Assembly: GCF_020740795.1 (NCBI RefSeq)
Contig: NC_067285.1
Coordinates: 115,321,008-115,385,007, forward strand
Direction: 5' to 3'
DNA length: 64,000 nucleotides
Source of the DNA: Apus apus
Taxonomy: Eukaryota; Chordata; Aves; Apodiformes; Apodidae
The notes below the pieces were generated by a model, which searched no databases, was not told the origin of the DNA, and saw nothing but the letters and a program-made list of their open reading frames with translations. How positions within the stretch are numbered: the first letter of the stretch is position 1; each line of letters opens with the position of its first letter. Positions 1 to 64,000 of this stretch are shown in pieces. Position numbers and translations under genes: made by a program.

Positions 1-3000
1 CCAGATCCTCGGCGGCCCCGAGCCCGCGGGCGGCGGCGGGGGAGCGGCCCGGGCGGCGGGGGAGCCTGACTACGGGCTGTACGGCGGCGCCTACGGCCCC
101 CCCGCCTGCTCGCTCGGCTCCTACAACCTTAACATGAGCATGAACGTGAGCGTCAACGTGACCCCCGCGCCCGCCGCACCGCCCGCAGGGGTCATCCGCG
201 TCCCGGCGCACCGGCCCGCGCCCGCCGCCCCGTCCGCCGCCCCGCCACCGGTCCCCGGGCTCTCGGGACTCACCTTTCCCTGGATGGAAACAACGCGCCG
301 CATCGCCAAGGATCGACTCTCAGGTGAGCGCTGCGGGACGGCTACCGACGGCTACTGGCGGCTACCGACGGCTCCAAAAGCTCCGGTGGCTCTGGCGGCC
401 GCGGGGACCGGCCGGGGTGGGCCGGTTCCGCAGCGCGGGGTACTCGCCCGCCTTCTTCCCTCCCTGCTCCGCCGACCACCGCCCTGCCCCTGGCCGGGCT
501 CTCGCTGCCGTCGTGGTCCATGGAGAGCGACTCGGGGCTGGCGCCGCCATCGGTGGCTTCACCGCGGCCCCGCGTCGACTCCCGGCAGCTGCGGGCGGGG
601 GTCGGGCCGGGGTTTGGCTCTGAGCGGTACCTGAGCGGTCCCGCCGTGCTCCGGCCTCGGGCTCTGTGCCATGTCCGCTCCTTTCCCTGGGCTCGGGGGA
701 CACGGGGTGCCGGGACCATCCTCCTCACAGGGAGGCTGCCGGGGCTGCTGGGTGGGGGCTCAGTCGGGAGTGGGCTGCAGGGACCCACCGTGGGGCAAAA
801 CCTGCCCATGTGCGGGGCTGGGCGTGGGAGCAGGTGGCCGTGTGCCGTGGGAATGGGAGCAGGTGGTGGGGGTGGTCGTGGGCTCCAAATGTTGGGGGCT
901 GGCTGTTGGGCCTGGCCATGGGGAAACTGGAGACAGGACTTGGAGAACCCCATGTGTGGGGATGGGCATAGGGCATGGGGTGTGAGACCACGGGAGAGGC
1001 TGGTCTGGTGTGTGTTGGGTGCGGGGCAGGTGTCGGGGAGGCGGTGAGGGGTCCTGGTGCTGCCAGCAGGGCCAGGGGCTGGAGCACCCAGTGCTGGGGA
1101 GAGGGTTCTGCATGCTGCACCCCAGAGGAGCAGGTGTGGGGTGCTGTGGTGGGGATGGGGGCAGGGAGTGGGTGCTGGGGGGCCCCGGCCAGGCTGGGCT
1201 GGGCTCATCTGGCTCCTTCCCAAGATGGCGGTGCTGCCACGTCCGCAGCGCGGCTCCATGTGGGGACGAGGCCGGGGCCGTGTGGGGCCTGGGGCCAAGC
1301 GGTGGCCACGGGGGCACTGGGGCCATGTGGGGCGGGAGGCTGGGGGCCACGGGGGCTCAGCCTGGGCACCAGCTGAGCCGGGTTCTCCTCCCAGCCCACC
1401 CCGCCATTGTGGCGGTGACGAAGCACGGTCCCCACGCAGGGGTGGCGGGTGACGTCCCCGTCTCCTGCCTGGCGCCAGGGGTGGGTGAACGGGGCGGGCC
1501 CTCCCCAGCACGGGGTCTCCCAGCCGCAGCCATCACTCAGCGCCACCAGCCCTGGGGTGGGCTGTGGGGCCCTCGGCATCTGTTCCTGGCGAGGGGCCGC
1601 CCCGCGCGGGGAGGGGGCGCGGGGGCCTCTGTCCCCTCCGACTGCGCGGCTCCACCTGCATCAACTGCGCCCGCCCCCGCCGGCGGGCAGCCTGGCCCCC
1701 TGCCTGCACCACCGCCTGGGTGCTGGTGGAGGGAGGGTCTGCTGGGGGCTGCCTGCCCCTGGGGGGCTGCCCTGCATCCCTGCGGTGCGGGGTGCCGGGG
1801 CCCCATGGTGGCCCCATGGGCCCGGCCATCTGCAGCCCTGCCCATGCGGTGCTGGCACCAGCGAGGCCCACGGTGCCGTGGCTGCTGGAGCGGGAGGGAG
1901 CGCGAGGTGGGTGCTGTGCCCTGCCAAGCTCTCACCTTCCCCCACACAGCTTCGCTGCCCCGACGCTCCCTGGGCTCTGGCTGTGTCCGGGGCCAGGCTG
2001 CCGCACGCCAGCCTCGCCGTGCAGGGACAGCCCCTTCCCCAGCCTCAGGCACCCGGCAGCTGGCGGTGGCCATTCCGGATGCTGCCAGAACACTGCGGGA
2101 GGCACCGGCCACCTCCTGATGGCTTCTGGGGTCCTGTCCCTTCCTGGGCAGGGCTTATGGAGGCTCCCCTGGGGCTGTGGCAGGGCTCAGCTGAGGGCAA
2201 GGGTGGGCTAGTGCTGCTGGGGGCCTTGCCTGCCCCACATCCACCCTGGGCCAGGCCTGCCCAGCTGCCCCTCTGGCCCCAGTCCCCATCACCATCCTGG
2301 GGGAGTGTTGGAGCCATGGGGTGGGGATGGGCCCTCCCGTTGCATCTGGAGCTGTCCCCCGTGTCCTTGGGCTGTGGGAGCGAGTGGGGACACGTGGGGT
2401 CTCCTCCTCCCTGCCAGGCAGGACTGGCAGCCCCCTGTGGAGCTCTCCATCCACATGGCTCCCCTCGGAGCTCCTTGTTTCACATTCCCAAGCCTCCCCT
2501 CTGGGCTCTGTGCTGGGCAGGGTCCTCGGCCCGTGGCCCCCCGAGCCGCCCCTCACCCTGCTCTGCCCACAGCTGCGCTCTCGCCCTTCGCGGCCACCCG
2601 GCGCATCGGGCACCCCTACCAGAACCGCACGCCGCCCAAGCGCAAGAAGCCACGCACGTCCTTCAGCCGGGTGCAGATCTGCGAGCTGGAGAAGCGCTTC
2701 CACCGCCAGAAGTATCTGGCCTCGGCTGAGCGTGCGACCCTGGCCAAGGCCCTCAAGATGACGGATGCCCAGGTCAAGACCTGGTTCCAGAACCGCCGCA
2801 CCAAGTGGAGGTAACAAGGCGGCCCCGGGGCAGCTGACACGGCCCCCCCAGCTCCCACGTGCTGCCCCGCTCCGGCAGCCACTGCTCCCCGTGCCATGGC
2901 TGTCACCCCTGGGGGAGGCTGGGCTGGGGTGGGACAAGGTGCTTGTCCCTGCTGTGTGCCCTGTGCCCAGATGGGTGAGGTGCTGAAGGAGGGGTGGGCT

Positions 3001-3611
3001 ATTGGGCAGAGACTGTGGGGCACTGCTGGATTACGCTCAGCAGTGCTGGGGAAGGGATGAGCTGCGGGGCAGGGGCTGTGGGGCACTGCAGCACTGGTGC
3101 ACAGCAGTGGTGGCAGCTGCATGGACTAAAGGACGTTGCTGGGGGAGGGACAGGCTGTGAGCAGAGGCTTTGCCCATGCAGGGGAGGTTGGAACTGGATG
3201 ATCTTTAAGGTCCCTTCCTTCCCAAACCCATTTGAGTCCCATCCCAATCCATTCTATTATTCTGTGGGGAGTCACCAGGCTGGCACAGGGCGGTGCCAAG
3301 GCGGGGACAGGCTGTGGGCAGGTCTGTGTGGCACTGCCAGGCTGGAGGCAGCAGTGCCAGGCCGGGCCGTGCTGGACACGGTGTGTGGTGGCAGGAGGCA
3401 GACGGCGGAGGAGCGCGAGGCCGAGCGGCAGCAGGCCAACCGGCTGATGCTGCACCTGCAGCAAGAGGCCTTCCAGAAGAGCCTGAGCCAGCCACTGCCC
3501 CAGGACCCGCTCTGCATGCACAACTCCTCCCTCTACGCTCTGCAGAACCTCCAGCCCTGGGCTGAGGACAACAAGGTGACGTCGGTCTCAGGGGTGGCCT
3601 CTGTGGTGTGA
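1..3611 (+). CDS. TLX2: TLX2 homeobox transcription factor, 5'-partial, three exons visible
   Basis: Exons are <1-323, 2573-2810 and 3395-3611, with GT-AG junctions (phase 1, then phase 2) and a TGA stop at 3609-3611. The frame is open from base 2 and begins with QILGGPEP, just after where TLX proteins carry their N-terminal repressor (eh1-like) motif, so the start codon lies outside the window. The TLX-specific stretches [10 protein letters not shown] and LTFPWM are in exon 1. Exon 2 carries most of a homeodomain ending [14 protein letters not shown]; threonine at homeodomain position 47, before WFQN, is the TLX signature where most classes have isoleucine or valine. Exon 3 ends [20 protein letters not shown], which resembles TLX2 rather than TLX1 or TLX3. 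TLX2 is a nuclear DNA-binding factor of neural-crest-derived enteric and autonomic neurons. DQX1 nearby, its neighbour in mammals, supports the assignment. Confidence 0.93.
324..2572 (+). other. TLX2 intron 1, GC-rich, no recognised element
   Basis: This 2.25-kb intron is G-rich on the top strand and full of short GGGG-containing repeats. Several long open frames cross it on both strands, but they have only Gly/Pro/Ala/Arg/Trp-rich composition and no domain. I see no second gene or recognisable transposon here. Confidence 0.6.
3165..3275 (+). mobile_element. CR1 LINE 3'-end fragment in TLX2 intron 2
   Basis: The text GGAACTGGATGATCTTTAAG followed by GTCCCTTCC and a diverged CCATTCTATTATTCTGT tail matches the conserved 3' end of bird CR1 retroposons. 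The copy is 5'-truncated, as most CR1 copies are, and is in the sense orientation of TLX2. Confidence 0.85.
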
Positions 3612-5047
3612 GGTCCCTGGGGGTCCCCGGGGGCTGTGGATGTGCCGGCAGGCAGCGGAGGGCAGCGGGAGCCCTGGGGGGGGTCTGAGCACGGCACCTC
3701 CAGCCCACAACAGGGAGGGGGCTGCTGCTGCCTGGGAGCCCCCCACATCGGCAGCCCCCTCCTCACCAAGGGCTGGCACCCCCTGGCCTCCTCCAGGCCC
3801 ACGGCAGCCCCACAGCTCTGAGTGGGCAGATGTGCCCTTGTGGTTGGATTCAAAAGCCCTGCTGGCCCCTTTCTGGACCCCTGCCTGGACCCCTGCCGGG
3901 AGCACTGCTGCAGGCAGCCCCCTACCTGGACCCTTCAGGGAGCCTGGGGCTGGGTCCTGCACACTTCTGCCAGCCCAGCCGCCCCTCCCTTGGACACCCC
4001 CACCCTGGGGGCAGCTCCTCGGGTGGTCCCTGCTCTGAACCTGCTGCCCACCCATCAGGGGCTCTCTCAGCTGGGCCCCCGTTCCCCCCGGGGCAGCTGC
4101 AGCCCCCAGCCCACCCAGGGTGGGCAGAGCAGGACATAGGGCAGCCTGCAGGTGGACCCCTTGTTCCTGTTGCTGGGAGACCCCCACCCCCACTGGTGGC
4201 CACTGTAGGGTCTGCACCACCTGCACATACTTGCCTTATCCCGAGTGGAGTTTGCCGGCTCTGGCTTCCAGCTGCAGCCCCTGGGCTGGATGAGGAACCT
4301 GCCCCCATCCCTGGGACCCCCGAGCGTCGGGACAGACTGACAGACTGGGCTTGCCTGCGCCATGGGCCGGGGTCCCCGGTGCTCCCTGCAGCCCTGCGCC
4401 TGGACCTGCCCCCATGTCACCCCATGAAAGACTCGGGGTGTCCCTGCGTGCTGAAGGATTGCACCAGCCCTCCTGGAGTGGGGCTGCCCTTGTGCCCACC
4501 ACCCTGATCTCCAGCTCCCAGGACCCCCTTAACCTTCCCCCCCCCCCCGAGTCTGTGTGGCCCACAGCACACGCATGGGGAGGCAAAGGGCCTGAAACCC
4601 CTCCCCCAGGAAATAATCTGCCCCCTCCTTCTCCAGTGACCCCCTGAATGTCCTCAGTGATCCCCCTCAGCTCCACTCCCACCCTGGCTGGTCTCGGTCA
4701 CTGGGAAGCTCCCCGGGCCATCTGCAGTTGGGGTCCCTGGTTGATGATGATGGGGTGGGGTGGGTGGGGGCAATAACAACGACCCTGAACTTGACCGTGA
4801 CCCCCACTGCAACGGGGGGCAGGCGTAGGAGCTCGCCCCCCCACCCTGTGGGGGCCGGTAGGAGCCAGCACCTTCGGGCTGCGGGCGGGGACAGGCTCCT
4901 ACCGGCCCCCCCCCCGGTTGCTACCGGGAGGTGGCGGACAACCGGTGCCGGTTCCTCGGCGGCGAGATTGGCTGCCGTTCCGTGACGCGGCTCCGTTTTA
5001 CGGGGCGCGAGTGGGGGGGGGGGTGGCGCCGCCGCAGAACCGCCGGG
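3612..5047. other. TLX2 3' flank and upstream region of the filament-like gene
   Basis: TLX2 3' UTR should occupy the first part, but I see no canonical AATAAA before 4600. From about 4800 the sequence becomes CpG-rich with C and G homopolymers (4538-4548, 4909-4919, 5012-5021), consistent with a CpG-island promoter for the gene starting at 5048. I looked here for the missing head, coil 1 and coil 2A of that gene and found none. Confidence 0.5.
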
Positions 5048-6241
5048 ATGAGCGCGGCCGAGGGCTGGCCCCGGTGCCGGTGGGGCGGGGGGGTCGGCGG
5101 CGAGGCGGTGCTCCGTGCCCGTGCCGAGGCCGCCGGGTACCGGAGGCTGCTGCGCGCCCGCGCTGCCGAGGTGGAAGCGCTGCGCGGGGCCGTGGGAGCC
5201 CTGCACCGGCAGCTGGAGGGGCTGCGGGACCGGCGGAGCGGGGAGGTCGCCAAGTACCAGGTGCGGGGGGTGATGGGGGCTAGGGGGAGTGTGGGGGACG
5301 TGCGGGAGTCCCAGGGGATTTAGTTTGGAAACGGGGGCTGGATGCTTGGGATGCGGGGGCGGGGCGGGGAGAGACCAGGCACCGGGCGGGGGGTGCGGGG
5401 CCTGGAAGGCCGGAGGGCTGGGGGGGGCACGGGCTGAGAGGGTCGGGATGGACTGGAGGGACACGACAGGGACTGGGGGAGTCAGGATGGGTCTGGGGAA
5501 GGGGATGAAGATCAGGATGGGGGGAGGACCGGGGGATGAGGGAAGACGGGGGCCGGGATCGAGCCAGGGGCTGGGGGGGCTTCAGGATGGGGCTGGGGAA
5601 GGCGGATCGTGATGGGGTTGGGGGAGAGGGGACTGGAGGGTGAGGGAGGACGGGGGTTGGGGATGGGGCTGGGGAGCGGGGTTCAGGGGCTACGGGGGTC
5701 CATACTGCGCGGGGGTCCGGATGGCACTGGAGGGGTGGTTTAAGGTAGGGCTGGGAAGGGGGATCTGTGAGGGGCGGGTATCGGGTCAGGGACCGGCTAT
5801 CCTCTCAGGAAGAGGGTTATTTCGGGGATCTGTGCAGGTTGGGGGGGATCCGGCCCGGGGTCCTTGTGGGCGGGGGTCAGTCGTGGGTCTGTGCGGCGCC
5901 ATAGCCGGGCCGGGGGCCGGGGGTCCGTGGGCGGCGGGGGTTAGCCCAGGGCTCGAGGCGGGGGTCCCGGGCGCTGCTGACGGCCCAGTGCAGGAGCGGG
6001 TGGCGGAGCTGGAGCGGGAGATCGGCGCGGCGGAGGCGGAGATGTGCCGGTGCCTGCGGGAGTACCCGGCGCTGCTGCGGCTGCGGATGGCGCTGGAGGC
6101 GGAGATCGCCGCGTACCGGTACGCGGGTGGGGGGGGGGGGGCGGGCGGGCTGGGGGTCGTGGGGCTCAGCCCGGGTTTGTCTCTTGCAGGGAGATGCTGG
6201 AGGGTGAAGAGCTGCGCCTGGGCTGCCTGGCCCCGCCGTGA
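5048..6241 (+). CDS. Short neurofilament/alpha-internexin-like intermediate filament protein (rod end only)
   Basis: Exons are 5048-5260, 5994-6118 and 6190-6241 (129 residues; GT-AG junctions, phases 0 and 2; TGA at 6239-6241). The product has heptad-rich sequence typical of coil 2B ([18 protein letters not shown]), then [19 protein letters not shown] and the rod-end motif [15 protein letters not shown], a clear form of the helix termination signature shared by all intermediate filaments. The spelling EM-R-LREY before the motif favours types III/IV (vimentin, neurofilament, internexin). The 125-bp middle exon and the intron splitting the AAYR arginine codon fit my recollection of neurofilament-type genes. 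Head, coil 1 and coil 2A are missing and no tail follows the rod, so it cannot be a normal filament subunit; it may be a relic, a dominant regulator, or a victim of misassembly. The start is the first ATG in the coil frame (CCGGGATGA); an in-frame ATG at 4931 is possible. Confidence 0.65.
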
Positions 6242-6581
6242 CGGGACCCCCGGCCCCGCTGCGGGAACTCTGCTGAGCCCCCAGACTCCTCGGGGTCCCC
6301 AGAGCCTCAGCTCGCCCACGTCGCGGCACCCACAGCCCTGAATGTCCAGGCCGTGGGACCCCTGGACCCTCTGGATCCCCCTGGACTCCCGGAGCCCCGG
6401 ACCTTCTAACCCCCCACCCCGGACTCCTGGGGCCCCCACCTAGCCGGCCTCCCCAGACCCCCATCCCGGGAGGCTCCAGCCCCCCAGGAGGGCAGAGCCC
6501 GCGGGGCTCCACACTCTCACCAGCCGCTCTGGAGCAGCAGCGGGGCTGGGGGCCCAGCCCCGGCCCGCACAGAAGCACCTC

Positions 6582-6587
6582 AATAAA
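6582..6587 (+). other. Polyadenylation signal AATAAA of the filament-like gene
   Basis: A canonical AATAAA lies 341 bases after the stop codon of the filament-like gene, ahead of a GT-rich stretch (CTGTCTGTGGGGGCGGG). It suggests the short gene is, or recently was, transcribed as a unit with a compact 3' UTR. Confidence 0.65.
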
Positions 6588-6599
6588 GCCCCGTGGCAT

Positions 6600-7476
6600 C
6601 ACCTGGAACCTGTCTGTGGGGGCGGGCAGCAGCTCTCGGGTCGTCCCTGTGCCGGAGTCTCTGTGGATGTCTGGGGGCCGGGGCTGTGTCCCACGGGGGC
6701 TGCCTGGCCTCAGCCCCCTCCTGCCTCCTGTGCTGGATACCCCACAGGGATGTCAATGGGGTATATCATGGGGGTCCAGTTATGTACGTGGGGTGGAGGG
6801 GATTGTTCCCCAGTGTGAGGTGAGCCTCCCCAGTGCTGGTAGGTGGTCCCTGACCCCCCTCACTATGGCTGGGGTTGGGCAGGGACAGGGGGTGCCCCCT
6901 TGGTGTGCTGGAGTGCTGCTCCTGGGGGAGGGGGAGACACTACCCCACCACAGCCTCCTGAAGGGAGGGAGATCTGAGGGGGTGATGAGGAATGAGGGGT
7001 CCAGGGTGCCCGTGTGCCCTGGCAGACAGTTGGGCAGGGCTCTGGGCATCCTGCTGCTGACCCTGGCTGGGCTAGCACACGTGCACACGCGTGTTACGTG
7101 TGTGTTTTCTGCCATATGTAAGGGTTTCATGGACTGAGCCCAGCTCTGATGAGAAGTGGAGGTCCCTCAGCAGGCTGTGGGACGGGGGGGGCCTTGCACA
7201 GACCTGTGACATCCCCGTGAGGAAGGGCTCAGTTGGGGCACCTTGAGCAGGAACTCATGGAGGCTGCAGGGGATCCAAACACCCTTCCACCCCCCCCCGG
7301 GACTAACAGAGATTTGTGGTAGTAAAGGGGCATCTTTAACGGAGGGAAAAAGCCTCTTCCAAGCCACACACAAGACCAGGAATGCTGGTGTGGGGTGCTG
7401 GTGCCTGCCACCACCTCCTGGGGTGGTGCAGATGAGGGGTGCAGCAGGGTGGGGTGATGGGTGTCCATGTACAGGG
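6600..7476. other. Intergenic region between converging genes, no gene recognised
   Basis: This is the gap between the 3' end of the filament-like gene (+) and the 3' end of the IL12B-like gene (-). The only structure I see is a purine/pyrimidine-alternating stretch at about 7076-7105 (CACGTGCACACGCGTG). No canonical AATAAA for the minus-strand gene was found. Confidence 0.5.
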
Positions 7477-9845
7477 TCAGTGGGGTTGGAGCTGGTGCTG
7501 CTGGGTGGCCTTGATGTCCTGCCAGGTGGTCCAGGGGCTCCAGGTGGGGCGGGTGAAGGGGTCCCGGCAGCACACGCGCACCCGCTGTACCTGCCCCCCC
7601 AGCTGTGCCTCCTCTGCTCCCTCCACCAACTCCTCAACCTGCAAAGCAGGGCAGTCTGAGGCCTGGGGGGCACCCGGCACAGCGGCGAGGGGGCAGACAG
7701 AATGTGCCAGGCTTGGGGGGAGAGGGGGACAGGGTGGGAACAGGTCTGAGGGCTCAGGAGTGGGGGACACCCCGACCTGGGCAGAGACATTGCCTTGTGT
7801 GTGCAGCGCGGGGGGGCAGAGGTGACAGCCAGGAGTGACAGTTCACCATGGGGAGGACAGGGGAAGTGTAGTGGGGAAGGGGCATTGCTGAGCCCCCGGC
7901 AAGCCCTGTTCTCAATGGCAGTCCTGGGGCAGCAGCAGGGTGGGCATGAGGGGGGGCGGGGGGCACAGGGGCAGGGTGGGTGCAGGCCAAGGGGTGGTCC
8001 TGGGGCAGGGTAGGCTCAGGATAGGGTGGGCTCAAGCTGGATTGGCTCGGAGCTGGGTGGGCTGGGGATAGGGTGGGCATGGGTTCTGGGCAGGGGCAGG
8101 GTGGGCAAAGGCAAGGGGGGCACAGGGCAGGGGCAGGGGGGGCACAGGCGGGGGGCATCTGGGCAGGGTGGGCACAGGTGGGGGGGGTCCCAGCAGGGGC
8201 TTCTCAGGGCAGAGGGCTCGGTCATCCCATGGTTACCTGGGTGCCGTTGGGGAGCTCATACTGCAGCCGATAGAGCAACGTGAAATAGGACTTGGGGAGC
8301 GGCCAGGAGGCTGGGGGGGCCCAGGCCAGGTGGAGCTGCCCCCCCCGTTGCCGCAGGGTCAGCTTCTGCGGGGGGGCCGGGTCGCACTGCGGGAAGAGCA
8401 GGGCTCAGCGCGGGGCTCAGCGCTGGGACCCCAGGACCCTCCCCCAGACCCCGCCGCCGGCGGGTTCGCTCACCGATGTCCCAGACGAAGAAGTGGACGG
8501 AGTGGGTGAAGTAGGAGGTGTCCGAGAGCCCCTCCAGCTGCAGCTGCAGCGGGCGCAGCTCCTCAGCGAAGGGGCAGAAGGAAGGGTCCGAAAAGTGGGC
8601 GCTGAACCGGCCACGGCCCCCGGCTGCCGGCACCCACGCCCCCAGGGAGCCATCGCTGCGGGGGGAGGCAGGCGTGAGGGCTGGGCGGCCACGGGGCTGG
8701 GTTGGGGGTCGCTGGGGCGGTACGGGGCCAGGGTAGGGGCTGGGACCGGGTTGTGGATCCCTGGGGTGGCCATGGGGCCGGGCCTGGGGCCGGGCTGGGG
8801 ATCCTCGGTCACTCACCTGTGCGTGAGGCGGGCGCGGAAGACGGAGGAGCGGGGGCCGGTCCAGGAGCAGCGGAAGGAGCCGCGGTAGGACTCAGCTTGG
8901 CAGGAGACGTTGATCCCCCCTTCTCCTGGCGGGGCCGGGGGGCACGGGCTCAGGGGCTGCCCGGGGCTGGGGTCGTGCCCCCTCCACGCCTGGCACGGGC
9001 GGGGCTGCCTCCCCCGGCTGGGCTCCCCCTGCCTGCACAGGCTGGGCACAAACTGCCGCAGCGGCAGGAGCATCTCCTGGTCCCCAGCCTGCCCCCAAAC
9101 CTCTGCATCCCCCTTGTCCCACCACCCCCCATCCGCCCCCACCCTTCCCAGCCCTGTCTCCCCGTCCAGCCGTGTCAGCCCTACGTACGGGTCTCACTGA
9201 CCACCACGTAGGTGGTGTCCAGCAGGATGGGGCCAGCCCAGCAGCTGTAGTTGCCCGCGGCTGGCAGGTCCAAGCCCAGGATGGTGAGGGTCCGACCCTT
9301 GGCCACCAGCTCAGCCATGGGCTCTGGGTCCCCGTTCTGCGTCCAGCTCACGAGCTGCTCCGAAGTGTTGCATGTCACCACCACATCCCCATTCACTTCC
9401 CCCACCTGGACTGGAGGGGAGAGGCAGAGGCTGGGGTCAGAGCTTGGCTGTGGGGAGGGTAGCCCTACTGCAGTGGGGCTGGCTGCCCCCATGTCCCAAC
9501 ATACCACGTCCACCCTTCCCCGCTGTCCCCACCCTGCTCCTGCATCCCAAATCCATCCCCACTCTGCCCCATCACCCCACATCCCCCCCATCACCCTCAT
9601 GCCCACCCTCTAAACCCCTGCTCCCCATAAGAGCTGCCTCGACCCTTGCATCCCTCTGTGTCAGAAGGATATGGGATTTGGGTGCTTCCTGCTCACTCCA
9701 GCTACTCTCTGGGTCCCATAGCCCTCCCCGGGGGAGGGTCTCCCCTCCAAGGCCTCCCCCATGCCCAGGACTCACACTTTGGGGGGAAGGCAGTGAGGGT
9801 GTCTGCAGGAACAAGGCACAGCACCAGTGCCACAAGCCCCAGCAT
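7477..9845 (-). CDS. IL-12 p40 (IL12B)-like cytokine subunit
   Basis: Exons on the minus strand are 9845-9776, 9410-9189, 8925-8817, 8655-8474, 8386-8237 and 7638-7477 (about 297 residues). A signal peptide (MLGLVALVLCLVPADTLTAF) starts immediately after an acceptor. Next comes an Ig domain with VVVTCNTSEQ, TLTILGLDLPAAGNYSCWAG, then NVSCQAESYRGSFRCSWTG, matching the LRCEAKNYSGRFTC region of p40. Then come FCPFAEE, DTSYFTHSVHFFVWDI and SYFTLLYRLQYELPN, and finally the WSXWS-like TWSPWTTW. This order (Ig, two FN3 domains, WSXWS-like box) and the local motifs fit p40 better than EBI3, which lacks the Ig domain. The family pairs with helical alpha subunits and signals through IL-12/IL-23 receptors. 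Exon 5 as written is one base too long to stay in frame, with a 7-C run (+ strand 8370-8376 G) as the likely cause. The product is a divergent paralogue, so I give no symbol. Confidence 0.8.
8370..8376 (-). other. Homopolymer causing an apparent frameshift in the IL12B-like gene
   Basis: Exon 4 ends in phase 1 (GACATCG|GTGAG). With the canonical acceptor at 8387 the reading would start VRPGPP and then lose all similarity. Leaving out one of the seven Cs gives VRPGPPQKLTL, joining the p40-like frame (recalled p40: KPDPPKNLQL) and making the exon 149 bases, which ends in phase 0 as the next exon requires. The alternatives are a real inactivating insertion, or a weak upstream AG acceptor (GCTGAG|CC) that would restore the frame with about six extra residues. 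Confidence 0.7.
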
Positions 9846-9887
9846 CTGGAGGAGAAAGGCAGGGCAAGAGCATTCAGGAAGGGGGCA

Positions 9888-9923
9888 GCCAGGAAGGGGG
9901 CAGCCAGGAAGGGGGCAGCCACA
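9888..9923 (+). repeat. Short tandem repeat, 15 bp x 2-3
   Basis: AGGAAGGGGGCAGCC is repeated without change directly upstream of the IL12B-like start exon, inside its presumed first intron. It is too short to suggest a function. Confidence 0.8.
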
Positions 9924-10229
9924 TCCCAGGAGATGGGGGAGGCTGAGTCAGGGTGCAGCCAGCAGGACCAGCATGAGCATAGCCCTGGGGTGCAGCAGGG
10001 TCGGGCAGGAGGGGAGCAGGAAAGGGGGGGAGCCCCACACAGGGCTGGCAGCCAACTTGACATCCCAACCCTTCCCACCGTGGCACCCCCGAGTGTCCCC
10101 CGAGGCAGGGGCTGCAGAGCCCGCCCAGAGCAGCACCTTCCCAGGGCTCCCCAGTGCCCAAACCCTCCCACAGCCCCGATGCTGTGCCTACCTTTCCGCC
10201 TTGGTGTGGGCTGGGGGTGGCAGGCGCTG

Positions 10230-10239
10230 GCTATATAGA
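10230..10239 (-). promoter_or_regulatory. Candidate TATA box of the IL12B-like gene
   Basis: CTCTATATAG on the minus strand lies about 40 bases upstream of a good donor site (GGAAAG|GTAGGC at 10192). Because the coding start sits exactly behind an acceptor, a small noncoding first exon between the TATA box and 10192 is expected; as I recall, IL12B also has a noncoding first exon. A transcription start near 10205 would fit, giving an unusually short first exon. Confidence 0.4.
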
Positions 10240-12023
10240 GAGCCAGGACCCCTCCCGGACTGTCCCAAGGTGAAGCCAAACCACAGCAGCATCAGAGTTC
10301 TTAGAAGAGCAAAAGCTGCTCTGGGTGGAGCTGCTCAGCCCCAAGCCCACCCAGCCTGGCCACACTGGGATTCACCCCAGGTACTTCCCGGGTTGGGGGG
10401 CACCAGGGACCTGCTGTCCTGCCCCACCATGAGCATCGCCAGGGCAGTGAGGAGGGGTCTTACACCTCCTCCCCACAGCACTAGCAGCTGAGATGTGCTG
10501 GAGCCCCTGGTGCTGAGTCCCAGCTGCAGGCTGGCACAGCACCCTGTGCCCCAAGGGGCACAAGCAGCCCCCGTGGGTAGAGAGCAGGGGCCAGAGCATG
10601 GGAAGGCACCACGGAGGGGAGGGTCTGGAGAGGGGCAGGGCCATGTTTGGCCCTGGCAAGGTGGTCTGCAGTGGGTCCAGAAGGAGGGTGGTGGGTCCTG
10701 GCAGAGCCTGGGGTGCTGCACCCCACCAGGCATTTGGTTGTGTTGCCCCTTCCCAAGGCCATGCAGCTGCCCTGGGTGCTTGTCCCACAGGACACTGGGC
10801 CAGGGACAAGGGGCAGAGGCAGCCCCAGCCCAGGGTGAGGGGCCGGTGCAGCCCCCTCCCCGCCCCGGGGGCAGGCGGCCCAGGCTGGGGAGGGGATGGA
10901 GGAGTGAGCTGCGCCCTCTGCTCTTGCTCACGTACTTTCTGGGGTTCCTAGAAAGCGAAGGGGAAGTTCAGGCTCTTCAGAGGCTGTGGGGAGGCCTAGA
11001 CCTCATCTTTCTGCCTGATCTTCGAGGTATTGAGGCGGGGACGGGGCAGTGGAACCTCCTGACCCCTTCCCGGGAAGAGCAGAACACCCGGGCATGGACT
11101 GGGGGATGGAGGGAGGGAGGCAAACAGGGGTCTCAGCTGCTGGGACAGAGCAGCCCCGTGCCGAGGGGTCAGTCCTGGGGCAGGGGTTGCAGCACAGCAC
11201 CCGTGCTGGGACCCCTGGCCCCCCAGGCAGAAGCTCAGCCCTTGGCCCTGTTGCCATGAGAGAAGTTGGACTTCCTGGAAAGCTGGAGAGGAACCCCGAA
11301 ATAGGAAAGGGGACCCTGAGGAGTGGGGGGGAGGAGGGCACCTCACCCCGGGGAGGGACCCGTGTCAGGGAGCAGGGGCCGCGGCACGTCCAGCTGCCCG
11401 CCCCCACCCCGGCTGCAGCTTCCCCTCCGCTTCTGCGGAAGAGCCGCGACCGCAGAGAGGAAAACCCGTCCCAAAGGCCAGGGCTGTCCTCGGCGTGGCC
11501 GGGGCCCCGGCACCCTGCCCAAACCGGGGGTGGGAGCCGAGCAACACCAGGAGTGCCTCACGCTCAGAAACCCCCCAGCCCACCCTCGCCGGACCCCTCA
11601 GCAATCACGGATGCAAGGCCAGGAGCAAAGGTCACAAAACTTTATACAGAAGAGACCCGCGAGTGGACCCTCGGCCCCGGGGGGCTGCTCCCCCGGCGGG
11701 GAATGGGGGGCGGGACGGGCAGGGCCGGCAGCCCCCGCCCCATAGCAGCCCCCGCCCCGCGGCAGCCCCCGGAGAAACACGGGGTGAAGGCGCGCCGGGT
11801 GGGGAGGACCTGCACAAGTGCCCCGGCCCAGCGCTCCCCGAACCGGGCTCTGTCCTCGGGGGCGATGCCGGTCCCCCGGCCGCTGGCAGCGGTGGCAGTG
11901 TCAGGCTCTGCCCTCGCCTCCCCGGGGCTCAGTCGGCCCCGCAGCAGCACGGACCCCCGGGGCTCTCCCAGCCTCGGGTCACAGCCAAGGCGCCCCCGAC
12001 GCGGGGGCTGCGGTGGCTCCAGC
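10240..12023. other. Region between the IL12B-like promoter and the DQX1 3' end
   Basis: The right part is DQX1 3' UTR: a variant polyadenylation signal TATAAA can be read on the minus strand at about 11641-11646. The remainder is GC-rich. A 420-codon open frame crosses it on the plus strand, but it lacks domain structure and runs antisense into DQX1. No gene recognised. Confidence 0.5.
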
Positions 12024-17601
<5,578 letters not shown>

Positions 17602-18320
17602 GGCAGGGACGCTGCGAGGGGCAGGTGGGAGGGGGAGCGGGGTCACTGCAGACGCGGGGGTCCCGGCGCTGACCCGCCCTCACCCGCGTCTCTGCAGCAG
17701 CCTGGGGTGGCCACCGTGCAGCCCCGCTGGGCTGGGGGACAGGCAGAGAGGGGGTGACACAGGCTGGGCGTGGGGGCCGGGGAAGGCAGAGCACCGGAGG
17801 GGAACAGGCAGGCAGGTGGGCCAGGGGCAGCTGTCGGAGACAGGCAGGGGACCGAGGCCTGTCACGGGACCGGGTGGACACGCGCGGGGATCGGAGCGGG
17901 CCGGGGGGTCCGGGCCATGGGGTGAGCCCGGCAGGACCGAGCGGTTCGGGAGGCACCGGGCTGTGTGTGGGGGACCGGGCCAGGGCGCAGGGGCTGTGGG
18001 ACAAGATGGACACGGTGGGGACGGGCAGGCAGCCCGGGACCGGCCCCGACGGGCAGACCCGAATGGCGTGGGCCGTGCGGGTCAGGGGAGCACCGGGCCG
18101 GGTCGGGCCGGGTCAGACCGCACGGACCTAGCACCCGCGTACCGGGACGAGAACAAACCTCACCGCCCGGGCTGCGGCCGGGTCCCCGCCTCAGCCCCCC
18201 GGGCCGCGGCTCCGGTTCCGGTTCTGGTTCCAGTTCCGGCCTGTGCCGGTCGCCGCTCCCCGCGCGCCCCGCCGCCAGCTCGGGCCCTGCCCCGGGAGGC
18301 GGTCAGGTGACCGCGGCGGC

Positions 18321-18330
18321 GTCACGTGAC
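18321..18330. promoter_or_regulatory. Palindromic E-box of CLEAR/USF type
   Basis: GTCACGTGAC is a perfect ten-base palindrome and matches the consensus bound by USF and by the MiT factors (TFEB, TFE3, MITF). It sits in the densest CpG part of the divergent promoter region, just upstream of the 18-bp triplet repeat. Binding is inferred from sequence only. Confidence 0.4.
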
Positions 18331-18381
18331 CCGGCCCGCGCCCTCCAACCAGCGCCGGGGGGCGTTCCCGCCGGGCGGCGC

Positions 18382-18437
18382 GCGGCCCCGTTCCCGGGCG
18401 CGGCCCCGTTCCCGGGCGCGGCCCCGTTCCCGGGCGC
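18382..18437. repeat. 18-bp GC-rich repeat, three copies, in the divergent promoter region
   Basis: GCGGCCCCGTTCCCGGGC is repeated three times head to tail. Each unit contains the palindrome CCCGGG. It may add GC-box-like sites to the promoter or be neutral expansion. Confidence 0.85.
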
Positions 18438-20412
18438 GGCTCTGCCTGCGTGGCCGCGGGACGGGCCTCATGGTGCTCCGGGCCCCCCGGTGCTCCGGGC
18501 CCCCCGGGCTGTCGGTGCCGATCCCTGGCAAAGGGGGACCGGCCCCGGCAGCACTCCCGGCCCCGGTTCCGGTTCGTATCCCGGACGGGACCGTGCTCGG
18601 CAGCGGGGGCCTCGCTCATTCCCCGCCCGCAGCCCCGCGCTACTCAGCCCGCGGGCCGGCCCGCTGCTCCGCTGCCAGTGCCCGGGTGCTGGGAGCGGCC
18701 GCAGCCCGCCGACCTCCGGTAGCGGCGCTGGGCATCGAGGTGCCGGACATCCCGGTGTCGGGCATCCCGAACCGGCGCCAGGCGTCCCCGTACTGATGCC
18801 GGGCATCCTGGTACCGAGCATCACGGTGCCGGTGCGGAGCATCCCATACTGGTGCAGGGCACCTCGTACCTGCGCCGAACATCCCGTACCGGGACCGCTC
18901 CCGGGAGAGGAGCCCTCCGCCGCGGCGGCTCCCGGTGTGCCGCCCGCGGGTGCCGGCAGATGGAGCCCCCTGACCAGCGGACGGTCCGTAGCACCCGGCT
19001 CAGCAGCTCATCCCCTGCCCACCTCGGCACGGAGCTCCCGGGGCCACGGGCACTGGGCAGGACCGGACAGCGACCGTGCGGTCCGTGCTGGCCCCGGGGC
19101 TCCTGGACCCGGAACCCCGGCTGCCAAAGCCGCCGTTAGTTCCTGCTCTGACCCCGCAGCCTCGAGGGATTCTCGTCGCACCGGGAACCGCCCCGGTGTG
19201 CCGGTGCCGCCGTGCAGGCTGTTTGGCTCCGCCGCAGCCGCCCCGGCGCAGCCGGGAAAGGTCCCGGTGCAGCCCGCCGCCAGCTCCCGGTGTCCTGCCC
19301 CCCGCGCTCCGCCGGCCCCGCTACTCCGGCCCCAGGCAGAGGAGGGGGGACACTGGCAGAGCGGGAATGATCCCGGTTGTCCCCTCCAGCTCTCTGGGCT
19401 CGGGACCTCGAAACCTTCCCAGCCACCTCCCGGCTCCCCCTGCCCACCCAGCTCCAGCGGTTCTCCCAAACCTGCTCCCTTTCCCCTGGGGCTGCCCCGG
19501 CCCCTCCACGGTCTCTTCCTCAGGCTAATGGGTCCAGGAGGGCCGTCCGGGGTGAGCATTGGGCCCGGGGTGTCTGCCGTGGGGTCTGGGGTGTCCTGCG
19601 GGGTGGGGGAGCTGCACCCAGGGGTGACTCCGGAGCCGTCTCAGGCAGGCATGGGGGAGGTGGGGGGTGCCGAGGGGTCACGGGCGGTGCAGGGCAGGAG
19701 CCGGACGCTGCCTCGAAGGGGTGGGTGAAGAAGTAGTTCAAACTGTGAAAGCTGCAGCCCGGCCTCGGGGGGCTGCGGACCCTCGAGCAGCATGCCCGTG
19801 GGGGAACAAGGTCTGGCCATCTCTGGCAGGGGCTGAGCAGGGCCAGAGGACGAGCATGCAGCCCCCGAGGACCAGCGGGTGCCGGGGTTGGCAGCGAGAG
19901 GGGGAAGGAAGTGGTTGATGCTGGACTGTTGCTTCGCTTTCACCGTCCTGGTGCTGCGGGGGGCCGGGGGACACCGGGCACCCCACCGAGGGCCAGGCCA
20001 GCCCCGGCTGCTGCGGCAGAGGCCTGGTCCCCCGCTGCCGGTGCGGAACGGCTCCCTGCAGCTTCTTGTTCCGTGCCCGGGGCTCCAGCCCCGTGTCCCG
20101 GTGGCCGCCGGGCTCAGCCGGAGGGGCTGATGGTGCCACAGCATTGCCGGCGGCCGGCAGCACCGTCGTGTCCCGCAGCCCCATTGCGGGCAGGGCTGGT
20201 GACCCAGGAGAGCCTGGCTCCTCGGGGGCGGCCTGGGGGGTCCCAAGGGCTCGGTGCCCACCGGCCCTGCCCCGGCACGCGGCGGGTCCCCGCGGGGCCC
20301 GCAGGAAGCGGCGGTTTGCACAAGCCGGTGTGACGCACATGACCGGGGAGCGCGGCAGGAGGAACCAGCAGCCGCCCCACGCAGGGCCCCGGTCCCCACG
20401 GCACAGCCGGCC

Positions 20413-23400
20413 ATGGCCCCGTGGCTGCCCACCAAGGAGGAGAAGTATGGAGTGGGTGAGTGCCGGCTGCGGGGCTGGGCGTGTGCCGGACCCCAGCGGG
20501 ATCACCGGAGGGGCACAAGGCCGGTGTGATGGGATGACAATGACAGTGACCCCGGCCCCTCGGCAGCGGGTGATGGTGGCCGGGGCATGGTGTGGGGCTG
20601 GGGGGTCAGCGGCGCTGGGGGCACGGGGCTGGTGGCAGTGCCAGGCGGGGGACAGGTCCCCGAGGTCTGGGCCGCTGGCTGTGGGAGCAAACTGGGGATT
20701 GGAGGGGGTGACGGGTGGCCCAGGGGACAGGGCCGAGCGGGGCAGGTGCCAGAGGGACCCACACACCCAGAGGCTGCGTGGGGTTGGTGCTGGATAGGGA
20801 AAGGGACGTGCTTCGCTGACAGCCTCAGTGTCGGTGATGGCAAAGCCCTGAGCAGCCCCGGTTCCTGCAGCACCCCCAGCCTAGGCCCCCCCCGCCGGCC
20901 CCAGCCCCCCCCTGCCCCACACCGGCCCTTGCAGCCGTGCGCCTCTTCCTCTTTCTGTCGGGGCCCCTTCCCGCACCCTCCCCTCGCACTGCCGGCAGCA
21001 CCTGGAGCAGGGGCTGAGCCCTCGCGGGGGTCCAGGGTAGGTCAGGGTCCTGGTGTGGGGTCAGGGTGGCAGGAGAGGTCCTGAGGAACCTCACAGCTCG
21101 TGGTGCTGTGATGTGTGCTGGGGCCAGCTCGAGGGGTCCTGACGAGCCTCGTGGGTCTGGGGATGCTACAGTGTGAGCCAGCCCTGGCCGGGGCTGGTGG
21201 GCACAGCCAGTGTCCCGCAGGGACCCCCAGGGGCAGGCGTGTCTGCAGGGGACTGTTCTGGGGCCAATCCAGGGCTGCCTGCATCAGACAGAGCTGTCGC
21301 TGTCCCCAGGACCAGAAATAGCGGCAGGACCAACCGCAGCCCGGCCCTGTGCAGGCAGCGCCTCCGCAGGAAGCGTGTCCACCACCTCCCCCCGCCACCC
21401 CACTGCCCCCCCGCCACCCCCTCCTGCCACCCCACTGTCCCCCCGCCATCTCCCCTCTGCCACCTCACTGTCCCCACCACCAGCTCCTACTGCCCCCAGG
21501 GGCTGGCCTGTGTACACCCCCCTTGTGCTGGGGCTCTCCTGAGGCCCAGAGTCCCCTCCCTGGCCCTGCTTCTCGGGGGTCTCATGCCATTGGCGTGGGC
21601 CTGCGGCTCTGCACGGTCCCACGGGGGTGTGCAACACCTGTGGGGGTGGCTGTGCCACCCCAAGGCTGCCTAGGGCAGGAGGGGGGCCGGTGAGGGGATC
21701 CAGGTGAGGGACCCCTACTCACAACTCCTGGCCTCTCTCCCTGCAAGCCATCTGGAACTTCCCTCGCACCAGCGAGCATCACCTCCCGCTGCAGATCGGG
21801 GAGACGGTGCACATCCTGCAGGCCTCCGAGGGTAAGGGGTGCCAGCAGCTGTCCTCTGACATGGGGACAGCCACCCGGACATGGGGGCTTGGTGGCCCCT
21901 CTTTTGGCCAGGCTGCCGGCCAGCACCCAGCCCCGCCCTGCTGTCCCCCCGCCTGGCTGACGCTGTCCCCTTCCCTCCCCTCGCAGGCTGGTACCGCGGA
22001 TACTCGCTCCAGAACAGGGCTGCCTGGGTAGGTGAGGGGCTTCTGGGGGGCACTGGGGTGCGAGGGGGTGCAGGCATAACCGGCGGCTTCCCCTGTCCCT
22101 GCGGGGGAGACGTGCCAGCCCCCCCTGCAGCACTGCCAGGCTAGGACCCTTTGTGGGACCCTGGCTCCCACGGGGCTGTCTCCTGCCCAGCCCACCGGTG
22201 GGTGATGACAGCTCCGGCTCCCCCAGGGCATCTTCCCGGCCTCGCTCATCCACCTGAAGGGCGCCGTGGTGGAGCGCAGGGGGTAGGTAGCGGGCACCGG
22301 CATGGGCAGGTGGTCCCCATCTGGCTGCCTGGCGGGGGGTCTGCGCGGTGCCGCGGGACTCCAGGGCTCCCTGCGCCCCCCCCCCCCCAGGGCGGAGGAG
22401 AGCGTGGTCCCCGCCGAGATGCCCATGGTGCAGGAGATCACCACGACGCTGAGGGAGTGGGCCATCATCTGGAAGCAGCTCTTCGTGGTGAGGACCATGG
22501 GGTCCGGGGGCTGGTCTGGGGGGGCTTGGGGCCGGCAGGGCGGGGGTGACCCTGCGCTGCTGCCCGCAGGCGGGGCAGACGGAGCGGTACCGGCAGGTGA
22601 AGCACATGATGTATGAGCTGATGGAGCGGCGCTCGCAGCTGCTCTCGGGGACGCTGCCCAAGGACGAGCTCCTGCAGCTCAAGAAGGAGGTGACCGGCAA
22701 GATCGACTACGGCAACAAGTGAGAGCGGGGATGGGGCGTGGGACGTCTTGGTATCTGCCTCCTGCCTCTCTGCTGCAGTGTCCGTGCCAGCCTGGCAGGC
22801 TGTGCCCATGTCTCCATCATCCTGGTTGGGTATCCCTGGGGTAGCCAGTGTCACCACTGTCCTGGCTGGATGTCCCATGGTGGCCGGGGACAGTGTATGT
22901 GCTGCTGGGTGTGCAAGCCACCTGGCCAAGGGCTGTTGCTGAGGATCCCTGGGGGGGCAGGAGGGTGTCCCTGGTGCTGCCAGGAGCTTGTCCCCTTGGT
23001 AGGGCTCTGCTGGTGCCTGGACCCATCTGTCCTGCACCCCCAGCTCAGTGTCAGCCCGTGGCCGTGCGAGGCCAGGCAGGTGGGATGCACAGCCCCATGT
23101 CCCCCAGTCCCAGCCAAGTGCCGGGTCCTGCCTCAACCTGTCCTGGTCTCCGCAGGATCCTGGCGCTGGACCTGGTGGTGCGGGACGAGGATGAAAACAT
23201 CCTGGACCCCGACAGGACCAGCGTCATCAGCCTCTTCCAGGCGCACAAGAAAGCTGCACAGACCATCACGGAGCGCATCCAGCGGGAGACGGTGAGACCC
23301 CTCCGTGCCGAGAGTCTGCTGCCCCACGCGTGGCCGTGCCGTGGGGCTGAGCGGTGGGACTGAGCGGCCTCGTGCCCCGCAGAGCCCGCAGCAGAGCGCG

Positions 23401-26400
23401 CTGGCCCGCAGCGCCCGCCCCGCAGCTTCGCCCTCCCACAGCCTCTATCTCTGCGTGCGCAACTTTGTCTGCAACATTGGGGAGGAGGCGCAGCTCCTCA
23501 TGGCGCTGTACGACCCCGGCGAGCACCGTGCCATCAGGTGGGGCACAGGGGCAGCCCCGCTCCGCACCCCGCGTCCCGCTCCCGGCAGCATTCCTGCTCT
23601 CATCCCCCCTGTGTGGGGAAGCCCCCGCCCCTCTGCATCCCATTACCCACCCCTGGCTGCCCGTCCTGCCCATCCTGCTGGTCCTGCCCAGCCCGAGCCA
23701 GCACATCTCATGGGGGGCAAAGAGGCACGTCCCTTCCCGCGGGGTTTTCCCCTCCAGAGCAGCTGTGTCCTGCCCGGGCTGGTGGGTGCCCCACACACCG
23801 GGGCCCGTCACCGTGTGCCGTGTCGTGCTGCCCTGCCCGGTCTGCTCACGGCAGGCGGGTGCTGACCCTGCCAGTGCCAGCCCCGGGTGCCACTGGGGCA
23901 GCGTGGCCCCGTGCCAGGGGCTGGCGAGCCCAGAGCGGGGCAAGCTGGGCTGGCAGCCTCCCGCTGCTGGGGTGGCCACACTGGGCCAGTCCGTGTGCTG
24001 CAAGTGGAGCCACTGGTCAGACAAAGGGTCTATGTGGTGGGGGCCGGGCAATCATGCCGGGGGCTCCTCACCCCTCGCTCCCCCTCCCAGCGAGAACTAC
24101 GTGATCCGCTGGGCCAGCACTGGCGTCCCCCAGGACATCGAGCTGCTCAACAACCTCAAAGTCGTCTTCACGGTGAGCGCAGACGCTCGGGACCGGCCGC
24201 CTGTGCCTCCCCCTGGCACTTCGCGTGCATCCACGAGGTTCCTGAGACCCCCCCACAGCCCGTCCCTCTCCGAGCAGCCAAATCCCCGCTGCTCTCCCTG
24301 CTGCCCGTTTCTCCGTGCCCCCCGCCCCACGGCGCAGAGCCCCGGCCCGGCCCAAGGGTGCTGGGGCTGCCGAGGTGCCCGTGCGCGCATCCCGGCTCCG
24401 TCCCGCGCCGCAGTCGGTCCCGCGGTGCCGGCGGCTCCTGCTGACCCAGCGCTTTCCGCGCTGCAACAGCAGAGCTGCGCTGACCCTGGGCCGGCCCCAG
24501 CGGAGCCCTCGCGATGCAGATGAGCCGGGAAAATCCATGCTAACGAGCTGCATCAGCACTGCCAGTCCCCGCTCTCCAGCTCCCCACGGCTCTGCCCATC
24601 TCCGACCCCTGCCCGCTGCTGGCATCGGTGTGCTGCCCCGTGTCCCTGCCCCGTGCTGCAGCCCCACAGGACGGTTCTGGGACAGGAGCAGCACCCGTGG
24701 GCCCCACCCCTCCCAGGGTGTCTGGAGCTGGGGTCCGTGGCCACCCCACCAAGCCCTCCACCATGTCAGACCTGCTCTCTCCCAGAGCAGCTGTCCCCAT
24801 CGGCTGTTTCTCTCAAGGAACAAGCGATAGGACAAGAGGAAACAGCCTCTAGTTGTGCCAGGGGAGGCTTAGATTGGATCTTGGGAACAATTCCTTCCTG
24901 GAAAGGGTTGTCAGGCCCTGGCCCAGGCTGCCCAGGGCAGGGGTGGAGTCCCCATCCCTGGAGGGGTTTCCAAGCCCTGTAGATGTGGTGCCTTGGCAGG
25001 GCTTGGGAGAATGGGTGGACCGGATGATCTTCAAGGTTTTTCCAACCAAAATAATCCTGTAATTAAATTATTCTGTGCACCCTGCACTCCCAAGGGCAGC
25101 AGGGCCATGTGCCCTCCATCCAAACCCCTCTGTGGGGCACATCAGCAGACCCTCCATCACCAGAGGGCAGAGCCGGGGTGCCAGGAGCAGGGACCCATGG
25201 TGGCCCCACACCCACTGGCCCCTGCACAGCCCCAGTGCCCTGTGGCTGTGGCACATCCCCCCACGGTGCTGCCAGAGCCCAGCTCACACAGCCCCTGCTC
25301 CCCACAGGACCTGGGCAGCAAAGACCTGAAGCGAGAGAGGCTTTTCCTGGTGTGCCAGATCATCCGGGTGGGACGCATGGACCTCCGGGAGTCCTACAGC
25401 CGCAAGCTCAGCACGGGCCTGCGGCGGCCCTTTGGCATCTCAGGTGAGGGCAGGGTCTGCTGGGAGGAGACCCCCCAGGCTTCCCCATGTTACCCAGCAC
25501 CCACCTCTTGCCCACTGGGCTCCCTGGGGCTCACTGGTTGTGGGGTGCAGTGGTTCAGGGCAGCAACGCCCCTGGCTGCTCCCACCTCCAGCCAGGCAGC
25601 CCCCTCTTCATGCATGGACCCTGACCCCCATGCTTGCCCTGTACCCCCTATCTTGCTGTCCTGTCCCCCCCTTCCCAGTCTGACCCACAGCCCCCCATGA
25701 CACACATCCCTGGGGCTGGGGCGTGGGCAGGGATCTGGCTTGACTTCTCTGGCAGCCAGAAAAGCTCCCTCCTCCTGCTGTGGCCAGAGCCAAGCGCTTC
25801 CCCCGGCTGCCATCATGTCCTGGCACAGGGACCCCGAGCTCGGGGCTGCCAGAAGAGCCCCTGAGAGCAGCTCTGGGCCCTATGGTGCCCCTTCCCAGCG
25901 GAGTGGGGAGCTGGGGACTTCCCCCCGATCCTGATCCATGGTGCCGCTCTGGGTATTGATTCCATCAGTGGGCTTGCTAGGAAATGATTGATTTTATTTC
26001 GCTAATTAGCATGTGCTAGGAGCTCAGCCACAGAGTAATTATGAACATATTGGTAGCTAATTGTGCTCCAAGCTGAGCATGTCCTCAGGGAGGGGCTGGA
26101 CAGATGAAACTGGTGCCCACTGTATTTCTCAGTTCTTCCTGCACCAACCCCTTGTCCTGGGTGATGGAGAGGTTCTGGTCAAAAACCTGCCCAGGAACTC
26201 AGGGCGGGGGCGTGACTGTCTAGTTATGGCCACCACACCTTGACATGCTGCTCTCCAGAGGGACATGGCTGGAGGGGACACTGTGAGCCCTGGGAGAAGC
26301 ACAGGGCAAGGAGGGACAAGCCTGAGGGGCAGGTGGCTTTAGGCTGTGTCCCAGTGTGGGGCCTTCCCAGTGCTGCTGCAGACCCCCTGGGAGTGTTTCC

Positions 26401-29400
26401 CATGGCAGAGCTGTGCCCGTGTCCCAGCCTGTGTTCCCTGGGTGCTGGTCCTGGGAGGACCTGGCATGGAGGGCCCTGGCACTGGGGCTGCTGGCATCCG
26501 TGGCAGCTGCCCCACGCTGTCACCTCTGCCACTGCAGTGATGGACATCACGGACATCATCAAGGGGAAATCTGAGAGCGATGAGGACAAGCAATACTTCA
26601 TCCCCGTGCACCTGTGAGTCCTGTGGGGCTGGGCAGGGGGTAGTGGGGGGGACAGTGGGTGGGGGGCAGCATGCAGGGGAGCAGGACTCTGTGAGCACAG
26701 GGACAGTGGCTGTGAGGAAGTCGCAGGATCAAGGATAAAATATTTTTTTGTTAAATGTGGCCTTGCAAAGGGACTCTGGTCCTTCAGGCCACAATGTCCC
26801 CAGACCCTGACCTGGTGAGATTTGAAGGGGACATCTGTGGGGAGTGATGTGCTCAGGGCTGCTGGAGACCCCCAAGCTCTGCCTCCCGGCCCCTTGGGGC
26901 ACGTGCCTGCTTGGGGTGCCAGATCGCCTGTGGATGCCATCCTACACCTCCCTCCTGTCAGGATGGGGGCTGGTGGGTTTGGGAGCTGCAGGGGGTCCAG
27001 GTGTTGTCCTGTTTGCTGGTGGCTGGTTCCCGGTGGCAGGGGCAGCTGCAGGGCTCCCGGTGTGCCCTGGTGGGGGCTGCCCCGAACCGCCCTGCTCTGG
27101 TGTTCACAGGGCAGCTGCTGACAACGATTTTCTTCACAACATGATCAGGAAAGCAGTGGAGGGGAAGGACATCAACCACAAGGGACAAGGTGGAGCCTCT
27201 GTGTCCCCCTGCCCTGCACTGGGGGACAGGGCTGAGACCCCTCCCCAGCCCACCATGTCTCCCTGTGGCAGCTGCTGCCACAGGAGCTGCCCACCCGTGG
27301 CTGCAGCCCAGCCTGGCTAGGGCTGAGCTGGTGTGGCCATGGGGCCAATGTCCCAAGCTCTGCCACCTGCAGGGTTCTGGGTGTCCCTGAAGATGCTCTC
27401 GGGAGACTTGAGCCAGGTGCGGAAGGACCATCCCCACCTGGTGGACCGCAGCACGGTGGTGGCGCGCAAGCTGGGCTACCCGGAGGTCATCATGCCAGGC
27501 AGGCAGGGCTGCGGGTTGGACCCTCCCTGCACGGGCTCTGGGGGTCCCAGCGTGGGGTCCCGGGGTGCCCCACGGGGGGAGCCGGCCTGGCTGATGGGGC
27601 TTTCCCACAGGAGATGTCAGGAACGACATCTACCTGACACTGGTGCAGGGAGAGTTCGACAAGGGGAACAAGAAGACACAGAAGAACGTGGAGGTGACGG
27701 TGTGTGTCTGCGACGAGGCGGGCAGCGTGGTGCAGGTACGGCCGGGTCTGCCCGGGCCTGAGGGACTGTCCCTCTCATCACCCGCCCGGGCAGAGGCAGC
27801 AGCTCTGCGCTGTGCCAGTGCCAGCGCTGGAGTAGCTGGAGTAGCCTCTTTGAGTACTGGAGCCCCTTTGGAATAAGGGTCTCTCCTGCTGCTCCCTCTC
27901 TGCAGAACGTGATTTACCACGGCGCGGGCGACAAGCCGGCCAGCGAGTACCGCTCTGTTGTGTACTACCAGCAGCGGCACCAGCGGTGGATGGAGACAGT
28001 GAAGGTCTGCACCAGCCTCGGGGCACGGGGCCTGAGGTGGGACGGGGGCTGCGACCCCCCAAAGCTGCCTCGAGGGGAGCAGGACTGAGCTGCTGGAGGG
28101 ACTCCCTGCCAGGGCTGGCTTTTGAGGGGATGGAGTCCACTGCCTGGGGAGAACGGGAGATGCTCCTGGGGTAACAGCGTGGCTCTTGGATGGAGACACA
28201 GGGTGACCTGCAGCTGGTCCCACAGCAGGAGACAATCCCAGCTGCCCTTCTGAGGAGCAGTGCTGGGGCAGGGGCTCCGGGCACCTCTGCCGTGGGCTCA
28301 TGGTCACACACAGACACCGGGTCCCCAGTTCAGCCTCATTAGCTGAAGGGACAAGCCCGTGAGTGCAGGTCCAGCCCTGCACAGCCTCAGCCCCAGCATG
28401 GGAGGTCCTGGCCAGCTGAGTGGCTCATGTGGGTGCATGTTCCCTCAGATTGCTGTTCCCATTGAAGATGTCCACAAGACCCACCTGAGGTTCACCTTCC
28501 GGCATCGCTCCTCCAGCGACTGTGAGTGTCTTCTGGCCTTCCTCCAGGGATGTTCCCAGCAGGGGCTGAGTGGGGGGTGGGCTGCCTGCAGCTCCATGCT
28601 CCCCGTCTTGCACTGTGCAGGGGTGCCCCAGGGATGCTGGACTCAGGGGTGGGAGGAAGGGACCACCCGAGGTGGCAGCACCCTGGGAACTGCTGCCTCT
28701 CACAAGCAGCTGCTCCTGGGGTGCCTGTGCTTGGCTCTCTGGAGCTTGTGCTCCACATCCTCTGGCTTTTGGCTGCAGCGAGGCCATGGGACAAGCCCTG
28801 CCTGCCCCAGTCTCTGCCTGCCCTGAGCCTGTCTGGCTCCCAGGCCACCCTCCACTCTCTGCTGGCCTGGGCAGCACACGCTGGTGGCTCCTCTGGCTGT
28901 GCCTCGGCTCATCTGCCCCCCTCCAAGGTTCCCAACGGCTGCAGCAGCCACTTCCTCCAAGTGTCCCAAGGACCTGGGGGTCTCACTGTGCACAGACACA
29001 GCCCGTGGCTCCAGGAGGAGGCACAAGGTTTCCCTGCAACCCCTCCTGACCTGCTGCTGCCCTCTCCCTGCCCACGGCCTCGGGCTGCTCTGGAGCCACT
29101 TCAGATGTCCTGGGTTTGTCTCTCCCAGCCAAAGACAAAAGCGAGCGGATCTTCTCCATGGCCTTCGTGCGGCTGATGCGAGCGGACGGCACGACGCTGC
29201 GTGACGGGGACCACGACCTGGTGCTGTACAAGGTACGGGGGGCAGAGCCCCTCAGAACTGGGGGGCTGCAGGGGCAGCTCTGCTGGCAGCTGTCTGCATG
29301 GGACTGGGGTCCCCGTCCCTGCCCAGCTGCTGCACAGGTGGCAGGTACCCAGTGTTCCCTGGTGGGTTCCCAGTCCCTCCTGTCCTTTCTGTCCCTGGCG

Positions 29401-32400
29401 GCGGGGCCTCCTGCCATGGGTCCCTGCACACCATGGCCCTCATCTCTGCGCTGCTCCTCTGGGAATGAAAAGTTTTGTTTAGAAAATGGGAACTCAAATG
29501 AGTCTGACTCGGGAGGGAACATCCCCAGGAAGATATTTGCTGCACTTTACCTGGTTTCATCAGCGCTCTTCTGCCGGCAACTACTTGGTTTTAAATCTCA
29601 GAGAGCAGAGAGGGAACTTGAGGAGGGAAAATTTGCATTAATTTAGAGAAAAAATGCATTTGGCTCTGATGCTGGAGTGGGAAAGACATTGTGAACCTGC
29701 TGCTCCCCCTTGCCTTGGTGTTCCTCTCTCTTGGGCCAGGGGACCAGAAGGTGCAATCTGGTCCCTTCTCTGTGCCAGCAGCACTTTGATGTTCTCTCCT
29801 CAGTGACCAAGGAGCCTCCCCAGGAGGTCACCTGCCCACCCCAGCCACTCAGCTGCTCTGGGCTTTCACTGAGGTTCTAACTGTTCCCTCTGCTCCTGGT
29901 GACATGACACATCTACACAGCTATGAAATCCCTTCAGGGATGGGGACTCCCCCACTGCCCTGGGGCAACCTGGGCCAGGGCCTGACAACCCTTTCCAGTA
30001 AGAAATGATTCCCAAGATCCAGTCTAAACCTCCCTTGGGCATTTCCTCTTGTCCCATCGCTTGTCCCTTGGGAGCAGAGACCGACCCCTCCTCTCTCCAA
30101 CCTCCCTTCAGATAGTTGTTCCTTCAGCAGTTTTCCTCTCAAGCAGCTCCCACACATCCACAGTTGTTACCATGTCCCTCCTCCACGTTCTTTTTGGGGA
30201 GAAGTCCCCAACTCTGCCAACCCTTCCATGGCCTGCAGAGCTGTAGGCAGCCCCTGGCTCTTGAGGGACCATCCCCCCTGCAGCCCACGAGTGGCAGGAG
30301 CACTGAGTGTCCTGGGGACCTGCTGGTGCTGCTGGGCCAGTGAGACCCAGCCCTGCCCACCCTACCCAAGTGCATTTCTGCTCCCGGGGCTGGTGCTGCC
30401 CTGGCCGAGCCCTCGTGGTCCCCAGGGTCCTGCCCCTGGGGCAGGGGGCAGCTGAGGGCTCCGCTTTGCCTGCTTCCCAGCAGATTCCTGCTCCTCCCAG
30501 CAAACACTGAGGCTTCATTCTGGGAGCCAGAAACCATTTCATCTTTTATCTTTGCTTGCCAGAGGAGTGTGAATGATCTGCTTTTAGCTCCTCAGACCTC
30601 TTGATCTCATGCTGGTCCAGAAACATCTGGAACGGAGCCCATTTTCCCTCCGAGGGCTGGGCTCAGCGCTGGCCAGTCGCTGGGGCTGGAGAGAAAAGCC
30701 ACAACAAACAGCTTTGCCATCTTCACCCGACCTTCAGCAGGGGAGGAGCTCGTTGTGCAGGGCTGCAGGCAGAGGAAGGCAAACACCCTGCCGCTGTAAG
30801 CGAGCACTGGGGGGCTCAGGGCTGGCTCTGGACACCCTGTTCCTGCAGTGAAAATGAGCATGGAAGGAGCATTTAGGAAGTCCCCCCAGGGAGTCCTCTT
30901 GGGTGGAACATCATCTTAAATCTTCATAGAATCATAGAATCATTAATGTTGGAAGGGACCTTAAAGATCATCAAGTTCCAACCCCCTTGCCATGAGCAGG
31001 AAACCACTAGATCAGGTTGCACAAAACCTCATCCAACCAGTTCCTCATCACCCTTATGGTGAAGAGTTTCTTCCTAATATCTAACCTAAATCTCCCCTTT
31101 CTCAGTTTAAAACCATGACCCCTTGTCCTATCACTGTCTTCTCTGATGAAAAGCCCCTCCCCAGCTTTCCTGTAGGCCCTTCAACTTCAGAGCAAGGGGC
31201 ATGAAGCAACGGGCTGTTTTGCTGCTGTGGGGAGAGACCTCACATGCTGGTGCAGGCAGGAAATGTCCCGTGGGGCTGGTGACGGTGACATTGCAGGACC
31301 GTGCTGGTCACCTGCTCCACATCCTGCTGGGTCTCCTGCTCCGTGTCCTGCTCCATGTCCATGCCCGTGGCAGCACCCAGGTGCAGGTTTCATCCCCAGT
31401 GCTGCTGCCAAGACCCCGACTCCACCACCACTGGCCTCCCCAGCGTCTCCTCCTGCCAGTTCTTGTGTCCTCCTGGTGTGGCACTGGCTGGGATTCGGTG
31501 TCTCCCGCTTGGAGCGCAGGTCCCCCGGAGCCCCCAGGGAGCAGCTGTGTCGGATGCTGTTGACGGGAGCACTGGGCAACCCAGCAGTGTTCCTGCCCCA
31601 GGCCCTGCCCCACCAGCAGCCATTCCCAGGGCCAGCTCCCGCATCCCAGCAGCTCCTGTGAGGTTACTGAGCCATGAGGATGCCGCTGGCTGGGAGCTAC
31701 CATTGCCTGTGACCTCCTTACCCTGCCCCATTCTGCAGGCGGGGGACCTGGCGTGGGGACAAACCGCGGCCCAGGGGCCATCCCTGTGCTCTGCCTTGCA
31801 GGGTGACAGCCGGAGGCTGGAGGACGCCAGCACCTACCTGTCCCTGCCCTCCACCAGGAACCTGCCGGAGCCCAAGCTCCTCTCCGGCTCCTCCTTCCGC
31901 GTCAGCGGCGGCACAGCAGGACTGACCGTGTCAGCCCGGGACAGCTTCCAGATCTCCACGCTCGTCTGCTCCACCAAGCTGACCCAGAACGGTGGGTGCC
32001 AGCTCCCTGTGGGGGTGGCAGGGCCGTGCCCCCACCCCACCAGCCCCTTTCCACCCACCAGACTGGCAGCTGGACCTGGTGCCTGTTGCCCATGGGAAAG
32101 CGCAGGGGGAGCAGGGATGATCAGCAGGGAATTGCTGTTTGGACGTGGCCAGGGCCACCGAAGCTGGGGGGCAGTGCTGGGCCCTGGGGGCTCGGTGCAG
32201 AGCAGTGGGCTGGAGGGGATGGTGTAGCCTCCTCCCCAGGGTGCTGCTCCATGGGTGGGTGTTGCTGCAGGCCCTGTTTGCACGTCCCTGGGTCTGTAGC
32301 TCCGAGCTCTGCCTCAGAGGGTTGCCCATCTTTTCCCCTTGTTTACTAAGGTTGTCTTTCAGCAGGTGAGTTTTCCTGGGTGGGGGAATGAGTACAACCA

Positions 32401-35400
32401 ATAAGAGGCTGGAAGCATGTCCAGATGTGCTCCCACCTGGGGGTGCAAGTGGCACCAACCATGTCCCCTGGGATGGGACCCCTCCAGCCGGTGTCCCCAG
32501 GCAGCGAGGGTGGGATGGGGGTTGGGAAGGCTGGGAATGGCAGCAAGTGGAGCTGCTCTGACTGTCCCCTTCTCCCCGCAGTGAACCTGCTGGGGCTGCT
32601 GAAGTGGCGGGCCAAGCCCAGCCTGCTGGCTGGGAACCTCCAAAAGCTGATGAACGTGGATGGAGGGGAAGTCATCAAGGTACAGCTGGGACCTTCCCCT
32701 GCCCTGCTGGGATTTCCTTCCCTGCTCCAGCACTCATGTCTCCTGCCATGTCCCCAGTGGCTGCTCCAGGGTGTCAGAGGGATATGAAAGCTCCTGGGGG
32801 TGGTGGTTTCACTGGGGGTTTCCTGGCAGCTTGGATGGGTGTGCTGGGAATGACTGCTGGAGCCCGGGAAGCTGCCCTGGGCTGGAGCTGGACTGGGAGC
32901 ACTGGGAGCATCCTGCACAGCCTCAGAGCCTCTTTCCTAGGGAGAGACACTGCCCCTGCCCGCAGCGATTGTCCCACTGGCCCCGGGAGCCCCCCTGGAG
33001 CTCCCTGCTGGGGACCAGCCATGCCAGGGGTCATGACCTGGCAAAGGGCTGGATGCTTCAGGCTGAGAATAGGCACAGGAGCTGTGTCCCCAGGCAGGTC
33101 ACTCCTGTGCCCAGAGGTGGATCAGGGATGATGCTAGGGGTTAATGCTCAAGCCTTCACAGTCCTCTTCTCTCCCCCAGTTCCTCCAGGACACTCTGGAT
33201 GCCTTGTTCTCTATCATGATGGAGAATTCCAACACAGATGTCTACGACACACTGGTCTTTGATGCCCTGGTGAGCAGGACCTGCTGTCCCCTGCTGAGCC
33301 CACTGAAGGAGCAGGATGGGCTGGGGTGGGGCTCGCTGAGCTGACCAGACAAGCTGTGCAGTTCCTCCAGCTCCTGTGTGGTGCCACAGGTCAATAGATC
33401 CTGGCCAACCCAGCACAGGGCTGGGCCGTGGCTCTGTGGGGACACTGCCCCTCCAGGGGACACTTCCAGCAACATTCCAAGGGGTTTCTTCTACACCGAG
33501 AGAAGACTGACCCCAGTGATGGGCCTAGGGGAGGGTCGGGGTGCCTCTTGTGGGACCCCTGGGTCAGCGATGGTGTGAGCTCTGTGCAAACTGGCTGGGA
33601 AGATCTCTGCAGCCATGGGGGCTTGAGGCTCAATTTGGGCTTCCCACATCTTGGAGCTCTGCCTGCCCCTGCAGGCTGGTGGGTGTGCAGGGGGCTCTGG
33701 TGGCCTCAGCAGCTCCCATGAAATGTCAGTGATGCTCTGGCCATGGCTGTGGGCACCCATGCCTGCACCAATCCATGACACTGCTGTTTCCCCAGGTTTT
33801 CATCGTGGGGCTGGTGGCTGATAGGAAGTTCCAGCATTTCAACACCGTCCTGGAGGCCTACATCTGCCAGCACTTCAGTGCCACACTCGCCTACAAGTGG
33901 GTACAGGGTGGCCACCGCAGGGGGGATGGGGCAGCAGGCACAGGGAGGGACAGGGCGCAGTGCCCACCCCAAAGGCTGCTGGCCTGGGGCTGGGAAACCC
34001 ACTGAGCCCTGGCCACGTGTGTCCCTGTCCCCATCCTGCAGGAAGCTGATCTGTGTGCTGACGCAGTACGTGGAGCGGGCGGGCCGGGGGGAGCCCTGCG
34101 AGCCCCTCACCCGCACCTTCAAGGCCCTGGAGTTCATCTTCAAGTTCATCGTCCGCTCCCGGCACCTCTTTGCTCAGTGAGTCCCAGCGGCTGCTGCCCC
34201 GGCCGGGCTGCCAGGCCGGTGTGTGCCCAGGGGCCAGCAGCCCCGGGCCAGGGGCTGCGGGAGGGAGGGAGGGTCCCACGGGGGTCCCTGTGCCATGGGA
34301 GCGGTGTTGGTGCTGATCATTGCCCTGGGGATGTGGCGCTGGCACCTCGACCTGCCTGGTGAAGGTGTGTGCTATTGGGTGGGATGTGGCACCCGGGGGT
34401 GGCACCTGTGGCTCCTGGCACACTGCGGGTGTGTTGGCTGGTCCCTCAGCCAGGCTCTGCTCCACCACCACGCTCCCTCTCCCCCAGGTTTCCACAGTTC
34501 CCTGGTGCTCACCATCTGGTCGTTGCTGCCAGTGTGGTTGTGCTCTGGTGCTCTGGTGCAGGTGCTGTGGTGCAGTGGTGCTGTGGTGCGGGTGCTCTGG
34601 TGCTCTGGTGCTCTGGTGCTCTGGTGCGGGTCCTGTGGTGCTCTGGTGTGGGTGCTGTGGTGCTGTGGTGCGGGTGGTGGGCAGTGCCGTCCGTCTTGGG
34701 GTGGGAGAGCTCTGCATTGGCACGGGGGCAGCCTATGGTTTGCTGCCCATCAGGCTAATTGCTGTTAATTGTTCCTCCCGCATCCTGACCGAGAGCCTCG
34801 GTGCCGGGTGCTGCTGAGATGGGTGCAGCACTTCAGCCCCCGGGTTGCCCGTGACCCAGGCTGCCCAGGGCAGTGGTGGAGTCCCCATCCCTGGAGGGGT
34901 GTCATAGCCACATAGATGTGGTGCTGAGGGACATGGCTTAGTTGGTGGCTTTGGCAGCGCTGGGTGAATGGTTGGACCTGATGACCATAGAGGTGTTCTC
35001 CAACCAGAACAATTCTATGGGTCCATGATCCCTAGGTTCCCTCCCCGCCGTGCTGGTGCCCTTGCTCCATCCCCGTGAGCTCAGGCCCTGTCCCAGCTCC
35101 TCCTGCCACACGTCATGGTGCTGGGAAATGCCCGGCTCCTGGTGCACAGCCAGCCCAGCACCACAGCACAGGCTGGGGGACCTGCAGTGCACAAACTCTA
35201 AAGGGGTTGTAAGAATGAGAGAGAAACTTTATGCTTGTCTGTAGGGATAGGACAAGGTTTTTAAACTGAAGGAGGGTTGATGTAGATTGGACATGAGGAA
35301 AATGTTCTCTGCTGTGAGGCTGGTGAGACCCTGGCCCAGGTTGCCCAGAGAAGCTGTGGCTGCCCCATCCCTGGAAGTGTGGAAGGGCAGGTTGCATGGG

Positions 35401-38400
35401 GCTTGGAGCAGCCTGGGCTGGTAGCAGGTGCCCCTGCCCATGGCAGTGGGTGGCACTGGATGGTCCTTTGAGGGACCTGTCTGACCCAAACTCTTCTGTG
35501 ATCCTGTAAGAAGTGGTGTAAGGGGCTGGGAGCCTCCATGGCTCCTTGTTGCTGCTGAGGATAAGGTCAAAGTCCCCTTGGGTACCTCCAGAGTCCTCCC
35601 AGGACCTGTTTTTGTTTATTCCTGGCCTGGTCTGTGTGATGGCACAAACAGGGCTTGGCTGGGCAGGCGTGAGTGAGCCGAGTGTGCTGCTGGGCAATGT
35701 GGAAAACCAAAACCACGACCCATCAGTTACCAGAAAAAACAGGTTCCCTTCCTCTTTCATTCCATGAACCCAGCACCGAAAGCCACGGTGCCCCATGGGA
35801 GGGGTGGGAGGTGAGGGCTGCGTGGCAGGGGTGGGCACAGCCTGTGCCGGGACAGCCGCAGGGTTGTGGCTCGGGGGGGTGTCCAGGGACAGGGTCTGGC
35901 TCCCACCTCACATCCCAAGCACTGTTCTGGGGGGCCAGGAGATGTGTGGGTGTCCCCCTCAGGGCCCTGAGGACCGCTGTAGGGTTCCTGGCATCTCCCA
36001 GACTGTGGCTGGGTGCTCCAGCACATGGAGGGATCTACCTCCTTGTCACGTATGGAAATACAGAGCAAACCCCCAGCCCTAGAGAACTCCTGGCAGAGAA
36101 AATTAATTATCTGGAGCATTTGCAAACAGCCCCGTGAGTTAGTGTGAGTTGGAACAGAGACATCCCTGAAGACATTTAGTGTTTTTGTTCGTCTTTCTTT
36201 TATCTCAGAGATCTTAACAGTGCAATAACATGGATTCCTCAGATCTTCTAAATACTTTAAACGGTGCTACAATTTGTACACAGTCTGTAATTTGCAGAAA
36301 TTAGATTGCAATTATAATAAGTTCCTGCAGATTGCCCTATCAATTTGATTACGTGAGGCACCGCTGGAGCCAGCTGAGCAGCTCAAGCAGCTGGTGGGGG
36401 GATGTGAGGGTGATGGCTGGTCAGCAGCTCCGTGGGGAAGGGGCTTCCCGGTTCCCCAGGGGGTCTGGGGTCTGGTGGGCTGTGACACGGATGGATCCTG
36501 GTGCCAGCTGTGGGAGCTCAGTGCCCAAAATGTGTTTCCTGTGGGATGGTGTCCCCAGGAGCCACTATGCCACATCCCCCTTTGACACCTCATGCACCGC
36601 ACCAGGGCAGAGACCCGCAAAGCCCCCCCGCTCCCTTCCCCACCTCGGGGACCTCTCCTGTCCCCCACCCTGGCCATGCTGACCCCGACTTCCCTGGGAG
36701 CCCCGTGGGGGGAGCAGTGACACCGTGTCCCTCGCTGCTTCCTCCCCGCCAGTTCCTCCGGCCACTTCTGCTTTTCCGCTGCCACCGGGGGCGGTGCAGT
36801 GTCCCCAGACGTGCTCCGTGTCCCCAGACGTGCTCCGTGTCCCCAGACGTGCTCCGTGTCCCCGCGGCGCGGCCGGTCTCCACTCCCCCGCGCCGCACAC
36901 ACCGGCTGCTCCGGAGGTTGGGGAACCACAGCTGACAACACCTCTGACAGTGTCACAATAGCCTGTGGTGTTGGTGCAGGTCCTCTTTGAGACACAGAAC
37001 ACAGAATGGGGTGTTCAGCCTGGAGAAGAGAAGGCTCCAAGGAGACCTTAGAGCACCTTCCAGTGCCTGAAGGGGCTCCAGGAAAGCTGGGGAGGGGCTT
37101 TTCATCAGAGAAGGCAGTGATAGGACAAGGGGTGATGGTTTTAAACTGAGAGAGGGGAGATTTAGGTCAGATATTAGGAAGAAGCTCTTCACTCTCAGGG
37201 TGGTGAGGAACTGGGATGGGTTGCCCAAGGAGGCTGTTGATGCCCCATCCCTGGAGGTTTTTAAGGCCAGATTGGACGAGGTTTTGTGCAGCCTGGTCTA
37301 GTGGGAGAGTTCCCTGCTCACAGCAGGGGGGTGGGAACTTGATGATCTTTAAGGTCCCTTCCAACATTAATGATTCTGTGATTCTATGAGTTATGTAGGC
37401 AAAAGTTTTGAGGTGAGCTTGAGCACCCATGGCAGGTGGGGCAGGAAGATGAGTTAAAAAGAGGGACTGTGAAAAGTCCAGCAAGTGTCTAAAAGTGGTG
37501 ATCATTGCATGGAATTGTGGCTGCCAGAGTGAAAGCTGTATGGAGCTTCAGTTCCTTTGGCTTAGTTTAACACATCCGAGTGGCTTTAAACTTCCTGGCT
37601 TCTGGTGGAGTTTTAAGACAGGAACCATGGCTGTGGAATGGGATTGTGGGATGGGACTGTGGGATGAGGCTGTGGGATGGGACTGTGGGATGGGGCTGTG
37701 GGATGGGGCTGTGGGATGAGGCTGGGGGATGGGGCTGTGGGATGGGGCTGTGGGATGGGGCTGTGGGATGGGACTGTGGGATGGGACTGTGGGATGAGGC
37801 TGTGGGATGGGGCTGTGGGATGGGGCTGTGGGATGGGGCTGTGGGATGGGACTGTGGGATGGGGCTGTGGGATGGGGCTGTGGGATGGGGACTGTGGGAT
37901 GTGAGCTGCTGGGACCTCCCACTGCTCAGAGCTGGTAGCATGTGGGATGCCAGGAGGGACTTTTCCCTAGTCAGTCTGGGCTCTGGTTTTTCTTGGAAGT
38001 CTGTCAGGAGCCGGGAAGCAGCCACTGCCTTTGTCTGAGCACATCTGAGATGCCTCGGGCAGATCAACAGCTCGTTCTGCTGCCAGACCTGGGATGCTCC
38101 GGATGTTCCCTTGGGCTCATTTACCAGATAGGAAAGATGAATTTGAACAGTGAATTACCCAACTGAAATGTTATAAACAAAACAGCAAAGTTTTTACCAG
38201 AACTAGGCCCAACAAAAAATAGCTGGTAAGGAAGAGATGACAGATCCCGTTTGTTCTGCTGCCATGCCCACAATTAGAAACAAAACACAATTAAGACCCA
38301 AACTTGTTTGCTTGCTGTGGTTGGTGTGTAGGAGCTGGGCAGCCTGGAGGATGTGTCTGTCTCAGTCAGGGCTTGACTCCCCATCCCATTTCCACCAGGA

Positions 38401-41400
38401 GTTCCTGCCCTGACTTTATTCTTCTTACTCTGCGTTAAGTTCACGGCTTCCAAACATTCCCTCAGTTGTCACGTTTCAGGGCTGGAATTCCCACATATTT
38501 GGTCTGTCCTGTGGCTGGTCACACAGGTTCTGTGTGACTGGAGGTGCAGGAGGGTCCTGCTGGGTCCCCTTGAGAGGCTGGGAGGTCTGGGTGCTGTACA
38601 AGGGGCTATTTAAACAAAAGAGCATGTGAGGTGGTGCTGGTTTGTGTGCAAACGAGAGAGCAGAGGTAACTCTGCACAGCTGGATGCTGATTCTGGCTGT
38701 CCCTGGGGCTGGTGGCCCTGAGAGACAGTGGCCATGTGGGGCAGTACCTGTGCAGGGGTGGTGGTCATGCCAGTGCCCACTGCCAGCCCCAGCTATGTAA
38801 ATGGGTCCTGTAATTAACGGGGATGGTGGGCAGGTGTGGTGGCCATGGGCTGACTCTGGCTGTTTCAGGCTCTACGAGGGGAAGGAGACGGCTGAGTTCC
38901 AGTGCTCACTGCAGCGGTTCTTCCTCTCTCTGAACCATCTGATGAAGTCCCCACTGGAGGGGCCCACGCTGCTCGCCCAGGTATGGTGGGGCCAGTGATG
39001 GGGGGGGGGTCTCAGGGCTTAGTTCTGGTGTCGGGGGATGGATGGTGACCCAGCTGGGGGGCTGGCTGTCCCAGTGCTGGGCCAACCCTGTGCCAGAGTG
39101 ACACTAGCTGTGCTGTGCAAGGTTGACACTGGCTGTGCTGGGGTGACAGTGGCTGTCCCCATGCTAGGGTGACACCAGCTCTCCTGCATGCAGACCTCCC
39201 CACACACAGCAAGTCAAAAGGAGCTGCTACCCTGCACGGTGCCTCCCTCTTCCTGGGGACCCCCATTGTGCCCCCAGTATGAACCCCCCTGAGATCCCCA
39301 AGCACAGAGCCTTGCATGGCTCCGGTGCCCAGGGCTGTGGCACAGGTTAGGGTCACAGCTCAGTGCCACTGGGCAAACACTCTCTTGGCCGTGCTTGTGC
39401 TGAAGCTTGAAGGAGGGTCCAGGGAGGGCTCCTGGGTCCTCGAGCCCCGGTGCCGGGGTCGGAGCTGGTCGGGGAAGGCGACGGAGCCACGTGCACAGCA
39501 GAGTCAGTCGGTGGGAGGAGGCAGGAGCTGGGGCCGGGGCTGCCTTGGTGCGGTGCCAGGGGACCCGTGGGCTCCCGGCACGCAGCAGGAGGGGACCTCG
39601 TTGGCAGGCTGGGCTGCACAGTGGCCTGGGGCAGCTGGCAGCTCCTGTTCCTCTGTTGCTTTATTTCATGGCATCCTTAGACAATCCCTTACAAACTAAT
39701 CTAATTTTCCCAAAAAGTAGTTTGAGGACCAACAGGACAGCTGTCCTCATGGAGAAGAGGGGGCTGTCCCTCCTTGTCCCCTCTCCCATCTAGACACTGT
39801 CGCTATCCTGATTTCCATCACAACGCCGCTGCTCCAGAGCCTCCCTGTGCGCTGCAGCGTTCCCACTGCTCACCCCCCCTGCGCGTTCTGCACCGCTCAG
39901 CACCTTCTGCCGCGCTGCAGGAAATAGTTCTTGCAAACGCGCCCGGAGCAGAGAGGCCGCCAGGGCAGAGGAGACGGGCTGCCCGGAGCTGCCGTCCTGC
40001 CTGGCACCGGGAGCAGCCGTGGTGGCGGCCAGTAAAAGTCACCACGCACCCGTGGTGGGGCAGGGTCTGCTGTGGGGCAGGGATGGTGCAGCCAGATCTG
40101 CCGTGGGGCACAGACGGTGCAGCCGGGTGCCCTGGGCACGAGCTGAGCAGGATGCAGAGGATGGCCGGGAGCAGATAAGGCCACAAATGGGGTCCAGCTG
40201 TGCTGAGTGTCCAGCTGGGGTGTGGGGACATGCATGAGCTTTGTCCCAAGGCGGCTGTTCCCCAGCAGGGCGGGTGGCTGGGTGCAGGAGGCACCCAGGG
40301 CACAGCCAGCCACGGCTGCCCCGGCTCAGCAGGAGCTTTTTCAGCCCCATCACTGCTGCGGGTCCTGTGGTGCTCTCGAGGCTCAGCATCACTAAAAAGC
40401 AGCCTGGAAATGGGTATTTCTCACACACTGGGGCCCTGGGGGTACCCCTGATGTGGTAAGGGTGAAGGTTTAGCACTGGACCTGGTAGACTTACATTAAT
40501 GGTTGGACTCAGTGATTTGAAAGGTCTTTGCCAACCAAAACAATTCTGTGTCTATGATTCTGTACCTGCCAGGAGCCAGGGCTCCTACTGCAGCCACTCC
40601 CTGCTGCTTCCCTCTGGAGGAGAGGGAAGGGCTGCACCCCCAGCTGCTTCCCTGCGGAGCCCCTGGCTTTCCCTGCACCCCAAAGCTGGGTTGTGAGGTG
40701 GGGTTGGGGTGTGGGGTTAAGTGAACCCCTGGGGCTTGTGCTGGCTGCCGAGGTGCTGAGCTGTGGAGCCTCATGCTGCCAGCGCCGCCCCCAGCCCCAG
40801 GGCCCCCCCCCCCATGCCTGGAGATCCCCAGCACCAGCCTGTGGCAGTTACCACAACAGCCAGAGGCAGCTGCTGGAATAAATCCTTTCTGAGATGTGGA
40901 TACCGGTGTATAGGAAGTCTTGTAACGCTGGAAAAGTCCTTGAGGAATGGGAAAATTCCTCTATGAGCTCATTTTTCAGAAGGTGAACCCCATGACCTTG
41001 GTGACTGTGGAGCAGATGGGCTGACCACTGGCCCCAGCTCGGAGGCCACCAGTTCAGAGGGAGAGGGTGGCAGCGTAATTAGTGTTAATCAGTCCAGCTT
41101 TACTAAGCATGGAGTTTAATGAAAAGAAATAAAATTTGGCTGTTATTTTTTTGAAGTTACAAATGTGACTGGCCAAGATAACTGACATTAATAGGCGAGA
41201 CTAACAACTGTGTGACTTGATACAGCATTCTGATTTAAAATTAGCATTGTGTAACTTTATTAAAATAACTGCGTTTAATGTCCTTAATACATATCTTCTC
41301 GGTTCTAAAAAAAGTAATTACAGATGGAGAACAGTCCTGCTGGGATGGGCAATTCCCCTGGGTCCCGGGGGAACGGGCTCTGGGTTCAGACGTCTCTATG

Positions 41401-44400
41401 TGTTTGCTGATTTGCCAAACGTGCCCGTGGCGGGTGCGGGGGTGCACGGGGGGCAGCGGCAGGGCTGGAGAACAGGGAAGCGTCTGCTCGGAGCGCTGGC
41501 TGTGCCAGCAGGGAGAGGCAGGCAGGGAACGGGGCTGGGTAATGGGGAAGCCTCTGCTCGGTGCCCCGGCCGTGCTGGCAGAGGGGATGGGGCAGGGAAC
41601 GGGGCTGCAGAGCAGGAGCTGGGAGCGGAGCCGGGAGCTGCCAGCAGTGTCATTGCAAGGAACTAAGTCAGTCCCTGGATTTACGTGCACAAAGGCGTTA
41701 AAAGGCCACATCTGGAGGGGCACACGATGTGGCTGTTGGTGGAGGATGTGCCCGGTCTTGCTGCTCCTGTTTGCAGCAGGGATCTAAGTACCAGGGCAGG
41801 GTTTCCAAGAGCTGCAGGAATGACTCCCGGGCGGTGTGTTGGAGGGGAGTTCAGGCTGTGTCAGTCTCTGGAAGAGCGCGGGGGGAGCTCGGGCACGGGC
41901 AGCGCCCGGTGCCGCGGGCAGGCGGGGCTGGCCCAGGGCTGGGGCTCGCAGGGACCGCGGCCCGGGGCGGCAGGACGAGATGGAGTTTTTAGCTGCGTTT
42001 GGAGATCTTCACAGAGACATCCCGGCTCCGGCCGAGGGTGCCCCCTGCCCACCACCTGCCCCGCACAGGGCCGGGGCCGAGCAGAGGTTTGGGTCCCACT
42101 CCGGGGTGAACCCCTCCAGGGACTCGCCAGCCTGTGCGCGGCTTCTCCGTGCTCGCTGTGCCCCGCTGGTGTGTCCAAGCGAACTTGTCCGGGCACCCCG
42201 GGTGAACTGGCACTAGGCATGGGTCTGTCACATGTCCGTCCGTCTGTCCGTCCTGCCCGCGGGCACCTGGCGAGGCAGGGCTGGTCCTGCAGCTCCTGTC
42301 TCTTTGCAGGGAGCAGCCCTGAAGTACGTCCCCTCCATCCTCCAGGACGTCTTTGGGATCTTCGACTCTGCTGCACTGGGGTAGGGTCCCCACCACCCCT
42401 GCCACCCCCAGCTCCGCTCTGTGTTGTGCTGCCACCTCTGTCCCTGCTGCCACCCTGCTGTGACCCCTGGTCCCGCAGCTGCCGGTGGGGTGGGGCTGCT
42501 GCCACTGAGCGAGGGCGGGTGGTGGGGTCTGGGCTTCCTGAGGTGGCTCCACGTGCCCTTCCCAGCGCAGAACCAGGGGGAGGTTTGCTCGATTTTAGCA
42601 GTGCCTGCTGCTTCAAGCAGGGGCTGGGCCTGGAAACCCCCATTCCCAGTGGGTCCCTTTGGGAGCTCAGGTGGGGTTTCTACGCTGGGTCTGTGTGGGG
42701 CAGGGGCAGCCCTGGGGCCTTAAGCAGCGGGACCATCCTGCCCAGCTCTGCCCTGCACCCCCTTCCTGACCAAAACGTGGGGGTGTTTGGTACCCAGCCT
42801 CTGCTACTGCTTTTGTCTTGTTCTGAAGGGAAGGGGCTGCCAGGGTGGGGGGCTGCAGACCCAGTGAGGTTCTTGCAGGCTCTGTGTTTAACACTCCTTG
42901 CATCCCCTGGCTGGGCTGGCAGGGCCCTGCTGCGGGACTTCATTGGGAACCTGCCGCCCCAGCGCCTGCTGAAGCAGAAGCTGCAGTCCCTGAGTGACAT
43001 TGTCAACAGCAAGGTCTTCCAGTCCTATGGTGAGGATGGGCTGGGGCCCCAGCAGCTGAGCTGAGGCAACATGCTCTCAGTGTGACCATGGTTTGGGAGC
43101 AGTGGTTGGGGAGGGGGTGTTGGGGCTGGAAGGACACAGAGTTGTGTTCCTCAGATCTGCCCTGCTGGTCTAATGATAGTAAAAAGAGTAGACTTGGTAA
43201 ATTCTGCCGTGCAAGGCAGGAGCAGCTGGAGGCACACTAAGGACAGACTCAGGATTTGTACTAATCTCGGCAAGCTTGAGGAAAAGTTTTGAGAGATATA
43301 GACCATAAAAACAATCAGGCGAGAGCAATTACTGAGGGAGCAGATGAAGGAGCCCAGGGTGGTGGCAGAGCTGCAGGAGGGGTTTGGGGCTGGGGGCGCA
43401 GAGGGTCTCAGCAATGGGCAGAGCACCCCTGGGACGTGCCATCTCCCTGCTCAGCATCAGTGGAGCCTCTTCTGGGCTCACCACAAGTTGCAATTTTGGG
43501 TGGCACAAGAAACTTGTGTCTAAACTGGATAAAGTCCAAAGCAAGCAGTGAGACAAGTAGAGCACAGAAGTCATGGCGAGGAAAAAACAGCTGAGGAGTT
43601 TGAGCCAGGAAAGGGCGCGGAGGTGACATAATGAGCTTCCAAATATCCACATGACATCTTCAAAGAGAAGAGGAGTGGGCTGCCCAGGGGAGCTGGACGA
43701 GGGGTCCTGGCTGCAGCCACAGCAGCAGGCTCAGGGGGGCAGCTCTGGGCAGCGGAGCCACGGGGGTCTCTGCCTGGGGAGACTCTGAGAGATGGCAACA
43801 TGGCCATGTCTGAGTCAGCCATCGAGTGTGGGTGGCAGGTCACCTCCTGCCAACTGCTCCAGCTCTCCTCTGAGCCACCACGATCCTGTGGGTGCTCCCT
43901 GAATCCCTTCCCACAACCTACCCTGGGTCCTTCCCCACATCTCTCTCCTTGCTGCCTGGGAGGTGGCACAACCCAGCTCCTCTGCACCCCATGTGGGCAG
44001 ATGGTGCCACCAGCAAGAAAACAACAGGAAAATGTTTCCCACCCCCCACACCCCCTGATTTCCTTCCCCCTGATTGTCCCTCCTTTGGTGGCACCACTGC
44101 AGTGACAAGCAGCTGCCTGGAGCCCTCAGTGCAGCGAGGTGTCACAGACCCCAGCCCTGGGCACAGGGACAGAGTAATGTGTGTTGGGAAGAGCATGGGT
44201 TTCCATGTGCCCAGCACTGGAGCTCCAGTTCCTCAGGCTGGTGTTTGGGTCAGAATGTCCCCACTTGTTCAGGGAATCCCTCAGCACTGGGGTGGAGAAG
44301 GGAGCAGAGGCTGGTGGAGCTGAAGGGAGGGAGGTCCAGGGGATGCCCTTCTCCTGCAGTTCAGTTGGAAAGAAGCAGCTGTGTAATGGGACACAAGGAA

Positions 44401-46559
44401 GACTCTTTTGGGACCTTCCCACCAGAATTTAGTGTTTTTCCAGAGCTCCTGCTCCATCCAAGGGGCAGTAGGCAGTAGGCTGGGTTTCAGCCCAGCCCGG
44501 GCATTATGCTGGTCCTGCCCATCCTGTTGGTCCCTTTCCTGCCCGGTTCTCTCTGGTGCCAGAGCGATGCCGGTGCCCGCCAGCCCTCTGCTCCCTGTCC
44601 ATCCCAACAGAGTGCCGGGAGCTGCTGCTGCAGACGGTGGTGCCCATCCTGCAGGAGCTGATCCAGAAGGGGGAGGAAGAGGATGCCTGCATTGAGCTGC
44701 TCAGCAACATCCTGGAGGTGCTGTACAAGGCCCAGAAGGTAAATCCTGTCTTCTCCACTGCCTCTACTTCCCACTCCAGTAATTGCCTCAGGAATGACCT
44801 GACAATCTGTTTGAGCAGGGCTAAACACAAATTAACTGGACACAATATGGTTGGGACTGGCCGTGGTCCATCTGGAGTCATGCCCACCATCCCAGTGCCC
44901 AAGCTGGGGGTACAAACATTTTGATTTCCACCTCAGCTGGTCTCTGGCGAGTCCCCATGAGTGCAGTGGAGGCCTCCAAACCAAGAGAAGGCATGGACCC
45001 TGGGGCCAGGGGAGTGTCTGACTGGCTGTGCTCTGCTGTCCCTGCTCCTCAGGCCTGGGGGAAGGCAGGTGCCAGGCAGTGTCCTGGGCTGGTCTCCTGT
45101 GGGATGGGGCTGTCCCTGCCAGGGCATCAGCCCCACTTCCCGGGATGCTGTCTGTTGCAGCGAGCAGAGGAGCTGCGAGCGAAGCAGCGTGCAGGTGTGG
45201 GACAGCACAAGAACCGTGGGGACATGGAGCTGGTGAGTGCTGCTCCAGGGGTCTTCAGCACTGGGCAGAGGGTGGGAAGGCACCAGGATCTCCTGCACAC
45301 CTGGGAAGGGCTTATCTGCACCTCACTGTGGCGAGAAACCCTGTACGGTCACTTGCCCCGGCCCCCACCACCTTGGTACTTCTTTGTCCATGGCATGTCT
45401 ATACTTGGGTGCTGTCTCCCTTTCCCCATGTTACTGGAGTGCTGCCATCTGTCCCCTGCCTTTCTGCTGCTGTCCATGTCCCTGGGACACCACTGAGCCC
45501 ATCACTGGGCCACCATTACTCCCCACAAAGCCCATGGTTGTCCAGGGAAGTTGTGGCTGCCCCATCCCTGGAAGCATTCAAGTGTTCAGGTTGGATGGGG
45601 CTTGGAGCAACCTGGTCTGGTGGGAGATGTCCCTGCCCATGTCAGGGGGTTGGACTAGATGAGCTTTAAGGTCCCTTCCCACCCAAACCATCCCAGGATT
45701 CTGTGCTCTGGATCTAGCTCTGGCTCTGCAGGATGTTTCCTCCATTTCTGTCCTCTCTAGGCTGGTCTGTGCCTTGGGGTGTCTTTGTGGGACCCCTTGG
45801 GAAGTGCAGATGTCACATCCACAGAACAGTGACTGGTGCTCTGGAAGCTGTGTTAGATCTGTGCCACCACGTCCTGGGTGGGTGAGGTGGCTGTGCCAGT
45901 GTGGCTTTGCAATCCCAATGGCACTGGGAAGCCCTGGCAAAGGAGAGGAAAGCTTAGAAATTGTGGATGAAATTTGGCCTTACATTTGAAACCTAAAATA
46001 GCCTCGAAGAGAAGACAAGCAGGACACTTCTGGATGAGGATCCCTCTCTTGTTCTAGCCCTGTGTCAGCACCTTTGCCTGCAGCACTGACTGCTCTGGGA
46101 AACAGCCTGGGCTAGAGCAGACACAGCCATCCCCACCTGTCCACAGCTGTCCACAGCTGTCCACAGCTGTCCCCACCCATTCCCATCCATCCCCAGCTGT
46201 CTCAGCTGTCCCAGCCATCCCACCACTGCAAACACTTTGCAGCCTCCTTGCCTGCTATTTTTGGTGAATCACAGTCATTGTGGCAGTGCCACAGGGCCAG
46301 TGGCATGTGGCCCGGGAGGTGGCGTGTCCCCAGCCCAGCTGGCTCTGCGCCTCGGGGCCATCCCGGTGGCTGCGGTGATGGTGCTGTCACCGGTGCCCTG
46401 TCCCGGTGCCGGGCAGGCAGTGCCGGGCGCTCCGGCACGGCTGTGACACCTCTTGCCTTGCAGGCACAGGTGAAGCAGCACGTCCAGCTGGTCTTGGAGC
46501 GGCTCCTGCACACCGTCAACCGGAGGGTGATCGTGCTGGACCGGGAGCACGCCCTGCGG
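20413..46559 (+). CDS. DOCK-A family Rac guanine-nucleotide exchange factor, N-terminal half (3'-partial)
   Basis: Coding exons: 20413-20455, 21748-21831, 21987-22027, 22227-22282, 22391-22487, 22570-22718, 23156-23291, 23383-23537, 24091-24172, 25308-25443, 26538-26613, 27110-27189, 27373-27498, 27611-27735, 27906-28004, 28449-28521, 29129-29232, 31802-31991, 32582-32679, 33180-33269, 33796-33896, 34042-34176, 38869-38980, 42310-42380, 42923-43029, 44611-44738, 45161-45232, 46464-46559; all phases agree, 954 residues. [14 protein letters not shown] opens an SH3 domain (about residues 10-70: [29 protein letters not shown]), followed by the helical ELMO-binding segment. The C2-like DHR-1 domain (about 415-600, starting [16 protein letters not shown]) binds phosphoinositides. 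[10 protein letters not shown]-like [17 protein letters not shown] and [17 protein letters not shown] are hallmarks of DOCK1/2/5. The catalytic DHR-2 domain lies beyond the window. It matches none of DOCK1, DOCK2 or DOCK5 consistently, so it is probably a fourth member. Confidence 0.9.
24815..25078 (+). mobile_element. CR1 LINE fragment in DOCK intron 9
   Basis: Typical CR1 text: GATAGGACAAGAGGAAACAG, GATTGGATCTTGGGAACAAT, CCCAGGCTGCCCAGGGCAGG, then GATGATCTTCAAGGTTTTTC and a diverged terminal repeat. The copy is in the sense orientation of the DOCK gene. Confidence 0.9.
25965..26065. promoter_or_regulatory. AT-rich island in DOCK intron 10, candidate conserved element
   Basis: In otherwise GC-rich sequence this stretch holds TGATTGATTTTATTTCGC, CTAATTAGCATGTGC, GAGTAATTATGAAC and TAGCTAATTG. 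These are four homeodomain-type TAAT cores and a POU-like ATGT/ATTAGCAT segment within 100 bases. The composition break suggests constraint, but conservation cannot be tested here. Confidence 0.35.
27498..27610 (+). other. GC-AG intron 13 of the DOCK gene
   Basis: Exon 13 ends ATCATGCCAG and the next bases are GCAGGC. Only a cut at 27498/27499 joins correctly to exon 14 (GAGATGTCAGG), giving [10 protein letters not shown], the invariant start of the DHR-1 domain. The 112-base intron therefore uses a GC donor, a known minor class. A GT-to-GC sequencing difference is the alternative. Confidence 0.75.
29900..30240 (-). mobile_element. CR1 LINE fragment in DOCK intron 17
   Basis: Reverse-oriented CR1 text includes (top strand) CCCAAGATCCAGTCTAAACC, GGGCATTTCCTCTTGTCCC and a block around AGATAGTTGTTCC. 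The final terminal repeat is missing or diverged. Confidence 0.85.
30922..31190 (-). mobile_element. CR1 LINE 3'-end fragment in DOCK intron 17
   Basis: On the top strand it begins CATAGAATCATAGAATCATT and continues GTTGGAAGGGACCTTAAAGA, the reverse complement of the CR1 3' terminus, then CTCATCACCCTTATGGTGAA and the ATGACCCCTTGTCC block. It looks younger than the neighbouring copy because more of the consensus is intact. Confidence 0.92.
34536..34682 (+). repeat. Degenerate GTGCTCTG/GTGCTGTG tandem repeat
   Basis: About 150 bases are built from GTGCTCTG, GTGCTGTG and GTGCGG units. It produces leucine/valine/cysteine-tryptophan-rich open frames, which should be ignored as genes. Confidence 0.85.
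34848..35030 (+). mobile_element. CR1 3'-end fragment in DOCK intron 22
   Basis: Recognised by CCCAGGCTGCCCAGGGCAG, CCCCATCCCTGGAGGGGTGT, GATGTGGTGCTGAGGGACAT and a terminal CAATTCTATGGG. The sense orientation matches the DOCK gene. Confidence 0.88.
35235..35515 (+). mobile_element. CR1 LINE fragment in DOCK intron 22
   Basis: Contains AGATTGGACATGAGGAAAAT, the CTGGCCCAGGTTGCCCAGAG block, GGGCTTGGAGCAGCCTGGGC and a decayed CTTCTGTGATCCTGT end. Close in type to the copy at 16515. Confidence 0.88.
36045..36350. promoter_or_regulatory. AT-rich island in DOCK intron 22, candidate conserved element
   Basis: A sharp drop in GC content with no CR1 similarity. It contains AAAATTAATTATCTGGAGCA, TTGTTCGTCTTTCTTTTATC, TAATTTGCAGAAATTAGATT and GCAATTATAATAAG. 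This composition in a GC-rich intron is typical of constrained noncoding sequence or an old, unrecognised transposon. Confidence 0.35.
36799..36860. repeat. 19-bp tandem repeat, three copies
   Basis: GTGTCCCCAGACGTGCTCC is repeated three times and a fourth copy starts. Each unit contains an ACGT core. No function proposed. Confidence 0.85.
37000..37390 (+). mobile_element. CR1 LINE fragment, longest 3' portion in the window
   Basis: Runs from GTTCAGCCTGGAGAAGAGAA through GATAGGACAAGGGGTGATGG, GATTTAGGTCAGATATTAGG and GATGATCTTTAAGGTCCCTT to the complete terminal ATGATTCTGTGATTCTATGA. The intact 3' terminus makes it a useful reference for subfamily typing and dating. Confidence 0.93.
37630..37905 (+). 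repeat. 13-bp G-rich minisatellite, about 20 copies
   Basis: CTGTGGGATGGGG and close variants (GGGAC, GAGGC endings) are repeated head to tail for about 270 bases in DOCK intron 22. Each unit brings a GGG and a GGGG run two bases apart, so the strand can form stacked G-quadruplexes. Open frames in both strands ([11 protein letters not shown]-type, [11 protein letters not shown]-type) are artefacts of the repeat. Confidence 0.92.
40440..40565 (+). mobile_element. CR1 3'-end fragment in DOCK intron 23
   Basis: Shows AATGGTTGGACTCAGTGATT, TGAAAGGTCTTTGCCAACC and a diverged AATTCTGTGTCTATGATTCT terminus. Confidence 0.85.
41075..41340. promoter_or_regulatory. AT-rich island in DOCK intron 23, candidate conserved element
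   Basis: About 260 bases of low GC content with homeodomain-like cores: GCGTAATTAGTGTTAATCAG, GGAGTTTAATGAAAAG, AAATTAGCATTGTG, CTGCGTTTAATGTCC. It has no CR1 or simple-repeat character and stands out strongly from its surroundings. Confidence 0.4.
45161..45232 (+). other. 72-bp in-frame exon of the DOCK gene, possible cassette
   Basis: Flanked by a good acceptor (CTGTTGCAG) and donor (CTG|GTGAGTG), phase 0 at both ends, it would insert 24 mostly basic/charged residues ([20 protein letters not shown] and four more). Without it, exons 26 and 28 join to [16 protein letters not shown], which fits the same region of DOCK1 (EVLYRKDVGPTQRHVQ, recalled) with no gap. It is therefore either a lineage-specific alternatively spliced insert or not an exon. 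Confidence 0.5.
45535..45712 (+). mobile_element. CR1 3'-end fragment in DOCK intron 27
   Basis: Recognised by GTTGTGGCTGCCCCATCCCT, GGGCTTGGAGCAACCTGGTC, GGTTGGACTAGATGAGCTTT and AAGGTCCCTTCCCACCC. The terminal direct repeat is decayed. Confidence 0.88.
46130..46215. repeat. GTCCACAGCT tandem repeat
   Basis: Ten-base units CTGTCCACAG and degenerate CATCCCCAGC relatives, about 80 bases, in DOCK intron 27. Confidence 0.75.
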
Positions 46560-47074
46560 GTGAGTTCCGCCACCGCGGCTGCCTCTGCCCCGTTCCGCCC
46601 CAGGGGTGGGGGCCGCGCCGCGTCCCTTGGGAGACCCGGGAGGTGCGAAAGTCGCTGGTGGTGGGGTCTGGGCCGGGGTGACCGGCGCGCTTACGGGCTG
46701 GCACCGAGGGCCGGGGCTGCAGGGGGGGACCCAGCAGGGAAGGGGAGCCGTCCCCGGAGCGGGGCTGGAGCAGGCTCGGTGCTCGGGGTGCAGGAACCCC
46801 CTTCTGGGGGCACATGAGGGGTTTGGGCTGCGTCCTCCATGAAAGCAGCCGCTGGACCCGGTGAACATCCACATGCCACGAGCGGGTGGGAGGAGTGCGC
46901 GGGGGCAGCGGCTCTGGAGGGAGGGGGCGGCGGGGCAGGCGCTGCCCCCGAGCTCCGAGCTCCGAGCCCCGCGCAGAGCAGCTGCCCGGCCGCGAGGACG
47001 GAATCGCGGGAGCAGCGCTGCGGGACGGCGGGCTCGGCCGGGCGGCGGGGCCGGGCGAGGAGGGGGCCCATGAC

Positions 47075-47215
47075 ATTCCCGGAGCCGAACCGTGCCGAAC
47101 CGTTCCAAGCCGTGTCATTCCGAGCCGTGCCGTGCCGTTCGAACCGTTTTTTGCCGTTCCGCGCCGTGCCGAGCCGAGCCGTGCCGTGCCGCACTGTGTG
47201 CCGTGCCGGGGGAGG
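47075..47215. repeat. CCGTG/CCGAG short tandem repeat
   Basis: Built from variants of GCCGT, GCCGA and ACCGT. Rich in CG dinucleotides, unlike the other local repeats. Confidence 0.75.
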
Positions 47216-47371
47216 TTTGGGATGTGGAGAGGCAGCTCAGCCCTTTGGTTGAGCCTTGTCGGGCTAAGGCAGCAGTTTGCCATCCTGCTCTTTCTTCTTG
47301 TCAATGGAGACCTCACTGGCAATAAAGCCAGCGGACAGGACAGGAGATTTATCCCTGGCACAATCCCCAGT

Positions 47372-47602
47372 ACAGACTGGATCTTGGGAACAATTCCTTC
47401 CTGGAAAGGGTTGTCAGGCCCTGGCCCAGGCTGCCCAGGGCAGGGGGGGAGTCCCCATCCCTGGAGGGGTTTCAAAGCCATTTAGATGTTGTGCTGAGGG
47501 ACATAGGGCGGGGTGGCCTTGGCAGGGCTGGGGGAACAGTTGGACTCGATAGTCTCAAAGGTCTTTTCCAACCAGAACCATTCTATGATTCGATGACTCA
47601 GT
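47372..47602 (+). mobile_element. CR1 3'-end fragment in DOCK intron 28
   Basis: Closely similar to the copy at 24815: GACTGGATCTTGGGAACAAT, AGGGTTGTCAGGCCCTGGCC, GTCCCCATCCCTGGAGGGGT, then GTCTTTTCCAACCAGAACC and ATTCTATGATTCGATGA. Confidence 0.92.
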
Positions 47603-49026
47603 GACCCTGTGCTCTCTGGTGGACGAGGCTGCCCTGGTCTGGGAGCATCCCAGGTACTGGGATTGCTCCTGCTGAGGTGCTGCTCCCTGCCTGGTGACTC
47701 CTTCTTATATCCCAAGGGACTGGGAAGGTGCAGGGGCCCCCCCTTCAGCCCCCAGCTCAGTCTGCCCTCCCCTGCCCACTCAGCTGGCACAGCCCCAGCA
47801 CATCCACCCCATAGTGACATTTCCTGACAGTGGCTCTGCTGTCCTGGGGTGGCTTTACTGGCTGTGGCAATGGCAGGTGCAGTCCCCAATGTGCTGCTGG
47901 CTGTGCCAGGGGGCTGTGCTGGGGGCTGTGCCGGGGGCTGTGCCAGGGGGCTGTGCTGGGTTGTCCCAGCACAGTCCCAGTGCCAGGTGTGCATGGTGCT
48001 GTGTTGTTGTCATCTCGCTTTTAGCCTTCATTCCTGGGCTATGTGAGTCCGTGCCAGGCGATGGGGAGCAGAAAGAGCCATGGGCCCTGCTGGGCTGTGG
48101 CAGCAGCTCAGAGGGACACTGGGGGCTGGAGTGCAGCCCCCACATGGTGCAGGAGAAGGGGAGCGATCCTTCGGCTGCACTTTGACAACCAGCACCTGCT
48201 CCCCTGGAGCAAGCTGGCTTTGGGATATGGTGGGGTGGGCACCAGCACTTGGGGGTCCTTGTCCCACCACTCCACGGTGGCAGAGGAGGGTCATAGCACA
48301 CACTGGCACTGGGTGACTGTGGGGAGCAGCCCCTGCACCGTGCCCAGTGAAAGCCCATTGCCCGCTGCTGCCGGCAACTCTGACGTGGGACCCTCATCTG
48401 AATTGCTCCTCGTGGGCAGCCTTGCAGAGGCTGGAATATTTGAGTTGCTAATTTCTTTCTCCCTGGAATTAGGCAGTGTATCCTGCAGCCCAGAAGGCCC
48501 TGCCAGACACCGCAGCCCCCAGCAGCCCCACTCCTGCAGCACCCCAGGTACAGACAGGCTATGCGGGGCTCAGCTCCCTGGCCTCGCACAGAGGAGAGTG
48601 CTGGAAGGAGAGCCATGTCCTCTGGGACCCCCACCCAGCCCCCCTTCTCACCTGGGAGGTTACAGGAACACATCTCTCTCCCATCCAGGGTCTGACTGAG
48701 ACTATTTTCTACCATCTCTGACCAGAAGAAATCCTTGGTGTTCCTGGTTAACCAGCAGCCAGGGGAATGGGTGACCAGCTCAGGCTGTGGGGTGCAGGGA
48801 TGGGCACTGGTCTCAGGCTGGGAGCACCAGGGCTACCAGCACCTCCTGGGGAGCCCCAAGGCAGAGGAGGGTCTGACCCTGCCCTCACTGAGGGGTTGTG
48901 GGTGCCTGGGGCTCAGCAAGCCCTGCAGCCCCTGTGGGGGAACAGCCACTGGCCCCTCCTCCTCCTCACCCAGAACAGAAGTGCACAGGTGGGAGAGGAT
49001 GTAACAAAAATAGCGTCTCCATAGAA

Positions 49027-49032
49027 TTTATT
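49027..49032 (-). other. Polyadenylation signal AATAAA of the INSYN2-like gene
   Basis: TTTATT on the top strand reads AATAAA on the minus strand, 196 bases beyond the INSYN2-like stop codon, giving a short 3' UTR. Confidence 0.65.
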
Positions 49033-49227
49033 GAATTCTCATTAAATACAGCCACTGTTCCCCTCTCCGTACGTACACGGGGGGCTTTGACAGATTAAAC
49101 CGAACGGTTAAAAATATAAAAGCTGGTGCTACCCAAACCCTACCATCAGAGGGAGGGAGAGGAGGAAGGAGACGTGGTCAGTGCTGGGATGGTGACCCCG
49201 TGCTCCTGGCCTGCTGGGCACTGCTGG

Positions 49228-52200
49228 TCACAGGAACCAGAAGCATTTGCGCCGGGATTTCTTTGTGTCCAGCTTCCCAGGCAGCTTTGTCACCGGCGAC
49301 AGCTCCTGCCGGGGTGGCAGGGCAGCCTCTGCCATGGGGGAGCTCGGGGCTGTGTCACCCTCGATGTGGCTCAGCACCCGCTGGAAGCGACCCTCCTGCT
49401 GCCGGAAATCGTGCTCCACGCTGCGGGCGAGGGGACAAAGGGGACAGTGTTACAGAGCATCTCACACTGTGGCCCCCCCACCTGCCACAGTACCCACTGC
49501 CACCCCTGTGCCCTGCCATAAGAACCCCTCCCAGGGAGCTCAGCCCCCCGTGTATCCCTAGGGCATGTCCCCAGGGACCTGGGCCCTGCTGTGCTCCCCA
49601 GGCTGCTGCATAGGGTGGCACAGTGGCAGGGGACCAGCCTGGCATTGGTGGCCATTGTCCTGTGTCTGGAGGGGACAGCCAAGCCTGGGGAAGGGCAGGG
49701 CTGGGGCAGGAGCCTGTGTGTGACTGTGAGAGCGATTCTCTGGCAGCTTTCTCCAGGGCTCCCGGTATTTCCTGGTGGGCAGAATTCCTGGGGTCACCCT
49801 TTGCCTCTGTGAGGGGACATCCAGCTGGGATGCCCTTCAGGCAGTGCCTGCCCACCCCCTCGCCTGAAGGGGCTGTAGTGGGGGGTGGGGGCTGGACCCA
49901 TCCCAAAGAGCCGTCCTGCCCCGGGCAGCACATGCTGCAGCAGGGCACCTGGCACCACATGGCTAAACCTTCTGGGACCTCTCCTTCCAGACACACGAAT
50001 AAACACTCACTGACCTCCTGGCAGGGGGTATTTTGGGATGGGTCAGCAATGGGGTGGCTTTCTGGGGGTGCTGCTCTGTCCCCCCAGGGCTGCAGGGTCC
50101 CTCCCAGACCAGCCTTTACCAGTGACCCACCTGGGGCTGGGAGACTGGCTGGGGACCAGTGCTGGGGCAGGGGAGTGAGCCCAGGGTCTGTGGGACCCGG
50201 TTCACTGAGTAGCCTGGAGAGGGGCTGCATGTCCCTGGGGCCAGAGCCCCTTGTCCTGCCACCAGCACTGTGCCTGGATCTGATGGGCTGAGTGCAGCTG
50301 CAGCATCAGGAGGGGGCTGCACTGCTGCCCGTCATTCCACGGGGGATGCAGGGAATTTGGGCTCCCTGGGGCTGGGTAGCTGAGGGGGGCTGTGTCCCCC
50401 ACGACAGCTGGCAGGATTCCTGCCCCACCAGAGGCCTGCAGCACGGGGCAGCCATGTGCTGTGCTGCCTCCTGGCATGGAAAGTGCTCTGCTCTCCTCAC
50501 ACCAGCTACATCCCATCGGATCAGTGAGGTGCTGCCATGTGTGCCTGGGACCACGCACGTGGCACACACGGGGATCACCCTGTGAGACCCATGCAGCATG
50601 CTAACACCTCCTGTCACCTCACCCTGTGAGGACACTGCTTGTTCCCAGCTATTTCTAGCAAAAGGAGTGAGCTGTGGCAGCCCCTCAGCAGCACGGGGAC
50701 CCTGACTCCCCAGCCCTGAAGCAGAGGAAGGGTTTGGGGTGCACAGCTGGAGCATCCCAGGAGGGAGACGGGCAGGTCTGCTCTCTGCTGCAGGCGATCC
50801 TTAAAGGCCAGCACCCTGGCTCCCTGCACCCCAGCTCCTGGCACCCCACACATGCAGCACTGTCCCTGCTCCCCGTGTCCCACCAGTCTCTTCTCATCAC
50901 GAGGATGGCAGTGAAGCCCAGAGGGAGACCCCAGCAGGAGCCTGACACTTACAGGGAGCCACCTCCCCCAGATGTCACATCTCTCCCCTCCGCAGAGCCG
51001 CCTGCAGACACGCTCGTCAGAGCCAATTAGCACTGAAGTCCCCCACGAGCTCCGGCGGAGGAGTTCGTGGTGTAAATCAGCGGCAAACAGGGGAGAAGGC
51101 CGCGGAGGAAAGCGCTTCCACACCCCGACCCAAAGCTGATGCCAGGGAAGCAGAGCCGAGGCCCTGTGGTCCTGGACCCCAGAGAGGGGCAGGCACGCCC
51201 TGCGCGACCGGCAGCCCCCCCGCAGCATCTGAGCGACGCTGGCACCGGGACAACGAGCTGCAGCCTGGGCTCGGAGTGAGCCAGGCAGCCCCGCCCCCAG
51301 CCACTAACAAGGCTTTCCCGATATTATTGCTTTTACAGACCGTAACTGCTCAGCCATGGAACTGGAGCAGCCCCCTCCCCACAGCAGCCAGCCGGCTGTC
51401 CTTCCCGACAGTCACCCCACCTGTCCCTGGGAGCCACAGCTGCTCTCCGCAGAGGCAAAGGGACCTGAGTCAGGCCAAATGACACCAGGACCCTGCTCTG
51501 GCCTTGGGACACACGGCAGGAGCCGGCAGCAGAGCAGCGAGGTGCCTGCACCCGCTGCCCCGGCAGCGCTCCGGGGAAGAGCTGGCCCCGCTGTGCCAGA
51601 ACCTCTGCACGGCGGAGCCCCGGCTGAGGGATCCTGGCAGGGGAGGGGTCGCCCAGCAAAGAGTCTGCGGAGCAGAAGAGCAGGGGCCCTGCCGGGAACC
51701 CGGCTGGCTCTTACCTGTAGATGATGCAGGCGCAGTCCCGGCAGGTCCCGCAGTTGGCGATGTCCTGCCCCGTCCGGTACGAGTGTCGCCTGCCACAGAG
51801 CACAGGTGCAGTGAGCCTGGGGACCGGCCCCTCTGCACGGCCTCTCCCGCCGCCCCCAGCCCCTCCCCTGCATCTCCAGTTCATGCTCCAGCAGCTAGGA
51901 GATGGAACCCAGCTCCTCTCCTCCCTGGGATCCAGCTCTTCTTTTCCCTGGGATCCCAGCTCCTGGATCCCAGCTCCCCTCCCCCCTGGGATCCCAGCTC
52001 CTCTCCTCCATGGAGATGCTGCTTGATGCCAGGCCAAGTGTGGTTGGTGCCTCTCAGGTCAGCACATTTCTCAGGAGGTTGCAAACAGATGGGCACAGCA
52101 GAAGCCCTGAATCTTCCACACCTCCTTCCAGCTCTGTCCCGGAGTGGCACCTGATGCCCACAACCAACCCAGGCCACCATCCATCTCCCCATACATGGTG

Positions 52201-55200
52201 CCACAGCAGGACCCTGGGCAGTGCAAGGTCTGTGTGGGGGCACGTGTGGCACAGCAGTGCCCTGGCAGATGGAGACACTTCAGGTTAGTTACCAGCCTAC
52301 GCCAAGCTCAGAGTTTGTATCTTTTTGACACTTTGGCACCAGAGAAGCCTCAGCCTCCACAGAAGGGGCATGGGACTCACATGAAGCCGATGAGCCCGAG
52401 CTGAGCCCCAAGGCAGTCCTGCTCCCTGACCTCCACACAGGGGGCCTGTGCCCCCGGTGTTTCTGCTGCTGATGTTGGACACCAACCCTAGTGCATCCCA
52501 GGCTCCCTGGGTGCTTGCTGGGGTGCTGTCCCCAGTGTCCCTGCTGGTGGCACATCCCAGCTCCCACTGCCCTGCATGTGCAGGGTGTCCACTGGCTGCA
52601 GTGTCCTGCTGTCCCAGAGGCCAGGCAGCCGTGGGGTGACAGGGACCACCAGTGGCCCTCTGGCACAGCCACAGTGCCAGCTCGGTGCTCCCATGAGCTC
52701 GGCAGCCTGCACGTGCTGCCACCACCACCTCCCTGGGGAAATGGTCCCCTGATGTCTCCCCTTGCTCAGCAGCCTCCAGATTCTCTGGACAGAGCTCGGG
52801 TGCTTTTGGCTTTGCAGCCCTGCTGAGCCCCTGGGGTGCTGGCTCTGCCAGGGCTGTGCCCGCAGACCCTGGCGCCCCAACACTGCTGGTGGGTGCTCCC
52901 TGGTGCTGCCCCAGGTCTGGAGCTGTAGGAAAAGGTCTCAATTAAGTACTCTGGGTGACCCTTGTGGACTGTCCCCATGCCCCCATTGCCCCTCTCAGCC
53001 AGGGCAGGTTGCGGCCCTGGGGGACAGCTAAGCCCCCCCGTCCCACATAGCAGTCACAGTTTCCTCTTTAAATCTGCCTCTTAATGCTTGACCTTGATCA
53101 TGATTGTTCTCAGCCCTCGAAAAGTAGGTCTTTTAATGCACCAAATTATATATTACAATTGGGATTATACTCAGCACATAAATTAGACCATGATTCCATA
53201 TAGATATATATGGTATGTATAGATGTGTGTGTGTGGGGGTATCTAATGCTATATAAATTGCACCTCTCTACCAGGATGGGAGCTAATCCTGAGATGGGTG
53301 TTGGATGTGGGATGGTGCTGGTGGTAGATGCCTGGACCCTGCGATGTCACATTATAGGGTGAGAAGTGCTGGGGCTGGTGGCACCGCTCTAGTGGCTCTG
53401 CTTGGTGGCACTGCACACCTGCAGGACACTGGCCCATGGCAAATGAGGCCACGCTGTTCCGCAGCATCAGGACACCAGGATGTTTTTTTGTATGTGATTT
53501 CCCATTCCTTATGTCTCTGGGCATTTGTTTGCTCATTTAACTGCACCAGTGTACAGAGCCGAGATCTTAATTAAGCTGCCCGCGGTGAAGCTAAATCAGC
53601 TTCCCGAGCAGACAAACCTAATTCCGGCGGCAGGAGCAAACCTGCTCTCCCAACAGGCACTGCAGCCACAGGGCTTGGCATTACCACAGCGTCACCACAG
53701 CACAGCCAGGGGTTTATGGACGCCTCAAAAAGCAGGAGCCAGGCAGGGGTCACTCCCTGACCTCTGTCCCTCAAGCAGCTGCAGGGACCCTAGGGGCAGT
53801 AGACCCTTGTGTGACCCTGACAGGCGGGAGGCAGGGGGCTGTGCTGGGGCTGTGGGGCAAGGGGCATGGGGTTGGGGCTGAGCAGTGCTGGGGCAGCCAT
53901 GGCACACACAAAGCAGAGCAGGGATGTGCCCCTGTGCAGCTGGGACAAACAGTTGTCCTGAGCATAGGAAGGGGCCTGTGCCAGCCCATGTCCCAGCACT
54001 GCCTAAGCTCCGGGTGGGAACAGACACACATGGGCTGTGCCCACAGCCAGGCAGCCTGTGCCAGGGGAGCACGGTGCTGCACACCCCACCTAAGCACCTG
54101 CTGGGGACTGCAGCTTCTGCTGTTGCCTCTGTGGGATCCACACCCCCTTTGGCACCCCTGGCTGGAAGGAGGTACTTAGCAGTCATTTGCTTTGGATAAA
54201 ACAATTAACCACATGCACAGGCAGCAGGGCCAGGACCACCAGGAGCTGCCCATCTGGCAGATCCAGACCTCATTCTGTGTGCCACCCTGCCACCCCAACA
54301 CTGCCTGCCACATCAGATGTACCAATATTGCCACTGAGCTCAGTGTCCTGGGCAGGAGAGAGGTATGTGGGCATGCCTGTGGGCACAGACCAGCCAGCCA
54401 TTGGGGCACCAGCTAACAGGGTTAACTTGGCTAACACCAAGGCTGGAATTGAGAGCAGGGTGAGACAGGGAGACTTCTCCCTGGGTGATCCACCCTGGTT
54501 CGTCAAGGTGCTCAGAGGAAAACACACTGGGGAGGTGGCAGCACCAAATCTCTGGCAGGACACCCCTGTCCTCCATCTACAACCCCCCGGCACATCAGCC
54601 CCCCCCCATTTCCCCTCCATCCCGGCCTGCTCACCCATCCCGCTGGGCCTCCTTCTTCTCCAGGTCCTGGATGACGTCCAGCAGCACCCGGATGGTTTGT
54701 TGGCTGGTCTCCAGCACCCCTTCCAGGGACTGCAGCTGGGACTGCAGGTCCCCCCGCTGCCCGGGCCCCCTGTGGCCCTCTCCCTGAGATGTCCGGGCAT
54801 CCTCGTCCCCTGCTGGTGGTCCTAATGGCCCCTTGGCCACCACCACCAGCTGCAGAAGGTCCTGGACGTGGCGCAGTGTCTCCGACTGCTCGACGGTGAG
54901 GCAGGGCTGCCCGTGCTGGGGGATCTCCTGTGCCTGCCCGGCTGGCTGCGTCCCCACGCCGGGGCCCTGTGGGGCCGGGGGCTGCAGCATTTTGGGTCCC
55001 TCTGGTCCTGCCTGGCCATGCCCCGGCTGGGTGGTGGGTAGCCGGCTGCAGATGGCACGGGGGTCCAGGTGGCCGAGCGCAGCTGGTGTCTTCTCTGGCG
55101 CAGCGGCAGAGCCGTGCCAGCCCGGCGCTGGTGGGATGGGGGCTGGCGAGGTGCAGCAGGGCCCCCCCCAGGCCGTGCGGCAGAGCTGGTGCTGGGGTGG

Positions 55201-56109
55201 TGGGGGGTCCCGCGGGGGGTTGCCCTGAGCTGGCTGGCGGAGGCCGTGGCTGTCGGTGTGCGGGGGGTGCGGCGAGGGCTGGGCCGGCGGGCGCCCGTGG
55301 GGCAGGATCCGCTCCGAGCCGCTCCGGCCGAGCCCCCGCGGCTGGGATGGCGGCCGGGGCTGCCCGCAGGGCACGGAGGCCGGGCGCGGGGGGGTCCCAC
55401 GGCTGCCCCCGCGGTTCCCACGGAGCCGGGCGCAGGCGAGGGGCAGCGGGCAGGGCTCGGGAGTGCAGTGCACAGCGGGGCACCCGGCCGTGCCCGGATA
55501 AGGGGGACAGGGATCCCTGGGCGGTGGCGGCGGCACATGGCACACCGCGGCGTGCTGGGCGAGGGCTGCGGGACGCTCGTGTGCGGGGAGGCTGCCGGGC
55601 ACCCGCGGGGGCAGCGCCGGGCTGGAGCCGGGGGGCACGGCCACCCCCGGGCACCGGGTGCTCCCTGCAGCGGCGGGCAGCACCGCATCCCCGGCCACAT
55701 CGCACACGCTCTTGCTGCGGGTCTGGGCGGCCGAGAAGGGCTTCTGGAGGCTGGGGGAGGTCTGGATGGCGGTGCTCATGCACGCCTTCCTGGGCATGGG
55801 CAGCGTCAGCGAGCCCGGCTGGGCCTGGGGCCAGCTCCGCCGCGAGGCACAGAGAGCCACCGGCTCAGGGGCGTCCCTGGGGGGCGGCGAGGCACGAGGG
55901 GTGTTGGGGCCGGGGGCGGCCGCGGGCCCCGCGCCGCCCTCCACCAGGTCCTTGAAGCGGACCTGCTGCGTGCGGTTGCGCCGGCGCTTGAGGCGGCTCT
56001 CGATGTCGGGCGAGTCGCGGTTGAGCAGCACTGAGCGCACCGTCATGGCTTTCTCCTGGCTGCCCTCGCCGGCGGGGGCCGGGCCGGGAAGGGGCTCCCG
56101 GCTGACCAT
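49228..56109 (-). CDS. INSYN2 (FAM196)-like inhibitory synaptic factor, antisense inside the DOCK gene
   Basis: Coding exons on the minus strand are 56109-54635, 51789-51715 and 49420-49228 (580 residues; phases 2 and 2). The start MVSREPL resembles the MVSK start of INSYN2A. A basic motif RRRNRTQQVRFKDLVE (residues 43-58) matches its QVRFKD region, and IQTSPSLQK follows near 110. The middle is Pro/Ser-rich and not conserved. Near the end of exon 1 is a predicted coiled coil (LQSQLQSLEGVLETSQQTIR, VLLDVIQDLEKKEAQ). Exon 2 encodes the family's best-conserved block SYRTGQDIANCGTCRDCACI with its cysteine cluster; exon 3 gives VEHDFRQQEGRFQRVL and ends CFWFL, like the terminal WFL of INSYN2A. INSYN2A is a postsynaptic gephyrin-associated protein at inhibitory synapses. 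INSYN2A and INSYN2B lie antisense within DOCK1 and DOCK2, so position and sequence agree. It is probably a third paralogue rather than either of those. Confidence 0.88.
51895..52015. repeat. Degenerate GGGATCCCAGCTCCTCTCC repeat in the INSYN2-like intron
   Basis: Four to five imperfect copies of a unit around GGATCCCAGCTCCTCTCCTC lie about 100 bases upstream (in gene sense) of exon 2. It is pyrimidine-rich on the top strand only. Confidence 0.7.
53080..53250. promoter_or_regulatory. AT-rich island in INSYN2-like intron 1
   Basis: Contains CTTTTAATGCACCAAATTAT, ATTACAATTGGGATTATACT and then a TATA/GTGT simple repeat (53195-53235). The left half is not a simple repeat and may be conserved; the right half is ordinary microsatellite. 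Confidence 0.3.
53555..53645. promoter_or_regulatory. Possible conserved element in INSYN2-like intron 1
   Basis: AGATCTTAATTAAGCTGCCC, GAAGCTAAATCAGCTTCCCG and GACAAACCTAATTCCGGC are unusually word-like for the area, with an imperfect inverted repeat (GAAGCTAAATCAGCTTC). Only composition and palindromy support this. Confidence 0.3.
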
Positions 56110-58136
56110 GGCTCAGGGTCCGGTGGGGCGTGGGGGGCCAAGCACGGGGGGCCGGAGCCCTGGGCTGCGCCCGTCCCCGGAGCTGCCCGGGGAAGCGGGT
56201 GGCCTCATCCCGTGCCGCCGCAGAGAGGTGACTCTGGGCGAGAGGTGGGTGGGGGTCCGCCGGGCATGCTGCCCCCCGCCAGGTCCTACAGCCCCCTGCC
56301 CGCTGCCGTGCCTCCCCGCTGCTGCCGGCTGCCCATGGTCCCACCGCCGGCCGCCCTGGCTCAGTGCCGCCCACCGCAGGGTGCCCGGGGTGCCGGGTGC
56401 TGGCCGTCCCTGCTCATGGCTCCTGGGGTCCTGGACCTGTGGGAACAGAGAGAGGTGGGTCAGCCCTGGCCCCACAGCCCCCCGAGGACGGCGGCGTCCC
56501 CCACGCTGCCCCAGCCTCTGCGTGCCCCCTTCCCAGCCCCGTCATCACCAAACGCAAAGAGACAAGCTTTGATCTCTGGCGCTGCCTCTTCAGCACAAAG
56601 GGAGGAGGAAAAAAAGAAACCCCTTTAGCATAAACACGTTACAAGTTCACAGCTCAAATCAAGCAGAAGCAGTTGTTAAAAATAGCTCTGCCTCACTGGG
56701 GCCAAGGCCTCGTGCTCGGGAGGGCAGGTATGGGGGGGCTGCTGTGCCAGGGCAAGGGGCAGAGCTGGGCTGGGCATGGGGGCTCCTGCCTGGGATGTGG
56801 GGCATCACTGGACAAAGAGCACCAGCTCTTCGTGGGGCTGAACGAGGTGTGGGGCAACCAAGCCATTTTGGGCATGGCCAGAGTGGGCATAGGACCCATC
56901 TTACATGGACCATGGCCACACAGGGCACAAGGGATCTGTCATGCGTGGGGCACAGACAGGCTGGGCACAGGGTCCCATCCTGCCCAAGGCACCCACCCGA
57001 GCTGCGACAGGGCTGGCTGGGGTGCAGGCAGGGGATGACAAGCTCCATGGGCAGGGGCAAGACTGGCCTGAGGACATTGAGCCGCTCTGGACATGTGAGA
57101 ACCAGCTGAGAGGGAGAACAAGTGTTGTGGTTGCGATGGCAGCTGGGATGAGATGGGCGGGAGGTCCCAGCAAGAGCTGTTTCTCCAGCCCTCATCCCCG
57201 GCTCTGCTGCAGGGCTGCAGCTCCGGGTGGCTGCAATGGGGCATCTCCCTGGGCCATCGTGTTTCCCCAGGCAGCCCACAGCTCTCCCTGCTCACCCTCA
57301 CTGTCTGCAGCTCTCTCCTGCCCGGCCTCATGCGCAGGCATGGGGCACAGCTCCTGCTTACAGGGCCACTGCCAGGACCTGGCCAGGACCAAGGTAACAG
57401 CTTGTGCCTGGGAATACATCCCTGACACCACCAGGGCTTTCCAAGCGGCATGGGGACAGGACCCAGGGGTGGCCTTGCTCCTAAGCAGGGGCTCTTGCAT
57501 AAGAGGTATCAAACCCAGCTTGTCCTCTGTCCCTGCTGTCCTTATTGCACAGCTATGCAGGTCTCCCTCTCCCCACACAGCCCAGACAAACCTCCCTCCT
57601 CAGCCTTGTCCCGGCCATACCCCCACCAGCACCGAGACCCCGTGCCTGCCTCGCTCTGCCTCTGCCCACGCTGGTCACGGGCTGTGGCCCCGGCCCGTCG
57701 CAGGCACACGATGCCGTGGGGCACAGGGCGCACACCAGGAGCCCTCCCGGGACCCCCCCCCGCGATGCCAAATTGGCGAACGGCTCATTTCGGGAAGCAG
57801 CACCAGGGACAGGGTGGGAGAAACGCGGACGCCAGCCCCGGCGCTGCTTCGCCTGGCGGTTCCCTCGCCTTTTTGAGGTCCCTGCGGCGCAGGCGAGGAG
57901 CGGAGCGGGCTTCCCGTGGCACTGAGTCACCCCCTCGCACCGTGTCATGTCCCACCTCCCACAGGATGGTCCCCTTCCGCACCACAGCCCACCGCCCCCC
58001 CGGTGCCCCCACACCGTCTTTGGCACACCGTGACAACAGCCTTGCTTGCTCCGCAGCCTCGTGTCCTCGCTGCGGATGGACACACGGCCGCGGCCGCCCC
58101 CCCGCCCTCCTGCCTTCCTCCCACTGTAAAGAAGTG

Positions 58137-58147
58137 GCTGACTCAGC
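58137..58147. promoter_or_regulatory. Maf/AP-1-type palindrome
   Basis: GCTGACTCAGC is the core of a T-MARE (Maf recognition element of TRE type), inside the CpG-rich zone upstream of the INSYN2-like gene. A second AP-1-like TGAGTCA lies at about 57923. Sequence match only. Confidence 0.3.
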
Positions 58148-59413
58148 CGCGCAGCCCGGAGCCGCCCGGAGCCGGGAAGGAGCAAACTTCCCGAGCGCTG
58201 AGCGTGCCGGTGCCCGGTGCCTCCCCAGCACGGGCCCAGTGCAGCCCCCCCCCGGCGCTCGTCGGGATGCTGCTCCACGCGTCGCCCAGCCACCCGGCGC
58301 TTCCCTTCCCTTGGAGCCGTGCCCAGACACCGGGAGATGTTTGTGAGGCAGGAGGCGGCAGAGGGATAGGGCACCTCGTTAGTATGGGCAGCAACAGGCA
58401 GAGGAGGGAGCTGGCACATCCTGCCCCGCGCCCACGGTCACGGCAGCCGGGGGCGAGCCCGGGAGGAGCAGCCCCACCCGTGTCTGTCAGAGGGTGCCTG
58501 GTCCTGGCCATGAGGTGCCGGCACCGGCACAGGACAGGGCAGAGCCCACTGCGACAGCGAGGGGCTGTGGGGTAAACCTGTGCCCAAGGCCCTGCTCCAG
58601 CCACAGCAGCTCCGTGCCGTGTGGTCACTTCTCCCTGCCCACACTGCAGTGACAGCCGCTGCCCAGAGCTCGGTGTCCCCTGCCCAGGTCCCACTCGGTA
58701 TCCCTAGCTGTGCCTGTGCCAAGGCAAGCAAAGTGCTGAGCAGCGTGGGGGCTCAGCTGGCACATCTCCACGCTGGAGTGGGGTCCTGAGCACTGCTGGG
58801 GACCACACAGCTGCTGAGCCCTCAGCCCCTGTCCCTGGGTCCACACACTCATCCACATCCCACCCCTGCACACGCACCACGGCTCCAGCAGGCTGCCCCC
58901 CCAACCTTCCTGTGCCCCACCAGCTCCTCCTGGGCACAGGGAGTGGCATGAGTAGGAACACCACCTGTGAATGCTGCCCCGTCCCAGCACAAGGCACACG
59001 TGAGTCTGGCCAGCCTCACAGTGCTGGGGGCAGTGCTGAGAGATGAGGAGCCCTCAGGGGTCCTGAACCTGCAGCAGCCCCTGCCAGACCCACTGTGGGC
59101 CCAAGGCTGTGGTAGCTCCTCTGCTGGGAGACAGTGGGGTCAGGAGAGAGGCAGACAGGATGGGACGTTTCCTAACTACCGTGTGGTGGCTGATGCTTGT
59201 CCTCAGGTGCCTTATGCTGGTGGCTCTCAGGAGATCACTGCCCGTAAGGGATCCCTGGGGCACGGCAGTGGAGGGAGCCTGGGTGTGTGGGATGGGGCAG
59301 TGGCAGAGCCCAGGCGTGGTGGGGGCTGGGAGGACGTGGGGGGGGCTGGCACCGGCCACCAACCCAAGTCTGGCCAGGAGCAGTGGCAGGAGAACAGGCT
59401 GGGAGCTTGACTG

Positions 59414-59605
59414 ATGACAGCTGAAGGATGGCAGCATGTACCAGCCACGCCAGTCAGCACAGGACCACGGAGAACACGGTTCAGCAACCAATTTGCTGTC
59501 TGTTTTGATGAGCTTCCAAGTTGGGTCGATGAAGGTAAAAGCCTCGGTGGAGCAGACTTGGATTTCTGTGAGGCATTTGACATTTTGACGAAGAAAGCAG
59601 AGTAA
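59414..59605 (+). mobile_element. CR1 reverse-transcriptase remnant
   Basis: A 63-codon open frame contains PSWVDEGKSLGGADLDFCEA and FDILTKKAE, recognisably the CR1 ORF2 segment that normally reads like VDEGKA-D--YLDFSKAFDTV around RT motif A. It is the only internal (not 3'-end) CR1 coding piece in the window and is clearly broken on both sides. Confidence 0.7.
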
Positions 59606-61747
59606 CACCAAAGCAACGTGGCACACATTAAACGGATTAAAAACTGACTAACCAGCATGTCTCAAGACATAATCATCCAGTGATCATCGCCAATTAGCCA
59701 CGGTCCTGCGGAGGGGCCCCGCGTGGGCACTGCCTGTCACTGACCTCAGAGACAAAACTCAGCACCGAGAAAACGTGTGGGTTATACGAAGGCTGAGAGA
59801 AGGGCAAGGAAGGAAGAAGACAAACACAGAGACATGCGAGGAGCACGGAGCAGAGGCTGTGCAGGAGCGTCCCTGCTGCAGAGGAGCCCCAGGGTCCTCT
59901 CTGGCCAAGCAACAAAAAATTGGGGGTCAGGGAAGAGACTTCTTATTGAGGCCAGCCAGCGCTGGAGCAACTTGGAAGGGATTTGCATGGTGGTGGATCC
60001 TGTGTCTTGGCAATTTGTTAAGGTCTGAGTGTTTTTCTCCTCCAGTTCATACAGGAATTATGAGCGCATGAGTAAGGTGAGACAGCAGGTCACATCAGAT
60101 GATGTACAGCTAAAACCAGACACTGCTGGAATGCAACAGACAACAGGAGAGTTTCAGCCATGGGTTCTCTGGCTCAGTGGGATACTAAGCACCATTGGGA
60201 ATAATGTCTCCTCTGCTGAATGAGCCCAGGAACCACTTCCCATGACCCAGACACCACTGAACTTCAGGTGCTGACTCCCATCCACTCCTCTGTGTGTCCT
60301 CACTCCCCACAAACATCAAATACTTCTCAGGATGATGAGGACTGGTTGGCAGAGCTGGGGCTATCAATCATGCATCAGCGTAGCTGCCATCCCCAGCCTG
60401 GAGTCCTTTGAATCCACAAATCCTCAGCACCACTTTGGATGCTGGGATCCAAAACCTGGTCCTGCACCACCAGCCTGGGCTGGGCTGGTGCCTGTCAGCT
60501 CCTTCCTGCAGCCTGTAAAGGGCTTCTTAGTCTCCTCTCAGAGACCCAACGGCCCATGACTGGTTCATCCTTCTTTGCCCAGTACTGACAGATGATGAAT
60601 TTTGTGAGAGAGGCACTAAATCTTCCAGGTTTTTATCTCGAGACTTTTCTCTCCTGGGTTGCAGAGTTGACATCAGAGGAACAGAGCCCTGCTTCACACT
60701 GTCCTGTCCAGAAACATACCTATGTCCACCAAAAGCCCTGCAGAGTGGAGGGAAAGCCTCCAGCTCCTGCCTCCTCCTCCTGTGCAGGGACAGCAAGACC
60801 TGGCTCAGCTCTTCCTCCTGACTCAAGGACTTCGGTGTCCTGTGGGAGACACCAGCCTAGGACTGATAAGCCTGGGAGACCCCAGCTAGGGCCATTGAAC
60901 AGCAGGACTGCAGGCACCGACAGAGGGTCCAGCTGCCCTCCGCAGTCATCAACAATCCTGCCCATCCCTGGCCAGTTTTGGCCCTTTCTCCACCCATCCT
61001 CCTCCTCGCCCTCCTGGCACTGTCTGTGGCAGAGGGAAAACCAGAGCAGACACATAAATCTTCTCCTCAAGACGCAGGAAACCAGGAGATTAGATTTATG
61101 AGAAAGGAAGTCATATTCTTCTGGAACTGCAGAAGAGAACAGCTAATTACCCAGCTCCACTCACTGGGTACAACAGCTTCTCCCGGGACAAAGCCTTTAC
61201 TTTTCCTGATCCACTGGAAAGAGGTGCTGAGAGGGGTGGCACCAGAGGATGAAGCATTTGGTCTCAGCTGACAGCCAGGCAGGAGCCAGGTTCACAACAC
61301 ATCACTCGGCAGAAGAGCTTAATCCTGCTTTGGCTCCAAGAGCACTTGACACGTTTGTAGTTGGATCAGAGCATCCGTGGGACCTGAGGATGGAGGAGTA
61401 AGAGCCTCTCTCCAGGCAGCTAGCAAACCCAAAATCCGCTTCCTCATTCAGGAAGCTCCACCACGAAGCCAGCTCAAGCCCTACCCTCACAGCTCTCTTG
61501 GAGGCTCTTCCAGAGCCCAGCTGGCTTGGAGGCTCACAGACCTGATTTCCTGCAGGCTCTTAAATATGGCCACTTTATATCTGACTGTGCTTGAGCCAAT
61601 ATCATGTTTCCGCTTGAGCAGCTCTTCTCCCTCTCAGCATCCAGCCTCCCTGCGTTCACAGAGAAGACACAGGTCCCTTCTCCAGTCACACTCGGCCCTG
61701 CCCACCAGGGCTAGTGTCCCCTGAGCCAGCTCCCCGCCCTCCCATGG

Positions 61748-61812
61748 TGAGAGAATCATAGAATCGTTCTGGTTGGAAAAGACCTTTCAGATCATCAAGT
61801 CCAACCAGCAAC
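61748..61812 (-). mobile_element. CR1 3' terminus, 65 bases
   Basis: Top strand reads AGAATCATAGAATCGTTCTG, GTTGGAAAAGACCTTTCAGA and TCATCAAGTCCAACC: the last bases of a CR1 copy in reverse orientation, extremely truncated. Confidence 0.88.
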
Positions 61813-63754
61813 TGAACTCCACTGAGCCTGGTGCTAACCCATGCCCCATGGTCCTGGCAGCCTCCCTCCACACCCACAGCGCTGGGATTCCTCCCTCCCG
61901 GAGCCTTCAAGGCAAAGTCTTACCCTCTGCTCCAGCAGTGGAGCAGGCAGGGCTGCAGCCCTGAGCCGGGCTGTGCCTCGTGCTCTGCAGCCAGCCCCAC
62001 GTGGGGCCCCGGGGCAGTGGGGGCACACGGGGCCTCCCCCATGGAGCCAGGGCCTGGGGCAAGCGGCAGCTCGCGCCAGCCAAGGGAGCTGCACTCATCT
62101 CTATTTAGGTCACTGGCTGAAGTGCTCTGGAGGAAAATTAGTCACTCTCCCAGCCACTGGGCCCGGGAGAAGGCTCTTGTTGCCTGGTTGGAGAAGGGAG
62201 CCCCCCAACACCTGCCTTCTGCAGTGCCAGCACCCCTGGGCACCCTGCGGGCACCTCTCCAAGCTGCCTGCACTCCCAGCTGCCCTCCTCATGGCTACTG
62301 CCCCATGGATGGGATCCCACCAGTTAGGGAAGCAGCATCCTCCTCCCAGCACGCAGCCCTGTGCATTGCTCCTCTCCCTTTCAACTGCAGATGAGCTGGT
62401 GCTGTCAGATGGAGACTTTACGTGGTCAGGAGGCACAGTGAAGTACAAAGCCTTCCCACAAAGCCTGCAGAAGCCTGCAGAAACCAAATTATTCCTCTGT
62501 CTCCCATGGATGCTAATACGGCTGTCATGACAGTTGTGTCTCTGTTCTACCCATTTGCTTTCCCACCCCTCTTTGCCAGGCAGAGGAGCACGGATATCAC
62601 CAGTTTAAATGACATGAAGGGCTAGGATGACCTACCCAGGGGAGCATGGGCAGCCCACGGCAGACATCCTGTATGGAGCAGGATGAGATCCCGGGTAGTT
62701 TGTTTCACATCCCCAGGCTTCCCTCCTCCATAGAGGAGCAGGCAAGTGTCCCTGGCGCAGGCTGCAGCACCTTCTGTGGTGGTACAGAGAGGCCACTGCA
62801 GGGGGAGGAAAACACCTGGCTTGGCTGCATCCTTCCCACTGAACGTGGCATGGGCAATAGCATGTTCCTCCAAGTCCTGGAGACACTGTGTGGTGCTACA
62901 TGGATGTGGGAAAACACCTGACATGGAGATCCAGCCAGGAGAGCAGAAGAGCCCAGGCAGTGCCCAGCATGGAAGCACCACAGGCTCTGCCAGTGGCTCC
63001 AGCACGGGCTGTTCCCACAGTGATAACAGGACAAGGGAAGTAGGACACAGCCCAGAGACTTTCGGGCACAGGAGATGCAGCTCATCACAAGACTTCCTGC
63101 AGCTCCAGGCTTCCCTGGGGAGGGACATCTCACCTCTTGGAGAAGAGTGCCCAGGCACCCATTGGGAGCCAAACTGTGCCGGAGAGCAGAGCAGCCAGCC
63201 AGGCTGGGGAGCCCTGACAGACGGGGACTCCGTGTGCTCCTCCACATGCCAGGAATCTTGTTAGAAAGCCACAAGCTGTCCACAAAGCACATTTCTGGAA
63301 AAGGCTGGAAAGGCTCTGCTGCACAGCACAGAGGCAGCACCGCCCGGGTTGACCCTGTGAGACTCCGGGCAGCAGCTCGGCCCTGGGCAGGGGCAGTGCC
63401 CCCCCAGCGGCTCCCTCACCCCCGGGCAGCCCCCTCCCCAGGGCGCTCGCCCAGCCGCGCTCCTGGCAGCCGGCACAGGAGCCTCTGCAGCCGCAGCCTC
63501 CCAGCACAGAGAGGGAGAATGTCTTTTCAGAATACAAATTCCTGCCTCTAAGTGCATTTCCAATCCAGCAGCCACCCCCACCTCCCCCCCCCCTTTATCT
63601 TGAGGTGCTTTAGACAACGCTGGCTACCAGGGGAATTTCGGAATTAGCAAGTGTCTTTCCTTGCCGTGTGCCTCGGTTTCCCCACCCACCAAACAGCCGG
63701 GATGATCTGGACCAACAAGCAAGAGCAACCCTGTCCAAAAGCACCAGTCAGGTC

Positions 63755-63860
63755 TGGAATGGTATTGTTACTACGGATGGGAATAGAGCCACTAATTATT
63801 TGTGGCTCCTGGATGCTACCATACAAATAAACAATTATAATAATTATAATTCATAAAGAA
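63755..63860. other. AT-rich stretch near the right window edge
   Basis: CACTAATTATTTGTGGCTCC is followed by ATACAAATAAACAATTATAA and TAATTATAATTC. The second half is low-complexity AT; the first includes a homeodomain-like core. Confidence 0.35.
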
Positions 63861-64000
63861 GACAACCTCAGCCTAAAGGAGCTTCTGCGTTTAAATGCCC
63901 TCCACATCTCTGAGCACGCTGGACAGACTGCACGCTTCCCACAGAAGCCAGAAGACATGCCAGGAAAGGACAGCAGGTGCCAGCCAAAGCCCAGCTCTGC

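Follow-up and report, generated by a model that had tools for sequence, protein, structure and literature searches.

Introduction

The closest described system is the LBX2/TLX2 paralogon. In the sections of Wotton 2008 (PMC2446394) considered here, it is one of four paralogons, was ancestrally linked to NKX3.2 and is paired with TLX3. The same sections mention DOCK2 for the TLX3 locus alone, list for TLX2 no gene of the DOCK, INSYN2, IL12B or neurofilament kind, and describe the chicken sequence as incomplete. As for the p40-type cytokine subunits, trout p40c is given as 24% identical to p40b in the corresponding excerpt of PMC4929537. In a search of publications only, PMC2446394, PMC6135963, PMC12162339, PMC4929537, PMC10165394 and PMC8805411 among them, neither a fourth DOCK-A gene nor a third INSYN2 gene was seen described, nor a second bird p40 gene or any neurofilament gene at TLX2. 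To our knowledge, mammals have no such gene block beside TLX2.

Here, we describe a stretch of 64,000 nucleotides of bird DNA (the window, i.e. the whole stretch that was analysed), which very probably represents the TLX2 copy of a four-fold NK-homeobox/DOCK paralogon derived from the two early vertebrate genome duplications (2R).

Results and discussion

Gene content and order

The stretch follows the order PCGF1-TLX2-DQX1-AUP1-HTRA2-LOXL3, with four additional genes interspersed (Table 1). The TLX2/DQX1 interval holds a neurofilament-like fragment together with an IL12B-like gene, and the DQX1/AUP1 interval a DOCK-A gene in which an INSYN2-like gene is nested. The neighbours PCGF1, TLX2, DQX1, AUP1, HTRA and LOXL3 are shared with the LBX2/TLX2 paralogon in the part of Wotton 2008 (PMC2446394) considered, as are the NKX3.2-type linkage in birds and the pairing with the paralogon of TLX3; a search of the 80 kb to the left revealed no LBX2. 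All genes named in an earlier note on this DNA (TLX2, neurofilament-like, IL12B-like, DQX1, DOCK-A, INSYN2-like) are present. Its statement that the whole block sits in one 64-kb stretch did not hold: the DOCK gene continues past the right edge of the window with its catalytic half, probably followed by a proline-rich tail extending to ~77.7 kb, and TLX2 exon 1, HEPISFGIDQIL, starts just left of position 1 and runs on into the window.

Table 1. Features of the TLX2 stretch in window coordinates
Feature	Position	Strand	Evidence or remarks
TLX2	1..3611	+	PF00046 74.2 bits; own-genome TLX search; exon 1 motif at window start
TLX2 homeodomain exon	~2602-2820	+	
TLX2 last exon	~3390-3611	+	
Neurofilament-family fragment	5049..6241	+	three exons: to ~5261; ~5994-6119; ~6190-6241
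IL12B-like (p40-like) gene	7477..9845	-	six exons
IL12B-like exons	9845-9776, 9410-9189, 8925-8817, 8655-8474, 8386-8237, 7638-7477	-	
DQX1	~12398..17601	-	OB_NTP_bind 42.9 bits; ORFs with Walker A and DEAQ motifs; position
Fourth DOCK-A gene	20413..64000	+	ATG exon at 20413; exons 1-27 in window, last 46464-46559
Fourth DOCK-A exons 28-47	67085-75949	+	right of window
INSYN2-like gene	~49228..56109	-	PF15265, exon ends, host intron
INSYN2-like coding exons	main ~56109-54634, then 51789-51715, 49420-49228	-	

A four-fold set in one genome

The other DOCK-A genes of this genome each lie with other NK-homeobox genes. The first copy of the block (C5:2.6-15 Mb) carries TLX1, an INA-type gene and DOCK1/INSYN2A; the second (C14) carries TLX3, IL12B and DOCK2/INSYN2B; and the third (C27) carries NKX3-1, two NEF-type genes and DOCK5, with no INSYN2 found. 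The fourth, at the end of C5, comprises NKX3-2, MSX1, an HMX1-type gene, NKX1-1, TLX2, the neurofilament fragment, the p40-like gene and the fourth DOCK with its INSYN2. The NKX1-1, HMX1, MSX1 and NKX3-2-type genes on the TLX2 chromosome are found at 100.4-108.0 Mb, 7-15 Mb from TLX2. Separately linked copies of similar divergence, as in a 2R ohnolog set, are thus seen for DOCK (four), INSYN2 and TLX (three each) and p40 (two). The four-fold set is thereby complete, with all four NK-homeobox paralogons in a single genome carrying a DOCK-A gene, and it provides an internal test of the origin of the TLX2 region, which falls on the NKX3-2 side and not on the 8p21/DOCK5 side.

The ancestral block would have combined an NK/TLX cluster of homeobox genes with genes of three further kinds (neurofilament-type, p40-type cytokine and DOCK-A), INSYN2 already being nested antisense in one intron of the DOCK-A gene, and the two early vertebrate genome duplications would have produced four copies of it. 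The earlier note had presented the stretch as the fourth product of these duplications. The four-fold set with its NK linkage in one genome partly supports this, and a counter-case named in that note, a recent bird-specific DOCK duplicate, was run and rejected by AU tests (see below); the 2R date of the block we infer, and the corresponding genes would have been lost from the mammalian TLX2-DQX1-AUP1 interval.

An old duplication outside 2R, in which the DOCK/INSYN2 pair alone was copied before the bony vertebrates and came to lie beside TLX2 by chance, would be compatible with a dating that rests on linkage, with sequences that set only a lower age bound (the bird-mammal split) and with an unrooted DOCK tree. 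We consider it unlikely, as relatives of TLX, p40, DOCK/INSYN2 and the neurofilament gene reside on the other NK paralogons of the same genome. Moreover, the DOCK split reported below is the same as the TLX2-TLX3 pairing given for linked families in the sections of Wotton 2008 (PMC2446394) at hand.

State of the interspersed genes

The fourth DOCK gene is full-length and was modelled from 47 exon cores picked by hand from sequence matches. The resulting model has 47 exons and 1651 codons without a stop, 20 of the exons lying past the window end. Splice phase was relaxed in this model, in which the ends of exons 3, 7/8 and 19 are slightly off and exon 13 has a GC donor; the true donor of exon 19 lies after 32679. 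In both DHR2 and DHR1, the gene is closer to the group of DOCK1/2/5 than to the remaining DOCK groups (DHR2: DOCK2 733 bits, DOCK5 679, DOCK9/10 ~50), and the bird DOCK3/4-like genes show identities of 0.48 and 0.52 over 113 and 149 residues. The gene resembles DOCK1, DOCK2 and DOCK5, which act in cell movement, in its SH3-like start, DHR1, DHR2 and exon-by-exon alignment, and probably also in its tail. DHR1 and DHR2 are open and conserved nearly as in the paralogs; of the residues invariant in the other three DOCK-A genes, 351 of 397 are retained (0.884, compared to 0.889-0.936 for the others). By family membership, the product should be a putative Rac exchange factor.

The INSYN2-like gene scores 76.3 bits with PF15265 (cut-off 27). 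Like INSYN2A and INSYN2B, it has three coding exons and sits antisense inside the intron that separates DOCK exons 27 and 28, and its exons and splice ends look intact. Its protein is 36% identical to INSYN2A and 27% to INSYN2B overall (0.359 and 0.273); it is the third of three INSYN2 genes found in this genome. No INSYN2 match was obtained on C27, where the DOCK5 intron measures ~0.95 kb. The protein is a predicted inhibitory-synapse scaffold, a function that we assume from the INSYN2 family.

For the p40-like gene, IL-12 beta entries take the top 13 places among 31 PDB sequences (best 1.3e-16, with a query that is only approximate), and PF10420 is matched with 25.2 bits (threshold 25; a single ORF gives 12.1). 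An Ig domain, FN3-type domains and the cysteine motif CPFAEE of domain 2 are shared with IL12B and with teleost p40a, p40b and p40c, whereas two domain-2 cysteines are missing and domain 3 is out of frame. Over three short pieces, the gene is 30%, 33% and 50% identical to IL12B of the same genome. A p40 that we take to be that of mouse is 56%, 43% and 57% identical to bird IL12B over the same pieces, albeit with somewhat different extents. In this assembly, the reading frame shifts between exons 4 and 5 and no open frame runs through all three domains, hence the name “IL12B-like”. If the break is an assembly error, the gene should encode a putative secreted beta subunit.

The neurofilament fragment consists of the end of coil 2 and the termination motif only (PF00038 profile positions 210-262 and 261-304 of 313). 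Upstream frames match only positions 210-262, with no head or coil 1, and residues 1-171 of a provisional NEFL template comprising head and coil 1 were unmatched near the gene. The complete head and rod of a type IV filament are lacking here; the exon-1 ORF has 153 codons, where the genes on C27 and C5 have 509, 598 and 631, though that on C17 has 182. The fragment is split at query residue 49-53 as in the INA/NEF-type genes on C5, C27 and C17, whereas the match runs across that intron site in the intermediate filament genes on C7, C31 and C3, presumably of type III. Compared to NEFL, NEFM and INA, the intron position and coil-2 end agree, and neither a head nor coil 1 nor more than a minor part of the rod was found. 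The fragment is probably dead.

This copy of the block is thus partly decayed, given the broken p40-like frame and the fragmentary neurofilament gene. Of the four genes held to be kept here, the DOCK and INSYN2-like genes stand, the neurofilament gene is only a fragment and the IL12B-like frame is broken in the assembly. A decaying relic block with no working product would account for the missing head and coil 1 and for the out-of-frame exon 5, but it is difficult to reconcile with the open 47-exon DOCK frame, its retained invariant residues and the intact-looking INSYN2 gene, and we regard it as quite improbable. For the TLX2 copy as a working block, a wider proposal can be made, to which we assign even chances: non-mammalian amniotes would carry a functional fourth DOCK-A, a third INSYN2 and a second p40 beside TLX2, all from the early duplications and jointly lost in mammals, with this p40 as the land-vertebrate counterpart of fish p40c. 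The stretch in itself adds to avian biology a probable Rac exchange factor and perhaps also a second subunit of the IL-12 family.

Divergence of the DOCK-A genes

Four DOCK-A loci were found in this genome, in addition to two weak DOCK3/4-like loci (C10, C1). Identities were calculated over the 645 of 1651 columns that contain all four bird genes, excluding matches <24 bits and overlapping matches. The fourth DOCK is a separate lineage, 66-71% identical to each of DOCK1 (0.712), DOCK2 (0.704) and DOCK5 (0.659), and about as distant from them as they are mutually (0.713, 0.735 and 0.681). Bird and human orthologs are far closer, at 0.946 for DOCK1 (645 residues, human sequence provisional) and 0.887 and 0.843 for the other two (PDB, 300 residues).

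Nine topologies were compared by AU and SH tests with bird and human sequences only, which gives the DOCK split no more than a minimum age, that of the divergence of birds and mammals. The AU test rejected the fourth DOCK as sister of bird DOCK1, DOCK2 or DOCK5 (p = 4e-52, 2e-121 and 4e-60), and likewise rejected pairing it with the lineage of DOCK1 or that of DOCK5 (6e-4 and 1e-4). Omitting the provisional human DOCK1 gave 9e-6 for bird DOCK2, 1e-103 for bird DOCK5, and 1e-4 and 5e-4 for the lineage partners. Every accepted topology (four of nine; five of nine without the provisional sequence) contains the unrooted split fourth DOCK+DOCK2 / DOCK1+DOCK5, which the 2:2 columns favour by 19:9:6. 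By SH alone, pairing with DOCK1 or DOCK5 was not rejected (0.073-0.077). In the ML trees, weak support (79/62 and 83/74) places DOCK2 outside fourth DOCK+(DOCK1,DOCK5), and this tree is the best one without the provisional sequence. Counter to the DOCK2 pairing, the C2/DHR1 exons score best with human DOCK1 (94 bits; DOCK5 70, DOCK2 67), the entire N-terminal piece scores higher with DOCK5 (252) than with DOCK2 (114), and the INSYN2-like protein is closer to INSYN2A than to INSYN2B.

A DOCK5 relocated beside TLX2 was ruled out, since DOCK5 lies separately on C27 with two neurofilament-type genes, and so was identity with the DOCK1 or DOCK2 copy of the same genome, based on separate loci and the AU tests. 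A segmental duplicate of the DOCK2/INSYN2B/IL12B (or DOCK1/INSYN2A) block, made in the reptile-bird line and moved beside TLX2, would fit DOCK2 as nearest human relative in DHR2, the 2:2 columns, the presence of both IL12B and DOCK2 on C14 and an INSYN2-like protein nearest INSYN2A, but is highly improbable in view of the AU values for bird DOCK2 (with and without the provisional sequence) and bird DOCK1, and of a fourth DOCK-DOCK2 divergence equal to that of DOCK1 and DOCK2. Read as the TLX2 copy of the paralogon, the locus also illustrates that a GC-rich chromosome end is able to conceal a gene block.

Origin of the locus and its gene order

The earlier note read the window as a fourth TLX/IL12B/NEF/DOCK/INSYN2 paralogon derived from two early vertebrate genome duplications. 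Its fourth-paralogon status is strongly supported for the DOCK gene beside TLX2 (window DOCK) and its nested INSYN2 gene, and is plausible for the p40-like gene; for the neurofilament gene it holds only as a trace. All six features on which that reading was built are present in the window region, as judged from sequence, profile and splice-model evidence. The window spans positions 115321008-115385007 of C5 (NC_067285.1, 115.5 Mb), ~123 kb from its end, in a genome of 1.10 Gb. Flanks of 80 kb (left) and 120 kb (right) were added to the window and searched with human templates. The left flank (C5:115241008-115321007), which includes two N stretches 200 and 499 bases long, has PCGF1 in its usual place but yielded no LBX2 homeodomain. 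Mammals are not known to have the extra DOCK, INSYN2, IL12B-like and neurofilament genes beside TLX2, the human set consisting of DOCK1, DOCK2 and DOCK5, INSYN2A and INSYN2B, and one IL12B. The human surroundings of TLX2, according to Wotton et al. 2008 (PMC2446394), are PCGF1, TLX2, DQX1, AUP1, an HTRA gene and LOXL3; the bird locus follows the same order with four extra genes.

Positions of features in Apus apus (C5, contig of the window; C14, C17 and C27, other contigs of the genome)
Feature	Position	Class or query
PCGF1	-11.4 to -8.5 kb (window coordinates)	human template
AUP1	83.0-91.5 kb (window coordinates)	human template
HTRA2	92.2-98.4 kb (window coordinates)	human template
LOXL3-type exons	101.4-112 kb (window coordinates)	human template
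Neurofilament fragment	window 5049-6241 (+)	
IL12B-like gene	window 9845-7477 (-)	
DOCK1 locus	C5:2.61-2.84 Mb	DOCK-A
DOCK2 locus	C14:15.31-15.44 Mb	DOCK-A
DOCK5 locus	C27:1.35-1.39 Mb	DOCK-A
DOCK1 exons 27, 28	C5:2791486-2791608, 2715746-2715850	66-residue query
DOCK2 exons 27, 28	C14:15353946-15354044, 15392816-15392896	66-residue query
DOCK5 exons 27, 28	C27:1374453-1374551, 1373397-1373504	66-residue query
Window DOCK exons 27, 28	C5:115367480-115367593, 115388092-115388172	66-residue query
TLX1	C5:13.85 Mb	
TLX3	C14:16.14 Mb	
IL12B	C14:11.35 Mb	
Neurofilament-type genes	C5:13.20 Mb; C27:1.464 and 1.476 Mb; C17:1.78 Mb	

Age of the DOCK/INSYN2 pair

Four DOCK-A loci are found in the genome, three of which were named DOCK1, DOCK2 and DOCK5 by identity to human sequences (0.946, 0.887 and 0.843, respectively). 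Window DOCK is 0.66-0.71 identical to these three, which share 0.68-0.74 among themselves. A recent bird-specific duplication of DOCK1, DOCK2 or DOCK5, the alternative that the earlier note had singled out for checking, is rejected by an AU test over nine trees, the recent-duplicate trees being 60-110 log units worse. A repeat without human DOCK1, able to test bird DOCK2 and DOCK5 only, agreed (duplicate trees 61 and 111 units behind).

The AU-accepted topologies have one unrooted split in common, window DOCK and DOCK2 versus DOCK1 and DOCK5. DOCK2 branches first in the best tree, but with weak support. The SH test retains the other two splits of window DOCK at 0.07-0.08, and single regions conflict: the C2 exons score highest with human DOCK1, while in DHR2 DOCK2 scores above DOCK5 (human DOCK1 DHR2 being absent from the matches). 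Wotton 2008 (PMC2446394) describes this pairing in other families as well: TLX2 goes with TLX3, and TLX1 with the fourth.

PF15265 gave 11 genome matches, 10 of them above cut-off and all 10 within three loci. In three of the four DOCK-A loci an INSYN2 gene lies between exons 27 and 28, each antisense to its host. This threefold recurrence of intron and orientation means that DOCK and INSYN2 were copied as a unit. Window INSYN2 is closer to INSYN2A (identity 0.359) than to INSYN2B (0.273), a pattern that does not match the DOCK split and, in a comparison without an outgroup, may just reflect faster change of INSYN2B.

IL12B-like gene and neurofilament fragment

The IL12B-like gene has six exons with consensus splice ends, and domains 1 and 2 read through. 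The CPFAEE cysteine, through which human p40 binds its partner p35, is retained, while two other cysteines that IL12B has are missing from domain 2 (window 8475-8666, -). The exon lengths (70+222+109+182) are one base over, exons 5 and 6 being open only from their first base, and the frame is lost between exons 4 and 5 (8370-8386). The likeliest slip site is a seven-C run at 8370-8376; alternatively, an altered splice site may cause the break. Both later exons remain open, each in its own frame, so the break either arose recently or stems from an assembly error.

The neurofilament fragment contains the neurofilament intron position and rod-end motif. Near it, no match was found to residues 1-171 of an NEFL template that includes head and coil 1 and whose coil 2 starts at residue 217. 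In the reading frames upstream, the only similarity to PF00038 covers its positions 210-262 of 313. The fragment is taken as a relic. Elsewhere, the neurofilament-type gene at C17:1780025-1781030, whose exon-1 ORF is short (182 codons), lies outside the four paralogons and is perhaps NEFH.

The wider NK-homeobox block

Homeodomains of NKX3-2, MSX1, HMX1 and NKX1-1 type were located at C5:100.39, 101.94, 104.72/104.73 and 108.00 Mb (0.86-1.00 agreement with human queries). NKX2-3-, HMX2/3- and NKX1-2-type homeodomains lie at C5:3.9-15.1 Mb, an NKX3-1-type on C27, and MSX2- and NKX2-5-types on C14 (0.90-0.97). The two C5 parts (2.6-15 and 100-115.5 Mb) are therefore separate NK-homeobox paralogons ~85 Mb apart, presumably united by chromosome fusion in this species. 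One caveat concerns the comparison with mammals: a GnRH paper (PMC6135963) places SLC4A5 and MTHFD2 of chicken and gar at the GnRH1/KCTD9/DOCK5 locus. In human these two genes lie on 2p13, a region that therefore probably combines parts of two paralogons.

Structure of window DOCK

The splice model comprises 47 exons from ATG 20413 to 75949 (1651 codons), with no stop and no forced phase break; only exons 1-27 lie inside the window. A few exon ends are wrong, better ones being seen for exon 19 (end 32679), exon 8 (possible start 23383) and exon 3 (AG directly before residues GWYRGY). Judged by eye, the proline-rich tail seems to be encoded by downstream ORFs at 76.6-77.7 kb. The introns contain tandem arrays at 37629-37914 (period 13 bases, 21.8 copies) and at 34540-34676 and 36799-36863 (periods 22/30 and 19 bases). 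Interspersed repeat copies at ~24860-24990, 29940-30040 and 47370-47490, with a frame readable as peptide [22 protein letters not shown], are possibly CR1 ends and have related copies in the DOCK5 stretch.
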